A program made the position numbers and the translations under genes. Source: Deltaproteobacteria bacterium (GTDB lineage: Bacteria > Desulfobacterota > DSM-4660 > Desulfatiglandales > HGW-15). From it: a stretch of 64,000 bases of DNA. Within the stretch, counting starts at the first letter, position 1. The number at the start of each line of letters is the position of its first letter. Under the pieces are notes generated by a model, which saw only the letters and a list, made by a program, of their open reading frames with translations, did not search any database and was not told the origin of the DNA. The stretch spans positions 1 to 64,000 of the forward strand of contig JAFGDF010000355.1 of the NCBI GenBank assembly GCA_016932235.1, in the 5' to 3' direction. Positions 1 to 64,000 of the stretch are shown here, in pieces.

Positions 1-2
1 TC

Positions 3-389
3 CTTTCCTTCTACGAATGGTTTGATAAACTTGGGATAAGAAATTCTGGTAAATGGTGTGGATGGCCTTGCAGCAGTAATATACTGAGAGCTTTTATCGT
101 TCATCCTGAATACCTCCGCAGTCGATCTGTTAAATTATTTATTAAGTCGCTCCAGGGGATACAGAGCATGTCAGGGAAATGGGGAAAAGGACTGTTATTT
201 TATCACACATTAAATGCCCTAGCCCATATAAAGACTATTGAGGTTGACAGGCAATTGGATGCCGCTTTTAAAAGAATTCGTCTAAGCCAAAATTCGGATG
301 GTACATGGGGTATTAATAGATCTGAATGGGACACATTTTTGGTTATACATGCCATGAAGAACAGGGGATATGATATAAGTTATAGATGA
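3..389 (+). CDS. C-terminal fragment of a terpenoid-cyclase/prenyltransferase-fold protein (5' end outside window)
   Basis: The reading frame is open from base 3 to the TGA at 387-389, so the gene starts before the window; the first internal Met (168) is not the true start. The visible 128 residues contain a QNSDGTWG motif, typical of the alpha/alpha-barrel repeats (QxxDGSW) of squalene-hopene cyclases, prenyltransferases and related cyclase-like proteins. An earlier SGKWCGWPC stretch could be another helix-repeat end. The catalytic part, if there is one, is not in view, so the substrate cannot be named. The protein ends 31 bases before the TspO gene on the same strand. The fold assignment is moderate and the function is unknown. 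Confidence 0.6.
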   Translation, partial: LSFYEWFDKLGIRNSGKWCGWPCSSNILRAFIVHPEYLRSRSVKLFIKSLQGIQSMSGKWGKGLLFYHTLNALAHIKTIEVDRQLDAAFKRIRLSQNSDGTWGINRSEWDTFLVIHAMKNRGYDISYR

Positions 390-420
390 ATATATTCGTT
401 TTAGACACTGATATTAATAA

Positions 421-822
421 ATGGTAAATTGCATGAACGAATGGTATGAAACACTACAACGACCGAGATTGACGCCTCCGGATTGGGTATTTGGACCTGT
501 CTGGACAATCCTCTATATTATGATAGGGATCTCCATATTCCTGTTTTTGAAAAGATATAAAAGCGAAAACGGGTATGGAATCTATGTGCTAATTGGTTTA
601 CACTTAATAAGCAACATTGCATGGACTGGCATCTTTTTCGGATTGAAGTCACCCGGTCTTGCCTTAATTGATATAATGTTTCTAGTCATTTCTTTATTAT
701 TGATAGTCCGGGTTTTTTGGAACACCTATAGGGTCTCCTCCATATTGCTATGGCCCTATCTAACATGGGTCCTGTTCGCGACCTATTTGAATGCTTCATT
801 CTATGTGATAAATAAGATCTGA
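421..822 (+). CDS. tspO: TspO/MBR family membrane protein, short form
   Basis: TspO/translocator proteins are small helical membrane proteins that bind tetrapyrroles and act in stress signalling or porphyrin handling. The hallmark start of the core is visible: WY..L.RP...PP.WVFGPVW..LY at residues 8-31, followed by four hydrophobic helices and a late WPYL..VLFATYLN segment. The family usually has five helices and about 155-160 residues. Here there are 133 (129 if the second Met at 433 is used) and the helix that normally precedes the WY motif is missing. A stop codon lies directly before the ATG, so the first helix cannot be recovered in this frame. No clear ribosome-binding site is seen before either Met. 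Confidence 0.85.
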   Translation: MVNCMNEWYETLQRPRLTPPDWVFGPVWTILYIMIGISIFLFLKRYKSENGYGIYVLIGLHLISNIAWTGIFFGLKSPGLALIDIMFLVISLLLIVRVFWNTYRVSSILLWPYLTWVLFATYLNASFYVINKI

Positions 823-867
823 TAAAGAATATCAATAAGTTATACAGATTTAAAGAGATTAGGAAAC

Positions 868-2145
868 TCAGGTTTTATGCTGGTCAGCCTGAACCGAAAG
901 CCTTAACAATGATATAACCATAAGAATAGCTATAACTATAAGGACCGTGCAAAAAAGGAAAGCCAATTGATAGTTGCCGGTTATATCAAAAATTAAACCT
1001 GCTAAAAAAGGCCCTAATGAACCTCCAAGTGTGAAAGCAAACACAATTGATCCTAAAATAGCTCCATGAGCATTCATGCCGAAGAGGCTGGCAGCCATGC
1101 TTGATTCGATCACAGCAATACCTCCACTGCCAAACGCCATGACTAACGCCACAAGGCCAAAAAACAAAGCCGAGGTAGCAGGCAAAAGAAACAACCCCAC
1201 TGCAGACAAAAGAAAGAAGCAGGTTATAAAGGCTTTTCTGCTTCCGATTCTATCAGCAATCAGACCTATTGCGATACTTCCCAGGGTCATCGCACCGCTC
1301 ATGGTGGATAATATGAAGGCTGCAGCTGTGGCTGAAATTCCATGATCGATAGAATGAGGAACAATATGCACTAACAGGGTTGAATGAGAAAAGCCGAAGC
1401 AGAAAATAGCAATGGCAAACATCCAGTACTGCCTGGTACGCAGGACATTCTTTAAAGAGAAACCAGCAATGGAGAACTGTATCGTCGTATTATTTATATC
1501 GGTCTCGCCGTAAGGGGTACGGCCGATTTCAGAAGGATCACGTTTGAGAAACTGAGCCGCTAAGATTATCAAGAGAAACACCACGATGCCTACAAAGAGA
1601 AACGCGTCCCGCCAGCCACAGTTATATATGAGCCATGTGATTAAAGGCGGCCCTATAAGCCCACCGAGTCCTCCCCCGGACATTAATATCCCTGTCATAA
1701 TATTGCGCCTTTTAACAAACCAACGGGCAACAGTGGACATCTGGGGAGCGTAGAGGCCGCCCATGCCAACGCCTATAAAGACCACATAGAAAAAATAAAG
1801 CTGCCAGGCAGAATTGACTAGCGACATTAATATCAGCCCGGACCCGACAAGAATCCCACAAAGGGTAAGGACTTTACGTGGGCCTAATCTGTCATTCAAC
1901 CCACCCATCAAAATGCTGGACATTCCCGTTATAACAGAAGAAAGCGAAAAAGCCCCTGAAATCAGGGCACGGCTCCAATTAAATTCCGAGGTTAGAGGAT
2001 TTATAAAAACGCCAAAAGATCCCCTGGGACCGAACATGAGTATTTGCAGGAAGAAACAGGCCAAGACAATGATATAGCCGTAGTAGAAAGAAGCTTGAGT
2101 CTCTTTTATCTGGTCCTTGATTTCTGATTTAATGGATAATGTCAC
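868..2145 (-). CDS. MFS transporter, OFA/monocarboxylate type
   Basis: A 425-residue major facilitator with about twelve hydrophobic helices. The loop motif between helices 2 and 3 (GGLNDRLGPRKV) and its half-repeat between helices 8 and 9 (GLIADRIGSRKA) are both clear. Its overall character resembles the oxalate:formate antiporter/monocarboxylate subgroup, which moves small carboxylates across the cytoplasmic membrane. The start is a GTG at 2145. The gene lies 41 bases downstream of the fused TRAP permease and probably ends the transcript that begins at the operator-promoter near 5441, so it may share or export the same class of acid. The substrate is unknown. Confidence 0.85.
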   Translation of the reverse strand: MTLSIKSEIKDQIKETQASFYYGYIIVLACFFLQILMFGPRGSFGVFINPLTSEFNWSRALISGAFSLSSVITGMSSILMGGLNDRLGPRKVLTLCGILVGSGLILMSLVNSAWQLYFFYVVFIGVGMGGLYAPQMSTVARWFVKRRNIMTGILMSGGGLGGLIGPPLITWLIYNCGWRDAFLFVGIVVFLLIILAAQFLKRDPSEIGRTPYGETDINNTTIQFSIAGFSLKNVLRTRQYWMFAIAIFCFGFSHSTLLVHIVPHSIDHGISATAAAFILSTMSGAMTLGSIAIGLIADRIGSRKAFITCFFLLSAVGLFLLPATSALFFGLVALVMAFGSGGIAVIESSMAASLFGMNAHGAILGSIVFAFTLGGSLGPFLAGLIFDITGNYQLAFLFCTVLIVIAILMVISLLRLSVQADQHKT

Positions 2146-2186
2146 ATGGATACCATATTCATTATCATTGTATTTCCTGTACAGCC

Positions 2187-4091
2187 TTAATACATCAAAC
2201 TAGGTAGCCATGTAGATAATTTGGGGAAAATAAACAATATAACTACAGCCACAAGCATGGCGATGCAAAAGGGGTACACGCCCTTAAAGATAGTATTAAG
2301 TGGGATGTCTTTGCTTATTGATCGCAGGACGAACATGGTTATTCCAACAGGGGGTGTCATCTCAGCCGTATTAATTATGACAACCAGCATCAAACAAAAC
2401 CATATAGGGTCCAGACCCAGGGCCTTGGCAATGGGGAAAAAGATTGGGAAGCCGATGAGCATCATCGGTAGTATATCAACAGGAAAGCCGATGATGAAAA
2501 AAAGAATTAATGTTATTATCATAAAACCGGTACTGGACAATCCGAGGCTGGTAATAGCATTGGTTAAGGTAGTGGAGACATTACACCAGGCCAGAAACCG
2601 GGTAAACATCACCGCACTTACGAGTATCAGAAACACGGCGGATATATGTTTTCCTCCATCCAGAAGGGCCTGTGCGAAGTCTTTCCAGCTATATCTTTTC
2701 ATAATCAAAGCGAGTAAAAAAGCTGCAAATGCGCCGACGGCGCCGCCTCTGATCGGAGTGAATATTCCCAGATATATACCGCCGATACACACCAGAAAAA
2801 TAACTGCTACCGGTCCACCCGCCTTGAGCGATCTTAATCTTGGTCCCCATGCCGATTTTTCACCGGCTGGTCCAGCGTCAGGATAAATCCGGCACCAGAT
2901 AAATATCACAATCGCATAGCAGGCAGTTATGAGAAGACCCGGGATGATCCCGGATATGAGTAGCGATCCGATAGGCACACCTGTGAGCAACCCCACCAGA
3001 ACAAATGCGCTGCTTGGCGGTATAATAGGCCCAAGACAGGAACCGGCAACAATGCTCCCGGTGGACAGCATGTCATTGTATTTATATCTCCTCATCTGCG
3101 GAAGTGCACCTGTTCCCATTGTGGAAACAGACGCGATCGGATCGCCCACTATAGCAGCAAAGGCAGTGCAGGCGCCTATGGTGGCATATGATAGCCCTCC
3201 CTTTAAATGGCCAATCCAGCGATAACCTGCGTCATATAAGTCGCCTCCGAATTTTGCATGCAGGCAGAAAAAACCCATCATCATGAAAAAAGGTAAGACC
3301 GCAAAGGCATAAGACCCTAAACTGCGATAGACGTCTGTGGCAACCATGTCGAAGGCCGTTACGGGGCCGCGGATATGACTTATAAAAATAATGGCGGTCA
3401 GCATCATTGTATAGGCAATAGGCATGCCGGCTAATAATAATGCAGTAAAAAAACAGATACCCATTACAGCCAGCAGATCCAGATTTATCTCCCAGAGTCC
3501 CTTCTGCATGAAAAATCCGATAAGAACAGTCAATATTACAGGAGTTGCCACCATTATTAACCATTGATACATCGCAAGGCCTTCTTTAATAGACTCAACG
3601 ATGAGTTTTAAAAAATCCCTAAACATCAGGAGCCACATTGCCATAATACCGAATGCGATGACAACGGCAAAGGGTGCGCTGGGTATAGCCAAATACTGCT
3701 TATGCATCATATTTTTAGAAGCGAAGTAGATAGACTGATCTATGACCCTCCAGATAACGATGCCGATTGTCCCCATGCTCAAGATACTGACAATAAAATC
3801 AATAACGAGCCGGCTCTTCTTTGATAATAGGGCGGTGATGACATCTACCGCAATGTGTGCCTTTTCATCCTGGCAGTGGGCCAAGGCAAGGGATATGCCG
3901 CAGATCATCATAATTTCGGTGATTTCCGTTACGCCCTTGATAGGGCGATGAAATATAACAACATCCATGATGGTATCAATGAAGTTGAGAAAGATCATCA
4001 GGAAAAGAGCTGCGATACCGATTATGTTGGTCCAGCGACTGAAAACACCGACTTTATCAAGAATACCGATGATCTTGGTTAGCCTTCGCAT
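2187..4091 (-). CDS. TRAP transporter permease, fused DctQ-DctM
   Basis: A 634-residue membrane protein that carries both membrane subunits of a TRAP (tripartite ATP-independent periplasmic) transporter. Residues 1 to about 175 form a four-helix DctQ-like domain. From about residue 185 onward comes the DctM-like 12-helix permease, with conserved stretches such as GDPIASVSTMGTGALPQM and GPIIPPSSAFVLVGLL and the TPPVGITMFVLRS region near the end. Such carriers use ion gradients to import organic acids delivered by a binding protein. The gene follows the binding-protein gene in the same transcript, separated by a strong hairpin (4175-4214). GGAG stands before the ATG. The second TRAP system in this window keeps DctQ and DctM as separate genes. 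Confidence 0.93.
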   Translation of the reverse strand: MRRLTKIIGILDKVGVFSRWTNIIGIAALFLMIFLNFIDTIMDVVIFHRPIKGVTEITEIMMICGISLALAHCQDEKAHIAVDVITALLSKKSRLVIDFIVSILSMGTIGIVIWRVIDQSIYFASKNMMHKQYLAIPSAPFAVVIAFGIMAMWLLMFRDFLKLIVESIKEGLAMYQWLIMVATPVILTVLIGFFMQKGLWEINLDLLAVMGICFFTALLLAGMPIAYTMMLTAIIFISHIRGPVTAFDMVATDVYRSLGSYAFAVLPFFMMMGFFCLHAKFGGDLYDAGYRWIGHLKGGLSYATIGACTAFAAIVGDPIASVSTMGTGALPQMRRYKYNDMLSTGSIVAGSCLGPIIPPSSAFVLVGLLTGVPIGSLLISGIIPGLLITACYAIVIFIWCRIYPDAGPAGEKSAWGPRLRSLKAGGPVAVIFLVCIGGIYLGIFTPIRGGAVGAFAAFLLALIMKRYSWKDFAQALLDGGKHISAVFLILVSAVMFTRFLAWCNVSTTLTNAITSLGLSSTGFMIITLILFFIIGFPVDILPMMLIGFPIFFPIAKALGLDPIWFCLMLVVIINTAEMTPPVGITMFVLRSISKDIPLNTIFKGVYPFCIAMLVAVVILFIFPKLSTWLPSLMY

Positions 4092-4174
4092 CCTTTAGCT
4101 CCTTACTTCTTTCTAATATGGCGGTAAATAATTTGAGTTTTAAAAAGATTGAGCTGCCATCAGTAAATAGTTGC

Positions 4175-4214
4175 AGCCTAAGGCGTTGGTCATAAAAGAC
4201 CATTTCCTTAGGCT
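4175..4214 (-). promoter_or_regulatory. Intercistronic hairpin between TRAP binding-protein and permease genes
   Basis: AGCCTAAGG (4175-4183) pairs perfectly with CCTTAGGCT (4206-4214), and an inner TGGTC/GACCA stem extends the structure. There is no U-run on the minus strand right after it. It sits between dctP-like and dctQM-like genes, where such stem-loops commonly protect the binding-protein mRNA or attenuate the permease. That role is inferred here. Confidence 0.65.
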
Positions 4215-4242
4215 GATTTATGTCCGAAAATTTTAGATATTA

Positions 4243-5292
4243 TTAATAAGGTTTGTATTTTTCGTCTGAATATTTCTTGTTAAGCTCCAGGAATCTATCA
4301 ACCAGTTTTTTACCCGGCAGGCCTTGGGATTCCAGATCGCTAATGAACTCCTGCTGCACGGATTGAGTGGCTGCTGTAAATTTGGCAACTTCTTCGGGTG
4401 GAAGCCAGTAGGTCACGATGCCGAACTCTGTTTCCGCCTTTGGCAGGGATTCATGAAGGTTCGTCAATACCGCCTTATCCTGAAGATCGATGATCCAGTC
4501 GGTCATGCCGTTCATTATATCCTGAATATCCTTCGGTAATTTGTTCCATACATCAAGATTCAAGGAACAGTTTACCAGCATCTCATCACAGTGGGTGGGA
4601 AGGGTCATGTATTTCATAATAGGGCCCCATCCGAATTCCCACAGCAGGTACATGGATATACCGGTACCTTCTTGCACGCCTGTTTGAAGAGCGGAGGTAG
4701 AATCCTCGGGAGGCACAGGAGTCGGTACCCATCCCAGTGCTTCGATCACCTTGGATGACCACTTTCCCACTGGTCCAATCTTCATGCCCTTGCTGCCTTC
4801 AAGCGTACGTATCTGTTTCTTCGTTGTGACAATGCCGTAACTCCCTCCTGGTTCCCTCCAGAGGAGTCTTGCGTCGCTGTATGGCTCAAGCATCTGGGGA
4901 AACTCCTGGCCCAGTTCGTGCAGAACCCTGCCTGGCCTGAAGCACAGGGTGTCATAAGGGGTAAAAACGACGACATCATCCATCGGGAACCTGCCCTGAA
5001 GCATTGATGGGAAGTACTCCGCAAGATCGACAGAGCCTTTAATCAATGCATCATAAGCATCTATCAAACTGACCAGTTCACCATTCCAATGCTGCTCCAC
5101 CTTAACGCGGCCGTTGGTACGCTTTTCCAACTCAATAAAATAGGGTTCGATGCAGTTTGTCTTCCAGAAACCGCTGCCTGAGTTATGGCTGGTAAAGATA
5201 AGGGTGATAGGTTTCTGAGCCATTGCGATGTTGAGGCTAAGAATCATTAAGACAGCAATGAAGATAAAGAATACAAAAGACGACTTTTTCAT
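4243..5292 (-). CDS. TRAP transporter substrate-binding protein (DctP family)
   Basis: A 349-residue periplasmic binding protein. An N-terminal Sec signal (MKKSS, hydrophobic core, AMA/Q cleavage near residue 25) is followed by the DctP fold, with VEQHWNGELVS and the GMKIGPVGKWSSKVIEALG region that forms the carboxylate-binding part of the family. DctP proteins capture carboxylates, often aromatic or alicyclic acids, and hand them to the TRAP permease encoded just downstream. Transcription probably starts at the promoter/operator at 5413-5441, which carries the same palindrome as three other promoters in this window. That links import to the TetR-controlled catabolic genes. The ligand cannot be deduced. 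Confidence 0.93.
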   Translation of the reverse strand: MKKSSFVFFIFIAVLMILSLNIAMAQKPITLIFTSHNSGSGFWKTNCIEPYFIELEKRTNGRVKVEQHWNGELVSLIDAYDALIKGSVDLAEYFPSMLQGRFPMDDVVVFTPYDTLCFRPGRVLHELGQEFPQMLEPYSDARLLWREPGGSYGIVTTKKQIRTLEGSKGMKIGPVGKWSSKVIEALGWVPTPVPPEDSTSALQTGVQEGTGISMYLLWEFGWGPIMKYMTLPTHCDEMLVNCSLNLDVWNKLPKDIQDIMNGMTDWIIDLQDKAVLTNLHESLPKAETEFGIVTYWLPPEEVAKFTAATQSVQQEFISDLESQGLPGKKLVDRFLELNKKYSDEKYKPY

Positions 5293-5357
5293 GGTTTTCC
5301 CTCCTGTTTAGAAATTAGACCAACTCCTTTAACTAAATATTTCGTTTATTAAAAAGC

Positions 5358-5394
5358 CTAGTAGACTGTCGGAGAAAGTCCAACAAGCTGCTAG
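5358..5394. repeat. Imperfect intergenic palindrome, CTGTCGG family
   Basis: CTAG at both ends and a GACTGTCGGA...GTCCAACAAGCT core form an imperfect hairpin. It resembles the palindromes at 42531-42563 and 50862-50893, which also centre on CTGTCGG and a short CTTTG-like loop. It is probably a degenerate copy of a small dispersed repeat. Confidence 0.4.
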
Positions 5395-5412
5395 AATCAC
5401 AAATATATATTT

Positions 5413-5441
5413 AATATATCGAACGATCGATGCACTGTCAA
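5413..5441 (-). promoter_or_regulatory. Sigma-70 promoter with TetR-type operator, upstream of the first TRAP operon
   Basis: Read on the minus strand, TTGACA (5436-5441) and TATATT (5413-5418) are separated by exactly 17 bases. The spacer contains ATCGATCGTTCGAT, a near-palindrome also found at 19882-19913, 21228-21256 and 39435-39468. A repressor bound there would block RNA polymerase. The start codon of the binding-protein gene lies about 120 bases downstream. The promoter is read directly from sequence; the regulator is inferred. Confidence 0.75.
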
Positions 5442-5649
5442 CAAATTATTAAAATTATAGAAGGATTAAGCTGCCTATGTCAAATTAAATCTAATGTTTA
5501 TTATCATATATTGGTATTTGTACTTGAGATTGACCGCTACTCAAATTATCCTATCGTTGAAGCCCATGATTTAAACTTGGAGCTGTAGCTATTTTCTGCT
5601 TGTATCATTGCAAATGAAAAAAAAGGGTAGGGCGGTTAGAGTGCAATTA

Positions 5650-5865
5650 TTATGCACCTGAGAAAACCTCATCAATCAGGGGCATGGTTTTTTCAGTAAT
5701 GTCATATTGGGCTAAGAAGATTGGGGTTTTAATGAAAAGATCAACAGATGGTATCTGAAGGTTTCCCGGAGTGCCGTTATTAACTTCGGCGCTGATCTCC
5801 CTGCTTTTTGATTGAAGATGCCCGAAAGAAAAGATGCACGAACACCTGAGAAACCCTTTTAAGCG
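5650..5865 (-). pseudogene. Possible 3' remnant of an unidentified gene
   Basis: On the minus strand a frame of 71 codons is open between a TAG at 5866-5868 and a TAA at 5650-5652. Its last part (VNNGTPGNLQIPSVDLF, then FLAQYDITEKTMPLIDEVF) has plausible protein composition. The only Met lies near the C terminus and there is no ribosome-binding site, so an intact gene is not supported. It sits directly behind the acyl-CoA dehydrogenase gene in a 650-base gap and may be the tail of a deleted gene. I do not recognise the family. Confidence 0.25.
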
Positions 5866-5947
5866 CTATGTTTGATAAAAAGATAATCACTGATCTGGTG
5901 GAATCAATATGGAGTCCCATACTTCATCCATTTAATTATAAACTATC

Positions 5948-7075
5948 TCACTGCAAAATGGAAGCAGCCACAATGGATTTGTTTATTTCAAGGCTCACTG
6001 ATATTACACTGTTCCCGGTTTGTGCCCTGTACAACCTTTCTATCTTGAAATCTTTAGTATAACCATACCCGCCATGTAACCTGAGAGAGGTTTCGATGAC
6101 CTGAGACATTAAAGGCTGGACGATAATTTTGCACGCAGCGGCTTCTCTATACAGTTCAGGCGAATTTATTTCAATGAGCTGCGCTGTACAGTAAGTCATC
6201 CATCTGCAGGCGCGTATCTTCGCATACATATCAGCAAGTTCGAACCGGATTCCCTGCATTTCCGATATTGGACGCCCCCCTGCTTTTCTATTTTTCGTGT
6301 ATCTTATCGCCTCATCCAAGGCCGCCTGTGCTAAAGCCACTGCCACAATGCAGCCTTCTATTTTTTCTACGGATATCCAGTATAGAAGCACATCCAGACC
6401 TTTTCCTTTCTCGCCAAGAATCTGGCCGCTTCCGACCCGATAATTTTCATAGCACACATCCACCGCTTCAACTCCGCCACAACCCATAAGATCCCATATT
6501 TTAGAGGTAGAATATCCATCAGCCAGTTTTTCGACAATAAAACAGGTGCAATTTTCATTTTCATCTTTGGTCCAAACAATCGCAGGTCCGGGTCTGGCGC
6601 CAAAGGTGCTGAATCTCTTACTTCCTTTAATGATATAGCCATCGCCGTCCGGCACTGACCTCGTAAGCAGGGCTTTAGGGTCTGAGCCAGTATCGGGCTC
6701 GGTAAATTGGACGCTGAATAAGTTGGTTCCGTCCAGATACGATTTTACATATCTTTCTTGCTGCTCAGGGGTTCCAAACCTGGAGATTGTTTCAGGGATG
6801 CTGTTATTAAAAGCAACAGGCCACCATGCTGAGGTGCCGGAGTATGCCAATTTTTCAATAACAAGCAAGTGGGCAAAATTTCCAGCTCCAGTGCCGCCGT
6901 ATTTTTTAGGGACTGTCATGCCAAAAAATCCTACCTCTTTATACTTTTTCAAAACTTTATCAGGTATTTTACTTGTATGATCTATACTTTTTGCCAGAGG
7001 ATCTATCTCTTGACGGCAGAATTCTTCGGCAGTTTTTTGTATCATTTTTTGCTCATTCGTAAGACTTAAATCCAT
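5948..7075 (-). CDS. Acyl-CoA dehydrogenase, catalytic Glu at the LCAD/isovaleryl-type position
   Basis: Flavoprotein that oxidises an acyl-CoA to the 2,3-enoyl-CoA, passing electrons to ETF. Using the ATG at 7075, preceded by GGGAGGAAGG, gives 375 residues; the further upstream ATG has no such site. The FAD-binding QFTEPDTGSD (123-132) and the C-terminal LHGGYGYTKD (333-342) are conserved. The usual IYEGT catalytic Glu (MCAD Glu376) aligns with Ser359. Glu237, in ISVEK, sits where isovaleryl-CoA and long-chain dehydrogenases keep their base, so the enzyme should be active but of that subtype. It stands alone on its strand between the TRAP genes and an amidohydrolase. Branched or cyclic acyl-CoA substrates are possible. 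Confidence 0.9.
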   Translation of the reverse strand: MDLSLTNEQKMIQKTAEEFCRQEIDPLAKSIDHTSKIPDKVLKKYKEVGFFGMTVPKKYGGTGAGNFAHLLVIEKLAYSGTSAWWPVAFNNSIPETISRFGTPEQQERYVKSYLDGTNLFSVQFTEPDTGSDPKALLTRSVPDGDGYIIKGSKRFSTFGARPGPAIVWTKDENENCTCFIVEKLADGYSTSKIWDLMGCGGVEAVDVCYENYRVGSGQILGEKGKGLDVLLYWISVEKIEGCIVAVALAQAALDEAIRYTKNRKAGGRPISEMQGIRFELADMYAKIRACRWMTYCTAQLIEINSPELYREAAACKIIVQPLMSQVIETSLRLHGGYGYTKDFKIERLYRAQTGNSVISVSLEINKSIVAASILQ

Positions 7076-7217
7076 GAGCCTTCCTCCCTTTTTGTTTGAC
7101 ACATAAGCCAGTAGGACAACGGCTGACAGGCACCTTGCATTTCAGCAAATTAGCTTGATTTACATGTTGAACTATATATTAATATAAAAGGCAAATACTA
7201 AAAGCAATTCTATTATT

Positions 7218-8774
7218 ATGGTCGAACCTGAAAATAAAAATCTTATACTTATTGATGGGAATATCTTTACCATGGATACTGATCATCCCATGGCAAGATG
7301 GGTCATTATCCATGGTAACGGAATCTGTGCTTTTGGTGAAGGCAATGAATGGCGGAATTTCAGGAAAGCAAAGGATGAAATTATCGACTGCAAGGAAAAT
7401 ACAGTTCTACCCGGATTTATCGACGCCCATCTGCATCTTTACTCGTTCGCGGAGAATCTTGTAACGCCGGATCTGAGCAGGGATAACGGCATTCACTCGG
7501 TAGAAGATCTGCAAAATATCCTCCAGAGGTATTCAGAGTGTGTCCCAAGCGGTTTCTGGATCAGGGGAAAAGGCTATGATGAATTTTACCTGCGTGAAAG
7601 GCGCCATCCGGATCGACGGGATCTGGATAAGGCCGTTCCTGATAACCCTGTTAAGATAACGCACAGGTCAAGCCATGCGCATGTGCTGAACAGCATGGCC
7701 TTAAAGATGGTCGGCATATCAAGAGAAACCCCTGATCCACCTCGTGGAATTATCGATAGAGATCTCAGCACCGCGGAACCCACCGGGCTTTTATATGAGA
7801 TGGGGGATTTTTTATCCCATCATATTCCTCCTCTTTCACGGGAAGAATTAGAGAAAGGTGTTTTATTGGCAAATAAAAGGCTGATTTCCAAAGGGATAAC
7901 CTCCTTTCAGGACGCGTCGGCACACAATGATGTCAGGCAATGGGAGCTTTTTAAGGGCTGGAAGGGATCATCGATTCTCAAACCCAGAGTAGGTTTTATA
8001 ATAGGTACAGAAGCCTTTAGTCAACGCGGTACAGGTCCTTTTGACACAGAGTTGTCTGAAGACCAGTTGCGCGTTAACGGCGTAAAGATCATTCTGGATG
8101 AAACAACAGGATGTCTTTTGCCTTCCGATACCGAATTGGACAGGATAATATCCGATATTCATAATTCCGGCCTTCAGGCGATTATTCATGCAATTGAAGA
8201 AAACGCTGTTGAGGCTGCATGCGGAGCCATTGAACGTATCCTGAAAACCTTTCCAAGAAGAGACCACAGACACCGTATAGAACATTGCTCGGTTTGCCCG
8301 CCGAATCTCGCAAGGCGACTTTCCCTGAATAATATAATGGTCACCACTCATCCTGAATTTATTTTTCACAGCGGGGACCGCTATCTTAAGACGGTGCCGG
8401 GAAAAAATCTAAAATATCTTTACGCATTAAATACTCTGATAAATAATGGAGTTACTGTTGCCGCAGGTTCCGACTGCCCTGTTGTTCACCCTGATCCTGT
8501 CATTGGAAATTATTGCGCGATATCAAGAATGTCAAAAAATGGTAATGTGGTTAATTTAGATGAAAGCATATCTTTGCATGAGGCGTTAAAACTTTACACG
8601 GTTAACGCAGCGAAGAGCTCTTTTGAAGAGAATATTAAAGGATCACTCATACCCGGCAAGCTCGCGGATCTTATAATCCTGAATGGGGATATTTCAAGAA
8701 TGCGGACCGATGAATTGAAATTTGTTGAAGTCGATAAGACAATAATCAATGGTGAACTTGTGTGGAGCCGATAG
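7218..8774 (+). CDS. Metal-dependent amidohydrolase, YtcJ-like (amidohydrolase 3 family)
   Basis: A 518-residue cytoplasmic hydrolase of the amidohydrolase superfamily. The N-terminal beta-sandwich (LIDGNIFTMD) is followed by the metal motif DAHLHLY (His71 and His73) and later metal ligands in RSSHAHVLNS, IHAIEENA, HRIEHCS and AAGSDCPV. The C terminus returns to the sandwich with GKLADLIILNGDI. Family members hydrolyse N-substituted formamides, exo-amides and other C-N or C-O bonds, so the reaction cannot be fixed from sequence. The gene is transcribed alone, divergent from the acyl-CoA dehydrogenase and convergent with the histidine kinase. No convincing Shine-Dalgarno sequence precedes the ATG. 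Confidence 0.85.
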   Translation: MVEPENKNLILIDGNIFTMDTDHPMARWVIIHGNGICAFGEGNEWRNFRKAKDEIIDCKENTVLPGFIDAHLHLYSFAENLVTPDLSRDNGIHSVEDLQNILQRYSECVPSGFWIRGKGYDEFYLRERRHPDRRDLDKAVPDNPVKITHRSSHAHVLNSMALKMVGISRETPDPPRGIIDRDLSTAEPTGLLYEMGDFLSHHIPPLSREELEKGVLLANKRLISKGITSFQDASAHNDVRQWELFKGWKGSSILKPRVGFIIGTEAFSQRGTGPFDTELSEDQLRVNGVKIILDETTGCLLPSDTELDRIISDIHNSGLQAIIHAIEENAVEAACGAIERILKTFPRRDHRHRIEHCSVCPPNLARRLSLNNIMVTTHPEFIFHSGDRYLKTVPGKNLKYLYALNTLINNGVTVAAGSDCPVVHPDPVIGNYCAISRMSKNGNVVNLDESISLHEALKLYTVNAAKSSFEENIKGSLIPGKLADLIILNGDISRMRTDELKFVEVDKTIINGELVWSR

Positions 8775-8874
8775 GTATGAGACATAAATGCCTCAGCTAT
8801 TCAAAACTGGCGACCGTTTCTGCCAATAAAGGATCTTGCATCAATTTCTTCGCGAATGAGCTGGCGTCTTATAG

Positions 8875-10911
8875 CTAAGAAGATGTATGCTGAGAAGGAT
8901 TTACAGCAATCGGATCCTGCGGTTTTCTGTCGAGTTCGGTTCGGATAGCAATACCTATCTTTTCCATCAGATAGGGCTTACTGACATAGGATCCGGCTCC
9001 GAGTTTCTGAACCTTTTTGACTCGGTCTGTTTCGGAAAAACCACTGGCGATAATGGCCTTCTGGCCAGGGCGTATTTTTATCGCCTCTCGATATGTGTCG
9101 AGACCATCCATCCCTTTTCCTAGAATCATATCCAGGATAATAAGATCCACGGGATGTTCCCGTAGATATTCCAGCGCTTCTTCTCCGCTGGCGACGGCGG
9201 CGACATTATAACCAAGATTCTTCAGCATAGCTGAAGTGGTTTCCCTCTGGAGTTCGACGTCGTCGACAATAAGGATGGACTCACCTTGGCCCGAATAGAA
9301 GGACTTGGGGAGCGAACCGGCCTGCATGATCTTTCCCCTGTCGCCGGCTGGAAAATAGAGTTCAAAGGTTGTGTTCTTCTCTTGATTGCTCTGAACACGT
9401 ATGTAACCTCGGTGGTCCTGGACCATTCCCCAGACAACAGAGAGTCCGAGCCCGGATCCACTTCGGCCAAGAACCTTTTTTGTAAAGAAGGGATCGAAGA
9501 TTCGCGGGAGATCTTCGGCTGCGATGCCGTTGCCGGTATCCGAAACGATCAACTTTACGTATTCACCCTCCGGAATATCATCGGTTTTTGTGGAAGCGGT
9601 TATGCTGCTTGTCTCGGTACGGATCGCAAATGTGCCCCCTGATGGCATGGCTTCATATGCATTAATGGCCAGATTCATGACTGTTTTTGAAAGATGTACG
9701 GCAGAGCCCATCATGTTGGGTAGGCATGGTTCCAGCCGTATATCTTCCTCGACTTTAGGATGTTCCAGTTTGAGGTTTTTGTGAAGCGGGCTATTGAGGT
9801 ATTCGGTAACGACTTCATTGAGGTTAACCGTCTCCATGACTCCCATGCCTCTGCGGGACAGCATAAGCAGATCCTGGACCACCCCTGCAGCCTGTTCGCC
9901 CGACTTCTTTATGGTAAGCAAGGGTTTTCGCAGAAGGCTCTCTTCAGGGATCTGTGTCAGCAGAAGGTCGGGGTAGCTGACGATGCCGGAGAGGGTGTTG
10001 TTCAGATCATGAGCCACGCCGCCGGCCAGCAGACCGATGGCTTCCATCTTTTGGGCCTGGTGAAGCCGCTCACTGAGATGCCGCTGTTCCTCTTCAGCGA
10101 TTTTTCGTCTTTCGATTTCTCTTTGCAGGCTTTGTACTAAACCCTGAAGTTCTTTGTTCCTGCTGTGAAGCTGAAGATCAAGCCTTCGGTTGCGAGCCGA
10201 ACTCCATAGGGCAGTCAAAGCGAGCGCCACACCTAAAATTGTCGCCACCGTCATGAGGATGAAAAGGAACCGGATCTGCTGGGCCGCATTGGTGGCCTGA
10301 AGGATTTCGGGCAGAGGCGTGGACATGCCGATGCTCCATGTATGGGGACCGAGACGGACAGGGGTCCAGGCTGCGATTTCTTTCCCCTTGTCAGGGAGCC
10401 AGATGTACCATCCCACACCCTCCCTGGCCATCATCACGTCCTCGGTCATAGCCTCATAGTGACTTGCTCCCTTCTCCACTTGTATGGAAAAGATCTGAGC
10501 CATGCTCTTTCCCCTGTATTCGTCCGGAAAATCGGAGCTTAAATCAAAGACGACATGATCCGGCGCATAGATCCAGGCGTCTCCATTTTTAAGGAGACGG
10601 ACGGGTTCCACAAGTCGTTTGAAGATGGCCTGTTCGATTTCTTGCAGGCTTTTCCCTTCTCGGGACAGGTCATCCGCAACGTAATTTGCGCTCCTGGCGA
10701 CGGCTCGAACGATCTCCAGTTGCGTTTCCTGATAGGACGAGATCACGGCCTTTTCGAGCGTGTTTTTGTACTGGACGGACACATACCACCCCGCGGCGAT
10801 TACCAGAACGACCGCAAAGGGAAAGGCCCTTTCGAGGATTTGAAGAATCGGCCTGGAGCTGAAGAGGTCCTTTACAGGGTCGCCATTGATCATATGGGAA
10901 TTGTCTGTCAT
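8875..10911 (-). CDS. Membrane-bound hybrid sensor histidine kinase with Cache sensor and C-terminal receiver
   Basis: A 678-residue signalling protein. Transmembrane helices near residues 30-48 and 212-236 flank an extracytoplasmic Cache-like sensor (about 50-205). A coiled coil (245-290) leads to the HisKA phosphoacceptor His301 in GGVAHDLNN, then HATPase motifs NLAINAYEA (413-421), SDTGNG (457-462) and GSGLGL (485-490). A receiver domain follows, with DD at 550-551, phosphoacceptor Asp594 and Lys645 in SKP. No separate response regulator with a DNA-binding output is adjacent, so its target is unknown. It may sense a small organic ligand for the surrounding catabolic genes, but this rests only on location. 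Confidence 0.92.
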   Translation of the reverse strand: MTDNSHMINGDPVKDLFSSRPILQILERAFPFAVVLVIAAGWYVSVQYKNTLEKAVISSYQETQLEIVRAVARSANYVADDLSREGKSLQEIEQAIFKRLVEPVRLLKNGDAWIYAPDHVVFDLSSDFPDEYRGKSMAQIFSIQVEKGASHYEAMTEDVMMAREGVGWYIWLPDKGKEIAAWTPVRLGPHTWSIGMSTPLPEILQATNAAQQIRFLFILMTVATILGVALALTALWSSARNRRLDLQLHSRNKELQGLVQSLQREIERRKIAEEEQRHLSERLHQAQKMEAIGLLAGGVAHDLNNTLSGIVSYPDLLLTQIPEESLLRKPLLTIKKSGEQAAGVVQDLLMLSRRGMGVMETVNLNEVVTEYLNSPLHKNLKLEHPKVEEDIRLEPCLPNMMGSAVHLSKTVMNLAINAYEAMPSGGTFAIRTETSSITASTKTDDIPEGEYVKLIVSDTGNGIAAEDLPRIFDPFFTKKVLGRSGSGLGLSVVWGMVQDHRGYIRVQSNQEKNTTFELYFPAGDRGKIMQAGSLPKSFYSGQGESILIVDDVELQRETTSAMLKNLGYNVAAVASGEEALEYLREHPVDLIILDMILGKGMDGLDTYREAIKIRPGQKAIIASGFSETDRVKKVQKLGAGSYVSKPYLMEKIGIAIRTELDRKPQDPIAVNPSQHTSS

Positions 10912-11044
10912 GGTGCGATTCCTTGCGGCTGCATTTCTTCGAGATGTTTGGTTGATTTGAGTGGGTAAGAATGCCTTTTTATGAACGGAGCATAGAGAAT
11001 TTATCGTTTTATGTCAATCTGAATTTGGTCGGAGGTGCATGGAT

Positions 11045-11079
11045 TTTCATGTATTATTGTGGCCCGTAGGGCCATGAAT
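11045..11079. repeat. Hairpin: TGGCCC-GTA-GGGCCA within TTCAT/ATGAA
   Basis: TGGCCC (11060-11065) and GGGCCA (11069-11074) pair around GTA, with flanking TTCAT and ATGAA adding an outer stem. A related but degenerate string (TTTTCATGCATTGTGG followed by GGGCCATGAGTATT) occurs near 43902-43945. It lies just beyond the stop codon of the CoA-transferase gene ending at 11082 and may act as a factor-independent end signal, although no clear U-run follows. Confidence 0.4.
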
Positions 11080-11081
11080 GT

Positions 11082-12302
11082 TTAGTAAATAACCTCTCTC
11101 TTAATATATGACTGTATTTCTTCTGGATTCAAACCGAGTAGATTCTTATATACATAGTCATTATCCTCCCCAAGAAGAGGAGGGGGTCTCAGGGTTTTTA
11201 CTCGTCTGCCGTTAAATAATACCGGATAAGTATCGGTTTTCGTCGCACCCAGTGACGGGTGCTCGATGTCAATAAAAAAATTTCTCGATTTAAGCTGTGG
11301 ATCGTCTGCGAGATCCTTGGCATCCTGTACAATACCTGCCGGTACTTTGGCTCCCTGCAAACGTTTGACGACCTCCTCTGCGCGTAAAGATTTTGTCCAT
11401 TCCTGGATCATTTGATCAAGTGCCAGATTATTATCCAACCGCTTTTCCATGGAAGAGAACCTTTCTTCATTTGTCCATGTTGGATTTCCGAGGACATCGC
11501 AAAGCGCTCTCCATTCTGATTCACTGAAGACTGCTATAACGCAGAATTCATTTTCCCCAGAGCATTTATAACAGCCATGCGGCGCGGCCGTCACGTAACA
11601 GGGGCTGTTTCCTGAGGGTGCTACTAGATTGCAGTGAGCGAACTCATCAATCACTGCGGGACCGATGACAGAAGACATCGCTTCATATTCTGAAAGATCA
11701 ATATACAATCCCTTTCCTGTTTTTTCCCTGTATTCCAGTGCGCTTAAAATGGAAAAAACACCATAAAGCCCAGCAATAATATCAGAATAGGCGAATCCGG
11801 GACCAGAAGGTGAACCTTCACAAAATGAAGTGAGATAAGTCATTCCGCTGAGTGAATGTATTGTTGGGGCAAATGCCACGAGATCTTTCCAGGGGCCGGT
11901 ATGACCTGCGGCTGACATACTCAACATGATGATGTCGCTTTTTATTTCTTTGAGCCTATCATATTCAATGTCCCAGTTTTTCATAACTCGGGGCGAATAA
12001 TTTTCTATTACTATATCGCTTATCTTTAAAATCTCTGTAAAAAGATCCCTGGCTTCAGGCATCTCCATATTCAGAGTGATACTCAGCTTGCCCCTATTCC
12101 AGGCTTTAAAGTATGCATTCCCGTTTGATTCCGCTCCTCTTGCTGTTCTTTTCGACTGGATCTTGATAACTTCCGCTCCGAAATCAGCTAGAACCCTTGT
12201 ACTGTAGGGACCGGCTAAGACACGCGTAAAATCAAGTATTCTGATGCCCCTTAAAGCGTTTGCAAATATAGAAGCCGATTCAGACATTCTTTTTGACACC
12301 AT
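11082..12302 (-). CDS. Family III (CaiB/BaiF) CoA-transferase, second of a tandem pair
   Basis: A 406-residue enzyme that moves CoA between an acyl-CoA donor and a free carboxylic acid. The N-terminal LRGIRILDFTRVLAGPYSTRVLAD is the family signature. The catalytic Asp is in the AYSDIIAGLYG motif near residue 178, where formyl-CoA transferase has Asp169. The stop of the upstream paralogue and this ATG overlap or abut (TAAATG), so the two are translationally coupled and may form a heteromer, as seen with paired CaiB-type subunits in anaerobic aromatic pathways (BbsEF). A second possible start is the Met at 12287. The acid substrate is unknown. Confidence 0.9.
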   Translation of the reverse strand: MVSKRMSESASIFANALRGIRILDFTRVLAGPYSTRVLADFGAEVIKIQSKRTARGAESNGNAYFKAWNRGKLSITLNMEMPEARDLFTEILKISDIVIENYSPRVMKNWDIEYDRLKEIKSDIIMLSMSAAGHTGPWKDLVAFAPTIHSLSGMTYLTSFCEGSPSGPGFAYSDIIAGLYGVFSILSALEYREKTGKGLYIDLSEYEAMSSVIGPAVIDEFAHCNLVAPSGNSPCYVTAAPHGCYKCSGENEFCVIAVFSESEWRALCDVLGNPTWTNEERFSSMEKRLDNNLALDQMIQEWTKSLRAEEVVKRLQGAKVPAGIVQDAKDLADDPQLKSRNFFIDIEHPSLGATKTDTYPVLFNGRRVKTLRPPPLLGEDNDYVYKNLLGLNPEEIQSYIKREVIY

Positions 12303-13520
12303 TTAAATAATATTGTTTCTTGAAAGGATTTCCAGTTCTTCTTTTGAAATACCCAGTTCATCATGATATATTTTAAAGTTATCCCGGCCTCTTTTTGGAA
12401 CGCCACTTTGAGGCCCTGTTCTCATTCCCTTTATCGTGAAAGGAGTCCCTGGATATTGTACAGGTTTTTTAGACCCGGAATGATGAACAGGGATAAAAAA
12501 GCTCCGTGCCTTTAATTGTGGACAATTGATCAGATCACGTACCGACTGGACAGGCGCCCATGGGAAATGCATCGATTGCCCCAGAGTAAAAAGCTCATGA
12601 ACAGGATGTTTTTTTGACCAGCGTGACAATATTTCCGTTACATGACTTATATTTTTTCCACGGTAGTCTTCATCCAGCCATTTCTTATCAGTCAAATCGG
12701 CTGACATTCCTTCGTTGTCAAGCCATTCGACAAGGGTTTCCCACTGATAGAATAATGAAACTTGAATAAAGCCATCTTTACACGGCAAGATTGTAAACAT
12801 ATTGTTCCATGTAAAAGAACCCCGCCTTCCGGCGATTATTCCATCGGAGAAAAAACTCGGCATGACATGGTCAAGGGTCGCTGTCACTGATTCCTGAATA
12901 GATATATCCAGATGTGCTCCCTGACCGGTTATGCGCCGGTTACGCAAGGCAATAATGATACTAGAAGCCATGAATAATGATGAGGCAAAATAGGACTGAT
13001 CTCCGAAAAGCCTGATGGGGCCGCGGGATGGTGATCCTGAAACCGACATATGCCCTCCAAATGCTGATAAGACTATGTCGCACGGCGAATAGTCTTTCCT
13101 TGGACCGGTTTGTCCGAAACCTGTAATGGATGCCATAATCAGTCCGGGGTTAACCTGTTTAAGACTGTTAAAATCCAGCCTGTTTTTGCCAAGGTATCCT
13201 ACTGGGAAACTTTCAATAACGACATCGTTTTCTTTTAAAAGCCTTAAAAAAAGCAGTCGCCCATCCGGAGTTTCTAGATTTAATGTGATTCCCAATTTAT
13301 TGTTGTTAAGATAGAAAAATAAAGGGCCATCCCGCGGGGAGAGCTGGCCCTCCGCTGGGAGAGAAAATGATCGCGTCGCATGGTCGCAGGGTTTTTCAAC
13401 TTTTATTACACGGGCACCCATGTCTGCAAGAAGCTTTGAACAGAAACTGCCTTTGGCGTCGGCAAGATCCAGGATGCTCAACCCCTTCAGCATTCCGGTT
13501 ATTTCCGTATCGTCTTCCAT
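12303..13520 (-). CDS. Family III (CaiB/BaiF) CoA-transferase, first of a tandem pair
   Basis: A 405-residue paralogue of the next gene. The family start LKGLSILDLADAKGSFCSKLLADMGARVIKVE is recognisable although less canonical than usual. NPGLIMASITGFGQTGPRKD matches the CoA-binding region, and the probable catalytic Asp is in RLFGDQSYFASS near residue 170. It precedes the second CoA-transferase with no gap. The pair may activate a dicarboxylate or cyclic acid with succinyl-CoA or similar as donor; this is inference from known BbsEF-type pairs. Upstream, 233 bases separate it from a desulforedoxin-like micro-gene on the same strand. Confidence 0.9.
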   Translation of the reverse strand: MEDDTEITGMLKGLSILDLADAKGSFCSKLLADMGARVIKVEKPCDHATRSFSLPAEGQLSPRDGPLFFYLNNNKLGITLNLETPDGRLLFLRLLKENDVVIESFPVGYLGKNRLDFNSLKQVNPGLIMASITGFGQTGPRKDYSPCDIVLSAFGGHMSVSGSPSRGPIRLFGDQSYFASSLFMASSIIIALRNRRITGQGAHLDISIQESVTATLDHVMPSFFSDGIIAGRRGSFTWNNMFTILPCKDGFIQVSLFYQWETLVEWLDNEGMSADLTDKKWLDEDYRGKNISHVTEILSRWSKKHPVHELFTLGQSMHFPWAPVQSVRDLINCPQLKARSFFIPVHHSGSKKPVQYPGTPFTIKGMRTGPQSGVPKRGRDNFKIYHDELGISKEELEILSRNNII

Positions 13521-13753
13521 ATCTGAAATGTTTTAAAAGTGAAATAGATGCATTGTGAGGATCAGTACTGGATAAGAACAGTGCCGATAGGATTCTTATT
13601 GTTTAGTGTTTATCATCTCCTTAAATCTTATCCGTTAAATTTCCAGATATGCACAGGGATACAAAGGATGTATCCCCGGCTTAACTGATTAATGAAACAT
13701 GATTTTCGTCATTTGAAAAATAGGGTTCCTAAGCACTGCTGCATAAACCTCGA

Positions 13754-13894
13754 TTAATCCGATGAGGGGAGGGGTTTAGGCTCCTGCACCTTCATCTCCT
13801 TATCACAGCAGACCGGATTTCCTTCACCGGCCTTTGTGCAAAGGACTTCCGTTCCACATTCTTCACATTGGTATCTTTTGCCTAACTGGCTCAT
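13754..13894 (-). CDS. Desulforedoxin-like small Fe(Cys)4 protein, 46 aa
   Basis: GGAGAT stands seven bases before the ATG at 13894. The 46-residue product reads MSQLGKRYQCEECGTEV followed by a CC pair and KEM. This is the Cys-x2-Cys ... Cys-Cys pattern of desulforedoxin and of the N-terminal domain of desulfoferrodoxin, which bind one iron (or zinc) with four Cys. Desulforedoxin is a 36-residue electron-transfer protein, so the length fits, with a short Pro-rich tail added. A close paralogue lies 130 bases upstream. A role as electron carrier or as a small zinc ribbon is possible; sequence alone cannot separate them. Confidence 0.75.
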   Translation of the reverse strand: MSQLGKRYQCEECGTEVLCTKAGEGNPVCCDKEMKVQEPKPLPSSD

Positions 13895-14026
13895 TATTAT
13901 CTCCTAATCTTTGGGTTAACGAAATATAACAGCAATCTCATAGACTGCTTTCATTATGAGAATGCCTTCGACTCAGACTGTCTGTCCGGGCCTTCGGCTG
14001 TTTTTCTGTGAGGCGGTCTTTCCTGG

Positions 14027-14146
14027 TTATTTTTTTATCTCCATTAGCTGGCCGCAACACTTTAGATCTCCTTTTCCCCGACGTGTCACAATTACTTCTG
14101 TTCCACATTTTTTACAAACATATCTTTTTCCTATTTCACTTGGCAT
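14027..14146 (-). CDS. Desulforedoxin-like small Fe(Cys)4 protein, 39 aa
   Basis: AAAGGAGAAGG precedes the ATG at 14146 by a good distance. The 39-residue product begins MPSEIGKRYVCKKCGTEV and ends with a DLKCCGQLMEIKK tail, giving Cys-x2-Cys ... Cys-Cys as in desulforedoxin. About half the positions match the neighbour at 13754-13894, so the two arose by tandem duplication. It lies 67 bases downstream of the acyl-CoA ligase gene and could be cotranscribed with it. Its partner protein is not known. Confidence 0.78.
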   Translation of the reverse strand: MPSEIGKRYVCKKCGTEVIVTRRGKGDLKCCGQLMEIKK

Positions 14147-14212
14147 TGTATTCCTTCTCCTTTCAATTTAATGCTATTATAATACACGCCTGTATTTTTT
14201 TCTCAATTTTTT

Positions 14213-15775
14213 TTAAACGCCTTGCCCATATTCCTTTCGCAATTCATTTCTAAGGACTTTACCCACAGCACTTCGCGGTAAGGCGTCAACAAAGATCACA
14301 GACTTTGGTCGCTTAAAACCGGCCAGCTTCGGCCGGCAGTACTCAATGATTTCTCTTTCAGTTGTCCGGGAGCCCTTTTTAAGGACCACTATCGCTCTCG
14401 GCTCCTGTCCCCATTCAGGGTCAGGGACGCCGATAACCACTGCCTCCTCTATATCGGGATGCAAGTCCAGCACGCTCTCCACCTCTGACGGGGATATATT
14501 TTCACCTCCCCGGATGATGATGTCATCGCTGCGGCCAGCAAGAAACATATACCCATCTTCATCCATATACCCCCTGTCGGATGTCCGCAGCCATCCATCC
14601 TTGGTCATGACCTGTGCGGTTTTTTGTTCATCTTTCCAGTAACCGGACATGACACGGGGTCCACGGACCAGAATTTCACCGACCTGATTGGGCCCTAAAA
14701 TATCTTCATTTTCGTCTACTATTTTAACCTCGACATCAGACAGAGGTTTGCCTATGGATGAAGCCAGTCGCTTAAGTTTTTTGTTTATCTCCTCTTCAGA
14801 CCCCATGAGCACATGATCTTCAGGCCCTAAAAAGGCTATGGTGGATGCCGTCTCTGTCTGTCCAAAGGCATTGATAAAATGCACCCAGGGCATGAGTTCA
14901 ATGGCTTTCTTAATAACTGGTAAAGGCATGGGAGCCGCGCCATAGGTGACGATTTGAAGGCTGGTCAGATCATAAGTGCCAAATTCCGGATTATCCACAA
15001 TGCGTTTAAGCATGGTCGGCACCAGCATGGCCCTTGTTGCTTTTTCTCTTTGGACCGCTTTCATCCATTCCTTGACCTCGAATTGACGCATTACTACCAG
15101 CGTACGGCCACCGTAAACCCCTGCCAGCATGGCCTGTATTCCGGCCACATGATACATGGGCACGGTCAGGAGATTGCGCTCTTCAATTTCCGGGTTGGCA
15201 GGCTCCACATTATTCAGCATGTAGGTCACGAAGCCGCTGTGCTTTAAGGCGACCCCCTTGGGCCTTCCTGTTGTACCCGCTGTGTACATCAATATCGTCA
15301 CGTCATCGTCATCTATTTCAACCACAGGATCATCAGATGCTGACGAGTCCATGAGATTTTCATAGCTGATATAATCTTTTCGAGCCGGACCCAAACTGAT
15401 GCATTGCAGTACTGATGGTGTTTCCGATAATAGATCGTCAATCACCTCCATATACATTTCTCCAACGAAAAGCAGACTGGCCTCCGCATTTGATATCATA
15501 TAGGACAACTCAAAAGACTTGGCCCGGAAATTCAACGGCACGAAAATCACACCCAACTTGGCGCAGGCGAAATAAGTTTCTATATATTGATTACAGTTCA
15601 CATCAAGAAAACCGACGACATCCCCTTTTTTAATCCCCAAAGATTTTAACCCGTTAGCCAATCGGTTAACGCGATCATTGACTTTTTCAAAAGAAAACCG
15701 CTTACCTTCGAACAGAATCAGATCCCTATCGGGACATATAGCACAGGCAATATTCAAGAAATCCGTCGTGTTCAT
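14213..15775 (-). CDS. AMP-forming acyl-CoA ligase (ANL superfamily)
   Basis: A 520-residue enzyme that activates a carboxylic acid to its CoA thioester with ATP via an acyl-adenylate. The P-loop-like motif is MYTAGTTGRPKG (about 172-183), the A5 region NAFGQTETAS, the hinge TSDRGYMDEDGYMFLAGRSDD, and the A10 lysine is in SAVGKVLRNEL near the C terminus. Length and motifs fit fatty-acid, cyclohexanecarboxylate or aryl-acid ligases; the binding pocket does not reveal the substrate. It follows the CoA-transferase subunit genes by 32 bases and probably belongs to the transcript that starts upstream of 18853. Confidence 0.92.
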   Translation of the reverse strand: MNTTDFLNIACAICPDRDLILFEGKRFSFEKVNDRVNRLANGLKSLGIKKGDVVGFLDVNCNQYIETYFACAKLGVIFVPLNFRAKSFELSYMISNAEASLLFVGEMYMEVIDDLLSETPSVLQCISLGPARKDYISYENLMDSSASDDPVVEIDDDDVTILMYTAGTTGRPKGVALKHSGFVTYMLNNVEPANPEIEERNLLTVPMYHVAGIQAMLAGVYGGRTLVVMRQFEVKEWMKAVQREKATRAMLVPTMLKRIVDNPEFGTYDLTSLQIVTYGAAPMPLPVIKKAIELMPWVHFINAFGQTETASTIAFLGPEDHVLMGSEEEINKKLKRLASSIGKPLSDVEVKIVDENEDILGPNQVGEILVRGPRVMSGYWKDEQKTAQVMTKDGWLRTSDRGYMDEDGYMFLAGRSDDIIIRGGENISPSEVESVLDLHPDIEEAVVIGVPDPEWGQEPRAIVVLKKGSRTTEREIIEYCRPKLAGFKRPKSVIFVDALPRSAVGKVLRNELRKEYGQGV

Positions 15776-15807
15776 TGATGTGTCATCCTTTCAGTTTTCT
15801 CGGGCAT

Positions 15808-16485
15808 CTATAGTTCTATCTCTTTTAAATCAGATGCAAGAATCAGTTTTGGTTCGGTAATACCTTGAATCTGGTCAGGCTCCATGCCGGGATAAATTTC
15901 CCTGAGCACCAGTCCCTCTGGTGTTACTTTAATAACCGCCAGATCGGTAAAAATCATACTGACCTTCCGCACTGCTGTGGCAGGGTATCTCAACTGATTT
16001 ACAATTTTCGGCTCGCCGGTTCGAGTCGTGTGCTCCATGGCCAGAAAAAGATGCTTTGCACCGACTGCCAGATCCATGGAACCGCCAATATTTCCCACGC
16101 CGTCAAGGGCTCTGTCAGGGTTATACCACGAGGCAAAATCACCGTTTGAGTTGACTTGATAAGCACCCATAACAGTCACATCAACATGTCCGCCTCGAAT
16201 CATTGCAAATGATTCACATATATCAAAATATACTGAACCAGGCACCTCTGTCACTGGCTGGCAGCTGGCATTAATGAGATCCTGATCAATTTCCTCACCT
16301 TCTGCCAGGCCTCCGCTCTTCAGCATGCCTATCTCGGATTGCAATATAACATCTCTACCTTCCATCCAGTTACTTACAAGGGTAGGGATACCTATACCCA
16401 GATTAACATAGGAATTATCAGGAATCTCTTTGCTAACCCTCAGTGCTATGATCTCTCGGGGAAGACCTTCATATATGGACACCAT
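15808..16485 (-). CDS. Two-subunit CoA-transferase, beta subunit
   Basis: A family I CoA-transferase (ScoB/AtoA/CatJ type) beta subunit. The ATG at 16485 follows AAAGGAGG with ideal spacing, giving 225 residues; an in-frame ATG 15 bases upstream lies inside the ribosome-binding region. NLGIGIPTLV (28-37) binds CoA. Glu51 in LQSEIGML is the conserved catalytic glutamate that forms the glutamyl-CoA intermediate, so this is a real transferase and not a Glu-less ring-cleaving homologue such as IpdB. SFAMIRGGHVDVTVMGA and MEHTTR are also typical. Its partner alpha subunit ends just upstream. The acid pair exchanged is unknown; 3-oxoacid or glutaconate-like acids are likely. Confidence 0.92.
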   Translation of the reverse strand: MVSIYEGLPREIIALRVSKEIPDNSYVNLGIGIPTLVSNWMEGRDVILQSEIGMLKSGGLAEGEEIDQDLINASCQPVTEVPGSVYFDICESFAMIRGGHVDVTVMGAYQVNSNGDFASWYNPDRALDGVGNIGGSMDLAVGAKHLFLAMEHTTRTGEPKIVNQLRYPATAVRKVSMIFTDLAVIKVTPEGLVLREIYPGMEPDQIQGITEPKLILASDLKEIEL

Positions 16486-16496
16486 CGTCCTCCTTT

Positions 16497-17237
16497 TCAA
16501 AGATTTGTAATATCATAAATAATTTTGGGCACTTTGACCACCCGTTGGACAAAAATCCCCGGGGTATGAACAGAATCGGGATCAAGATCACCTGTTTCGA
16601 CAAGATTCTCCACCTCGGCGATGGTCACCCGGGCAGCCATGGCCATGACATGGTTAAAGTTTCGAGCGGTCTTTCGATATCTAAGATTACCATCACTGTC
16701 ACCGGCAAAGGCGTGCACAAAAGCAAAATCAGGTTTCAGGGCATATTCAAGCACACACGTCTCTCCATCGATCTCTCTGACATCTTTTTTCTTCCTGTGA
16801 GCTTTAATATTTGACAACAAGCTCTCTTCGACCATAGAGCCAGCGCCAGTGGGAACATAAAAAGCAGGAATTCCCGCGCCGGCTGCCCGGTATTTTTCAC
16901 TTAGGGTACCCATGGGATAGACCTCAAATTCTATTTCGCAGGCCCTGATCTTCTGCTCAAAAGGGTGTTGAGCTCCTTTGCTGGCGGATCTGAACAAACC
17001 ATATGAATCGATAACCTTTTTAATCTGCCTGTTTGCAACAAGGGCATTGAGCTCATTTAATGCCCCTAACAGGGGACCTGAGCCGCAGGCAAGTGTGAGG
17101 TCTTTAACACCTTTTTTTATAAGCGTTTTGATCAATACCCTTGGGACACCGGCAGCAAAAAACCCGCCAATGGCTATAGTGGCACCATCTTGAATATCCG
17201 ACAGGGCATCTTCTATCTTGTCAACAACTTTATTCAT
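16497..17237 (-). CDS. Two-subunit CoA-transferase, alpha subunit
   Basis: The 246-residue alpha subunit of the same family I CoA-transferase. The coenzyme-binding motif GGFFAAGVP (24-32) and VYPMGTLSEKYRAAGAGIPAFYVPTG are typical. The gene ends eleven bases before the start of the beta subunit, whose Shine-Dalgarno sequence overlaps this stop region. It lies 37 bases downstream of a crotonase gene. Together the two subunits should transfer CoA from an abundant acyl-CoA to a pathway acid, or recycle CoA from a pathway thioester. Confidence 0.92.
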   Translation of the reverse strand: MNKVVDKIEDALSDIQDGATIAIGGFFAAGVPRVLIKTLIKKGVKDLTLACGSGPLLGALNELNALVANRQIKKVIDSYGLFRSASKGAQHPFEQKIRACEIEFEVYPMGTLSEKYRAAGAGIPAFYVPTGAGSMVEESLLSNIKAHRKKKDVREIDGETCVLEYALKPDFAFVHAFAGDSDGNLRYRKTARNFNHVMAMAARVTIAEVENLVETGDLDPDSVHTPGIFVQRVVKVPKIIYDITNL

Positions 17238-17274
17238 ACTATAATGCCTTTCTTCTTACTAAAAATCCGATTTT

Positions 17275-18006
17275 TCATTTGATTCTCATGCCCCTGAGTT
17301 TCATGGATAACTCTTTTTCTAAATTTAAACCTTGAACCAGGGTCATATCCATTCCTCTGACAATAGCCTGCTTGGCCATCTGTACCGCTGCTGGGTCATG
17401 AGATGCGATCTTCTCGGCAAGGATTTCAGCGTGTTCCATCAATTTATCCCTTTTAACAATCCTGTTGATCAAACGGAACGCCTGTGCTTCCTCTGAATCT
17501 ATCCATTTATTTGACAGAAGCATCTCCATCGCCTTTGATTGTCCAATGGCTCGAGGAAGAGTTTGAGTGCCACCTGCGGCAGGGATAATGCCAAGCCCTA
17601 CCTCTGGTAACCCGAACTTAGCATCATCAGAGGCAATACGGATATCGCAACAAAGGGCCATTTCTAATCCTGAACCCAGGACGAAGCCATAAACCGCGGC
17701 TATAGTCGGTTGTGGCAAGCTCAGGAAGAGACTCCATAGATCCCGTCGAAATCTTACACGACGTGCTTTAACCGGCGGGGGTGCTGTAAGGAATTCGCTC
17801 AGATCAGCTCCCGCGCAGAATGCCTTTTCGCCTTTTCCGCTTAAAATAACAACTCGTATCTCGTTATCCATTTTTATTGCACAAAGAATTTCAAATAGAT
17901 CGTCCCTCATTTTGATGTTAAAGGCATTCAATTCACGTGGTCGATTTAGGATCACACGTGCTATATGGCCCGTCTTTTCGAATATCACAGTATCAAAACC
18001 TGACAA
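17275..18006 (-). CDS. Enoyl-CoA hydratase with both catalytic glutamates
   Basis: A 243-residue crotonase that should add water to a 2,3-enoyl-CoA. The oxyanion-hole segment KAFCAGADLSEF (61-72) is conserved. Both catalytic acids are present, Glu115 in GSGLEMAL and Glu135 in FGLPEVGLG, matching crotonase Glu144 and Glu164 with the same 20-residue spacing. Of the five crotonase-fold proteins here this is the only canonical hydratase. It sits between another crotonase and the two-subunit CoA-transferase on the minus strand, 76 bases after the former, and is probably in one operon with them. Confidence 0.92.
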   Translation of the reverse strand: MSGFDTVIFEKTGHIARVILNRPRELNAFNIKMRDDLFEILCAIKMDNEIRVVILSGKGEKAFCAGADLSEFLTAPPPVKARRVRFRRDLWSLFLSLPQPTIAAVYGFVLGSGLEMALCCDIRIASDDAKFGLPEVGLGIIPAAGGTQTLPRAIGQSKAMEMLLSNKWIDSEEAQAFRLINRIVKRDKLMEHAEILAEKIASHDPAAVQMAKQAIVRGMDMTLVQGLNLEKELSMKLRGMRIK

Positions 18007-18082
18007 AGTTACCTCCCAGGCAGTCTGCAGGATCTTTCTCCACAGACAGTCAAAAAAATCATACGAGGTTATAGGCGATATG

Positions 18083-18853
18083 TCATTCTCCCCGGAAGAT
18101 CGGTTTCCTTTTCTGTTGGAAGGCTTTTATCCCCTCGTATCTGTCGTGGGTTGAATGGATAAGAAAATATAGATCCGCTTCCAGTCGGAGTCCCTGATTG
18201 AGCGGGAAATCCATGCCTTTCGTGACAGCTTCTTTTATGTAATTCAGGGCGATAGGGCTTTTTCCGCTCATATCGCCCGCGATTTTTTCTACGGTTGGGC
18301 CAAGCTCCTTTTTCTTTACAATCCTGCTGATTATCCCCAAACGGTATGCTGTTTGGGCGTCAAGAGTGTCGCAAGTAAGCATCATCTCAAGTGCCATGCC
18401 TGTTCCTGCGATGCGCGGCAATCTTTGTGTCCCACCCTCAAATGGAATAATCCCCATGCCTATATGAGGCAACCAGAATTTCGAGCCTTTCGCCGCAATT
18501 CGGATGTCACAAGCAAGTGCGAGTTCCAGTCCCTGTCCCGAAACGTTCCCGCTTACTCCTATAATAACAGGAATTTCCAGGCCTGAAATACTTTCTGTGA
18601 TTGAAGGAATTTCAGTGCCAAAGATTTCATTATGACGAAATTTCTCTTGGCGTTCGTCAATAAAATTGAGTGAGTTTCGACCTTCACTTACCAGTGCAAG
18701 AACAAATATCTCATCGTTTGATCCTATAGTGGAGCATAAATCCGAGAACTCATAGGCCAGATCTAAAAGATCTCTATCCTTGGGTAATGGATCGTTAAGC
18801 TCAGCGATCGCGACATGATCTTTTTGTCTGAAATTTAAAAAATTGTAAATCAT
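18083..18853 (-). CDS. Crotonase-fold protein, His in place of the second catalytic Glu
   Basis: A 256-residue crotonase superfamily member and the first gene of the minus-strand operon after a clear promoter (18927-18955). Glu110 in GQGLELAL matches crotonase Glu144. The residue 20 positions later, Glu164 in crotonase, is His130 (WLPHIGMG). The oxyanion-hole region (SEGRNSLNFIDE) is also unusual, lacking the FCAG motif. Such changes are seen in family members that act as hydrolases, isomerases or C-C lyases; a plain hydratase is therefore doubtful. Two other crotonases in this window carry the same Glu to His change, so it is likely functional and not decay. Confidence 0.85.
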   Translation of the reverse strand: MIYNFLNFRQKDHVAIAELNDPLPKDRDLLDLAYEFSDLCSTIGSNDEIFVLALVSEGRNSLNFIDERQEKFRHNEIFGTEIPSITESISGLEIPVIIGVSGNVSGQGLELALACDIRIAAKGSKFWLPHIGMGIIPFEGGTQRLPRIAGTGMALEMMLTCDTLDAQTAYRLGIISRIVKKKELGPTVEKIAGDMSGKSPIALNYIKEAVTKGMDFPLNQGLRLEADLYFLIHSTHDRYEGIKAFQQKRKPIFRGE

Positions 18854-18926
18854 AAGAATGCGTGTTCAGTATAAGCTGTTTGAAAATCCTTAGCGAAAAC
18901 TCAATTCGAAGAAACGCGACCAGCAA

Positions 18927-18955
18927 TCTATAGCAGAGATCATTTATCAGGTCAA
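18927..18955 (-). promoter_or_regulatory. Sigma-70-type promoter for the crotonase/CoA-transferase/ligase operon
   Basis: On the minus strand TTGACC (18950-18955) and TATAGA (18927-18932) are 17 bases apart, about 75 bases before the ATG at 18853. No ATCGATCG-type operator lies in the spacer, so this operon may be regulated differently from the four operator-bearing promoters. This is a prediction from sequence only. Confidence 0.5.
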
Positions 18956-19097
18956 CTTATTGATCTGGGCACATAGGGCATAATATATACACCGATAAGA
19001 TTTTATGAATTTCGGTGCGATCAGGATCCTGCAGGGATTCGTCCGACAGGTTGCCAGGAGTATTCACACACCAGATATATTAGCCTGGCTTATTTCA

Positions 19098-19694
19098 TTA
19101 AAGGGTTGAGTTGCCGGTGATGCCGTTCAAGACGTAATCTGCTATCATGTCTATAATTTCATCGAGTGAAAATCTCCCCGTAGGTCGATACCATCGCAGG
19201 AACCAGATAATAGTCCCAAGACTAAATAATGCGAAAATGGTAGGATCCTTTTCTACTCCATCATGTTCTAACAGGCGTTTTATCTCCGAACGATAGATAT
19301 CCAAAGTTTCTTCCTGAAACTTTCTGGTTCGGGACGAGGTGTACTCCTCATTAAAAGAGAATATCAGGCTCTCTTTTCTATGCGCGTCCATGTAAGTTAG
19401 ATGAGCCTTTATCAATTTTTTAAGACGATCTTTTGCCGGCAGATCAAGTTGTGTTATCTGTTTCAATTCCTTGAGCAACGGGTCCAGGGTTTGACGTTCG
19501 ATAGCAGACAGAAGGCCATTTTTGGTGCCGAAATAATGATAGATATTGGAAGTCGTCATGTTCATTTCAGACGCAATATCACGTATAGATGTTCCCTTGA
19601 AACCTTTGCGGGAAAAAAGATCTATGGATACGTCAATAAGTTTTTTTGGGGTATCGCCTGTTTTTTCTCGGGGCTTCGTTAGGGTTTTAGCCAT
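19098..19694 (-). CDS. TetR/AcrR family transcriptional repressor
   Basis: A 198-residue one-component regulator. The N-terminal helix-turn-helix is clear: SIRDIASEMNMTTSNIYHYF at about 41-60, with FSRKGFKGTS before and GTKNGLLSAIE after. The C-terminal part is a helical ligand-binding domain of the usual TetR length. TetR proteins bind palindromes overlapping promoters and leave when a small molecule, often an acyl-CoA in catabolic clusters, binds. A palindrome of the right kind (ATCGAACGATCGAT) lies in the intergenic region between this gene and the MaoC-type gene, and three near-identical copies sit in other promoters. I infer that this protein controls all four. Autoregulation is likely, since a weaker minus-strand promoter overlaps the same site. 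Confidence 0.93.
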   Translation of the reverse strand: MAKTLTKPREKTGDTPKKLIDVSIDLFSRKGFKGTSIRDIASEMNMTTSNIYHYFGTKNGLLSAIERQTLDPLLKELKQITQLDLPAKDRLKKLIKAHLTYMDAHRKESLIFSFNEEYTSSRTRKFQEETLDIYRSEIKRLLEHDGVEKDPTIFALFSLGTIIWFLRWYRPTGRFSLDEIIDMIADYVLNGITGNSTL

Positions 19695-19881
19695 TTGTGA
19701 AGATATCCTCCGTTTGCTATAATTTATAAACGCAGGAATATACCAACCAATTGATAAGCAGTCAATATGTTTTTCAGATTGGTTTCTCGAGGCGTTTACC
19801 TGTTATTTTTTAACAATTTCAAGTGTAGAATATGCCAGGAACCTGTCTATCAATATCCGATTTAATGGCAGTAAATATCAG

Positions 19882-19913
19882 TTGACAGTATATCGAACGA
19901 TCGATATAGTCAA
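19882..19913 (+). promoter_or_regulatory. Promoter with TetR-type operator between tetR and the MaoC-type gene
   Basis: TTGACA (19882-19887) and TATAGT (19905-19910) are separated by 17 bases that include TATCGAACGATCGATA, a near-perfect palindrome. On the opposite strand TTGACT (908-913 in the same block) and TATACT (19887-19892) are 15 bases apart and could drive tetR. A regulator bound here would act on both directions. Motifs are seen directly; control by the adjacent TetR is inferred. Confidence 0.78.
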
Positions 19914-19998
19914 CTACTGGAATAGATCAATGCATTCTAATATAACATTACGGCTTGCGAACAATATTTGCATGTAATTTTTAATTTAGGAGGGTATT

Positions 19999-21210
19999 AT
20001 GGAAGATAAAAAAAAATTGGCCGATGCGAGCGACATGAGTGAGGAGGAGTGGAATAAGGCACTGGATGAATGGATCGAGGAGAGAAACAGAAAGAGGGGA
20101 GAGATATTCATACCACCTGTTGGCATTTATCCGCCGGAACTTAAGGCCGGTCTTGAAACCGGCGTAAATAATGAATGGGTGACAACCGATTTGATAAGAC
20201 ATTATGCTGATGCGCTTGGAGATAAAAATCCGCTATGGCGCGACGAACGATACGCTAAAAGAACCAGATGGGGTGGGATCATAGCGCCACCGACCTTTAT
20301 TGACTGTATTGCCCCAACATTTACACAGGATAAGACAAGCATGCCGCCAGGCGCACGTGCATTGCCTGCCGGAGCAAAGCGCCGATGGTTCCAGGTCATG
20401 CGTCCAGGAGACAGAATCCATGTTGTTGATCAGTTTATCGGTGTAGAAGAAAAAAAGCATAAAGAAAAGAAACCCTACCGCATGTTTTTTGACAACACTA
20501 GAAGAACCTATATAAATCAGAGGGATGAGGTTGTGGCTATTGCTGATTGTCCGTTAATAATGCCAGTATTCCATCGTTTTGAGGATCAGAAGAGCGCGCT
20601 TAATCAGAATGTGGTGAAACATAAGTATACGCAGGAAGAATTAGACGAAATTCACCGCAATTATGAAGAAGATAAACCGCGTGGCTCCGACACGCGGTTC
20701 TGGGAAGATGTTAGCGTCAGCGATGAGATGAAGCCATTTATTGCCGGACCATTAACTGGTGCGGACGGAGCTGCAATGGTCGCAGCCATTGGTTACCTGG
20801 GGGCGTTTGGAATTAACTGGGAACTTATCAAGGCCAATTTCGCATGGCATCACATTGATCCTGAAACCGGGGATTATAACAGAGGATCTGAAGTGCATTT
20901 CAATGATATCACGGGAAAAATAAGAGGCGGCACCCGTTCATTCACTTTCGGTGCCCATTCAGAAGGCTTGTTAAGTCGTCTGATAACAAATTGGATGGGT
21001 GATGACGGGTTTATGAAGAGGCTGGATGCCGAAACTAGGCGCCCCTGGTATTTTGGTGATGCAGTCTGGGTAAAAGGAAAGGTAACGAAGAAATATGTCG
21101 AGAATAATGAGCACCTGGTTGATCTGGAAGTCTTTTGTGAAAATCAAGTCGGCACAGTCAACGAAACCGGAACTGCCACGGTGAGGCTTATTTCAAGATC
21201 AGAATTTTAA
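19999..21210 (+). CDS. MaoC-like double-hotdog acyl dehydratase
   Basis: A 403-residue protein with two hotdog domains of the FAS1-like/MaoC dehydratase type. The first half has IRHYADALGDKNPLWRDERYA (about 63-83), with the Asp of the hydratase signature D-x-N-P; His of the R-hydratase motif is replaced by Trp, as is common in the FAS1-like N-terminal group. The second half carries a further hotdog, with FAWHHIDPETGDYN and a FGDAVWVKGKV strand near the end. Such enzymes hydrate or dehydrate 3-hydroxyacyl-CoA thioesters or cyclic analogues. AGGAGGGT precedes the ATG. The gene has its own operator-bearing promoter next to tetR, which suggests an early pathway step. Confidence 0.85.
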   Translation: MEDKKKLADASDMSEEEWNKALDEWIEERNRKRGEIFIPPVGIYPPELKAGLETGVNNEWVTTDLIRHYADALGDKNPLWRDERYAKRTRWGGIIAPPTFIDCIAPTFTQDKTSMPPGARALPAGAKRRWFQVMRPGDRIHVVDQFIGVEEKKHKEKKPYRMFFDNTRRTYINQRDEVVAIADCPLIMPVFHRFEDQKSALNQNVVKHKYTQEELDEIHRNYEEDKPRGSDTRFWEDVSVSDEMKPFIAGPLTGADGAAMVAAIGYLGAFGINWELIKANFAWHHIDPETGDYNRGSEVHFNDITGKIRGGTRSFTFGAHSEGLLSRLITNWMGDDGFMKRLDAETRRPWYFGDAVWVKGKVTKKYVENNEHLVDLEVFCENQVGTVNETGTATVRLISRSEF

Positions 21211-21227
21211 TTAAAATGTTTTTTCCC

Positions 21228-21256
21228 TTGACAATATATCGATCGATCGATTAAAT
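21228..21256 (+). promoter_or_regulatory. Promoter with TetR-type operator upstream of the SDR gene
   Basis: TTGACA (21228-21233) is followed after 17 bases by TTAAAT (21251-21256). The spacer holds ATCGATCGATCGAT, the most regular copy of the shared palindrome. The SDR start codon is about 160 bases downstream. This probably drives the SDR and the two crotonases after it. Confidence 0.72.
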
Positions 21257-21417
21257 TCAAAAGACTAATAAATATGAGAAAATTAGAGGGTGGGTATGAT
21301 TCTAGTGGCCATGGAATATGACTAAGACGATCGTCATTATTTTGCGTATATTTCAACTTTTATAAAATATATTCCGAAACAAACATTAATCAAAACTTTA
21401 ACAAAGGAGATGAACAA

Positions 21418-22167
21418 ATGGATTTTAAAGGAAAAGTAGCAATTGTAACAGGTGGTGGTCAGGGTATAGGTGAGGGCATTTGTTTGAATTTTGCAAAATT
21501 TGGTGCCGATGTCGCAATATTCGATACTAATCTCGAAACCTCTGAGGCTGTAGCCAAAAAACTAAAGGATATGGGCGTAAAATCCTTTGCTATCAAAACC
21601 GATGTAACAAATCAGGATAATGTAAATCAGTCTGTTCAGTCTGTTATCAAAGAATTCGGCACCGTTGACATACTGGTAAATAACGCCGGTTATGTGATGC
21701 CGGCACAGTCATGGTTTAAAGATGAAAAAGCCGACTACTGGGACAAGGTTATTGATGTCTGCTATAAAGGCACGATCTATTGCAGTAAAGCTGTTCTTGA
21801 TACAATGATGGAAAAAAAATACGGCAAGATTTGTAGTATCGCGTCAGACGCCGCCAGAGTTGGCCAAAGAGGCCAGGCTGTCTATTCCGGTGCCAAAGGC
21901 GCGGTGATCGCCTTTTCCAAAGCTCTCGCCCAGGAAGTCGCTTATTATAAAATCAACGTTAACTGTGTTTGTCCGGGCGCTACCAGAACCCCTGGAATGG
22001 ACACCATGCCAAAAGAAATGCAGGAAAAAATCGCTAAGTCCTATCTGTTTAAACGTGTCGCCGAACCACTTGATATCGCGAACGCTGTTTGTTTCCTGTG
22101 TTCGGAGTATTCCGTGTACATGACCGGTCAAACGCTCAGCGTGAGCAGCGGATACACGATGATCTAG
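21418..22167 (+). CDS. Short-chain dehydrogenase/reductase (SDR)
   Basis: A 249-residue classical SDR. The cofactor motif TGGGQGIG (11-18), NNAG (88-91), and the catalytic Ser143, Tyr156 and Lys160 (YSGAK) are intact. Asp36 at the end of beta-strand 2 (DTN) favours NAD(H). It should interconvert a hydroxyl and a keto group, for example a 3-hydroxyacyl-CoA or a ring alcohol. AAAGGAGATG precedes the start. It follows the operator promoter at 21228-21256 and is followed by two crotonase genes on the same strand. A phloroglucinol-reductase-like role was considered because of the transhydroxylase homologues in this window, but nothing in the sequence proves it. Confidence 0.9.
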   Translation: MDFKGKVAIVTGGGQGIGEGICLNFAKFGADVAIFDTNLETSEAVAKKLKDMGVKSFAIKTDVTNQDNVNQSVQSVIKEFGTVDILVNNAGYVMPAQSWFKDEKADYWDKVIDVCYKGTIYCSKAVLDTMMEKKYGKICSIASDAARVGQRGQAVYSGAKGAVIAFSKALAQEVAYYKINVNCVCPGATRTPGMDTMPKEMQEKIAKSYLFKRVAEPLDIANAVCFLCSEYSVYMTGQTLSVSSGYTMI

Positions 22168-22208
22168 GATTACATGAACTGTTACTATAATAAATGCTGG
22201 TAAAAAAT

Positions 22209-22991
22209 ATGTCATTTACGGATATCATTGTTGAAAAAAAGAAAAAGATTGTCTGGATAACACTGAATAAGCCCAATGTCCGGAATGCCATGGGTAAACA
22301 GACGCTTATAGAGATAGCCACGGCTATTGAAGGGGCAGAAAAAGATCCTGACGCAATAGCCGTTGTTGTCCGCGGAGCAGGAAACACTTTTTGTTCGGGC
22401 ATGGACACAAGGGAAAATCCACAACCGGATGGGCAAAATGTATCTGAATTCACGGTGCTTGCGGACAGGATGTTCCTAAGCATTGCCAAAATGAAAAAGG
22501 TTTCCATCGCAGTTGTGGAAGGTTACTGCATGGCCGGCGGTTTTGAGCTTGCCCTGGTATGTGATCTTATCTTTGCTGATGAAAACTGTCGTATGGGTGA
22601 TGGCCATATAAATCTTCCGGGCTTTGTCCCGAACGGCGGATCCTCAATCAGGCTCCCGCGGCTGATCGGAAAAAGAAAGGCAAAGGAGATTCTCTTCACA
22701 GGGGAGTTGATCAGCGGAAAAGAAGCTGAACGAATCGGTCTTGTTAATCGGGCTTTTCCGTCTGAAGATCTTCAAAAATCAGTAGAGGGTTTTGTTTCCA
22801 GGCTCGCGGACAAATCTCCGATTGGACTCGAATACATGAAGAAACTCATAGACAGGAGCACGGAATGCACACTGGAGGCAGGGCTGATAATGGAACGTAT
22901 GGCAGTGAATTATCTTGGGGGCACTGAAGACCGAAAAGAGGCAATGGCAGCCTTTAAAGAAAAGAGGGCCCCGGTTTATAAAGGTCGGTGA
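22209..22991 (+). CDS. Crotonase-fold protein, His in place of the second catalytic Glu
   Basis: A 260-residue enoyl-CoA hydratase/isomerase family member when the Met at 22209 is used; the upstream Met at 22194 is also possible and neither has a strong ribosome-binding site. The oxyanion-hole segment NTFCSGMDTRE (59-69) is present. Glu113 in AGGFELAL matches crotonase Glu144, but the second acid position is His133 in GDGHINLPG. The active-site floor NGGSSIRLPRLIG is intact. The same Glu to His change occurs in the crotonases at 18083-18853 and 29544-30374. It lies 41 bases after the SDR gene and probably acts on its product or substrate. Confidence 0.88.
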   Translation: MSFTDIIVEKKKKIVWITLNKPNVRNAMGKQTLIEIATAIEGAEKDPDAIAVVVRGAGNTFCSGMDTRENPQPDGQNVSEFTVLADRMFLSIAKMKKVSIAVVEGYCMAGGFELALVCDLIFADENCRMGDGHINLPGFVPNGGSSIRLPRLIGKRKAKEILFTGELISGKEAERIGLVNRAFPSEDLQKSVEGFVSRLADKSPIGLEYMKKLIDRSTECTLEAGLIMERMAVNYLGGTEDRKEAMAAFKEKRAPVYKGR

Positions 22992-23118
22992 TTTTTTTTC
23001 AATAATGCATAAGCAGAGTTTCCCTAATAAAATAAACAGAAAAAACCGTTAATAATTCAGCTATTACTATTAAATATCGTTCCTGATGGGGAACAGGTTT
23101 AAATGAAAGGAGATTTTT

Positions 23119-23979
23119 ATGGCTTGGGAGAATGAATGGACGAAAGTAGAAGGATTTTGCACGGATCAGACCATCTATGAAAAGAAATATTATCAGATGG
23201 GCGGAGTATCCAGAATCACTATGGCAAACACCAAGAAGGGGCTGAACTTCATCAGCCCTCGAGGTATGAACGAATTATGTGCGTGTCTAAGGGACGCACG
23301 TAAGGATGAGAGCATTGGAGTGATTGTTTTGACAGGAGCTGGGGACAAGTGCTTCTGCGCCGGTGGAGATCTGGGACAGGAAAGTGAAGAGAAAAAACCC
23401 AACGACTTTTCTCAAATGACTGATGTTCACCGTGAACTCAGGGCCTGTCTGAAGCCGGTTATCGCTGCTGTAAAAGGATATGCTATTGGCGCCGGACACC
23501 ACTATGCTTACCATTGTGACTTGACCATTGCCGCCGATAATGCGATTTTTGGGCAGGTGGGACCCAGAGTCGGCAGCCCCGCCAGTGGTTTCGATGTTGC
23601 TTATCTGGCCAGAGTTATCGGACAAAAGCGCGCAAGGGAGATGTGGCTATGCTGCGAACGCTACCCTGCCGAGAAAGCCCTCGAATGGGGTTTGTGTAAT
23701 GCAGTGGTTCCGCTTGATAAATTTGATGAAGAAGTAGAGAAATGGTGCCTGAAGATTCTGGATAAAGTACCTACCTGCATCCAGGTTGTCAAGGCCAGTT
23801 TCGATAATGAGGCTGAATTAATGCCTTACCATTCGATCGAATATTGGCCAAACTTGATTAATCCGGAATACTTTGGCGGCCCGGAAATGCGCGAGTCAAT
23901 GCAGGCCTTCCTGGAAAAGAGAACCCCTGATTGGGGTAAGGTCAGAGGCAGGCCGGATGATTTCAAATCAGACAAATAA
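23119..23979 (+). CDS. MenB/BadI-like crotonase (ring-forming or ring-cleaving type)
   Basis: A 286-residue crotonase most similar in pattern to dihydroxynaphthoyl-CoA synthase (MenB) and to 2-ketocyclohexanecarboxyl-CoA hydrolase (BadI), which make or break a carbocyclic C-C bond. Shared features are FCAGGD (74-79), KGYAIGAGHHYAYHCDLTIA, AIFGQVGP and ARVIGQKRAREMW. MenB and BadI have an Asp in VGSxD; here the segment is VGSPAS (151-156), with Ala155 at the Asp position, so the mechanism may differ. AAAGGAG precedes the ATG. It is the last gene of the group under the SDR promoter. A retro-Claisen ring opening in anaerobic ring degradation is a reasonable but unproved role. Confidence 0.85.
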   Translation: MAWENEWTKVEGFCTDQTIYEKKYYQMGGVSRITMANTKKGLNFISPRGMNELCACLRDARKDESIGVIVLTGAGDKCFCAGGDLGQESEEKKPNDFSQMTDVHRELRACLKPVIAAVKGYAIGAGHHYAYHCDLTIAADNAIFGQVGPRVGSPASGFDVAYLARVIGQKRAREMWLCCERYPAEKALEWGLCNAVVPLDKFDEEVEKWCLKILDKVPTCIQVVKASFDNEAELMPYHSIEYWPNLINPEYFGGPEMRESMQAFLEKRTPDWGKVRGRPDDFKSDK

Positions 23980-24033
23980 CCGTCTGCTTGAAATCATTAT
24001 GAGGTAGCGTCAAAAATTATGCTTAAAGAGACT

Positions 24034-24126
24034 GGCCGGGATGCCCGGCCGGGAAGAATGTGTTGTGACAGGGATACGGTATAACCTGTCTGTTATATTT
24101 GCCACTGTCTGAGGACAGTGGCAAAT
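24034..24126. other. Cluster of hairpins in a 369-base gap between MenB-like and CocE-like genes
   Basis: Three hairpins follow the MenB-like gene: GGCCGGG-ATG-CCCGGCC (24034-24050), GACAGG/CCTGTC, and a perfect 13-bp stem ATTTGCCACTGTC/GACAGTGGCAAAT with a TGAG loop (24097-24126). None is followed by a U-run, so they are not textbook terminators. The gap has no credible coding frame. I did not find the ATCGATCG operator in it. Confidence 0.5.
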
Positions 24127-24348
24127 AAGGTGAGAAAAACTGGCCTCGTGGTCAACAATTTGGCATAGTTGTTATCTTGTTAAATATACTACACTTCTGA
24201 AGGAAAATTTATACTCAACCAGCCACCTTATAGTGACGATAGGGAAAGATTCGTCGCTCTATAGGCGAATCAAAAGATACCTGTCCTGCAAAGTTTCGGC
24301 CATGTTTTGATTCCATTGTTAATGTACCTGAAAATATCGGAGGTGTCG

Positions 24349-26091
24349 ATGGATGCGATAATTGGTACGGGCCTAATTTCCAAAAGGGAATACGACATAA
24401 TCGTGATGCGAAACAGATCGATATCCATGAGTGATGGAGTGACTCTGGATGTCGATATATTCAGGCCTGATGGAAGAGGCAAATATCCGGCCTTGCTTGC
24501 CATGGCCCCATTTAACAAAGAAGCGCAATCCGATCGCATCTGGCCCGCGCCAACCAGGACAAGAAGAATTCGAGGGTTCGCGGATGCTTGCCTGGAGGTG
24601 CCTTCAATAGATTTTTTTGTCCGCAGGGGATATGTTCTTGTCATTGGAAGTGTCCGCGGCACAGGCAGGTCATCCGGTGTTTATCAATACATGAGCAAGA
24701 GGGAAATTCTGGATACATACGAAATGGTGGAATGGACGGCGAAGCAAAATTGGTGTGACGGTAATGTGGGCATGTTAGGTCAGGGCTATTTTGCCGCTCA
24801 CCAGCCTCTTGTCGCTGCCCTTCAACCCCCAAACCTCAAGGCAATCGCTCCTATCGGTACTTTCTGGGATAATTACAGACACTTCTGGTATCCTGGCGGG
24901 ATGCTTCAAAAAGGTTTTCTCAGATGGCTGGTATCAAAGGTCAACTTTGACATACACACAGAAAGAAGCGTTTTACTCGAGGAACTGGGAGAAGAGAAAT
25001 ACAAGGAACTCATCGAACGAGCATTGAATGACAGGGACATTCTAGGAGCTCCGGAGATAGTGGACGCCTTGAAAAATCCCTGCATGCTCGGAAATCCAAA
25101 CTATCTGGATATTATCATGCAGCCGATTATTAATTCCTACTGGCTTGAAAAAGGCACGGCTATTGATTTTGATCGCATAAAGGTTCCGGCATACTTTGGC
25201 GCGGTCTCGCATCGCCCCAGTGTATTTTATTACTGGCAGGATTTTAAGATGCCAAAGAGGATGATATTTTTCCCCCCGAGCTATACAGATCGCCCGTTCT
25301 ATCAGTTATCCTGGGAAATGCTAAGATGGTTCGACTACTGGCTTAAAGGCATAGATACCGGTATCATGGATGAACCGGCAGTCAAGATATTTGTAAGAGG
25401 CAGAGATGAGTGGGTCCTGGAGGACGATTTTCCCGTGGCCGGAACGCGCTGGATGCCTTTCAGTCTTCATGAAAACAGAAGCCTCAGTGAAATTGAGCCC
25501 TGGCCTGAAGCAGCATCCGCTTCATACGATGATTCTCCTGAAAATCGAGGAAGCCTTAAGTATTATTCCGCTCCTTTGGTGGAAAACACGGAAATAATCG
25601 GACCCGTAACAGTTAATCTTTATGCCTCATGCAGAGGCACGGATATGAACTTTATCGTCGGCTTATGGGATGTTGATCCGGATGGGAATGAAATCTGCCT
25701 GACCCGCGGAAACCTCAAAGCTTCTCATCGAGAGCTGGACCCGGATCTATCGAAATCCTGGTTACCAGTCCATAAACACACCAGCCCTCAGGCCTTATGG
25801 CCGGGGAGAATTTACATGTGTCCGATTGTAATGAATCCAACGGCAAACCTGTTCAAGGCAAGACACAAAATCATGTTAAAAATAAGCAGCGCCGATGACG
25901 TACCGGAAGATCTTTATCACGTTGGTTTTGAGCACCTCTGCAGTCAGACTCCCAATACTATAACCATATACCAGGATGCAAGATATCCGTCCCATATTAT
26001 TTTGCCCATAACCAGGGGAAATATCGTGGGGACTTATGTCTCGGGAGGTGACATCAGTCTGAAAACAAAGGAATTCATGAAGCTGCAATGA
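24349..26091 (+). CDS. CocE/NonD-like alpha/beta-hydrolase fold protein lacking the catalytic triad
   Basis: A 580-residue member of the X-Pro dipeptidyl-peptidase/cocaine-esterase family by architecture: an alpha/beta-hydrolase core (SDGVTLDVDIFRPDG at 28-42, VRGTGRSSG), then a C-terminal jelly-roll domain. GGAGGT before the ATG at 24349 fixes the start; a frame extending further upstream lacks such a site. The nucleophile elbow, GxSYxG in CocE, is GQGYFA with Gly146 at the Ser position. The expected acid (GWYD) and His (GPWxHG) regions read GAVSHRP and FPPSYTDRP, so all three triad residues appear lost. The paralogue at 40774-42510 shows the same loss, which argues for a conserved non-hydrolase or altered mechanism. 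It starts the long + strand cluster. Confidence 0.82.
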   Translation: MDAIIGTGLISKREYDIIVMRNRSISMSDGVTLDVDIFRPDGRGKYPALLAMAPFNKEAQSDRIWPAPTRTRRIRGFADACLEVPSIDFFVRRGYVLVIGSVRGTGRSSGVYQYMSKREILDTYEMVEWTAKQNWCDGNVGMLGQGYFAAHQPLVAALQPPNLKAIAPIGTFWDNYRHFWYPGGMLQKGFLRWLVSKVNFDIHTERSVLLEELGEEKYKELIERALNDRDILGAPEIVDALKNPCMLGNPNYLDIIMQPIINSYWLEKGTAIDFDRIKVPAYFGAVSHRPSVFYYWQDFKMPKRMIFFPPSYTDRPFYQLSWEMLRWFDYWLKGIDTGIMDEPAVKIFVRGRDEWVLEDDFPVAGTRWMPFSLHENRSLSEIEPWPEAASASYDDSPENRGSLKYYSAPLVENTEIIGPVTVNLYASCRGTDMNFIVGLWDVDPDGNEICLTRGNLKASHRELDPDLSKSWLPVHKHTSPQALWPGRIYMCPIVMNPTANLFKARHKIMLKISSADDVPEDLYHVGFEHLCSQTPNTITIYQDARYPSHIILPITRGNIVGTYVSGGDISLKTKEFMKLQ

Positions 26092-26148
26092 ATATGCTGT
26101 GTACAAATTTATCGATATTCAACATGAAGGTCAAACGGAGGATAGAAT

Positions 26149-26373
26149 ATGAGTGGCAGCAGATGTGAATATTGCGGAAGGCCCATTAAAAAGGGACCGG
26201 TTAAAAAGGTGCTGAGAGGGAAGAAGCACACGTTTTGCACTGAATTTTGTTTCCGGCTTTTCTTTTACGATGTGCCGACAATTTCCTATGACGACCTGAA
26301 TAAGATGTATGAGTTGAGGTGTGTTGACATAAAAGCTCCGGAGTTCCGAACTCTGGTGGTAGAGGAGGATTAG
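26149..26373 (+). CDS. Small TRASH-type zinc-finger protein
   Basis: A 74-residue protein with RCEYCGRPIKKGP and later HTFCTEFCFRLFF, giving the Cys-x2-Cys ... Cys-x3-Cys spacing of TRASH/MYM-like metal-binding fingers known from metallochaperones and metal sensors. It ends four bases before the start of the flavoprotein gene, and its terminal region supplies that gene's ribosome-binding site (GAGGAGGATTAGGAG), so the two are coupled. A role in metal or Fe-S handling for the flavoprotein/ferredoxin pair is possible. No closer function can be named. Confidence 0.7.
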   Translation: MSGSRCEYCGRPIKKGPVKKVLRGKKHTFCTEFCFRLFFYDVPTISYDDLNKMYELRCVDIKAPEFRTLVVEED

Positions 26374-26376
26374 GAG

Positions 26377-28158
26377 ATGTCACTAAAAATAGAACAGATA
26401 GCCGACGAGATAATCGAAACCGATTTTCTGGTACTTGGCGGCGGCCTTGTTGGCTGTATGGCTGCTTTAAGGGCGAGAAAGAAAAAGGATCTGGATGTTG
26501 CCATTGTTGAAAGAGGAACAATCAGATGGGGTGGCAATGCGATCGGCTTCGACGATTGGAATATTGAACACCCGGGTATAATAGAGCATCCCATACCAAA
26601 AGATTTTTCAGCGATGCAGGCGGAAAAAGGAGTATTTGGCGCCAAGCGATTTTTTAATCTTGTAAGCTCAAAACTGGCGGTAGCAGAGGCAAAAAACTAC
26701 GTCAAACCACTGGTCGTGCTGGAAGGACTGGGTGTTAATATTCGAGAGGATGACGGAACGGTCAAAGTAAAACAGACTCAAAAGATACCTGGCGGGCCTA
26801 ACTGGCATCGGTTGGTGCCTGATGAAAACGGGAAGATAGAAGGTGATAAGGTCTTTTATCGGGGAGCTGATGTAAAAGAGAAGCTGGCGATAGCCGTTGA
26901 AAGAAGTGGCGCCAGGATATTCAACCGCACCATAATGACAAGCGTGATAACAAAAGACGGAACAGCCGTCGGTGCCACCTGCCTTAACACGCGAACCGGA
27001 AAATTTATTGTTTTTAAAGCGAAGACAGTGCTGATATCAACCGGGGATTCACGGAGGTTATACACATATCCTTACGCCCCGTATCCCAATAATCTGTTTC
27101 TTAATACCCATTTTGCCGCCAACCACGGAGGCGGCATTGCCGCCGCATACCGGGTAGGGGCCAAACTTGCAAATATGGAATATCTTCAGGTTTATACCGT
27201 GGCATCAGGCGTGTGCACCACGAGCAGTTCAGGCGCCAGCATGTATTGGACAATGAAAAACTCGAAGGGAGAATGTCTTGAGGAGAAATATAAGGACCGG
27301 ATGCTCCACAAATTTGGAGGGCACTTTCCGGGGACGAACTTTCTGTACGCGCCAAACATGGATGCCCCGGAGATTGAGAGGGATGTGATCACTTATGATA
27401 CAAGCGAGGCCACTGAGGACGAAATTGCCTCATGCTATTTTACATGCGCAACGGAATATCCAAGGATGCTGAAACTCCACAAACTTGCCGGCGGCATCCG
27501 GAAAGGCCCTGTTGAAGTGAGATCTTTTATACCGGGTTTACTGAGCGGTATCGTTGGAATCCTGATGACCAGCGAAAAGGCAGAGACGTCCGTGAAAAAT
27601 CTTTTTGTTGCCGGTTCTTCGGCAAGTTCAACCGGTTCAAGCGGTTCTAAAGCGATGGTATGGGGTCTCATTGCTGGTGACCATATGAGGGCTGTTACAC
27701 CGGAGATTAAAAGCCCTGTCTTTGGGCAGGAGCAGCTAAAACATATTGAAGGTGAAAGGAAACGAGTGCTATCTCCTTTAGGAAGTACCGGTATCGTTGA
27801 TCCTTTAGAGTTGGAAGATTATGTAAGAAAAATTAATATGAATTATATCAACATACGCAAGACAGAATCCAAGCTGAGACGTGCGATTGAACTGTTCAAT
27901 ATGGCCCGGGAGAAAGCGGTCCCTCATCTTACGGCTGATAATCCGCACAATCTGGTTCACGCCCTTGAGGTTCAGGACATCATAGATATATCCGAAATTC
28001 ATGCCAGGGCCTCCCTTTTAAGGACCGAGAGCAGGATGGTGCCGGGGCACTATCGCCTGGATTATCCTAAGCAGGATGACGAAAAATGGGCGGGCAAGAT
28101 TATAACCGCCCGGAGTATTGATGGGAAAGCGCGATACGAAATCGAAGATATGATTTGA
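26377..28158 (+). CDS. FAD-dependent oxidoreductase of the fumarate reductase/AprA family
   Basis: A 593-residue flavoprotein. The N-terminal dinucleotide motif is FLVLGGGLVGCMAALRA (about 18-34) with Glu of IVERG closing the ribose site. FVAGSSASSTGSSGSKAMVWG is the second FAD-binding segment. The C-terminal helical domain has LLRTESRMVPGHYRLDYP, the TESRxxHxRxDYP pattern of succinate dehydrogenase, fumarate reductase and APS-reductase alpha subunits. At 593 residues it is shorter than AprA and lacks an SdhA-like covalent-FAD HTG motif. The next gene encodes a two-cluster ferredoxin, as in AprAB. I infer a two-subunit cytosolic reductase or dehydrogenase acting on an enoyl or ring substrate; sulfate metabolism is unlikely in this context. 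Confidence 0.85.
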   Translation: MSLKIEQIADEIIETDFLVLGGGLVGCMAALRARKKKDLDVAIVERGTIRWGGNAIGFDDWNIEHPGIIEHPIPKDFSAMQAEKGVFGAKRFFNLVSSKLAVAEAKNYVKPLVVLEGLGVNIREDDGTVKVKQTQKIPGGPNWHRLVPDENGKIEGDKVFYRGADVKEKLAIAVERSGARIFNRTIMTSVITKDGTAVGATCLNTRTGKFIVFKAKTVLISTGDSRRLYTYPYAPYPNNLFLNTHFAANHGGGIAAAYRVGAKLANMEYLQVYTVASGVCTTSSSGASMYWTMKNSKGECLEEKYKDRMLHKFGGHFPGTNFLYAPNMDAPEIERDVITYDTSEATEDEIASCYFTCATEYPRMLKLHKLAGGIRKGPVEVRSFIPGLLSGIVGILMTSEKAETSVKNLFVAGSSASSTGSSGSKAMVWGLIAGDHMRAVTPEIKSPVFGQEQLKHIEGERKRVLSPLGSTGIVDPLELEDYVRKINMNYINIRKTESKLRRAIELFNMAREKAVPHLTADNPHNLVHALEVQDIIDISEIHARASLLRTESRMVPGHYRLDYPKQDDEKWAGKIITARSIDGKARYEIEDMI

Positions 28159-28170
28159 TGGAGGATAGAT

Positions 28171-28446
28171 ATGATAAAGATAACATACGGCCCCAGCATT
28201 GACTATCGATACTGCACAAGCTGCGCCCGTTGTTACGAAGACTGCCCGATGGATGTATTCGGCTGGGATGAGAGTGTTAACAGACCCGTTGTATTGTATC
28301 CGGGGGAATGTGCGCTATGCTGCATATGCGAGATGAACTGTCCGGAAGTGGCAATTGATGTGCGATTTCCGTTACACACATTGCTTGAGTTTGGCATTGA
28401 TCCGGGGGAAGTGGAGAAACGAGCGGTTCCTAATTACAAAAAGTAA
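28171..28446 (+). CDS. 2x[4Fe-4S] ferredoxin, AprB-like partner of the flavoprotein
   Basis: A 91-residue ferredoxin. Two complete Cys-x2-Cys-x2-Cys-x3-Cys-Pro motifs are visible, CTSCARCYEDCP (16-27) and CALCCICEMNCP (48-59). They bind two [4Fe-4S] clusters. The acidic C-terminal tail resembles that of AprB, which wraps around AprA. GGAGG precedes the ATG, 12 bases after the flavoprotein stop. It most likely shuttles electrons between a low-potential donor or acceptor and the FAD of its neighbour. Confidence 0.92.
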   Translation: MIKITYGPSIDYRYCTSCARCYEDCPMDVFGWDESVNRPVVLYPGECALCCICEMNCPEVAIDVRFPLHTLLEFGIDPGEVEKRAVPNYKK

Positions 28447-28505
28447 AAAGTTCAATAATAGGAGTAAAATATCAGAAAAGGCGGAGATCCGCAGGAGGAA
28501 TTCAT

Positions 28506-29507
28506 TTGGTATCCGTGCGCGAAGACTGGTTGAGCTTGACAAAAGAAGATATAATCGATCCTGACATGATAATTTGCGATCCCCATCATCACCTTTGGTA
28601 TGGAAACGAGATCCAATATTCGGTTGGAGATTTTTTGAAAGACATCAAAGGCGGGCATCGAATAGAAAAAACGGTTTTTATTGAATCCCGTTTAATGTTG
28701 AGGAAGGACTCTTCTCCGGATATGCAACCGGTCGGAGAAACCGAATTTGTCCAACAGGTTGTTACGGATTTATCACTGAAAGATGATGGGCTGAATATTG
28801 CCGCCGGGATCGTCGGATTTGCCGATCTCACTCTGGGAAGAGCAGTGGAGCCGGTCCTTGATGCTCATATCTCGGCAGGAAAAGGAAGGTTTCGTGGTAT
28901 CCGCCACAGCTGCGCATGGGATCAGAATCCGCAATTTAATAAGTCTCGCTGGAACATACCTAGGGGGCTTCTTTTAGACCGGAAATTTCGTGACGGTTTC
29001 GCATTTCTCCGGAAATATGACATGACCTTCGACGCATGGATCTTTCATCCTCAATTGATGGAGCTGGCTGATCTGGCAAGGGAGTTTTCGGAAACGAAGA
29101 TTATTATAAATCATATCGGGGGTCCTCTGGGTACCGGCCCTTACGCCGGGATTCGTGATGAAGTTTCAGTTATATGGAAACGCGGTCTTGCCGAATTATG
29201 CAAATATCCAAATGTGTACATAAAATTGGGCGGGCTTGGTATGGAGATATGCGGTTTCGGCTGGCACGAAAGAGCGATTCCGCCTAATTCGATGGAACTG
29301 GCTGAAGTAATGGCACCTTATTATCTATGGTGTATCGATCAGTTTGGTCCGGATAGATGTATGTTTGAAAGCAATTTTCCCGTGGATAAACGGTCATACT
29401 CCTATACCATAATATGGAATGCCTTTAAGAGGATTGCCGGGGAGTTGTCATATCAGGATCGATGTGCCCTGTTCCATGATACTGCCGTGAAAGTATATAG
29501 TATTTAA
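28506..29507 (+). CDS. TIM-barrel amidohydrolase 2 family protein (PDC hydrolase/ACMSD-like)
   Basis: A 333-residue amidohydrolase. A TTG at 28506 lies seven bases after GCAGGAGG and is the best start; no ATG is near. The metal motif is DPHHHLW (25-31), followed by FIESR, FRGIRHS, NHIGGPLG and FESNFPVDK. These match the amidohydrolase 2 group that includes 2-pyrone-4,6-dicarboxylate hydrolase and ACMSD-type decarboxylases. The reaction could be lactone hydrolysis or decarboxylation of a ring-derived acid. It follows the ferredoxin by 59 bases and precedes a crotonase by 36 bases in the same transcript. Confidence 0.87.
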   Translation: MVSVREDWLSLTKEDIIDPDMIICDPHHHLWYGNEIQYSVGDFLKDIKGGHRIEKTVFIESRLMLRKDSSPDMQPVGETEFVQQVVTDLSLKDDGLNIAAGIVGFADLTLGRAVEPVLDAHISAGKGRFRGIRHSCAWDQNPQFNKSRWNIPRGLLLDRKFRDGFAFLRKYDMTFDAWIFHPQLMELADLAREFSETKIIINHIGGPLGTGPYAGIRDEVSVIWKRGLAELCKYPNVYIKLGGLGMEICGFGWHERAIPPNSMELAEVMAPYYLWCIDQFGPDRCMFESNFPVDKRSYSYTIIWNAFKRIAGELSYQDRCALFHDTAVKVYSI

Positions 29508-29543
29508 TTAGTTCACTTAAATAATAAAAGGAGGATTTTACGA

Positions 29544-30374
29544 ATGAAATTTGAAAACATAAAATGGGAACGAGAGGGGAAAATCGGGGTTATCACGCTG
29601 AATAGACCCAGGTCATTGAATGCTCTGTCTGTAGAGTTATTCGAAGAACTCGAAACGGTTCTTGCCGAAATAGACGAAAGTGATGCGATCGGTGCATATA
29701 TAATAACCGGTGCTCCAAGGCCGGACGGGAGACCATGCTTTTGCGCCGGTGCCGACCTGAAACAGGTAACGGTCGAAGAGAGGTCGCCCGAACAGGTTGT
29801 ATTTGATACGCTGTATGCCATGACTACAGGAAAAAGCGCCACAGGATTAGCCGGATCAAAGATTGCATTAGAAGATCTGGGAAAATCAACAAAGGTATCT
29901 ATTGCTGCTATTGACGGGGTATGCACGGCAGGTGGCTTGGAATTAGCCCTGGGGTGCGATATTATTCTGGCGTCTGAAACCGCGCAGATAAGCGATTTAC
30001 ACGTAAGGAACCTGGGACTGATCGGAGGTGCGGCCTCGACGTCAAGATTAGCGTGGAGAGTTGGTGCTTCGAAGGCTATCGAGTTATGCTGCACATGCGA
30101 TGTTATCGATGGAAAGGAAGCACACAGGATAGGACTTGCAAATCAGGTCTATGCACCCGATAAGCTGATCGAGGAAGCAAAAAACATGGCGAATAAGATC
30201 GCGTCCATGCGTCCATCTGCCGTTGCAATGGCAAAGGCAACTTGTTATGCTATAAAGGATATGGATTATAATATGTCAACCCGTTTTACCGATGCATGCT
30301 CCATGGCCATTCACTTTGGCGAACAGGAATGGAGAGAACAAATGCAAGATCCCAATGCGAAGAAATGGAAATAG
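29544..30374 (+). CDS. Crotonase-fold protein, His in place of the second catalytic Glu
   Basis: A 276-residue enoyl-CoA hydratase/isomerase family protein. The oxyanion-hole segment PCFCAGADLKQV (64-75) is good. Glu133 in AGGLELAL matches crotonase Glu144; the second position, 20 residues later, is His153 in SDLHVRNLGLIGG. An insertion of about 15 residues (TTGKSATGLAGSKIALEDLGK) precedes the first motif, compared with the canonical hydratase in this window. AGGAGG precedes the ATG. It sits between an amidohydrolase and a family III CoA-transferase gene, so it probably works on a CoA ester within the same pathway. Confidence 0.88.
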   Translation: MKFENIKWEREGKIGVITLNRPRSLNALSVELFEELETVLAEIDESDAIGAYIITGAPRPDGRPCFCAGADLKQVTVEERSPEQVVFDTLYAMTTGKSATGLAGSKIALEDLGKSTKVSIAAIDGVCTAGGLELALGCDIILASETAQISDLHVRNLGLIGGAASTSRLAWRVGASKAIELCCTCDVIDGKEAHRIGLANQVYAPDKLIEEAKNMANKIASMRPSAVAMAKATCYAIKDMDYNMSTRFTDACSMAIHFGEQEWREQMQDPNAKKWK

Positions 30375-30434
30375 CCTTAACCTATTTTCAAGAACATTAT
30401 TATAAACATGCAAATTTTAATCAAGGAGGATAAG

Positions 30435-31625
30435 ATGGCAGGTCCATTAGACGGGGTGAAGGTCCTGGATTTTACCCAGGTATACTCTGGGTCTTTCTGT
30501 ACATTATTATTGAGGGATCTGGGGGCCGAGGTTATCAAGATTGAAAGAACCCAAGGCGGAGACACGGTAAGGAACGACGCCCCGCATACGGAAGGATGGG
30601 AGAGCGGCACCTTTATTATTTTAAACCGTGGCAAGAAAGGGATTACACTCAATCTTCAGAGTGAAAAAGGCCGTGAGATTGTTAAAAGGATGGTTAAGGA
30701 TGTCGATATAGTCGTGGAAAATTTTTCATACGGGACCATGGACAAACTCGGCCTCGGTTACGATGAGCTGAGCAAGCTGAATCCCCAGCTTGTTTATGCC
30801 TCGATAACCGGTTACGGACACACGGGCCCCAGGAGAGATGAGCCGGGTTATGATCCGGTTATCCAGGCAACCGCGGGAATGATCAGTATAAACGGTTTTC
30901 CCGATCGCCCTGTCAAGTGTTCGGTAGCTATCGCGGATTTCTCATCAGGGATCTTTACAGCCCTCGCGATTGTCGCCGCCTATGTCCACAGTACGAAAAC
31001 AGGTGAAGGCCAGCAGATAGATATATCATTGCAGGATTGTCTGTGGCTCCTTAACTCGATAGAGTTCTCACCCCCCTATTTTTTAAAAGGCATAACCCCT
31101 CCCAGGGTGGGAAATGGCCACCCCATGATGACGCCGGGCAACCTGTACCCTGCCAGCGATGGTTATGTGACGATCGCTACCGGGAACCTCGGTCAGGTTC
31201 AAAGGCTCTTCAGGATGATAGGCGGAGACGAGCTTGTGAATTCACCCATGTGTTCCCAGCAGAGCGAACGAATCAAGTATAAGGAACAGATTGACGCGCT
31301 GGTCGGAGAGTGGACGGGAAAAATGACCAGGCAGGAAATTGCGAGCAAGCTCAAGTCAATTGATATCGCATGCGGGGTAGTGGCGCAATTTAATGAGGTA
31401 TGCGAAGACCCTCATCTTAAGAGCAGAGGGATGATAACGGAAGTTGAGCAGACTATCTCAGGTAAAGTCAGGGTCCCCGGATCATTGTTTAAGCTTTCAA
31501 AGACACCGGGCAACATAAATTTTCCTGCGCCATTTCATGGCGAGCATAACCACGATGTTTACACGGGTATGCTGGGATATACTGACCAGGAAATAGATGA
31601 ACTTGTAAATGAGGGGATAATTTAA
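30435..31625 (+). CDS. Family III (CaiB/BaiF) CoA-transferase
   Basis: A 396-residue CoA-transferase. The ATG at 30435 is preceded by CAAGGAGGAT; an earlier in-frame ATG at 30408 lies before that ribosome-binding site and is rejected. LDGVKVLDFTQVYSGSF, LNLQSEKGRE, ASITGYGHTGP and the catalytic Asp in VAIADFSSGIFTAL near residue 171 are all present. This copy is more canonical than the tandem pair at 11082-13520. It stands directly before the second TRAP transporter, so it may activate the acid imported by that system, using a pathway acyl-CoA as donor. Confidence 0.92.
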   Translation: MAGPLDGVKVLDFTQVYSGSFCTLLLRDLGAEVIKIERTQGGDTVRNDAPHTEGWESGTFIILNRGKKGITLNLQSEKGREIVKRMVKDVDIVVENFSYGTMDKLGLGYDELSKLNPQLVYASITGYGHTGPRRDEPGYDPVIQATAGMISINGFPDRPVKCSVAIADFSSGIFTALAIVAAYVHSTKTGEGQQIDISLQDCLWLLNSIEFSPPYFLKGITPPRVGNGHPMMTPGNLYPASDGYVTIATGNLGQVQRLFRMIGGDELVNSPMCSQQSERIKYKEQIDALVGEWTGKMTRQEIASKLKSIDIACGVVAQFNEVCEDPHLKSRGMITEVEQTISGKVRVPGSLFKLSKTPGNINFPAPFHGEHNHDVYTGMLGYTDQEIDELVNEGII

Positions 31626-31740
31626 GTTTTAAACCATGGCTATTATTGAAACAAGGCGCATAATTAACGTTGTTTAGACTGATGCAGCACCACTGACTTG
31701 ACGCATTAAACATATTAACCTTTAACATGGGAGGTATGCT

Positions 31741-32760
31741 ATGAAAAGATCTACGCTTATAGTTTTAGTTATTTGTTCGGTTTTTCTGTTTTCCTCTCTT
31801 CTTTTAACTCCGGTTTTTGCCGCTGATACATATAATTGGAAGATGACGTCATTTGATAATGCCGGAGGATTCATTAATACTCTTCCCAAGAAATTCATAG
31901 AGGTATTGAATGAACGCACCAATGGCGCTGTTAAAATAACACTGTTTGAAAATACGCTCGGTAAGCCCCAGGACCACTGGGAGATGCTGGAAAAAGGGGC
32001 AACTCATCTGGCGTATCTGTCGGAAGGTCATAATCTCGGTCGCGTTCCCGTAGGAACCCTGCTCAATCTCCCATTTGAGATTTCGGAGATGAGCCTTATC
32101 TATGATCTTTGCAGTGAATGGCTGGAGGCCGGTTGCTTCAGGGAATTGACCGATTATTTCCAGGTATTGTTCATAAGACCCACAAATCCGATACACCTCT
32201 TCCTGCGTGATAAGAAGGTCACGAAGATAGATGACTTTAAGGGAATGAAAATAAGGGCCCTGGGGGGCATGATGGGAAAGACCTTGAACGCCTTGGGTGC
32301 CGCCTCGGTGAGCATGCACGGCTCTGAAATATACATGGGCCTGTCCACAGGTGTCATTGATGGTTTTCTTACCGGGCCTGATTTCGTTTATAACTTTAAG
32401 ATCCATGAGGTCGCGAAATACGGGCTTAAATTGTCGTTCAACGTAGGGTTCTGGGGCGCCTTTATGAACAAGAAGGTATGGGAAAGCCTTCCAAAAGATC
32501 TGCAGGACACCATCAAGGCGGTAAGCCATGATGTATGGAAGGAAGACAGGGAAAAAACGGAATCGATTATAAAGGAGTCATGGGAGAACCTTGCGAAAAC
32601 CAAGATGGAAGTATACACTCTTCCCCCGGAGGAACGGGAGCGCTGGAAGAAAGCGACCTCCGGTATTTCTAACGAATATCTGGATGAGTGGGCCGCGAAG
32701 GGTTACCCTGTCAAAGAGGCCTACAAGATGATGCAGGAGAAGGCGAAACTGGAGAAGTAG
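31741..32760 (+). CDS. TRAP transporter substrate-binding protein (DctP family)
   Basis: A 339-residue periplasmic binding protein with a Sec signal (MKRS, hydrophobic stretch, VFA/A cleavage near residue 29). DctP features include FEVLNERTNGAVKITLFENTL-like start, DFKGMKIRALGGMMGKTL (with the ligand-binding Arg) and the GVIDGFLTGPD segment. It differs clearly from the DctP of the first TRAP system, so the two bind different ligands. GGGAGG stands before the ATG. It is followed by separate DctQ and DctM genes. A carboxylate related to the flanking CoA pathway is the likely cargo. Confidence 0.93.
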   Translation: MKRSTLIVLVICSVFLFSSLLLTPVFAADTYNWKMTSFDNAGGFINTLPKKFIEVLNERTNGAVKITLFENTLGKPQDHWEMLEKGATHLAYLSEGHNLGRVPVGTLLNLPFEISEMSLIYDLCSEWLEAGCFRELTDYFQVLFIRPTNPIHLFLRDKKVTKIDDFKGMKIRALGGMMGKTLNALGAASVSMHGSEIYMGLSTGVIDGFLTGPDFVYNFKIHEVAKYGLKLSFNVGFWGAFMNKKVWESLPKDLQDTIKAVSHDVWKEDREKTESIIKESWENLAKTKMEVYTLPPEERERWKKATSGISNEYLDEWAAKGYPVKEAYKMMQEKAKLEK

Positions 32761-32782
32761 TTATTAAGGGAGGTATCCGGCA

Positions 32783-33295
32783 GTGAACCCCAAATCAATG
32801 GCCATGACCGCGGAAAAGCTGATAAACAAGGCAAGCCATATGTTTTGCTGGGTGAGTGTTATAGTCCTTATATTTATGACGCTGTTTATCACTGTAGACA
32901 TAATCGGGCGCTACGTGTTTTCAAGGCCGATTACCGGATCCATAGATTTTGTCGTGCTTATGATGGTTATTATCGTATTTCCTTGTCTCGCGCACGTTAC
33001 CACACTGAACCGTCATGTCCGGACCGACATAATATTTAACGATCTTTCTAAAAGAGGAAAAGGGGCGATTGATATCATAAATTCAGGTTGCAGCGTATTC
33101 ATCATCGGGATCATTACATGGCAGCTGGGCGCCCGGGTTGTCTATATTATTCAAAATCCCCCGGGTGTGACAACGGAATATTTTCAGATACCTCATTACC
33201 CTTTTATTGCCATCGCGGCAGTGGGATGCGGGCTGATGACCCTTGAGCTTATAATCTGGTTTATTCGTTCGATTCGACAGACTCTTAATGGTTAA
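32783..33295 (+). CDS. TRAP transporter small permease subunit (DctQ family)
   Basis: A 170-residue protein with four hydrophobic helices. The DctQ pattern FITVDIIGRYVFSRPITGSID is seen at about 35-55, and a HVTTLNRHVRTDII loop follows the second helix. The start is a GTG at 32783, nine bases after GGGAGG. It lies 22 bases after the binding-protein gene and 63 bases before DctM. It should pair with that permease in the cytoplasmic membrane. Confidence 0.92.
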   Translation: MNPKSMAMTAEKLINKASHMFCWVSVIVLIFMTLFITVDIIGRYVFSRPITGSIDFVVLMMVIIVFPCLAHVTTLNRHVRTDIIFNDLSKRGKGAIDIINSGCSVFIIGIITWQLGARVVYIIQNPPGVTTEYFQIPHYPFIAIAAVGCGLMTLELIIWFIRSIRQTLNG

Positions 33296-33358
33296 AATGA
33301 TAATGCTGTTTTATAAGCATGATGGTTTTAGGCGCCTTGGAATAGGGAGAAGATAATA

Positions 33359-34663
33359 ATGAGTCCGGAATCGATAGGGCTGATAGGCTTTGTAATAATG
33401 TTTGTATTTCTGTTCATGGGAATGCCTATCGGATTCTGTATGGCGTTTATAGGTTTCATGGGTGAAATATTTCTCTTCGGTTTTCATGGCGCGGTGATCC
33501 AGTTGGGAATGGTCCCATACGCTACGGTTGCTTCATTTGTATTATGCGTCCTGCCGCTCTTCATGCTTATGGGAGATCTGACATGGGCCTCCGGATTAAC
33601 AACAGGGTTGTATAATTTTGTTTACAAAGTCCTGGGCAGGCTGCCGGGCGGACTGGCCATGAGCACCATCGGCGCCTGCGGTATATTTGCGGCTTGCACG
33701 GGCTCCAGCCTGGCCAGCGCCGCCACCATGACCAAGATCGCCCTTCCCGAGATGCGCAGATACAATTACGATCCAGCGCTTGCAACAGGTTCAATAGCCG
33801 CTGGAGGAACCCTTGGGATTCTCATACCACCCAGCAGTCCCATGATAGTGTATTCCGTACTCACTGGCGCCTCCATCGGCAAGCTTTTCATAGCAGGTAT
33901 AATACCAGGGATGCTCCTGGTCGGATTGTTCATGCTTACAATTTATATATTGACAAGGATCAAACCCTCCATAGGGCCTCCCGGAGAAAGATCAGGCTTT
34001 CACGAGATTATAACTGAAGGTAAGGGCCTCTGGCCCGCGCTGGTACTGATTGTGGTCGTATTTGCGGGTCTTTGGGGAGGGGTTTTTTCCGCGTCCGAGG
34101 CCGGGGCTGTCGGAGCTTTCATATCCATGCTGATCATGATCGGAAGGAAGGGCTTTCACATAAAGGAAATCGTTTTAGCCGTAAGGGAAACCGTCATTAA
34201 CACGGCCATGATTTTTATGATTATTATAGGCGCCCTGATTTTCGGGGATTACATGACCGCGAGCAACCTCCCGGCGCTCCTGATAAGGGTGATAAATGAC
34301 TTTTCCCTTTCTCCGATCATGGTCGTCTTTATCCTTATGGTGATATATGTCATCCTTGGCGCGCTTATGGACGAGCTTGCCATCATGCTCATAACCGTTC
34401 CGGTTATACTCCCGTCCCTTGTGAACCTGCATATCGATATGGTATGGTTCGGGATACTCTTTGTGATAAACCAGCAGATGGGCATGATTCTGCCCCCGGT
34501 CGGCATGATTGTATTCATACTTGCCGGAATGATCCCCGATATACCCATGTACACCATTTACAAAGGTATCCTACCATTTGCCATCGCCATGTTTATATGC
34601 ATTATTCTTATCATGATATTTCCTGAGATCGCCACTTTTCTTCCCAATTCAATGATTAATTGA
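33359..34663 (+). CDS. TRAP transporter large permease subunit (DctM family)
   Basis: A 434-residue permease with about twelve hydrophobic helices. Conserved DctM elements include FLFMGMPIGFCMAF near the start, the GSSLASAATMTKIALPEM and GTLGILIPPSSPMIVYSVLTG segments that form the ion and substrate site, and LPPVGMIVFILAG near the end. It completes the second TRAP system with the DctP and DctQ genes directly upstream. The downstream alcohol dehydrogenase gene follows after 36 bases and is probably in the same transcript. Confidence 0.94.
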   Translation: MSPESIGLIGFVIMFVFLFMGMPIGFCMAFIGFMGEIFLFGFHGAVIQLGMVPYATVASFVLCVLPLFMLMGDLTWASGLTTGLYNFVYKVLGRLPGGLAMSTIGACGIFAACTGSSLASAATMTKIALPEMRRYNYDPALATGSIAAGGTLGILIPPSSPMIVYSVLTGASIGKLFIAGIIPGMLLVGLFMLTIYILTRIKPSIGPPGERSGFHEIITEGKGLWPALVLIVVVFAGLWGGVFSASEAGAVGAFISMLIMIGRKGFHIKEIVLAVRETVINTAMIFMIIIGALIFGDYMTASNLPALLIRVINDFSLSPIMVVFILMVIYVILGALMDELAIMLITVPVILPSLVNLHIDMVWFGILFVINQQMGMILPPVGMIVFILAGMIPDIPMYTIYKGILPFAIAMFICIILIMIFPEIATFLPNSMIN

Positions 34664-34699
34664 TATCGTAAAAATACAAAAAGAAAGGAATTTTATAAA

Positions 34700-35812
34700 A
34701 TGGTCGAGATACCTAAAACAAGCCGGGCCGCGGTTATTAAAGAATACGGCAAACCTTACGAGATTGTGGAACTTCCTGTGCCCGAGGTTGAGCCGGGAGC
34801 AGTTCTGGTCAAGGTCGAGATGGCCGGAGTCTGCGGTACCGATGTGCATCAGTGGAAAGGGGAGATAGGGGTAAAACCCACTTTGCCATTAGTCCCTGGT
34901 CATGAATCTGTGGGCAGAATAATTAAGATTGGAGAAGGCAGGACTAAAGATTGTTCGGGTGCGTCTATTGCTGTGGGGGATAGAATCATGTGGCCCCATG
35001 TATCCTGCGGTGAGTGCCTTCCGTGCGTGATACATCTGCAGCCGAATTTGTGTGACAACAGATTTCCTTATGGTTTCAGTTCCGCTAAAGATTATCCCTA
35101 TCTTACCGGCGGGTTTGCTGAATATGAGTACGTAATCCCAAAAGCACAGATAATCAAAATTCCGGACGAGCTTACTAACGAAGAAGTCATAGGTGTGTGC
35201 TGCGCATTTAGAACGGCAGTTTCCGCCTTTGAGAGGCTTGGTACGCTTGGAATCCAGAGTAATGTTGTTATTCAGGGTTCAGGACCTGTTGGTCTTTATT
35301 CCACACTCTTATCTGTTGAAGGCGGTGCGGGACAGACCATTGTGATTGGAGCTCCTGCCCTAAGGCTGGATCTGGCGAAAAAATGGGGAGCGGACCATGT
35401 CATTAATGTTGAGGAAATCCCCGATGCTTCTGAGCGTAAAAATATGGTTCTGGGTCTCACTAACGGTAGAGGTCCTGACGTGGTGGTGGAAGCTTCGGGC
35501 ATCGTGCCAGCATTCAGAGAGGGGATGGATATGGTCCGAAAGGGTGGAAAATACCTCGTCATAGGACAGTCCTCTCCGGAAGCTGAACTATCCATTATTC
35601 CGGGTCTGATAATGCTTAAGCATCTTGAGATAATTGGTAATGGATCAGCTCTGATGACCCATTATTACAAGGCACTGCAATTTATTAAAAACAAGAGAAG
35701 TAAATATCCGTTTGCAGATATCGTTACGGGCAAGTACAGTCTGGATCAGATTAACGAGGCCCGTATATCAATGGCAGCCGGAAAAGAAATAAAACCGGTG
35801 ATACTGCCATAA
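34700..35812 (+). CDS. Zinc-dependent medium-chain alcohol dehydrogenase
   Basis: A 370-residue MDR enzyme. The catalytic zinc ligands are Cys in GVCGTDVHQW (about residue 44) and His-Glu in PGHESVGRI. Four cysteines of the structural zinc site are in SCGECLPC and NLC. The nucleotide-binding fold has GSGPVGLYS, and TIVIGAPALRLDLAKKWGADHVINV. It should oxidise a secondary alcohol or reduce a ketone with NAD(P). AAAGGAATTTTATAAA precedes the ATG. It lies between the second TRAP system and a UroD-like gene, so its substrate may be a cyclic alcohol of the same pathway; this is inferred. Confidence 0.9.
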   Translation: MVEIPKTSRAAVIKEYGKPYEIVELPVPEVEPGAVLVKVEMAGVCGTDVHQWKGEIGVKPTLPLVPGHESVGRIIKIGEGRTKDCSGASIAVGDRIMWPHVSCGECLPCVIHLQPNLCDNRFPYGFSSAKDYPYLTGGFAEYEYVIPKAQIIKIPDELTNEEVIGVCCAFRTAVSAFERLGTLGIQSNVVIQGSGPVGLYSTLLSVEGGAGQTIVIGAPALRLDLAKKWGADHVINVEEIPDASERKNMVLGLTNGRGPDVVVEASGIVPAFREGMDMVRKGGKYLVIGQSSPEAELSIIPGLIMLKHLEIIGNGSALMTHYYKALQFIKNKRSKYPFADIVTGKYSLDQINEARISMAAGKEIKPVILP

Positions 35813-35948
35813 CAAATTTTAAATTTTCCTTCAGCAGGCTGCAGGGAATCAATCAAATGATAAGAAGTTTGCCTATTGTGATACGATCGCCAAACTCATT
35901 AATAATTACGGGGAAGGCGTTAGCTCTGCATTTTTAAACAGTAAAAAG

Positions 35949-37223
35949 ATGAAGAAGAAGATAAAAGAGGGAAATTTTATTCCATCACCGGAATATCTGG
36001 CACGTGAGAAACGCGTAAAGGATGCCTTTGATCTCAAAATACCGGACCGGATTCCAATTCTGATGTACCCGGGATATCTTATAGCTGAAATGGGTGGTGT
36101 TACTCGAAAGGAACTTTACGATAACCCGGATAAGTCCCAGGAGATTCTGGAAAAAATAGCACTTCAGTTTCAACCTGATATGATTACAGGCCTGTTTGAC
36201 AGTCCGGAACCCAGCAGATTGCTGGGTGATCAAATGACCAGGTGGCCGGGTTATGGGTTAGGCCCCGATGATTCGTTTCAGTTCCATGAGCAGGAATTCA
36301 TGAAGGATAGCGACTATGATTCCTTTTTATTGGACCCGTCTGATTATGCCATCAGGACCTATCTGCCCCGAGCCTTTAGTAAAATGAAGGGATTGTCTCA
36401 ACTTCCTCCCTTTGGTATGTCTTTATTCGGTTTTTATAATCTTCGAAGCCTCCTCGCCCTTACTGATCCTTCCGTTGTCGCCGCGTTGAACGCGCTTTCC
36501 GCAGCCACCCGGGAAATAGTAAAGAAACATGCGCGGAGCGCGCGTTCAATGCGACGCCTTGCGGAAATAGGGTTTCCGGGCCCATTTTTTCTGGCAGGTG
36601 CTTTGCTTGAGGCTCCATTTGATTTCATGGCTGACACACTTCGCGGGATGCGCGGGATATTCCTTGATATGATGCGAATCCCGGAAAAGTTGCTTTTAGC
36701 CGAAGAAAAAGTAAAAAATATCATGCTTGAGCATGCCATAAACATGGCCCGGACGACGGGTATTAACTATGCCTCCTTTCCTTTACACAGGGGATCGGAT
36801 GGATTCATGTCGTTGGAGCATTTTGAAAAATTTTACTGGCCCCAGCTAAGGGATATGATTTTACAACTGGTTGATGCCGGTCTTAATATTTGGGTGTTCT
36901 ATGAAGGCATATGGGACCAGCGTCTGGAATACCTGGCGGAATTGCCGAGGGGCAGGACTGCCGGATTATTCCAGGACAGCGATATATTCAGGGTCAAGGA
37001 TACCCTGGGTGATACGATGTGTATTATGGGAGGCATGCCAATACCTTTGTTAATGGGTGGAACTGTCCAGGAAGTGCGTGATCATACACAAAGACTTTGT
37101 GAGCACGTGGGCAAGGGCGGTGGTTATATCATGAGCACGAATATTGCTGAATTGGAGGGCTGCAAGCCGGAACTGATTCGAACCTGGATAGACGCAACAA
37201 AGGAGTTCGGCGTGTATATTTAG
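35949..37223 (+). CDS. Uroporphyrinogen decarboxylase-fold (UroD/MtaA-like) protein
   Basis: A 424-residue protein with the UroD TIM-barrel. The start region LKIPDRIPILMYPGYLIAEMGG and the C-terminal VREHTQRLCEHVGKGGGYIMS-type strand are typical (here VRDHTQRLCE). True UroD is a single-domain enzyme of about 350 residues; related proteins in anaerobes (MtaA, CmuA, MtbA) are cobamide methyltransferases with a zinc His-x-Cys motif. Here the corresponding strand appears to read FYEGIWDQRLEYL, with no such Cys, and no corrinoid protein is encoded nearby. The ring substrate may therefore be neither porphyrin nor corrinoid. It ends the long + strand cluster; a paralogue lies at 39496-40740. The function is unknown. 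Confidence 0.82.
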   Translation: MKKKIKEGNFIPSPEYLAREKRVKDAFDLKIPDRIPILMYPGYLIAEMGGVTRKELYDNPDKSQEILEKIALQFQPDMITGLFDSPEPSRLLGDQMTRWPGYGLGPDDSFQFHEQEFMKDSDYDSFLLDPSDYAIRTYLPRAFSKMKGLSQLPPFGMSLFGFYNLRSLLALTDPSVVAALNALSAATREIVKKHARSARSMRRLAEIGFPGPFFLAGALLEAPFDFMADTLRGMRGIFLDMMRIPEKLLLAEEKVKNIMLEHAINMARTTGINYASFPLHRGSDGFMSLEHFEKFYWPQLRDMILQLVDAGLNIWVFYEGIWDQRLEYLAELPRGRTAGLFQDSDIFRVKDTLGDTMCIMGGMPIPLLMGGTVQEVRDHTQRLCEHVGKGGGYIMSTNIAELEGCKPELIRTWIDATKEFGVYI

Positions 37224-37301
37224 GATGCGCAATAAACATTATCCTTCACTAATGTCCGGGTTCAACCTTCTCTGGTCCTGATAACTATTGGAATGACCAT
37301 C

Positions 37302-37379
37302 CGCCCGCATCGTAAGGCATCATGCGTCAACCTTGCCAGGAACGAGTTTGACCGGAAAAAGAGTTCCCCCTACCGTGAT
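37302..37379 (+). repeat. Solo copy of the repeat found at 43638-43715
   Basis: These 78 bases match the reverse complement of 43638-43715 at 66 of 78 positions by direct comparison, with no gaps. It lies in a 260-base gap after the UroD-like gene and before the end of the AOR gene. Both copies have an open frame encoding an ARNEFDRKK-SPYRD string, so a decayed coding fragment of a mobile element is possible. Confidence 0.65.
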
Positions 37380-37483
37380 CTTTATGCGATTTCCTGAACG
37401 GACATGAATAATAAACACTGAAAGTTATATAAAAACCCATAAGGATCGATAATATCTTTATGGGTTTTGTGGATTTTGACAAC

Positions 37484-39322
37484 TTAAAAAAGCTCTTCCA
37501 CCTTTTCCGGAAGAGGCACTCCGTTTTCATCCCAGCCCATTAAGGTGTAATAATATTTAACGGCTTTCTTATATGCCGAACGGTCAACTTTCAGGTTGGC
37601 GAGTGCCCCATCAGTGGTTGGTTGAAAAAAACGTTCGGGCATTTCATCATCCTTGACTGATAAGCCTTCACGAAGATTAAAGAGTCTCATAAGAGTCACA
37701 ATCCTTTCCGCCGTTCTAAGCAGTTCTGGTATCCCGGTATCCCATCCGGTTACCGCTTCAACCAGTTGAGCCATCTGTTTGAAAGTGATACCCGTAAAAT
37801 GGCAGGCGGCCAGGGAGTCATATAGAATATTTTGAAACTGCACCAATCTGAACAGGGCCACTTTTTTTGGACCAAGATCATTCGCCTTAAGAGGTGTCAG
37901 AAACCCGAGCGGTTCATATTGTTTGAAGAAAAAATCGCGCTCCAAAAGACCGTCCGGTTGAGCCGCACAGTGATCCGCTCCGGTCGGTGAAACAGTGAAG
38001 CCCAGGGCTAAGGCGGAACCTATCCTTGGCTCGTGCATCCCGGGTTCAAGACCTTTAACATGCAAGGCAAAATCCTGACAGGCTTTTCCAAATCTTTTAG
38101 ACATTCTGGCAGTTCCTTCGGCCAATATTTTGCCAAAGCCTTCTCTCCTGGCAATCAGCTCAATAGCCTTAAGCATTGCCTCGCTATTTCCCCATTTCAA
38201 TTCCAAACCACCCGTATCCTCTTTTGTTAACAACCCCTTCTCATAACACTCCATTGCGAATGCTATCGTGCTTCCGGTTGAAATCGTATCAATGGAATAG
38301 GCGTTACAGCGCTCATTCCCTTTGACAATGGCTTTAAGATCTTCAATACCGCAGTCAGATCCAAGGGCGGCAAGGGTTTCATATTCCGGTCCACCGTATT
38401 CCGGATCAACTCTATAGGGTTCATCGAATTTGACCACCTTTTTACATTTTACATGACAGGCAAAGCAGCCTTTCATGCCGACACGGATAGTATCTTTTAT
38501 TACGCCGGCGTGAATTTTGTTAACACCGGGGAAGGTCCCGTCCCTGAAATTTCTTATGGGCAGATCGCCTGTATTTTCCTGTGCGAGCATGGAGGGGCCT
38601 CCGGTACCATATTCCGACTGGGGGAATGGGTGGCTTAGCTGCTTGCGTATTTCCCTGAATTTTTCTTCATCGGCTATTGAAGGCAATGTATGGCCTCTGA
38701 CCGCAATGGCCTTGAGGTTTTTTGATCCCATAACAGCGCCCATTCCGCCCCTTCCTGCTGCATCATGACAGCCTTCCATAATACAGGCAAAGCGAACCAT
38801 GTTCTCACCTCCGGGACCGATCATGGCAACCTGTATTTTTTTGTCGCCGAGCTCGGTTCTGATGATGGTTTCGGTCTCAAGGGTTTCCTTGCCCCAGAGG
38901 TGACCCGCGTCCATAATTTCCGCGTTTCCATCATGCACCCAGAGAAAAACAGGCTTCTCAGATCTGCCTTCAACGATAATCGCGTCAAAGCCTGCTCGTT
39001 TCAGTTCCGCCATCCAGTGCCCTCCGACTTCAGACTTTGCTATGCCTTTACTCAACGGTGATTTTGTTCCTATACAGTTTCGCGACGCGCCGGGAATCTT
39101 GAACCCGCTGATTGGTCCAAGGGCGAAGATTATTTTATTTTCAGGGCTTAGCGCGTCTACTCCTTGCTTCAGTTCATTCCACAGATAGTATGCAATAAAT
39201 CCGGCTCCGCCGAGGTATTTCCGACATACTTCTTCACCGATCTTTTCGGGCTGAACCCTTTTGAGAGTCAGGTCGACTCTCAAGACTTGGCCGTTATAAC
39301 CGTTGGGGATGTCTTTTGTCAT
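37484..39322 (-). CDS. Aldehyde:ferredoxin oxidoreductase (AOR family, tungsten/molybdopterin)
   Basis: A 612-residue AOR-family enzyme that interconverts carboxylic acids and aldehydes with ferredoxin, or performs related low-potential redox chemistry. Domain 1 holds the pterin-binding region with GTKSPLSKGIAKSEVGGHWMAE-type residues near 85-105. The [4Fe-4S] ligands are Cys286, Cys289, Cys293 and Cys507, in the family spacing. FTVSPTGADHC precedes the last Cys. Benzoyl-CoA reductase BamB subunits share this fold and are about 650 residues; the short length and lack of partner bam genes favour a plain AOR. It is divergent from the second UroD gene and shares with it an operator-bearing bidirectional promoter. 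Confidence 0.92.
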   Translation of the reverse strand: MTKDIPNGYNGQVLRVDLTLKRVQPEKIGEEVCRKYLGGAGFIAYYLWNELKQGVDALSPENKIIFALGPISGFKIPGASRNCIGTKSPLSKGIAKSEVGGHWMAELKRAGFDAIIVEGRSEKPVFLWVHDGNAEIMDAGHLWGKETLETETIIRTELGDKKIQVAMIGPGGENMVRFACIMEGCHDAAGRGGMGAVMGSKNLKAIAVRGHTLPSIADEEKFREIRKQLSHPFPQSEYGTGGPSMLAQENTGDLPIRNFRDGTFPGVNKIHAGVIKDTIRVGMKGCFACHVKCKKVVKFDEPYRVDPEYGGPEYETLAALGSDCGIEDLKAIVKGNERCNAYSIDTISTGSTIAFAMECYEKGLLTKEDTGGLELKWGNSEAMLKAIELIARREGFGKILAEGTARMSKRFGKACQDFALHVKGLEPGMHEPRIGSALALGFTVSPTGADHCAAQPDGLLERDFFFKQYEPLGFLTPLKANDLGPKKVALFRLVQFQNILYDSLAACHFTGITFKQMAQLVEAVTGWDTGIPELLRTAERIVTLMRLFNLREGLSVKDDEMPERFFQPTTDGALANLKVDRSAYKKAVKYYYTLMGWDENGVPLPEKVEELF

Positions 39323-39434
39323 GCTTGTTATCCTCTCTTTCTTGATCGCAAAAAAATCATATTTTAGAAATATATAAACGATGCCCTATTCTCATCGTGA
39401 ATGATAAGAAGATTATGAACGAATTCCATTTTTC

Positions 39435-39468
39435 TTGACAACATATCAATCGATCGATATGGTGTCAA
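39435..39468. promoter_or_regulatory. Symmetric bidirectional promoter with TetR-type operator (AOR / UroD-CocE)
   Basis: On the + strand TTGACA (39435-39440) and TATGGT (39458-39463) have a 17-base spacer. On the minus strand TTGACA (39463-39468) and TATGTT (39440-39445) also have a 17-base spacer. Both spacers contain ATCAATCGATCGAT. One bound repressor would therefore silence AOR and the UroD-CocE pair together. The motifs are seen directly; the regulator is inferred. Confidence 0.78.
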
Positions 39469-39495
39469 TATCTTAATATTTGTAAGGGAGATCAA

Positions 39496-40740
39496 GTGGA
39501 GAAAGACCCTAAAGATCTTTACCGGGAGAGAGAAAAGAGGATCAGCGATGCAATCAGCCTGAAAACGCCTGACAGGGTTCCGGTTATGCTTGAGCTGAGT
39601 TATCTGCCTGCGAAATATATGGGAACAACCTGTGAAGCGGCTTACTATGATTATGACCTCTGGTTGGAAGCGTATTGTAAAGCCCTTGAAGATCTTGCGC
39701 CCGACATGGTTCAGATCGCACCGTTTTTTCCTGGAAAAATATATGAAATCCTCGATCCCAGACAGCTCCGGTTGCCGGGTCAGGGGATTGATCCCCGTCA
39801 TTCACATCAATTTATCGAGCAGGAATGTCTTAAAGCCGATGAATATGATCATTTTATGGAAGACCACTCTGATTTTTTATTACGGCGTTATCTTCCACGC
39901 ATATTCGGGGCGCTTGAACCTTTTAGCAAAATGCCTCCCTTTCTGGAAACAGCTTCAGATTATCGGGCAATCGCCAGGCTGGTTGAACCTTTTGCAAGAC
40001 CGGAAATCCAGGCAGCACTTGAAAAAATGGTAAAAGCCGGCCAGGAGGCTTCAAAATGGCGCCCCAGGATAGAGGCTTTTGGTATAAAGATTGAGGAGCT
40101 CGGTTTCCCTCTGTACGGTACTGGAGGTGAACACGTGCCTTTTGATCACCTTTCATATCACGTCAGGGGACTGCACGGGATATACATGGATATGTATCGC
40201 CAGCCGGAGAAGCTCATAGAAGTATTTGACTGGCTGATGCCTTTGATAATAAATAAGGCGTTAAAAAGGGCCAATGCGAGCAATAGAAAACGGGTCTATT
40301 TTGCACTTCACCGGGGATCAGGAATCTTTATGTCTCCCGAGCAATTCGAGACATTTTACTGGCCTTATGTAAAGAAGCTTGTTAACGCCTTGGTGGATGA
40401 GGAATTTATACCCTGCCTGTTTCTCGAAGGAGACTACACGTCACGTTTGGAGTACTTTCTTGAGCTGCCCAAAGGCAGGGTGCTCTGTCGTTTTGATTCC
40501 TCTGATCTCTTTAAAGCAAAAGAGGTGCTCAAGGGGCATGTCTGTATTATGGGGGATGTGCCCTGTTCTCTCCTGCAGCTGGGATCACAACAGGAGGTTC
40601 GGGACTACTGCAAGAGGATTATAGACGTGGTCGGAAAAGGTGGTGGTTTTATCATTGCACCCGGCAGCGCTCCTGACGATGTTAAACCGGAGAATGTCAA
40701 GGCAATGGTTGATTATACGAAGGAATACGGTGTATATTAA
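39496..40740 (+). CDS. Uroporphyrinogen decarboxylase-fold (UroD/MtaA-like) protein, second copy
   Basis: A 414-residue paralogue of the protein at 35949-37223, about a third or more identical by eye. The start is a GTG at 39496 after AAGGGAG. LKTPDRVPVMLELSYLPAKYMG opens the barrel, and VRDYCKRIIDVVGKGGGFIIAPGSAP closes it. The strand that holds His-x-Cys in MtaA-type methyltransferases reads LFLEGDYTSRLEYFLELPKG, again without the Cys but with a shared EG....RLEY pattern between the two copies. It precedes a CocE-like gene by 33 bases under the bidirectional operator promoter. Methyl transfer, decarboxylation or lyase chemistry on a ring compound are all possible; none is shown. Confidence 0.82.
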   Translation: MEKDPKDLYREREKRISDAISLKTPDRVPVMLELSYLPAKYMGTTCEAAYYDYDLWLEAYCKALEDLAPDMVQIAPFFPGKIYEILDPRQLRLPGQGIDPRHSHQFIEQECLKADEYDHFMEDHSDFLLRRYLPRIFGALEPFSKMPPFLETASDYRAIARLVEPFARPEIQAALEKMVKAGQEASKWRPRIEAFGIKIEELGFPLYGTGGEHVPFDHLSYHVRGLHGIYMDMYRQPEKLIEVFDWLMPLIINKALKRANASNRKRVYFALHRGSGIFMSPEQFETFYWPYVKKLVNALVDEEFIPCLFLEGDYTSRLEYFLELPKGRVLCRFDSSDLFKAKEVLKGHVCIMGDVPCSLLQLGSQQEVRDYCKRIIDVVGKGGGFIIAPGSAPDDVKPENVKAMVDYTKEYGVY

Positions 40741-40773
40741 TATATCAGATAAAAAGGAAAAAGGAGATGAACG

Positions 40774-42510
40774 ATGGATGCTATTATCGGCACAGGGATG
40801 ATATCAAAAAGAGAATATGAAATTATTGGAGAAAAGAATATATCTGTACCCATGAGTGATGGCATTAGTATCGATGTTGATATTTTTCGACCTGATGGGG
40901 ATGGAAAATTTCCGGTCCTCCTTGGAATATCTGCGTTTAACAAGGACATACAGTCAAAACGAGTCTGGCCGGCTGCAACAAGAACCCGGCGGATACAGGG
41001 CGTTCCTGATGCGTGCCTTGAGGCCGGCCCCATGGATTTTTTTGTCAGGCGTGGTTATGTCCATATAATCGGAAGTATTCGCGGAACAGGCTTATCAGGT
41101 GGCGTATATAATTATTTATCACCCCGGGAAGTAAAGGATGTATATGAGGTTATCGAATGGGCGGCAGAGCAGCCCTGGTGCAACGGAAACGTGGGCATGA
41201 TCGGTTTGGGATATTTTGCCGCAATGCATACCCTGGTAGCGGCGTTAAAACCCCCTCATTTAAAGGTTATTACTCCCATCGGCGGTTTTATGGATAATTA
41301 CCGGGAATTCTGGTATCCGGGGGGAATACTCCAGAAAGGTTTTGCCAGGTGGCTTGCATCATTGGTGAATTTTGATATCCACGCACAGGAGAGTGAACTC
41401 AGGAATGAGCTTGGCGATGAAGGGTATAAAAAGGCAATAGATCTTGCCCTGCAGGACAAAGATTTAAACGGCGCGCCTGAGATCATTGAGGCGCTGAAGA
41501 ATCCGGACCAGATGGGTAATGCCCCTTATCTGGACCTTATTCTTCATCCTACCGACGGACCGTACTGGCGGGAACGTGACATAGACTACAGGACGATTGA
41601 AGTGCCGATTTATCTCGGAGCCGCGGCTCATCGTCCTGGTCCATTTAACCACTGGCAGGAAATTAAATCACCGAAAAAATTAATATTTTTTCCACCGACC
41701 TATACTGATAGACCCTTCTATCAGATATCCTGGGAGCAGTTGCGATGGTTTGATTTCTGGCTGAAGGGGATAGACACAGGTATTATGGATGAACCACCGG
41801 TCAAGATGTTTGTCCAGGGATCAGATGATTGGATCATGGCTGAAGATTTCCCGATCCCGGGGACCAGATGGATTCCCTTTAACCTCCATGAAAACAAGAG
41901 CTTGTGCGAGATAGAGCCGTGGCCCGAAGCGGCGTCAGCTTCTTATGACGATTCACCCGAAAACCGAGGATGGTTGCAATATTATTCAGCGCCGCTCGTT
42001 GAAAACACAGAAATGGCGGGTCCTATCGTGTTGAACCTCTATGCTTCATGCCGGGGAACAGATATGAATTTCTTTATAAGCCTGTGGGATGTGGATGCGG
42101 AAGGTGAAGAGAAAAGGCTCAGCCAGGGATATCTGAAGGCATCACACCGTGAACTGGATGAAGAGAGATCAAAACCATGGCTGCCTTATCACACTCATAC
42201 AAATCCCCAACCCCTCAAGCCGGGGAAAATATATTCCTTTGCCATCAGTCTAAATCCGACAGCAAATTTATTTAAAGCCGGGCACAGGATTATGCTCAAG
42301 ATAAGCAGTGCGGATGATAAACCCAAGGATTTATATCAGGTTGGACATGAACATTTAATCAGCCAGACGCCGAACACAATAACAATATATCATAACGCCG
42401 AATATCCTTCTCACCTGCTCTTGCCGATAACCAAGGGAAATATAGTCGGAACCTATGTATCAGGAGGCGATATCAGTCTGAAGAGCAGAGAGTTTATGAA
42501 AAACGAGTAA
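40774..42510 (+). CDS. CocE/NonD-like alpha/beta-hydrolase fold protein lacking the catalytic triad, second copy
   Basis: A 578-residue close paralogue of the protein at 24349-26091; long stretches are identical, such as WPEAASASYDDSPENRG and ISSADD. Domain order is the same: alpha/beta-hydrolase core, cap, and a C-terminal jelly roll. The nucleophile elbow is GLGYFA with Gly146 replacing Ser; the acid and His segments read GAAAHRP and FPPTYTDRP. The C terminus GNIVGTYVSGGDISLKSREF also matches. AAAAGGAGATG precedes the ATG. Keeping two copies with the same missing residues points to a selected function. It follows the second UroD-like gene and ends just before a strong hairpin. Confidence 0.82.
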   Translation: MDAIIGTGMISKREYEIIGEKNISVPMSDGISIDVDIFRPDGDGKFPVLLGISAFNKDIQSKRVWPAATRTRRIQGVPDACLEAGPMDFFVRRGYVHIIGSIRGTGLSGGVYNYLSPREVKDVYEVIEWAAEQPWCNGNVGMIGLGYFAAMHTLVAALKPPHLKVITPIGGFMDNYREFWYPGGILQKGFARWLASLVNFDIHAQESELRNELGDEGYKKAIDLALQDKDLNGAPEIIEALKNPDQMGNAPYLDLILHPTDGPYWRERDIDYRTIEVPIYLGAAAHRPGPFNHWQEIKSPKKLIFFPPTYTDRPFYQISWEQLRWFDFWLKGIDTGIMDEPPVKMFVQGSDDWIMAEDFPIPGTRWIPFNLHENKSLCEIEPWPEAASASYDDSPENRGWLQYYSAPLVENTEMAGPIVLNLYASCRGTDMNFFISLWDVDAEGEEKRLSQGYLKASHRELDEERSKPWLPYHTHTNPQPLKPGKIYSFAISLNPTANLFKAGHRIMLKISSADDKPKDLYQVGHEHLISQTPNTITIYHNAEYPSHLLLPITKGNIVGTYVSGGDISLKSREFMKNE

Positions 42511-42530
42511 AATCCTTTCTTAAATCTTTC

Positions 42531-42563
42531 AACAGTCTGTCGGGCTTTGTCCGACAGACTGTT
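42531..42563. terminator. Perfect 13-bp palindrome between convergent genes
   Basis: AACAGTCTGTCGG (42531-42543) and CCGACAGACTGTT (42551-42563) form a perfect 13-bp stem with a seven-base loop, between the CocE-like gene and the convergent WYL regulator. The U-run is poor, but the position fits a bidirectional transcription end. It is the best copy of the CTGTCGG palindrome seen also at 5358-5394 and 50862-50893. Confidence 0.65.
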
Positions 42564-42605
42564 AGTGCTGACCGCGGCCCTCTATGAAAATGCCTGGAGA
42601 GGGAA

Positions 42606-43583
42606 TCAGGAATAAATCTTCTTCATCGATTCGATGATCTCAGTGATCTGTTTCCTCAGGATCTCCGGTTCTAAAACTTCAACCATGTTGCCCCAGCCAA
42701 GAACCCATGCCCTGAAATCCCGCGTGGGTCTGATTCGGAGCGTCATGATAATAGAACCATCAGGCTGTTCTTTTATCTTCTGAGAAGGGTGCCATTCGGT
42801 TTCCATGATTGACTTGCTGATAATTTTATTGAAATGCAGCCGCACCGTTCTCGCTTCCATATCCCTGTAAGATCCCCAGACGGAATCAAGGTAATCGATT
42901 ACATTGAAATCTGAGGGTATTTCATAAGTTTCGGGTTCTATATGGACTTCCCCGATAATTCGATCAATTTTATAGGTCAACACATCCCTTTTAAGAGGAG
43001 AATGGGCAATTACATAGCTTGATCGGGACAGGGCTGCGGGTTCGATGAAATAGGGTTCGATGACTTGTTCCACCGGCTCTTCCCCCGTGATATCCTGAAA
43101 TCTGATCCTTACTCGATGCTGTGAGAGCCAGGCTTCAGCGAGCTTTTCAAAATTCTTTATCTTTGTCTTATTCTTTTTCGGATATTTTTCGATGTAGTCC
43201 AGCGTATCCTGGACCCGTTTCTTCAGGGTAGGTGGCATAACTGTGTTCAGTTTCATGAACGTGGAGATGATATCCGAACTGCATTGATTAGACATTGCCT
43301 GCATCGCGCGAACTGCAAGGAAGATATTCATGGCTTCCATGGGGGTAAATGAAATTGGAGGCAGAAAGTATCCCTCCACAATGCCCCTCCGGCTCCCTTC
43401 TTCCCAGATCGGCACATCCAGTTCTGTCTCAAGGGCCTTGAGATCACGATATACGGTCCTTTCACTGATATCACATTTTCGGGCAATATCGTTTACCTTT
43501 ATTCCTTGTGGATATTGCCATAAAATGACCTGCAGTTTCAGCAATCGTGCTGTTCGATCCCTTTTTCTCCAGGACCCGTCCAT
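42606..43583 (-). CDS. HTH-WYL domain transcriptional regulator
   Basis: A 325-residue DeoR/YafY-like regulator. The N-terminal winged helix has VNDIARKCDISERTVYRDLKALE (about 35-57). The middle domain is the WYL fold, with ALSRSSYVIAHSPLKRDVLTYKIDRI (the WYL triad reads SYV), and a C-terminal WCX-like extension follows (RLHFNKIISKSIMETEWH). WYL domains bind nucleic acid or small ligands. Its gene is convergent with the CocE-like gene and 58 bases from a repeat element upstream. Which genes it controls is not evident. Confidence 0.88.
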   Translation of the reverse strand: MDGSWRKRDRTARLLKLQVILWQYPQGIKVNDIARKCDISERTVYRDLKALETELDVPIWEEGSRRGIVEGYFLPPISFTPMEAMNIFLAVRAMQAMSNQCSSDIISTFMKLNTVMPPTLKKRVQDTLDYIEKYPKKNKTKIKNFEKLAEAWLSQHRVRIRFQDITGEEPVEQVIEPYFIEPAALSRSSYVIAHSPLKRDVLTYKIDRIIGEVHIEPETYEIPSDFNVIDYLDSVWGSYRDMEARTVRLHFNKIISKSIMETEWHPSQKIKEQPDGSIIMTLRIRPTRDFRAWVLGWGNMVEVLEPEILRKQITEIIESMKKIYS

Positions 43584-43640
43584 ATTCCCTTTCCAGGTTT
43601 AGTGCGCGAATTCAGCAGGTTATAATGAGTTTTAATAATC

Positions 43641-43880
43641 GCGGTATGGGGAACCCTTTTTACGGTCGAACTCGTTCCTGGCTTGTTTTACGCATATTGC
43701 CTTACGAGGCGGGCGGCGGGTCATCTCAGTCGTCGTCAGGGCCAGATTAAGGTTGAACAACCGAAGAGGATTCCGCCCGCTCTCCGAGGCGTAGGCTCTC
43801 CGAGCCGGAGGCCTGGCATGCACCTTACGCTATTATCCTGCTTTCAAGGGTTTCGCCGTTAAAAGGGCTCCCCATACCGC
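43641..43880. mobile_element. 240-bp MITE-like element with 25-bp terminal inverted repeats
   Basis: The left end (43641-43665, GCGGTATGGGGAACCCTTTT and onward) and the right end (43856-43880) are inverted repeats matching at 23 of 25 positions. The inside is rich in GC palindromes (CTCTCCGAGGCGTAGGCTCTC). There is no transposase, and I could not identify a target-site duplication. The left 78 bases recur inverted at 37302-37379. The rest of the 617-base gap up to 44200 shows no gene; a GGGCCATGAGTATT string near 43940 resembles the hairpin at 11045. Confidence 0.55.
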
Positions 43881-44200
43881 TATCCTGTGACCATAGGTTG
43901 TTATTTTCATGCATTGTGGAGGCACAGAGGGCCATGAGTATTTCGTAGATTATTAATAATTTGAAAGATGTGTCAAGAAAAAACGAGAATAGATTCGGTG
44001 AGTTAGTACTGTTTATGGAGTATTTTTATCAGTCGGCAGTTTTTCGGCCCGAGTCTTGAAAAGGATCTTGATACTCGGGTTCGCTCAACAATTTACCAGC
44101 GCTTGAACAACAGCAGCCCCGGTTTTCCCCCAGACCTTTGCCGCGATGAAATGTCAGGGGGAGTTCTCTGGGACAAATAGTTGAAATTGCAGAAATCTTT

Positions 44201-46843
44201 CTAATCTTTTTCAACCCACGCATCAAAGAGCAGTCCGGCAGCCGCGTCATACTCTCTTTTAAAGGCATCAGGGTAGTTACTGAGCCATTCTTCCCATTCC
44301 CTGCCCGAAACCTTCTGTACTTCAACCAGGTATCCGCTGGTGGCCTGCCCGCCCGCATGTTTGGAGATTATCGCGTTTGGGGATATTAAATTTATCGCGC
44401 CGCCCCTGTCCACCTTTCCGGGGATAATCCAGTCACACCTGGCACCATGGTCAATGTATGCAACTCCGGGTATCAATCTCTCTGTGACATAAGCGCCAGC
44501 AAGCACAATACCCCTCTCATTAAAGATCTTCACGATGTCGCCGTTCCTGATGCCCCTCTTTTCAGCCTCTTCTGGATTTAACCACAGGGGCTCATATTTG
44601 TAACCGTCGGGTCCGAGCACTTTGCATGTATGTATCTCTCTTGTCCATGTTATGTCATCACACTGAGCATGAACCCTCCACCTGCCGTGGTTGGACATGA
44701 GTATAAGCGGATAAGCGGCGGATCTGTCACTGGAGATCCGCTCGTCATGCATAACGCCTTTTTCTATCCATTTTGGGATAGGAGGTCTCTCCATGTCATG
44801 GGGAAAATTTTTGGCAATACTTTCTGAATAAAACTCCAGCTTTCCCGTAGGTGTTGACAGGGGATTGTTCTCCGGGTCTTCGTAAAATTTCCTCAGGCCC
44901 GGGGGATCATCTTCCCAGTTTTTGGCTGTTGGAAAGACATAATAACCCTTTTCCCTCAGTTCATCCCAGTCGACAAAGCCGACCATGTTCATATTGTAAA
45001 CTTCCTTAATCCATTCCTCAGAGGTTTTGCCTCCTGAAACCTCATCATATAGACCCATCTTTTTGGCGACCTCCAGGACCGCCTCGTAGTCACTCTTGGA
45101 TTCGCCTATGGGTTTGATGGCCTGTTCCTGATAGGTTATCGAAGCGCAGGGTATGTTACCGCGGGTATTGGCCATAATATCTTCCACTTCCATGGTCGTA
45201 TTGGAGGGCAGGATAATATCCGCGAGCAGGCAGTCGTTTTCGAGCCACGGGTGCTGTGCCACTATACACTCTATCTTAGGGCTTCTCAGGGCCTGAATGG
45301 TCTTATTTCCGTAGTTCCAGCAGGTGGTGCGGCAGGGGGTGTCCGTCCATATCATGTGTATCTCTGACCCGCCCTCCTCCTTGGGAAGCGGATAGGTGTA
45401 CTTTACGAATTGATCTTCCCTTGGAGCATCTATCGCACCTGTGCCCCAGTAGTCTACAGTAGAATTAAGAATGGCATCATGAACAAGAGGCTTCGGCAGA
45501 TGCTGCTTGGTGAGCACGTTGCGTGTGGTCAGATGTGGTCTCAGAATGCGGTCATTACGGCCTTCCAAAGCGGCTTTGGCCGCGAGTACATGAACATGCA
45601 GAGAGGTTTTTGAAGAAAAGGAGGTTCTGGGCAAGGCCCCGACATTGGTACACTGGTGAACGCCCGGTTTGCCCATGCCCTGCATGCCCAGCATTATGCA
45701 TTCTAATCTTGCGGGTTCAGTGGAATAAGGGCCTCGAATCATGGAACCGCCGAGTATATGCATAATGGAAGTTCTCTTTGATGCGAATTCCGACGCCAGT
45801 GCCTTTATAGTCCATTCAGGGACACCGCACTTTTCCGAAGCCCATGCGGGAGTCTTGGGTATCCCGTCTTCCTTTCCCAGGACATAGTCCTCGACTTTGT
45901 CCATACCCACGGTATGGGTTTTAACGTATTCCTTGTCATAAGTCCCCTCCGTTACCCATATATATATAATCGCAAGCTGAAACGCCGCGTCGGTATTGGG
46001 CAGCACGGGTATCCATTTATCGGCATGGACTGCCGCGCCATAGTTAAGATCCGGGCATATATATACCTGTTTGATGCCGACCTGAGACCAGAAATAACAG
46101 AGAGATGTGGCTGCCTGCGTTCCGGCCCCGCCTGGGGTTGTCTCCGGATCACATCCCCAGAAAAGGAGCAATTCGGAATTTTCGGTGACATCTTTGGCTG
46201 TATTCAGGCTGGGATTCGCCATCCCGACATCGCCTCCACCCCACACGTGCATTGCACCCCAGTACCAGCCCTCCCAGCTGTCCGGGTTTCTTACCTGCTG
46301 TGTGTATTCTCCGATTTTGCTGAGGAGCAGCGTCTGGCAGCCGTGAGGAGCGTGCACGCTCTTGCATTCCGCGTGGCCGTCACCCTGTGCCAGGATAGCC
46401 GATGTGCCGTACTGCTTTTTTATCCTTTTAATTTCATTGGCAATCAGACTCGCGGCCACATCCCAGGAGATCCTCCTGTATCTGCTTTTTCCGCGGTTCT
46501 GGGGGTTCCTGTCCCCTTTGGGATCCCAGTCAATGCGCTGCAATGGATACTTAATGCGGTTTGGAGAATAGGTGCGCTTTTTATAAGCCAGGGAAAAAGA
46601 ATAGGGCAGGGATTTCATGAAAGGGACAAATGTTTTTCCGTTCCTTTCATACCTAAAGGTGTTAATCTTTTCCATCTCGTACTTTGAATCATAATGTAAA
46701 GGACGGACCCGCAATATCTTTCCATTTTTTACATCCACAGCGCAGGGTCCTCCGCCACCCATCAACCCCATAAGACTGATTGATTTATAGACCGTCTTTT
46801 CCTTTTTCGGGGGCACTGTTTTTTTCGATTTGAGCTTATTCAT
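44201..46843 (-). CDS. Transhydroxylase-like molybdopterin oxidoreductase, large subunit, without adjacent small subunit
   Basis: An 880-residue DMSO-reductase-family molybdopterin enzyme. AAAAGGAGAAACA fixes the ATG at 46843; a frame extending eight codons upstream lacks this. The N terminus has no Cys cluster motif, unlike most of the family but like pyrogallol:phloroglucinol transhydroxylase (TH, 875 residues) and resorcinol hydroxylase RhL. The NPDSWEGWYWGA motif (Asp188-Ser189) probably matches TH Asp174-Ser175, Ser being the Mo ligand; an upstream GDGHAE His may match His144. WGCDPETTPGG, PDLNYGAAVHADKW and HPWLENDCLLADIILP bind the two pterins. It is divergent from a close paralogue at 47200. 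It presumably uses that operon's small subunit or works alone. Confidence 0.85.
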   Translation of the reverse strand: MNKLKSKKTVPPKKEKTVYKSISLMGLMGGGGPCAVDVKNGKILRVRPLHYDSKYEMEKINTFRYERNGKTFVPFMKSLPYSFSLAYKKRTYSPNRIKYPLQRIDWDPKGDRNPQNRGKSRYRRISWDVAASLIANEIKRIKKQYGTSAILAQGDGHAECKSVHAPHGCQTLLLSKIGEYTQQVRNPDSWEGWYWGAMHVWGGGDVGMANPSLNTAKDVTENSELLLFWGCDPETTPGGAGTQAATSLCYFWSQVGIKQVYICPDLNYGAAVHADKWIPVLPNTDAAFQLAIIYIWVTEGTYDKEYVKTHTVGMDKVEDYVLGKEDGIPKTPAWASEKCGVPEWTIKALASEFASKRTSIMHILGGSMIRGPYSTEPARLECIMLGMQGMGKPGVHQCTNVGALPRTSFSSKTSLHVHVLAAKAALEGRNDRILRPHLTTRNVLTKQHLPKPLVHDAILNSTVDYWGTGAIDAPREDQFVKYTYPLPKEEGGSEIHMIWTDTPCRTTCWNYGNKTIQALRSPKIECIVAQHPWLENDCLLADIILPSNTTMEVEDIMANTRGNIPCASITYQEQAIKPIGESKSDYEAVLEVAKKMGLYDEVSGGKTSEEWIKEVYNMNMVGFVDWDELREKGYYVFPTAKNWEDDPPGLRKFYEDPENNPLSTPTGKLEFYSESIAKNFPHDMERPPIPKWIEKGVMHDERISSDRSAAYPLILMSNHGRWRVHAQCDDITWTREIHTCKVLGPDGYKYEPLWLNPEEAEKRGIRNGDIVKIFNERGIVLAGAYVTERLIPGVAYIDHGARCDWIIPGKVDRGGAINLISPNAIISKHAGGQATSGYLVEVQKVSGREWEEWLSNYPDAFKREYDAAAGLLFDAWVEKD

Positions 46844-46984
46844 TGTTTCTCCTTTTATATGATTCATTTATCATATTGCATCATTTTATTACCGTTGAAT
46901 AATCCAGAGTTTGTTAAAATTTTTAATAATTTTTTCATGAAATTAATAATCTCAGATTTCCAATGAAAATATTGTATCACATTA

Positions 46985-47049
46985 ATCCGACAGCTTGAAT
47001 GTCAAAAAAATTAATAGAAAGAAATTTTCCGACATTCAAGCTGTCGGAT
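46985..47049. repeat. Perfect 19-bp inverted repeat between the divergent molybdoenzyme genes
   Basis: ATCCGACAGCTTGAATGTC (46985-47003) is repeated as its reverse complement at 47031-47049, with a 27-base A/T-rich spacer. It lies near the middle of the 356-base gap between the two divergent transhydroxylase-like genes. It could be an operator for a dimeric regulator, a bidirectional stem-loop, or the scar of a small element. No other function is visible in this gap. Confidence 0.7.
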
Positions 47050-47199
47050 CTTAATAATAAACTGTTTTATACAACCTTGATTTGTGTTATGAATAAAAAC
47101 ATTGCACATTTTACCTGGCTGATATCTTGAACGTTCCCGGGCAAAATTCCGGGAGGAATTAGATCTTTCTTACTACGAGTTCGAATAAGGAGACATTAT

Positions 47200-49866
47200 A
47201 TGCCTGCCAAAAAAAATAAACCAAAAGCGAAATCTCAATCTGGGAGGAAAATAAGCAAGGATTCTACCATAGAAAAGACCGTGATAAAGGCGATGAGTCT
47301 TGGCGGTGTTTTGGGAGGGGGGACTCCATGCGCTGTTGATGTAAAGGATGGTAAGATTATACGCGTAAGGCCTTTCCATTATGACTGGAAGTTTGATGGA
47401 AAGAATATCGCGGACTGGGAATTTAATGTTCGCGGCAAGTCATTCAGGCCGTTCAAAAAATCACTGCCGGCTCCCTTCATGATGGGTTATAAGAAGCGAA
47501 CCTATTCTCCCAACAGGATAAAATACCCGCTGATCAGGGTGGACTGGGACCCGAAAGGGGACAGGAACACCCGGAACCGCGGGAAAAGCAGATACAGGAG
47601 GATTTCGTGGGATGAGGCCACGAAGATAGTTGCCGGAGAGATCAAGAGGATACGCAAAGAATACGGGCCCATGGCCATACTTGCCCAGGCCGACGGGCAC
47701 GCTGAGTCAAAGGCTGTGCATGCGCCTCACGGTTGCCAGACCTGGCTCCTTCACAAGATGGGAGAGTACACACAGCAGATCAGGAATCCGGACAGCTGGG
47801 AAGGATGGTACTGGGGTGCCATGCACGTGTGGGGATCAGGGATGATAGGCATGATGCACCCGTCGGACAATGTATTGAAGGATATAACCGAGCATAGCGA
47901 GATGGTTTTATGCTGGGGATGCGATCCGGAGACGACGCCATGGGGATTCAACGGGCAATCCGCCACATCCATCTGCTATTTCTGGAGGGACATTGGAATA
48001 AAGCAGGTGTATGTCTGTCCGGATCTTAACTATGGAGCGGCAGTTCACGCGGACAAATGGATACCTGTTTTACCAAACACTGACGCGGCCTTGCAGTTAG
48101 CTATAATATACACCTGGCTGGCTGATGGGACTTATGACAAGGATTATGTTTCTACTCATACTGTTGGTTTCGACAGGGTGAAGGACTATGTTTTAGGGGA
48201 GGAGGACGGCATCCCGAAGACGCCTGAATGGGCATCAGAAAAATGTGGTGTTCCTGTGTGGACAATCAAGGCCCTGGCGAGCGAATTTGCCGAACGCACG
48301 ACGTCTGTCGCTCACTATTTTGGAGGCAGTTACATAAGGGGGCCTTACTCTCATGAGCCTGCCAGGCTTGAGTGTATACTTCTCGGCATGCAGGGTTTGG
48401 GCAAACCCGGTGTTCATCAGACCCAGCTGACCTACAGCGGCGTGCCCCGTTCCACATGGCCTTTAAAAGCCAGCATCACTATGGGCGCCTCTTTTGAGGA
48501 AGCGAGCAATAACCGCATTTTAAGGCCACACCGTTCCACCGCCTACGCGTTTACAAGGCAGGGCATACCAAAAACCCTTATCCAGGAAGCTATCTTGAAT
48601 CCGCCTGTTCATTACTGGGGTACAGGAGCGATAAATGCCACTGTGGATGATCAGTTTAGAAAGTACACATATCCGCTGCCGGAAAAGGAGGGCGGAACCG
48701 AGGTCCATATGATATGGACCGACACTCCATGCAGGACTACCTGCTGGAATGACGGCAATAAGACTATAGAAGCGCTGAGGAGTCCCAAGATAGAGTGTAT
48801 CGTAGCCCAGCATCCTTGGCTTGAAAACGATTGCCTTCTGGCCGATATAATTCTACCGTCCAACACGACGTTTGAAGTCAGCGATATTATGCCGAACATG
48901 AGACAGGGCATGCCGTGCACAAGCGTTACGCTTCAAAAGCAGGCCATTAAACCAATCGGCGAATCCAAGAGCGACTACGAGGTCGTGCTCGAAGTGGCGA
49001 AGAAACTGGGGAAATATGATGCGGTGACGGAGGGAAAGAGTTCAGAGGACTGGATAAAATACATATATGATGATCTCCTGACGGAATTTATCAGCTGGAA
49101 GGAATTTCAGGAGAAGGAATACTATGTTTTTCCTATGGCAAAGGGATGGGAGAAGGACACTCCAGGATTGAGGAAATTCTACGAGGATCCTGAAACTAGT
49201 CCGCTGCCAACGCCATCCGGTAAGCTGGAGTTCTATTCAGAAAATATTGCCAGGCATTTTCCGGATGATCACGAGAGATCGCCAATACCGAGGTGGGTAG
49301 AAAGGGGCGAAACGCATGATGAAAGGATTTCCAGTGAAAGGGCGAGAATGTTTCCCCTGCTTTTGATGTCAAACCATGGTCGCTGGAGGGTTCATGCTCA
49401 ATGTGACGACATTCCATGGACAAGAGAGGCTCCGACCTGCAAGGTAAAAGGTTTTGACGGTTACATGTATGAACCTCTCTGGCTCAATCCGAAAGATGCC
49501 GAGATAAGGTGTATAAAAGATAGGGATATCGTAAAGATATACAACGAGAGGGGGATTGTTCTTGGTGGCGCGTATGTGACCGAAAGGCTGATGCCAGGTG
49601 TCGCCTACATAGATCATGGCGCCCGGTGTGACTGGATAATCCCAGGCAAAGTGGACAGAGGCGGTGCCATTAATCTTATCGCTCCAGGTGGTCTGGTATC
49701 AAAGCACTGCGGAGGTGAGGCGACCAGCGGGTATCTGGTGGAGGTAGAAAAGCTCAGTCTCGCCCAGATGGAAGAATGGCGGAATGAATATCCCGAAGCC
49801 TTTGAAAGGGAATACGACCCTGTTTCAGGTTTGCTTTTCGGTGGCTGGGTAGAAGGCGGGATGTGA
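47200..49866 (+). CDS. Transhydroxylase-like molybdopterin oxidoreductase, large subunit
   Basis: An 888-residue paralogue of the protein at 44201-46843, highly similar throughout. AAGGAG precedes the ATG. As in TH there is no N-terminal Fe-S motif. Asp198-Ser199 in RNPDSWEGWYWG and His167 in ADGHAESK probably match TH Asp174-Ser175 and His144. IWTDTPCRTTCWN and PWLENDCLLADIILPSNTT are shared by both copies. TH moves a hydroxyl group between polyhydroxybenzenes without net redox; RhLS hydroxylates resorcinol. The following gene encodes the matching small subunit. The N-terminal Lys/Ser-rich tail has no twin-arginine signal, so the enzyme should be cytoplasmic. Which ring compound it hydroxylates is unknown. 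Confidence 0.87.
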   Translation: MPAKKNKPKAKSQSGRKISKDSTIEKTVIKAMSLGGVLGGGTPCAVDVKDGKIIRVRPFHYDWKFDGKNIADWEFNVRGKSFRPFKKSLPAPFMMGYKKRTYSPNRIKYPLIRVDWDPKGDRNTRNRGKSRYRRISWDEATKIVAGEIKRIRKEYGPMAILAQADGHAESKAVHAPHGCQTWLLHKMGEYTQQIRNPDSWEGWYWGAMHVWGSGMIGMMHPSDNVLKDITEHSEMVLCWGCDPETTPWGFNGQSATSICYFWRDIGIKQVYVCPDLNYGAAVHADKWIPVLPNTDAALQLAIIYTWLADGTYDKDYVSTHTVGFDRVKDYVLGEEDGIPKTPEWASEKCGVPVWTIKALASEFAERTTSVAHYFGGSYIRGPYSHEPARLECILLGMQGLGKPGVHQTQLTYSGVPRSTWPLKASITMGASFEEASNNRILRPHRSTAYAFTRQGIPKTLIQEAILNPPVHYWGTGAINATVDDQFRKYTYPLPEKEGGTEVHMIWTDTPCRTTCWNDGNKTIEALRSPKIECIVAQHPWLENDCLLADIILPSNTTFEVSDIMPNMRQGMPCTSVTLQKQAIKPIGESKSDYEVVLEVAKKLGKYDAVTEGKSSEDWIKYIYDDLLTEFISWKEFQEKEYYVFPMAKGWEKDTPGLRKFYEDPETSPLPTPSGKLEFYSENIARHFPDDHERSPIPRWVERGETHDERISSERARMFPLLLMSNHGRWRVHAQCDDIPWTREAPTCKVKGFDGYMYEPLWLNPKDAEIRCIKDRDIVKIYNERGIVLGGAYVTERLMPGVAYIDHGARCDWIIPGKVDRGGAINLIAPGGLVSKHCGGEATSGYLVEVEKLSLAQMEEWRNEYPEAFEREYDPVSGLLFGGWVEGGM

Positions 49867-49929
49867 GGAGCAGGCATAGGGAAAAAGCTTAAGAACCTTT
49901 AAATAAGATAAGGTTATGGAGGAAAGAAA

Positions 49930-50760
49930 ATGGCTAAGAAAGATGAAGGCAAGGTATTTATATGTGATGTTTCGATCTGTAACGGATGTTACTGCTGTCA
50001 GATTGCGTGCAAGGATGAGCATGTCGGGAATGACTGGACCCCCTATGCCAGGCCACAGCCGGACACGGGACAGTTCTGGCTGAAGCTTGAGGAGAATATA
50101 CGGGGCACGGTGCCAAAGGTCAAGATGCATTATGTGCCAATTATCTGCATGCACTGCGATGATGCTCCATGCATGGAGGCATGTTCCATAGACGGGGCCA
50201 TTTACAGAAGGGATGACGGCCTGGTTATTATAGATCCTGTAAAATGCACGGGCTGCAGGGCCTGCGTCGATTCCTGTCCGTACCATGCCATCTATTACAA
50301 TGAGGGACTTAATCTTGCGCAGAAGTGCACCGGTTGTGCCCACTTGCTGGATGATGGCTGGAAGGAACCAAGGTGTGTTGACGCATGTCCTACCCAGGCA
50401 TTGAAGTTTGGAAGTGTGTCGGAATTCAAGGATCTTATTTCCAAGGCAAAGGTTCTGAACCCGGAATACAAGACAAAGCCTAGGGTATATTATCTGAATA
50501 TTCCCGGAAAATTCATTGCCGGAACCGTTTATGACCCTGTGGAGAAGGTCATAGTAAAAGGTGCTGAATGCACACTGACAGAATCCGGCAAAGGCAAGAA
50601 GAAACGAAAGGCTGTTACAGACGGGTTCGGTGATTTCTGGTTTGAAGGATTGAAGGTGGGAAGATTCAACCTGAAAATCGAGGCGAAAGGATTTGCAATA
50701 AAAACATTTGATGGGCTCAGTACGGAAAAAGACATCAACCTTGGAGATATACCACTGTAG
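49930..50760 (+). CDS. Transhydroxylase-like small subunit: ferredoxin domain plus C-terminal beta domain
   Basis: A 276-residue electron-transfer subunit. Residues 10-160 carry four Cys-rich motifs (CNGCYCCQIAC, CMHCDDAPCMEAC, CTGCRACVDSCP, CTGCAHLLDDGWKEPRCVDACP), enough for at least three [4Fe-4S] clusters in the DmsB/TH-beta style. Residues about 190-276 form a transthyretin-like/CarboxypepD-reg beta domain (GTVYDPVEKVIVKGAECTLTES, TDGFGDFWFEGL). TH of Pelobacter acidigallici has a 274-residue beta subunit with exactly this layout, three clusters plus a C-terminal beta barrel, which is the best evidence for the identity of the whole system. GGAGGAAAG precedes the ATG, 63 bases after the large subunit. 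Confidence 0.9.
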   Translation: MAKKDEGKVFICDVSICNGCYCCQIACKDEHVGNDWTPYARPQPDTGQFWLKLEENIRGTVPKVKMHYVPIICMHCDDAPCMEACSIDGAIYRRDDGLVIIDPVKCTGCRACVDSCPYHAIYYNEGLNLAQKCTGCAHLLDDGWKEPRCVDACPTQALKFGSVSEFKDLISKAKVLNPEYKTKPRVYYLNIPGKFIAGTVYDPVEKVIVKGAECTLTESGKGKKKRKAVTDGFGDFWFEGLKVGRFNLKIEAKGFAIKTFDGLSTEKDINLGDIPL

Positions 50761-50861
50761 AGAACGGGGTCAAATTATGGTGCCGCCCTGAGACAACGTG
50801 GTTATTCTTACCGATGCGTCGCCGGAGGGATCAGGCAGGCAAACATTATAATTTATCACCT

Positions 50862-50893
50862 AGCAGTCTGTCGGACTTTGGCCGACAGGCTCC
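50862..50893. repeat. Intergenic palindrome, CTGTCGG family
   Basis: AGCAGTCTGTCGG, a short CTTTGG-type loop and CCGACAGGCTCCG form an imperfect hairpin 100 bases after the small-subunit gene. The core is the same as at 42531-42563. It may end the transhydroxylase transcript. The rest of 50761-50984 shows no gene. Confidence 0.5.
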
Positions 50894-50984
50894 GAGCATA
50901 CAAACTTGACACCGGGGGCAAGATTCATGTATTAATTATCATATATTTTTTCTTGTGCTGAAAAACCGGGTTTAATCGAGCTAT

Positions 50985-51623
50985 ATGGATATGGAATCTA
51001 AAAGCGTAACCAACTATAGATATAAATACAAATTCTGCCCTTTCTGCGGAAGAGAACTTAAAATATCCGTAAACGATAAAAACAGTCCCTCAAGGCTTGT
51101 CTGTATCGCCTGCGGTTTCATTGATTATCAGGACCCCAAGCTCGTTGTGAATACCATTATAGAATTTGATGGTAAAATAATCATGCTGAAAAGAGACAGA
51201 AAATTCGGGTCCGGGAAATGGAGTTTTCCGGGAGGATATATGGACAGGGGGGAGACCCTCGAGGGAGCAGCTAAGCGGGAGGCAAAGGAGGAATGTGGTG
51301 TAGATATCGATATAAAATACCTCTTGGGACTCTATTCATATTACGGGAAATGTGAAATAGTTGCTATCTTCGTCGCTAAATACCTTTCCGGTAACATGAT
51401 CGCAGGCGATGAAACCTCCGATATCAAGTTAATGGGCCTGCAAGAAATACCGTGGGATAACCTCGCATTTCCAAGTATCACCCTGGCTTTAAGAGATTAT
51501 TCTCTCAAATCCGGATTCCCCGGCGGCATCTGCTATTCTGCGGATGAAGTCACCAGAAAAGTGCGTGTCCTTTTACCTCAGCGGGACCACGAAGAATATG
51601 GACTTGAAGAGCAGGAACACTAA
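50985..51623 (+). CDS. Nudix hydrolase with N-terminal zinc ribbon
   Basis: A 212-residue hydrolase of nucleoside-diphosphate derivatives. The first 45 residues hold a zinc ribbon (FCPFCG and CIACGF) like that of NADH pyrophosphatase NudC. The Nudix box is complete: G-x5-E-x7-REAKEECGV with GYMDRGE at its start (about 87-109). NudC itself has an SQPWPFPxS motif after the box, which is absent, so ADP-ribose, NADH or another substrate is open. It is convergent with the deaminase gene, with two bases between the stop codons. It marks the return to housekeeping genes. Confidence 0.9.
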   Translation: MDMESKSVTNYRYKYKFCPFCGRELKISVNDKNSPSRLVCIACGFIDYQDPKLVVNTIIEFDGKIIMLKRDRKFGSGKWSFPGGYMDRGETLEGAAKREAKEECGVDIDIKYLLGLYSYYGKCEIVAIFVAKYLSGNMIAGDETSDIKLMGLQEIPWDNLAFPSITLALRDYSLKSGFPGGICYSADEVTRKVRVLLPQRDHEEYGLEEQEH

Positions 51624-51625
51624 TT

Positions 51626-52960
51626 TTATTTTGATTTGAAAGAAGCTGAAGGAAGCCATTCGAGGATATCCTTGGCTCTTCTCCGAGCCTCAGAAATAAC
51701 AGCATCAACATCCATAACCAGTAATCTGCGTCTGTCCATGACCAGCCTTCCGTCTATTATTGAATAGGCAACATCTTCACCCCGTGCGGCGTAGACAAGA
51801 TGTGAGAAAGGATTATACATCGGTGTCAGATGAGGTTTGTTGCAATCAACAACTATGATATCCGCTTTTTTCCCTTCTTCAATTGATCCCACCGTATCGT
51901 CAATGCCAAGAGCCTTCGCTCCTTCTATCGTTGCCATACGCACAACAGTTAAGGCATCCATTACGGTCGTATCCATGGACCCTATTTTATGAAGTTTGGC
52001 GGCGGTATCCATCTCGCCAAAAAGGTCCAGGTTGTTATTTGAGGCACAACCGTCCGTTCCGATACCAACAGTCAGTCCTCTTTGAAGCATAGCAGGAATA
52101 GGAGCGATACCGGATGCGAGTTTCATATTACTCTCGGGATTATGAACGACTTTCACCCCTTTCTCAGCAAACAAATCGATTTCCGCATCATTGAGATGCA
52201 CACAGTGGTCTGCGATAAGATGAGGGCCAAGAATGCCAAGCGAATCGAGATGGCCAACAGGTCTTCTTCCGTACCTTTCCCTAACAACGTTAATCTCAGT
52301 TTCGGTTTCCGCAAGGTGGGTTATCAGAGGTGCTTTATACTTAAGAGCAAGATCGTTTGCGGCAGAAAGAAGAGAAGGGCTGCATGTAAACGGGGAATGA
52401 GGTTCAACTGCTATGCTAACAAGACTGTCATCCTTCCATCTATCGATCAGCGACTCGGTATATATGAGCCCGTTTTCTGTTGATCCATAATTAGGGGAAT
52501 CAAAGTCATATAGTACTTCTCCAACGATACATCGCATGCCGGAAGATTTTGCTGCCTTTGCCACTTCATCTTCAAAAAGATACATGTCGCAGAAGGTCGT
52601 GGTCCCGGACAGAATCATTTCCGCACATGCTAAAAGACTGCCCGTAAATACAAACTCCGCGTCCATTTTTGCCTCTACAGGAAAGATATAATTATTCAAC
52701 CATTCCATCAGCGGAAGATCATCAGCCAATCCCCGAAAAAGGGTCATAGCGGCATGGGTATGCCCGTTTATCAACCCGGGAAGGATAAGGCCCCCTCTGG
52801 CGTCGATTTTTATTTTTGCTTCGAAATCGCCAACCGGAAGTTTGCCTGAATATTCGATTTTACCCCCTTTGATTCCTATCAGGCCATCTTGAATAATTGA
52901 ATCGCCATCATCCATTGTCAGCACGGTTCCATTCTGTATAAGGATATCAAGATTATTCAT
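51626..52960 (-). CDS. mtaD: 5-methylthioadenosine/S-adenosylhomocysteine deaminase
   Basis: A 444-residue zinc amidohydrolase that deaminates MTA and SAH to their inosine forms. CTGGAGAACGTA before the ATG at 52960 supports this start over an ATG 27 bases upstream. Metal ligands are in NGHTHAA (His67, His69), THLAETETE and DHCVHLND, with GTDGCASNNNLDLFGEMD near residue 305 as the family signature. SPFTCSP forms part of the substrate site. The gene follows a purine nucleoside phosphorylase by 31 bases in the same transcript, which would cleave the inosine-type product. ATZ/TRZ-type hydrolases share the fold, but the motifs and neighbour favour MtaD. Confidence 0.87.
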   Translation of the reverse strand: MNNLDILIQNGTVLTMDDGDSIIQDGLIGIKGGKIEYSGKLPVGDFEAKIKIDARGGLILPGLINGHTHAAMTLFRGLADDLPLMEWLNNYIFPVEAKMDAEFVFTGSLLACAEMILSGTTTFCDMYLFEDEVAKAAKSSGMRCIVGEVLYDFDSPNYGSTENGLIYTESLIDRWKDDSLVSIAVEPHSPFTCSPSLLSAANDLALKYKAPLITHLAETETEINVVRERYGRRPVGHLDSLGILGPHLIADHCVHLNDAEIDLFAEKGVKVVHNPESNMKLASGIAPIPAMLQRGLTVGIGTDGCASNNNLDLFGEMDTAAKLHKIGSMDTTVMDALTVVRMATIEGAKALGIDDTVGSIEEGKKADIIVVDCNKPHLTPMYNPFSHLVYAARGEDVAYSIIDGRLVMDRRRLLVMDVDAVISEARRRAKDILEWLPSASFKSK

Positions 52961-52991
52961 TACGTTCTCCAGAAAATAATTTACCAAATTC

Positions 52992-53810
52992 TCACACGGG
53001 CAGGTTTCCGATTATCTTTTCCCATAGAACAGCGAGAACCGATCCTGCGCTGTTTGCAACCTCGATTATCTTTTCGATAGAGGTCTTTTCCATGCAATCC
53101 GGGAGGTTTACATTTGTTATAGCCACTATGACCATTATCTGAAGGCCGCATTGGGCCGCAACAATAACTTCATGAACAGTTGACATCCCTACGGCATCAG
53201 CCCCTATCATACGCAGAAATCGCGTTTCAGCAGGTGTTTCAAGGCTCGGTCCGGTCACACCAACATATACACCACGATTTAGCTGGATTTCCTGTTTAAG
53301 CGCTTCCTTGCTCGCAAGCTCAATTAGGGCTGGATTATAAACTCTGGTCATATCCGGAAAACGTGGCCCAAAATGATCCGTATTCATCCCTATTAAGGGG
53401 TTCTGGCCTGTTAGATTGATATGATCCGTAACCGCCATAAGATCTCCGGCCCTGAAATTTGGATTAAGACCTCCCGCAGCGCTGGATATAAAGAGATACT
53501 TTATGCCCAATTTGGACATGACACGTACCGGGAAGGCAATCTCTTCCGGAGTATAGCCCTCATATGCATGAAACCTCCCTTCCATGACAATCAACTGTTT
53601 CCCTGCAAGGGTCCCTGACATGAGGACACCTTTATGTCCCGCTACGGTTGATATCGGAAAATATGGTATCTCATTGTAGGGAATTCTGGTGGCCGATTTT
53701 AAGCAATCAGCAATATTTCCCAGACCGGTCCCGGTAATGAGACCTACCTCAGGTGGAACTTTAAATTTTGCGAGGATGTAACTGCAAGATTCATGGATCT
53801 CCTGAAACAT
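52992..53810 (-). CDS. Purine nucleoside phosphorylase (trimeric PNP/MTAP family)
   Basis: A 272-residue phosphorylase. GAAGGAGACTAAGA before the ATG at 53810 fixes the start; an upstream in-frame Met at 53876 would add 22 residues not found in the family. GTGLGN (about 29-34) and HKGVL bind phosphate. The base site has GPSLETPAE (Glu) and AITNVN (Asn), as in PNPs for 6-oxopurines; MTA phosphorylases have Asp there. MGADAVGMSTVHEVI is typical. It precedes the MTA/SAH deaminase, so the pair should salvage purine from methyl-transfer byproducts via inosine derivatives. Confidence 0.9.
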   Translation of the reverse strand: MFQEIHESCSYILAKFKVPPEVGLITGTGLGNIADCLKSATRIPYNEIPYFPISTVAGHKGVLMSGTLAGKQLIVMEGRFHAYEGYTPEEIAFPVRVMSKLGIKYLFISSAAGGLNPNFRAGDLMAVTDHINLTGQNPLIGMNTDHFGPRFPDMTRVYNPALIELASKEALKQEIQLNRGVYVGVTGPSLETPAETRFLRMIGADAVGMSTVHEVIVAAQCGLQIMVIVAITNVNLPDCMEKTSIEKIIEVANSAGSVLAVLWEKIIGNLPV

Positions 53811-54034
53811 TCTTAGTCTCCTTCTGGCTTTCCACTCAGATATATCTCGATGCATATCATATTGAATTTTTCTCACAAATATTCATAAAGAGTCAACAAT
53901 AATAACCGGGAGGCTGAAGGACTTTGAGCCAAAGAATCGCAGACGTTTTCAAGAATCCCTGATGTGCCTGTTATGGGTTGACAAAATCATGAATATATGC
54001 AATTTTTTACTAATTTATCTTAAGGAGGTTAAGT

Positions 54035-54661
54035 GTGGAGACCGATGAACAACCTAGAACACCCACGAAACGTTTAATTCGTGGGACATTTTCTTTTACG
54101 ATATTATGCTTATTAACTTTTATTCCCTATCAAAAAATATATAAACCAGCGGCGGTTGACCTGCAGATTCCCGAATCAGCAAGTATAATTCAAGTCCAGG
54201 AGGATAATATACCATCAGAAGATCCGGATCTGAAAAATAATAAGCCTGAGCAGCTTTTTAACCAGATTATCGTTGAGGCGGCAAATAAAAATGAAATAGA
54301 TCCAGCGCTTGTTAAGGCCATCATAAAGGTTGAATCAAGCTACAACCATCTCGCGGTTTCCAAGAAAGGAGCGAGGGGACTGATGCAGATTATGCCATCC
54401 ACAGCCATGGAACTCGGAGTGACAGATCTTTTCAATCCCGAGACAAATGTGAATGCCGGCGTAAGGCATTTAAAAAGATTGCTGAAAGAATTTGGCGGAG
54501 ATCTTCACATGGCTTTAGCGGCTTATAATGCAGGAAGCACAAAAGTCAGGGAATATCAAGGCGTTCCTCCATTCAGTACCACTCAAAGCTATGTAAAAAA
54601 GGTATTTGAATATTACAAGTATTATCAAAACATGCGGCTGACATCCAGCAAGAATATTTAG
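54035..54661 (+). CDS. Soluble lytic transglycosylase (SLT, family 1C-like) with membrane anchor
   Basis: A 208-residue murein transglycosylase. A GTG at 54035 follows AAGGAGG. A single hydrophobic segment (about 17-33) anchors or exports the protein, then comes a linker to residue 70 and the SLT domain. The catalytic Glu100 is in IKVESSYN, followed by GARGLMQIMP (113-122), LFNPETNVNAGVRHLKRLL and LAAYNAGSTKV. It cleaves glycan strands of peptidoglycan to anhydro-muropeptides in the periplasm. The gene is transcribed alone, with a terminator-like hairpin after it. Confidence 0.93.
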   Translation: METDEQPRTPTKRLIRGTFSFTILCLLTFIPYQKIYKPAAVDLQIPESASIIQVQEDNIPSEDPDLKNNKPEQLFNQIIVEAANKNEIDPALVKAIIKVESSYNHLAVSKKGARGLMQIMPSTAMELGVTDLFNPETNVNAGVRHLKRLLKEFGGDLHMALAAYNAGSTKVREYQGVPPFSTTQSYVKKVFEYYKYYQNMRLTSSKNI

Positions 54662-54704
54662 ACAGTTAGATGGATGCATGATGACGAAGACTTTATCCTC
54701 CCAT

Positions 54705-54741
54705 AAGGCCCGGCTTGTCCGTCGGGTCTTCTTTCTTTTAA
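54705..54741 (+). terminator. Factor-independent terminator after the transglycosylase gene
   Basis: AAGGCCCG (54705-54712) pairs with CGGGTCTT (54723-54730), allowing one G-U, with a ten-base loop and a T-rich tail CTTTCTTTT. It lies between the transglycosylase stop and the PHP gene start. Confidence 0.7.
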
Positions 54742-54751
54742 GGTTTTTTTC

Positions 54752-55651
54752 ATGATCAAGAAAATCGATCTGCATATTCACTCAAAATGCTCGGATGGTA
54801 AGATGTCCCCCGCTGATATCATTCATGAATGTTCACAAAGAGGAATTGGCCTGATATCAATAACGGATCACGATTCCATCGATTGCCAGGAAGAAGCCCG
54901 GATATTATGTAGAAAAAGCAATATTCATTATATTCCGGGCCTTGAATTAAGCGTATCCTTCTCTCATCCAAAATATGGAGACTCAAAGCCAATTTCATTG
55001 GATTTTCTGGCATATATGTATGATATTAAAAATACAACATTAATAAACAAACTCGAAAAGATGCGGCAACACAGGATCAAAAGAGCGGAACAGATACTTG
55101 AAAAAATAAATCATGAACTTGCTCTTAAGGGAAAAACTCATCTAACAAACGATGATATGGAAGAGATCCAAAACTCAGTTGACGGGGCCTTTGGTCGTCC
55201 GCACATTGCAAGTTATCTGGTGAAGAAGGGCATAGTGAATACCCGGCAGGAAGCTTTTGATATATATCTAGTCAAGTGTAATGTTCCAAAATTGCCGCTT
55301 ACTTTACCTGAAGCATCAGAGATAATAAAGAATGCGGGAGGAAAGCTCCTGCTGGCTCATCCAAATCACCCGAGGGGGACGTCTCTGATCAATTTTACGA
55401 CTGACATCACTGAGCAGCAAAAGATAATTAAAGAGACCATGATGCCCTATATAAACGGGATTGAATGCTGGCATTCGGAACACGATAAGATAACTTCAGA
55501 ACGATACAGCTCTTTTGCAAAAGAAATGGGTTTGATGGTCAGTGGAGGTTCTGATTGTCACCAGGATCCTGTGCGTTTAGGAGAAACTGATGTACCTTTG
55601 TGCGTTGCGAACCAGTTCGGAATTAAACTCAATGGTAAAACCTATGGATAA
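54752..55651 (+). CDS. PHP-domain phosphoesterase
   Basis: A 299-residue metal-dependent phosphoesterase of the PHP family (YciV/TrpH-like). Metal ligands are visible in DLHIHSKCSDG (6-16), ITDHDSI, GLELS and FGRPHIA, and late in LLLAHPNHPRG and SGGSDCHQDP. Relatives hydrolyse 3',5'-bisphosphates and the 5' ends of short RNA. It is the first gene of a tightly packed + strand operon that continues through nadK and miaB, and its stop overlaps the next gene. Confidence 0.88.
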   Translation: MIKKIDLHIHSKCSDGKMSPADIIHECSQRGIGLISITDHDSIDCQEEARILCRKSNIHYIPGLELSVSFSHPKYGDSKPISLDFLAYMYDIKNTTLINKLEKMRQHRIKRAEQILEKINHELALKGKTHLTNDDMEEIQNSVDGAFGRPHIASYLVKKGIVNTRQEAFDIYLVKCNVPKLPLTLPEASEIIKNAGGKLLLAHPNHPRGTSLINFTTDITEQQKIIKETMMPYINGIECWHSEHDKITSERYSSFAKEMGLMVSGGSDCHQDPVRLGETDVPLCVANQFGIKLNGKTYG

Positions 55652-56645
55652 ATTTATTAATGGCCTGATGAAAACGGATACATTTCAGGGTTTCGCCGGC
55701 AAGACAGAAATTATTCAAACCCATATCTCAATGGTTTTTTTGACTGACCAATTCGCATATAAAATAAAAAAACCTGTGGATTTCGGTTTTCTGGATTTTT
55801 CCACTCTTGAGAAGAGACGCTATTACTGCAACCAGGAGGTAAAGCTGAACAGGCGCTTCTCGAAGGATATATATATTCAGGTTCTCCCAATATTGTATGA
55901 CGGTAAGGATTATAAAGTGGGAGAGGGAAGGGGCGAAGTAGTTGAATACGCAGTCAAGATGAATAGGATTCCAGAAAAACTGATAATGAAATCAGAATTC
56001 GAAACGGGAAGACTGACGAAAAATCACCTTTCGGATGTTGCAGAGACACTTGTAAATTTTCATCAGACAGCGGATTGGTCCCCTGAAATCGAAAGGTTCG
56101 GTGAACCGGATATATTCAAGATCACCACAGATGAGAACTTCGAACAGACTGAAAGATACATTGATGTCACTCTGGACAGAGAATGCTTCAGTACAATAAG
56201 ACACTGGACAAACGATTTTTTTCAAAAGAATAGAGACTTGTTTTATGAGAGGATAAGAGATAGAAAAATCAGGGATTGTCATGGAGATCTTCACATGGAA
56301 CACATCCTGCTCTCCAGACCTGTCTCCATGTTTGACTGCATAGAGTTCAACGATCGTTTTCGATATACAGATACATTTGCGGATGTAGGCTTTCTTTTAA
56401 TGGATCTGGAGTTCCATGGCGGTAATGAATCCGCTGATATCCTATGGAATTTATATTCAAAAAAGACCATGGAAGACGGTTTGGAACATCTTATGACCTT
56501 TTATAAAGTTTACCGCGCCTATGTAAGGGGGAAGGTGAATAGTTTTCAAATTAATGATACTAATATACCAACTTATGATAAAGAAAAAGCAATAAAAACT
56601 GCGCAAAGTTATTTTCATCTCGCGCTCTCATATGTACGGCAATGA
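55632..56645 (+). CDS. Aminoglycoside-phosphotransferase-like kinase (COG2187 type)
   Basis: A protein of about 337 residues with a protein-kinase-like/APH fold. The strand VFLTDQFAYKIKKPVDFGFLDF has the nucleotide-binding Lys, and the catalytic loop is DCHGDLHMEHIL with the HGDxHxxN-like motif, followed by DCIEFNDRFRYTDTFADVGFLLMDLEF carrying the Mg-binding Asp. Proteins of COG2187 are often fused to a P-loop kinase domain (COG0645); here that domain is the separate next gene. The start is uncertain: Met codons at 55632 and 55644 are both plausible and overlap the PHP gene. The substrate is unknown. Confidence 0.8.
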   Translation: MVKPMDKFINGLMKTDTFQGFAGKTEIIQTHISMVFLTDQFAYKIKKPVDFGFLDFSTLEKRRYYCNQEVKLNRRFSKDIYIQVLPILYDGKDYKVGEGRGEVVEYAVKMNRIPEKLIMKSEFETGRLTKNHLSDVAETLVNFHQTADWSPEIERFGEPDIFKITTDENFEQTERYIDVTLDRECFSTIRHWTNDFFQKNRDLFYERIRDRKIRDCHGDLHMEHILLSRPVSMFDCIEFNDRFRYTDTFADVGFLLMDLEFHGGNESADILWNLYSKKTMEDGLEHLMTFYKVYRAYVRGKVNSFQINDTNIPTYDKEKAIKTAQSYFHLALSYVRQ

Positions 56646-56657
56646 AAGGAACTTATA

Positions 56658-57260
56658 ATGAGGGAGTCTTTCAGGGTTTTCATGCAAAGAGAATTAAAGC
56701 CTGACGCAGTTTTGATCGCATGCGGACTTCCGGCATCATACAAGACGGAAACCACTGAAGTAATAGCCGTGATAAAAGGATATTCTGTGTTAAGAACGGA
56801 TATGCTACGGCTTGAAGTATTAAAGGACGAGGATATTTTTGATGAAAAGGTCGCATCCAGCATGAATAAAAGGACACTCGTATATGACGAGATGTTCAGG
56901 ATGGCTGACGAACTTGCAGGCAAAGGAGAAGGGATTGTCCTGGATGCGACATTTATCTCGCGTTCTTTAAGGTTTCGTGCTGCAGAAATTGCTGAAAGGC
57001 ACGGAAAAACATTTGTCATTCAACAGACTCAATGTCCACAGGATGTTTCTATTGCGAGGATCCTGAAAAGGTCAAAGGATAATTATGAGTCCAATGCGCT
57101 GACAGAGCAGGCATATCTGAATAATAAGGAAAAATTTGAAGATGTGGACCTGAAAATTCTTAAGCACAGATACCCAACATTAAGCGCAATGCATCTTGTC
57201 GTTGACACAACATCAGATATGGAAGATGAATGGTGCGTTATTCAAAAAAATATTATTTGA
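56658..57260 (+). CDS. P-loop kinase-like ATPase (AAA_33/COG0645 type)
   Basis: A 200-residue zeta-toxin/AAA_33-like kinase. The Walker A region is ACGLPASYKTETTE (about 21-34), in which the usual GK is YK, so phosphate binding may be altered. VLDATFISRSLRFRAAEIAERHGK matches the Walker B and following helix of the family, and ARILKRSKDN supplies lid arginines. It follows the COG2187-type protein by 12 bases; the two are single fused proteins in many bacteria, so they probably act together. The substrate is unknown. Confidence 0.75.
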   Translation: MRESFRVFMQRELKPDAVLIACGLPASYKTETTEVIAVIKGYSVLRTDMLRLEVLKDEDIFDEKVASSMNKRTLVYDEMFRMADELAGKGEGIVLDATFISRSLRFRAAEIAERHGKTFVIQQTQCPQDVSIARILKRSKDNYESNALTEQAYLNNKEKFEDVDLKILKHRYPTLSAMHLVVDTTSDMEDEWCVIQKNII

Positions 57261-57290
57261 TCAGATAATATACCTAAAAGGATTCGATTT

Positions 57291-58181
57291 ATGACGGAAG
57301 TTTCCGTGGGCATCATATATAAGAATAAATTTGATCGCGCAAGGGCTGAAGCTGAAAAATTGGAAGAATGGCTCAACGAACGCAGGGTTAATGTCCATAT
57401 CAAAGAATCAGCAAGCCGCGATCATGATGGAAGTCCTGATAGGAATCCATCAAGCTTTCCTGAAGAAATTGACTTTTTTGTGGTACTTGGTGGAGATGGG
57501 ACACTGCTTGGTGCTGCAAGAGAGGTTGTCAACTTCGGCGTGCCCATACTAGGCGTAAACCTCGGGGGTCTTGGTTTTCTGACAGGAATACCAGTCGAGA
57601 AACTCTATTCTGCGATTGAAATGATACTTGAAAATAAGCTTAACTATGAATCAAGGTTAATGCTTCAGGCAGAAGTAATCAGAGAAAACAGGGAAGTATG
57701 CCGATTCAGTTTCCTCAATGATGTTGTCGTCAGTAAAAGTTTATTGGCAAGGATTATTGAACTTGATGTATTTATCAACAATATCTTCCTGACCACCTTC
57801 AGGGCGGACGGACTGATAATCTCGACTCCAACCGGTTCCACTGCATACAATCTTGCAGCCGGCGGACCAATACTTTACCCAACAATGAATAATATAATCG
57901 TGAGCCCGATTTGCCCCTTTACTCTCACAAACCGTCCGATAATTCTTCCGGACTCTGACAGCATATCAGTTATGATGGGTCAGGAAAGTGATGAACTAAT
58001 CAGCCTTACTTTTGATGGTCAGGTCGGATTTGACCTTCTTTATGGAGATAAAGTCATTATATCCAAGTCTGAAAAAAGGATTAATCTCTTCTGTTCTCCT
58101 GATAAGAATTATTTTGAAATATTGCGCGCAAAACTCATGTGGGGAGGAACAACCTACAGTATAAAAAATGAGGATGGATAG
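57291..58181 (+). CDS. nadK: NAD kinase
   Basis: A 296-residue enzyme that phosphorylates NAD to NADP using ATP or polyphosphate. The GGDGTLLGA motif (67-75) with the catalytic Asp, NLGGLGFLT, FLNDVVV (NE/D site), DGLIISTPTGSTAYNLAAGGPI and the C-terminal FDGQVGF are all conserved. AAAAGGATTCGATTT precedes the ATG. It lies in the operon between the P-loop kinase and a DUF4911 gene, with which it overlaps by 14 bases. Confidence 0.96.
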   Translation: MTEVSVGIIYKNKFDRARAEAEKLEEWLNERRVNVHIKESASRDHDGSPDRNPSSFPEEIDFFVVLGGDGTLLGAAREVVNFGVPILGVNLGGLGFLTGIPVEKLYSAIEMILENKLNYESRLMLQAEVIRENREVCRFSFLNDVVVSKSLLARIIELDVFINNIFLTTFRADGLIISTPTGSTAYNLAAGGPILYPTMNNIIVSPICPFTLTNRPIILPDSDSISVMMGQESDELISLTFDGQVGFDLLYGDKVIISKSEKRINLFCSPDKNYFEILRAKLMWGGTTYSIKNEDG

Positions 58182-58392
58182 CTATTTATTGCAGGTAGAG
58201 AAAAGGGATATCAACTACCTTAGCGTGATTATTGGAGCCTATGATGGAATGGCGATTGTAAGAACAGTCGATCCATATAAAGCCGTGATCGAACTGATCG
58301 TGGCACCAGGATGTTCCCCTGTTATAAAGGAACTGATTGACAGCTTAAAAGGATCGGAAAGAATCAATCTTCAATTATATAATGAATCTTGA
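58168..58392 (+). CDS. DUF4911 family small protein
   Basis: A 74-residue protein overlapping the end of nadK by 14 bases. The pattern YLLQVEKRDINYLSVIIGAYDGMAIVRT and a C-terminal VAPGCSPVIKELIDSL resemble the DUF4911 family, found next to miaB in many deltaproteobacterial genomes. It has no catalytic motif that I can recognise. Translational coupling between nadK and miaB suggests a conserved but unknown function. Confidence 0.75.
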   Translation: MRMDSYLLQVEKRDINYLSVIIGAYDGMAIVRTVDPYKAVIELIVAPGCSPVIKELIDSLKGSERINLQLYNES

Positions 58393-58421
58393 AAATGTAT
58401 CTCCTTGAAAGATCAGCAGAA

Positions 58422-59762
58422 ATGCACCGAACATATTATATAGCCAATATGGGTTGTCAGATGAATGAATATGATTCGGACCATGTTGGACAGATACTTT
58501 CGAATGCCGGATACCTGCCGGTAGATCACCCCGATGGGGCTGATTTGATACTTATTAATACATGTTCAGTCCGGGCTAAAGCCGAGCAGAAGGCTTTCAG
58601 TCTTTTAGGCCGAATGTCAAATCTAAAAAGGAATACGCCGGGCATTATACTGGGTGTGATGGGCTGTGTCGCTCAACAGGAGGGGGTTGAGCTTTTCAGA
58701 AGGTTTCCGGATCTTGATATGATAATAGGCACCAGAGAAATCGATCGGTTGAAAGATCTTGTTGATAGGATTATTGACCGTGGTGAAAGAGTTAACGCTG
58801 TTGACTTGAATGCCGCCCCGACTGTAAATATCAGCCACAATGGCTATTTCAAAGGACGGGTAAAGAGCTTTATTTCTATAATGATGGGATGCAATAATTT
58901 TTGCAGCTACTGTATCGTCCCATATGTCAGGGGCCGCGAAGTCAGCCGAAACCCTGATAGAATAATAGATGAAGCGAAAAAACTTGTTTCTCAAGGAATA
59001 AGGGAGATCACATTGCTGGGCCAGAATGTGAATTCATATTGTTCCCATGAAAATGAGGAAACAAATTTTCCAGGATTGCTTAAAAGGCTGAGCAAAGTGG
59101 AAAGGCTTTTAAGAATAAGATTTACTACTTCACATCCCAAGGATTTGTCCGACGAATTAATCGGATGTTTTGGTGAAATCGAAAATCTCTGCCCGCATAT
59201 CCATCTTCCGTTTCAATCCGGGTCAAATCGAATTTTAAATCTAATGAACAGGGGATATGATTCCGAACATTATAGCAGGCTTGTTTATAAACTGAAAAAA
59301 GCAAGGCCCGATATCTCTCTAACAAGTGATGTAATTGTGGGTTTTCCAGGAGAAACAGAAGAAGATTTTCAGATGACCATTGACCTTATCAGACAAATCG
59401 AGTTTGATAATCTGTTTTCGTTCAAATATTCAGACCGAAAAGGGACAGCTGCTGAAAAACTGGGGCAGAAGATTGACGAGTCGGAAAAATCAAGACGCCT
59501 TGATTTACTTCAAAACCTGCAGAGAGGCATAACTTTGAAAAAAAACAGGTTGCTGGAAGGAAAAGAGGAGGCAGTCTTGGTTGATGGAACGGGGAAAAGA
59601 GACGGCCAGTCTTCGGGTAGAACTGGGACAAATAAAATTGTCAATTTTAACTGTAATATTAATTTATTAGGCAAATTAGTTAATGTTAAAATTGAGCGTG
59701 TATTCGCAAATTCATTATATGGGAAGCTTTTATCTGTTGACTATTCAGAGCAGGGTTTTTAA
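58422..59762 (+). CDS. miaB: tRNA-2-methylthio-N6-dimethylallyladenosine synthase MiaB
   Basis: A 446-residue radical SAM methylthiotransferase acting on i6A37 of tRNA. The N-terminal UPF0004 domain has three cluster cysteines in NMGCQMNEYDS, NTCSVRAKAE and MGCVAQ. The radical SAM triad is Cys157, Cys161 and Cys164 (GCNNFCSYCIVPYVRGRE), followed by EITLLGQNVNSY and LHLPFQSGS-like (IHLPFQSGS) motifs; a TRAM domain ends the protein. The Met at 58422 puts the first Cys at the usual distance; Met 58395 and a TTG at 58389 are alternatives. It partly follows DUF4911 and is followed after two bases by the GGDEF gene. Confidence 0.95.
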   Translation: MHRTYYIANMGCQMNEYDSDHVGQILSNAGYLPVDHPDGADLILINTCSVRAKAEQKAFSLLGRMSNLKRNTPGIILGVMGCVAQQEGVELFRRFPDLDMIIGTREIDRLKDLVDRIIDRGERVNAVDLNAAPTVNISHNGYFKGRVKSFISIMMGCNNFCSYCIVPYVRGREVSRNPDRIIDEAKKLVSQGIREITLLGQNVNSYCSHENEETNFPGLLKRLSKVERLLRIRFTTSHPKDLSDELIGCFGEIENLCPHIHLPFQSGSNRILNLMNRGYDSEHYSRLVYKLKKARPDISLTSDVIVGFPGETEEDFQMTIDLIRQIEFDNLFSFKYSDRKGTAAEKLGQKIDESEKSRRLDLLQNLQRGITLKKNRLLEGKEEAVLVDGTGKRDGQSSGRTGTNKIVNFNCNINLLGKLVNVKIERVFANSLYGKLLSVDYSEQGF

Positions 59763-59764
59763 TA

Positions 59765-60643
59765 ATGATAAGGGAAATGAAAGCGCTTGATTATTCTAAG
59801 GAAATTGTACTTATAGTGGATGATGATCCTAGTTTGAGAATCACGCTTGAGAAACTCCTGTCCGCCATTGGTTTTTCCGTAAGGACGGCTTCAAGCGCGG
59901 ATGATGCATTAAAGATGATTCTCGACGGAGAATTCACATTTGTGCTCACTGATATGAAAATGCCGGGCATGAGCGGCATGGATCTCATCCGGGAGATCAG
60001 TAATAAAAGTTTAAATATCAATGTGATTGCCATGACAGGCTATGCCGACGGGTATAGTTATGTTGATGTAATCAACTCAGGTGCCAGTGATTTCATAAAG
60101 AAACCTTTCGGAATAGAAGAACTGGAAGCGAAGCTGAGAAGGATACTCGTGGAGAGGAATTTACGAGAAGAGCTTAGTAGACTTTCAATAACAGATTCAC
60201 TTACAGATCTTTTTAATCAGAGGCATTTCTACTCAAGGTTACAGGAGGAGATCACAAGAGCCGGAAGACAAAACTACTCGCTCTCTCTGATTCTCCTAGA
60301 TCTTGATGGATTCAAAGACTACAATGATCACCATGGGCATCTTGCAGGCGACGAAGTTCTGAGGAATACAGGCAGGATAATCAATAAGTGTATTCGCGAG
60401 GGAGTCGATTCAGGATATCGGTATGGCGGAGATGAATTTGCGGTTATTCTGATTGATGCTGACTTGAACATAGCGCAAGAGATAGGTGAACGTATAAAAA
60501 GGGTTTTCGATGCGGGCACCGGTGTCACCGTGAGCCTCGGCTACGCAAAATATAATATGGGTATGACCGTGAAGGAACTCGTTGAGGAAGCTGATAAAGC
60601 GCTTTATAAAGCGAAGCATAAAAGAAACAGCAATAGAAAATAG
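59765..60643 (+). CDS. Response regulator with GGDEF domain (diguanylate cyclase)
   Basis: A 292-residue two-domain signalling protein. The receiver (about 14-130) has VDDDPS, phosphoacceptor Asp in LTDMKMPGMSG near residue 62, and Lys in IKKPFG. After a short coiled linker the GGDEF domain starts at about 140 with DSLTDLFNQRHF, and the active site YGGDEFAV is intact near 221. The RxxD inhibitory site five residues before GGDEF is not canonical (EGVD). It should make cyclic di-GMP when phosphorylated. The kinase partner is unknown. It is the last gene of the packed operon. Confidence 0.92.
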   Translation: MIREMKALDYSKEIVLIVDDDPSLRITLEKLLSAIGFSVRTASSADDALKMILDGEFTFVLTDMKMPGMSGMDLIREISNKSLNINVIAMTGYADGYSYVDVINSGASDFIKKPFGIEELEAKLRRILVERNLREELSRLSITDSLTDLFNQRHFYSRLQEEITRAGRQNYSLSLILLDLDGFKDYNDHHGHLAGDEVLRNTGRIINKCIREGVDSGYRYGGDEFAVILIDADLNIAQEIGERIKRVFDAGTGVTVSLGYAKYNMGMTVKELVEEADKALYKAKHKRNSNRK

Positions 60644-60831
60644 TTCTGATAATATATATTATGTAAACTTATTAGATGGCATTTCATAAACAGCCCGCAG
60701 GATCATTCATAGCACCCTTCCGGTTAAATATGCCTATTCGAAAATACCTGAGATTTGAAATATTTATTGACACAATATCCTGAAAATAGTAATAACCTCA
60801 GATCACGATTGCAATTGGAGGGGAAATTTTA

Positions 60832-60921
60832 ATGGGTAGTGTAGTAAAAAAACGCAGAAAAAAAATACGAAAGCATAAGTATCGGAAACAAATGAAAAAA
60901 ATGAGGCATAAAAATAAATAG
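60832..60921 (+). CDS. AURKAIP1/COX24-like very small basic protein, 29 aa
   Basis: GGAGGGGAAATTTTA stands before the ATG at 60832. The 29-residue product starts MGSVVKKRRKKIRKHKYRKQ and ends MKKMRHKNK; more than half the residues are Lys or Arg. This is the pattern of the bacterial AURKAIP1/COX24-domain proteins, related to the mitoribosomal protein mS38 C terminus, which occur in Desulfobacterota and Bacteroidota. A ribosomal association is probable from the family, not from this sequence alone. A terminator follows directly, supporting a real independent transcript. Confidence 0.85.
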   Translation: MGSVVKKRRKKIRKHKYRKQMKKMRHKNK

Positions 60922-60945
60922 GCATCATTTTTTCATATCTTAAAT

Positions 60946-60993
60946 AAAAAAGGCAGCTCTTCCCTAATCCGCTGAACTGCCTTTTCCTTTTTT
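60946..60993. terminator. Bidirectional terminator
   Basis: AAAAGGCAG (60948-60956) and CTGCCTTTT (60977-60985) form a 9-bp stem with a 20-base loop, and T-rich sequence follows on the + strand (CCTTTTTTTA) with A-rich sequence on the other side. It separates the 29-residue protein gene from the convergent Nfu-type gene and probably serves both. Confidence 0.82.
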
Positions 60994-61026
60994 ACTGTAA
61001 TATATTTGAAAATTTAATTGCGGTGC

Positions 61027-61251
61027 TTAAACTGATACAACCTTGTTGATTTCAGGTATATTTTGCTTAAGTATCTTTTCTATACCCATCTTTAGGGTCA
61101 TTTGGGACATAGGGCAACCAGCGCATGATCCCTGCAATCTTACTTTAACTACCCCCTCTTCATCAACATCAATAAGTTCGACATCTCCTCCATCCGCCTG
61201 AAGCGAAGGCCTTACTTTTTGTAGTGCATCTTCAACTTTTTTCCTTAACAT
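61027..61251 (-). CDS. NifU C-terminal (Nfu) domain Fe-S scaffold/carrier protein
   Basis: A 74-residue stand-alone Nfu domain. The cluster-binding pair is Cys43 and Cys46 in GSCAGCPMSQMTL, preceded by LQADGGDVELIDVDEEGVV, the typical start. Nfu proteins carry [4Fe-4S] clusters to apoenzymes, a likely need in an organism with as many Fe-S proteins as this window shows. Downstream is a shared terminator; upstream, the radical SAM gene is 64 bases away. Confidence 0.93.
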   Translation of the reverse strand: MLRKKVEDALQKVRPSLQADGGDVELIDVDEEGVVKVRLQGSCAGCPMSQMTLKMGIEKILKQNIPEINKVVSV

Positions 61252-61315
61252 TATCGCCCTCCAGATTAAAAGTCTTATTTATTATTTATAGGCTGACCTT
61301 AACATATTATTTGAA

Positions 61316-62413
61316 CTAATTGAAAAAGAATTCAACTCTCTTGTCCAGAAATTCAGCCAAGCCTCTAGAATCGCCCGGAGACCATTTCATGCTATCTTTC
61401 CAGATAGAATCACTCTCCATGCAAAGATACAGGCCTATATCTTCATAGAATTCACTGATCTTTTCTCTCATAAAAGAATACATTTCGATTCTCAATGGTT
61501 TGAAATATCGCATTTTTCCGTCTAACCCCGGAATAAATTCATTATAAATAATCTTTGATTCAGGATGGCGGTTCTTAAAAATATCTTTAAATCGAGGCAT
61601 GAATCTAAGGCAGCCCATACTGACCCATATTATCTTCTTTGGATCGATATACTTATCAAGAAGGTCAAGGGTTCGCGCATATTCTTCCTTCCATCTGTCA
61701 TGAAAAATTAGCGGATCGAAATGAAATGCAAGCACATATCCCTCTTCTTGGCAAATTCTGGCACATTTTAACCTTTTTGAGATTGAAGGCGCCCCATGCT
61801 CCTCTTTTGATGCAATACATCTGCTATTCAAAGACCATGATACTATTATTCTATCCCTGTACTGTGATTTTAAAAGCCCATTAATACAATCCGTCTTTGT
61901 TTTGAATTCCAGCACAGCATTCTTCCTTTTTGAAAAATATTTGGGCAGATATCCGGTCCAGTCGGCAATTGGGTCTATTGCGAGACTATCAGTAAACTCT
62001 CCTGTTCCTATTCGAAATGTTTTTTCAGGATTGTTATCAATTATCTCACATATCCTTTCAAGATTTTCTTCTATGTTAATAAATAACCTTAATGAAGGCT
62101 TGTTGAAATAGGCCTGGAGGATACAGTAGCTACAATTCATAGGACAGTTTGTCCCTACATTTAGTATCTGATACCCACAACATATATATTCTTTGGTTCC
62201 CGGGCAGGGTTTTAGGAATTCACCTTTGAATTCGATAAGCCGCAGAGTGCCTTTATCCATTTGGCTCGAGTTGACTGGATACTCCACTCTTTCATCCGGA
62301 TGCCTTATAATTTCACAATCCTGACCGTCAAATTTTGATAAAATGTTAAAGGTTTGAGCATATCGGTCAGCGCCTTCTTCAATGATGACTCTTTTGATTT
62401 TTGAAAGATCCAT
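61316..62413 (-). CDS. Radical SAM protein of the spore photoproduct lyase (SPL) family
   Basis: A 365-residue radical SAM protein. The cluster motif Cys90-x3-Cys94-x2-Cys97 (TNCPMNCSYCILQAYF) matches the SPL family, as do the N-terminal KGTLRLIEFKGEFLKPCPGT stretch and the SWSLNS strand. SPL repairs the spore photoproduct thymine dimer in Bacillus and clostridia. Homologues in non-sporulating anaerobes lack a proven role. Here the adjacent upstream gene is ParB-like, with 11 bases between them, suggesting a shared function. Whether the C-terminal Cys needed by true SPL is kept could not be settled: no obvious late Cys in the right place except in the LCMESDS region. Confidence 0.85.
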   Translation of the reverse strand: MDLSKIKRVIIEEGADRYAQTFNILSKFDGQDCEIIRHPDERVEYPVNSSQMDKGTLRLIEFKGEFLKPCPGTKEYICCGYQILNVGTNCPMNCSYCILQAYFNKPSLRLFINIEENLERICEIIDNNPEKTFRIGTGEFTDSLAIDPIADWTGYLPKYFSKRKNAVLEFKTKTDCINGLLKSQYRDRIIVSWSLNSRCIASKEEHGAPSISKRLKCARICQEEGYVLAFHFDPLIFHDRWKEEYARTLDLLDKYIDPKKIIWVSMGCLRFMPRFKDIFKNRHPESKIIYNEFIPGLDGKMRYFKPLRIEMYSFMREKISEFYEDIGLYLCMESDSIWKDSMKWSPGDSRGLAEFLDKRVEFFFN

Positions 62414-62424
62414 AATCTACGTCT

Positions 62425-63402
62425 CTACCAGGGGTCTTTGATAACCCTGATCTTTTCCTTCATTCCCAAAAGAAACTCAATATCCTCAACAAGCTCTTCT
62501 CCGTCCCGAAAAAGGATTTCAAGCCTGTAATCAGGTGCTTCAAAATAAGAAAGGAAATCGATTTTTATTTTTCCGGGAAGATTTAATCTCGCGATTCCTT
62601 TTTTAAACTGTTTAATTGAATTGCTTAAATTAGGGTATCTGCGAGACCATATGAGCCTTAAAAGCTTTTTAGACTTTTGAGGATTATTTGCCTTTTTATC
62701 GTTTAGAATGGCCCCATGCTGTTCTTCACCTAATATATCCCTGATGGACTTTTTTTCAATTTGCGATATATCTATTAAATATTCAGTAAGATAGTATTGA
62801 TATTTAGAGTTAATTTTTATACTTTCAATTAAGCTGCATAATGCTTCGCGTGATTCTTCATCAAGCGTAAGTAACAATCTGAGTGTCTTTAATGATACTG
62901 CTCCATTGGTCAATGCATATTTAATATGATTGTCTAACGTGCCAATTTTCAGAAAGAGATCTAGATCATTGCTATTCCCTATTTTCAATAGAGGCATAAA
63001 ATCTTTCTTTAATTCGTCCTGTGAAAAATGGGCGGATAATCGGTTAAGAATCATTCCTTTTTCTACATCATTAAAGACTCTGGTCGAAAGATTATCATAG
63101 AAATTCAGGAGCAATAGATCTCTTGGGGATCTCCCGGATTCCGAGACATCAATGCAATAAGAGTCCTGTATTCTGAGATGCTTTATGGCCATTAGCCGCC
63201 GGTAACCTGCGACTATAATATATTTATTATTGCTATTTTTTGTTATTATTAAGGGATTAATAAGACCTGTCTTTTTGATTGAATCCTTGAGGGCATCTAT
63301 GCTAAAACCAAAACTCATGCAAAATGGTCCCGGCGTTTCATCAATAAGAGCCGTCCTAATTAAAAGCGGGGTTTCCACCCCGCGAATTTCTCCAGCCTTC
63401 AT
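62425..63402 (-). CDS. ParB/Spo0J N-terminal domain protein
   Basis: A 325-residue protein with a ParB-like N-terminal domain. IDALKDSIKKTGLINPLII (34-52) and the GYRRLMAIKHL box (66-76) are the family motifs for CTP or DNA handling. The middle has a helical region where the HTH of ParB would be (LKIGTLDNHIKYALTNGAVSLKTL), and the C terminus is not the usual ParB dimer domain. No parA is adjacent and no parS-like site was seen, so it is probably not the chromosomal segregation ParB. It is cotranscribed with the SPL-like gene. Confidence 0.82.
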   Translation of the reverse strand: MKAGEIRGVETPLLIRTALIDETPGPFCMSFGFSIDALKDSIKKTGLINPLIITKNSNNKYIIVAGYRRLMAIKHLRIQDSYCIDVSESGRSPRDLLLLNFYDNLSTRVFNDVEKGMILNRLSAHFSQDELKKDFMPLLKIGNSNDLDLFLKIGTLDNHIKYALTNGAVSLKTLRLLLTLDEESREALCSLIESIKINSKYQYYLTEYLIDISQIEKKSIRDILGEEQHGAILNDKKANNPQKSKKLLRLIWSRRYPNLSNSIKQFKKGIARLNLPGKIKIDFLSYFEAPDYRLEILFRDGEELVEDIEFLLGMKEKIRVIKDPW

Positions 63403-63418
63403 ACCCGATTTTCCTTTT

Positions 63419-64000
63419 CTATTTTTTAACCGTCTTGATCAGATCATCTCCATGTTTCTCCAGATAGAGATCGAGATCCTCTTTCCAATCGGACATAACA
63501 TTCCACCCCATTTTTTTTAGCATCTTGTTCTCAAGGATGCAATTCAAAGGCCTCCTTGCCTTTTGGATGTAATCTTTCATGCTGCAGGGTTCAATGGATG
63601 CCTTAATCTTTAGCTTTTTTAAAACATATTGCGCGCATTCCATGCGGCTGCAATAACCTTCAGAAGTGGCGTGAAAAGTCCCTTTCGCGTCTGTTTTGAG
63701 AAGATACTTTATTTGCAGGGCAAGGCGAAATGTCCATGTCGGGCTTCCAAACTGGTCAACCACCACCTGGATTGGTGCCTTATTTCTTCGAACCGCTTTT
63801 TCGATAATCTTATTTATAAAGTTATAGCCATTTATGCCATATAACCATGCTGTCCGCATGATGATATAATTGGGTGAATTTTCTCTCACCGCAACCTCAC
63901 TTTCCATTTTACTCCTCGCATACGCAGATAAAGGATCAACAGAATCATCTTCAAAGTAAGGCTGAGGGACTCCTTTCTGGCCATTAAACACGTAGTCACT
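63419..64000 (-). CDS. rfbD: dTDP-4-dehydrorhamnose reductase, C-terminal part (5' end outside window)
   Basis: The frame runs off the window end: the first codons in view read SDYVFNG, matching the (S)TDYVFDG motif in the middle of RmlD, so the GTG at 63991 is an internal Val. The active-site Tyr and Lys are in YARSKMESE, and RTAWLYG, QFGSPTW and FHATSEGYCSRMEFA-like segments are conserved. RmlD makes dTDP-L-rhamnose for surface polysaccharides using NADPH. Its stop lies 16 bases before the ParB-like gene's start. Only about 193 residues of some 290 are visible. Confidence 0.88.
   Translation of the reverse strand, partial: SDYVFNGQKGVPQPYFEDDSVDPLSAYARSKMESEVAVRENSPNYIIMRTAWLYGINGYNFINKIIEKAVRRNKAPIQVVVDQFGSPTWTFRLALQIKYLLKTDAKGTFHATSEGYCSRMECAQYVLKKLKIKASIEPCSMKDYIQKARRPLNCILENKMLKKMGWNVMSDWKEDLDLYLEKHGDDLIKTVKK

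Follow-up and report, generated by a model that had tools for sequence, protein, structure and literature searches.

KstR2 of Mycobacterium tuberculosis, a TetR-type protein, regulates CoA-thioester catabolism. In Azoarcus sp. CIB, MbdR is a TetR repressor of an anaerobic pathway that is freed by a CoA thioester and whose operators (ATAC-N10-GTAT) lie over the -10/-35 boxes and start sites of several promoters, including its own (PMC4424350). The TetR regulator TTHA0973 of Thermus thermophilus acts on phenylacetate genes, with the selected consensus AACnAACGTTnGTT (PMC6651687). Here, we analysed a stretch of 64,000 nucleotides from a Deltaproteobacteria bacterium (the window, by which we mean this whole stretch), in which the palindrome ATCGAWCGWTCGAT lies in four promoter regions, one of them beside a TetR-family gene. 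We put at roughly 0.78 the probability that ATCGAWCGWTCGAT is the operator of this TetR protein (19098-19694), which would repress all four promoter regions, be released by a CoA thioester and so allow joint induction.

ATCGAWCGWTCGAT was present in four copies, at 5418, 19892, 21238 and 39445 (three exact, one with 1 mismatch). At all four sites the core started 10 bp past the first base of TTGACA and the spacer was 17 bp, and at 39445 the 10-bp offset held on both strands. Operators were located by motif scan and the promoter-like elements were read directly; bit scores are from a matrix trained on relatives only, with the window sites held out.

5418-5431, no strand: operator 1, ATCGAACGATCGAT (26.1 bits)
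5413-5441, minus strand: promoter-like TTGACA-N17-TATATT round operator 1, towards DctP
19892-19905, no strand: operator 2, ATCGAACGATCGAT (30.2 bits)
19882-19910, plus strand: promoter-like TTGACA-N17-TATAGT round operator 2, towards the MaoC-type gene
21238-21251, no strand: operator 3, ATCGATCGATCGAT (25.1 bits)
21228-21256, plus strand: promoter-like TTGACA-N17-TTAAAT round operator 3, towards the SDR/crotonase genes
39445-39458, no strand: operator 4, ATCAATCGATCGAT (23.6 bits)
39435-39463, plus strand: promoter-like TTGACA-N17-TATGGT round operator 4, towards UroD-CocE
39440-39468, minus strand: promoter-like TTGACA-N17-TATGTT round operator 4, towards AOR

The -10 hexamers shared 5, 5, 4 and 4 of 6 bases with TATAAT at operators 1 to 4 (4/6 on the minus strand of 39445), and a minus-strand box at 19892 was weak (TTGACT at 8 bp, TACTGT, 3/6). 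An earlier note on this DNA had placed the palindromes in non-coding gaps, as indeed all four are relative to the 49 called genes, and exactly inside the 17-bp spacer between TTGACA and the -10 box; position and spacing were as described, but the 14-bp core ends on the base with which the -10 hexamer begins and is thus partly outside the spacer. ATCGATCGATCGAT itself consists of ATCG in tandem. Operator 4 is spanned by a 145-aa mechanical ORF (39364-39801, minus strand), which runs antisense to the UroD gene and was treated as spurious.

The candidate regulator and the genes that these promoters face were annotated as follows.

19098-19694, minus strand: TetR-family protein of 198 aa with TetR_N and TetR_C_24 (Pfam; relatives with the same upstream operator), candidate regulator
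19737-19765, minus strand: operator-free promoter-like TTGACT-N17-TATATT before the TetR gene, weak (20 promoter-like sites vs 14.4 in shuffles)
2187-5292, minus strand: TRAP uptake, DctP (4243-5292) and fused DctQM (2187-4091) (Pfam)
19999-21210, plus strand: MaoC/FAS1-dehydratase-type enzyme, 403 aa (Pfam)
21418-23979, plus strand: SDR and two crotonases (profile matches)
37484-39322, minus strand: aldehyde ferredoxin oxidoreductase, AOR (Pfam)
39496-42510, plus strand: UroD-family protein (39496-40740) and CocE/NonD hydrolase (40774-42510) (profile matches)

The SDR was BadH-like and the second crotonase MenB/BadI-like, both with scores under the family cut-offs, and past this group genes on the same strand continue to 37223. 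The TetR gene adjoins one of the sites, as the earlier note had it, namely operator 2 (19892). Its product belongs to the TetR family, TetR_C_24 type, by its domains (TetR_N 51 bits, cut-off 24; TetR_C_24 61.1 bits, cut-off 26.4) and by a palindromic operator in or beside promoters, the latter recognised by sequence alone. Twenty of the NCBIfam families of named TetR equivalogs, which include RefZ, RutR, BetI, FadR, PsrA, KstR and AcuR, matched this protein, all far below cut-off (RefZ 67 of 180; KstR 19.7 of 280). TetR relatives with 54–85% identity to it were found. The operator-free promoter-like site of the TetR gene sets it apart from its relatives.

Among 30 loci with TetR relatives, 20 had ATCGAWCGWTCGAT at ≤1 mismatch no more than 400 bp in front of the TetR relative; of the 41 such copies in these 30 loci (overlaps counted), 37 fell in this upstream interval. 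In six of the 30, the upstream 400 bp held no copy even at ≤2 mismatches, and L105, L111 and L136 likewise lacked one. A survey of 395 genomes from a single phylum turned up three exact TTGAC-anchored operators, all before a TetR relative. In 85 genomes of the likely order (289.6 Mb), exact ATCGAWCGWTCGAT was found at 10 places, six before TetR genes (five at the TetR relative and one, L140, at another TetR_C_24 gene of 31% identity), two upstream of DctP genes and two (L141, L142) without explanation. The TetR genes of relatives often had two operator sites, and the motif preceded TetR relatives in Desulfobacterota as well as at loci labelled Beta-, Gamma- and Alphaproteobacteria. These co-occurrences show an association of the motif with this TetR family across several phyla or classes, and suggest that the motif is where the adjacent TetR-type repressor docks. 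The core stood in the spacer, 10–11 bp after the TTGAC start, in the window and in the TetR promoters of relatives, and just after the -10 box, 29–31 bp from the TTGAC start, in two other genomes (G466 and G463). The gene neighbours of TetR in most relatives examined were unlike those in the window. The TetR was found in 0 of 10 genomes from the order of a genome (G270) picked for its 44%-identical MaoC homologue, and 29 stretches of viral contigs that fit a peptide pattern included no TetR relatives. In a search of main texts, mostly of open-access papers, none of the listed titles and abstract starts dealt with this operator, and among the listed literature matches to operator sequence strings none was on a bacterial operator by title.

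The operator also recurred at promoters of TRAP, AOR and SDR genes in other genomes. G466 had operators before DctP (TRAP receptor), an FeS-AOR, a second AOR, an SDR-CaiB pair and a 3-hydroxyacyl-CoA dehydrogenase/hydratase gene, and the SDR/CaiB pair adjoins TetR and MaoC genes; compared with the window, its TetR relatives were 26–32% identical and its DctP 25%. In G463, an operator preceded a homologous TRAP operon, DctP (39% identity)-DctQM (51%), with no TetR relative at E≤1e-8 in an assembly that may be incomplete. Homologues of the MaoC-type enzyme (31–44% identity) were found in 15 of the 395 genomes, and none of 20 loci had a copy at ≤1 mismatch (one had a copy with 2 mismatches); the MaoC family as such was rejected as a target on the basis of these distant-homologue loci. 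The earlier note had tied all the gene groups into one regulon. This is borne out in part, by the TRAP, AOR and SDR/CaiB operators of G466 and the TRAP operator of G463, while the UroD-CocE genes are candidate members by virtue of the window.

Loose sites in G466 numbered 66, compared to 4 in a reversed-pattern control, and the other three genomes so counted gave site-to-control ratios of 18:11, 11:23 and 22:6. A genome-wide regulon in G466 was rejected as a reading of these counts because the reversed control is poor, given that 82 of the 85 genomes have loose matches, and because 19 of 29 tighter matches were inside ORFs of at least 100 aa. Ten of the 29 were intergenic and five stood at promoter offset; one of these five (L196) is inside a 120-aa ORF, taken as spurious, between TetR and the next gene. 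In G462, 37 loose matches were counted.

Within the window, ATCGATCGATCGAT at ≤2 mismatches gave 5 matches (4 sites, two matches overlapping) relative to a shuffle mean of 0.44, with 0 of 100 shuffles reaching 5, and ATCGAWCGWTCGAT at ≤1 mismatch gave 4 relative to a mean of 0.05 and a maximum of 1 in 60 order-3 Markov sequences. From the density of exact ATCGAWCGWTCGAT in the order (10 places per 289.6 Mb), three exact copies in 64 kb have a Poisson P of ~2e-9; since 12.3% of the window is outside the 49 called genes, four of four intergenic sites have P ~2e-4. The held-out matrix returned the same four sites at the top of the window (23.6–30.2 bits; next place 7.7), and its maximum in 40 Markov sequences was 17.1 bits. 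The idea that the motif arose by chance, is no more than a simple ATCG repeat or is of a methylation type devoid of a regulatory role, for which the ATCG run at operator 3 and the presence of loose forms (one mismatch to ATCRAWCGWTYGAT) in 82 of 85 genomes might speak, is scarcely credible against these counts versus shuffles, Markov sequences and 85 genomes, the identical TTGACA spacing at the sites, and an exact TTGAC-anchored form found in 395 genomes solely before TetR relatives; the counts and this restriction led us to reject the chance and ATCG-repeat readings.

The sites might instead belong to this TetR class with a paralogue elsewhere in the genome acting on them, or paralogues sharing them, as could be argued from G466, which has two members of the family at E<1e-36 plus additional TetR-type matches, from a 31%-identical TetR in G425 with an exact operator in front, and from the operator-free promoter-like site of the window TetR gene, which may lack autoregulation. 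However, in the 12 genomes (of 395) where the family was present at E≤1e-30, it gave a single match per genome, with at most 8 candidates scored in each, the TetR gene adjoins operator 2, and the motif accompanies this TetR family in most relatives, making a paralogue unlikely and the adjacent TetR the best candidate regulator. Activation from the same sites would also be conceivable, as some TetR-family proteins are activators, but a core between the -35 and -10 boxes, or just after -10 as in G466 and G463, lies where a bound protein would block polymerase, and we regard activation without repression as highly improbable.

A TetR regulon is well supported by these comparisons. In the reading that we prefer, repression by the adjacent TetR, a dimer on the palindrome would cover the spacer together with the first part of the -10 box, blocking RNA polymerase at the four promoter regions, with a single operator serving both members of the near-symmetrical face-to-face promoter pair at 39435-39468. 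A CoA thioester derived from the substrate would free the repressor, and TRAP uptake, the MaoC-type enzyme, the SDR/crotonase series, AOR and UroD-CocE would come on together. Given the operator's link to TetR relatives, uptake and breakdown genes for an acid are probably induced together. We infer binding, repression, the CoA-thioester ligand, the action of this TetR over a paralogue, and the operon extents. A wider proposal, which we offer tentatively and at somewhat less than even odds, has three parts. ATCGAWCGWTCGAT and its TetR would form a widespread pair, for which we found no name, shared by Desulfobacterota and Proteobacteria, in which the operator takes either of two positions in the promoter, separated by roughly two turns of the helix. 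In the lineage of the window and in G466, the operator would have moved out from the promoter of the regulator itself, building a regulon for an anaerobic pathway not yet described (TRAP uptake, MaoC, BadH/BadI-like enzymes, AOR and perhaps UroD-CocE). Finally, one window operator, within a near self-complementary pair of promoters, would control AOR in one direction and UroD-CocE in the other.

To our knowledge, regulators of anaerobic acid or ring degradation in uncultured Desulfobacterota have been little mapped. The conserved 14–20 bp operator could serve as a search string for such pathway genes in metagenomes, and it picks out a testable gene set (transporter, CoA enzymes, AOR and UroD-CocE); the operator-repressor pair might be developed into a CoA-thioester biosensor.

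Compared to the described systems, MbdR (PDB 4uds) matched the window TetR with a profile E of 3e-13, and its operator pattern was present at 0 of the 4 window sites. In a comparison of operators, the TTHA0973 consensus shared 10 of its 12 specified bases with the relatives' perfect site, ATCGAACGTTCGAT, and 8 or 9 with the window sites (hand counts), and the outer arms differed; PDB 3vpr, in the list of nearest structures, is PfmR, another T. thermophilus TetR, and not TTHA0973. The nearest solved folds included AibR, KstR2 and SaFadR (profile and Foldseek), which are acyl-CoA binders, and also AmtR, NicR2 and DarR (Foldseek), which are not known to bind CoA thioesters. The AibR structures include isovaleryl-CoA and operator DNA. 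KstR2 (PDB 4w97, 4w1u) shares fold and TetR type with the window protein (profile E 9e-18, Foldseek ranks 9–10) at ~20% identity, but its targets are steroid genes, unlike the window set. AibR (PDB 5k7f, 5k7h, 5k7z) has the same fold (profile E 7e-22, Foldseek ranks 5–6) at ~21–23% identity. By this kinship of fold, the window TetR may, like KstR2 and AibR, have a CoA thioester as its ligand.

The four palindromes that the earlier note had claimed from sequence alone were borne out at their positions in the window, and are listed here with the candidate regulator (operators as forward-strand starts of 14-bp cores).

5418: operator 1, before the TRAP genes DctP/DctQM
19892: operator 2, before a MaoC-type gene
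21238: operator 3, before the SDR/crotonase genes
39445: operator 4, between the AOR and UroD-CocE genes
19098-19694, minus strand: TetR-family protein, 198 aa

All four cores lay at one distance from a perfect TTGACA, starting 10 bp past its first base, and a 17-bp spacer separated the TTGACA from a -10-like hexamer; at 39445, TTGACA occurred on both strands at equal distance. The number of palindromes in the window exceeded chance expectation relative to both shuffles and Markov sequences, and the exact motif occurred 3 times in the 64-kb window cf. 10 places in 289.6 Mb from 85 genomes of the likely order. A purine-rich, Shine-Dalgarno-like stretch preceded the start codon of each target gene and the UroD gene started 33 bp past the end of its -10 hexamer, which makes the predicted leader lengths of the operator-headed genes plausible.

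Of 27 chosen relatives, 26 supplied the 45 sites behind a symmetric 20-bp matrix, from which the window sites were held out. The window's four sites were its top scores (30.2, 26.1, 25.1 and 23.6 bits); the next-best place in the window reached 7.7 bits, and the maximum in 40 Markov sequences was 17.1 bits. Because site-less loci were among those left out (L004, L018, L020, L025, L027, L029 and L030 were not chosen), the matrix describes the sites rather than their frequency in the TetR family. Across 395 genomes from the phylum of strain NaphS2, which we take to be Desulfobacterota, the exact promoter-anchored pattern occurred three times, each time before a TetR relative; such a relative was found in 12 of these genomes.

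The window's candidate regulator matched the TetR_N/TetR_C_24 domain type. In a protein search it had 258 relatives at E ≤ 0.001, and most of the best 120, the ones listed, lay on short contigs. The first 30 of 80 genomic loci were examined for the motif. In 20 of them the 400 bp upstream of the TetR match contained a copy at ≤1 mismatch, and in 24 a copy at ≤2 mismatches. Of the ≤1-mismatch copies (overlaps counted), 37 of 41 fell within these upstream regions; of the other four, L020 carried two and L023 and L028 one each. In L004, L020, L022, L025, L029 and L030, those 400 bp had no copy even at ≤2 mismatches; L020 carried an exact copy at -569. These loci are not all independent, since L026/L027 are near-duplicates and L017/L018 and L011/L012 are apparently close kin. 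Among additional TetR loci scanned, the motif was present in L102, L103, L104 and L108, at 2 mismatches in L110, and absent from L105, L111 and L136. In L140, a different TetR_C_24 gene (799-1533; 31% identity to the window's TetR) had an exact operator at its start (position 1501), and the operator class therefore extends past the close TetR family. The 85 genomes of the likely order held no TetR relative with >45% identity to the window's protein. The assignment to this order came from the window's MiaB (58389-59762), for which the best identity among 385 genomes was 61% and named database matches included Desulfatiglandales.

Genes adjoining TetR differed from those of the window in most of 28 relatives' loci; thus, conservation extends to the operator and its regulator as a pair but not to their targets. 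In the distant relatives L001 (8336-18538) and L026 (10001-18321), TetR heads an operon for HyuA, a UroD-like protein, a further HyuA and HyuB; L001 has an acyl-CoA ligase in addition. These genes resemble acetophenone carboxylase (compare PMC5214803, PMC4729919) and perhaps encode a ketone carboxylase. Within the likely order, G466 and G463 were two genomes that shared some targets with the window (percentages are identities to the window's proteins).

G466, L197, one strand: TetR (26%), MaoC (33%), operator, SDR (41%), CaiB (30%)
G466, L146: operator before DctP (25%, family level only); another before FeS-AOR (AOR 37%)
G466, L204: operator before a second AOR (30%)
G466, L196: operator between TetR (32%) and 3-hydroxyacyl-CoA dehydrogenase/enoyl-CoA hydratase
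G466, L202: operator upstream of the gene for a POR gamma-type subunit; promoter offset absent
G463: exact operator before DctP (39%)-DctQM (51% over the part present)

G466 had 29 one-mismatch matches, 10 outside ORFs of ≥100 aa and 5 with the promoter offset, and G463 had no TetR relative at E ≤ 1e-8. A third genome, G462, had the most loose operator matches (37) among the 85 genomes, and no TetR relative at E ≤ 1e-30.

In the relatives' TetR promoters, a site (≤1 mismatch to ATCRAWCGWTYGAT) began 10 or 11 bp after the TTGAC start in 13 of 18 loci scanned, 11 of which had a second site at 31-44 bp. In G466 and G463, sites lay 29 or 31 bp from the TTGAC start, directly downstream of the -10, and one of them also had an other-strand TTGAC at 11 bp. 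The two positions (10-11 vs 29-31 bp) are approximately two helical turns apart, and either would suit a repressor. Unlike its relatives, the window's TetR may not be tightly autoregulated, as the reverse-strand promoter at operator 2 (19892) is weak and an operator-free promoter-like site is present at 19765-19737, although such sites were barely more frequent than in shuffles.

Several other features of the window were observed.

13754-13894 and 14027-14146, minus strand: a pair of very small ORFs (46 and 39 aa) rich in cysteine, with CxxC and CC motifs, between CoA ligase and CoA transferase; by eye the pair look like desulforedoxin-type zinc ribbons
31741-34663, plus strand: second complete TRAP system in the gene run downstream of operator 3, with no operator of its own
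44201-46867, minus strand, and 47200-49866, plus strand: divergent molybdopterin oxidoreductases, both 888 aa with a weakly pyrogallol-transhydroxylase-like first domain, and an FeS subunit next

Two enzymes encoded near the candidate regulator, an SDR and a crotonase, resemble BadH and MenB/BadI respectively but score below the family cut-off; family III and 3-oxoacid CoA transferases are encoded there too, as is an acyl-CoA ligase. We infer that the likely inducer is an alicyclic or aromatic acid in the form of its CoA thioester. The closest solved folds were TetR proteins, several of them solved with acyl-CoA or regulating CoA pathways: AibR (isovaleryl-CoA), KstR2, SaFadR (lauroyl-CoA) and Bacillus subtilis FadR (stearoyl-CoA); AmtR, NicR2 and DarR also matched but bind other things. 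TetR repressors acting at operators in the promoters of CoA-pathway genes are a well-known kind of system; this operator and regulon did not appear in the titles and abstract openings of the papers listed or in the passages searched.
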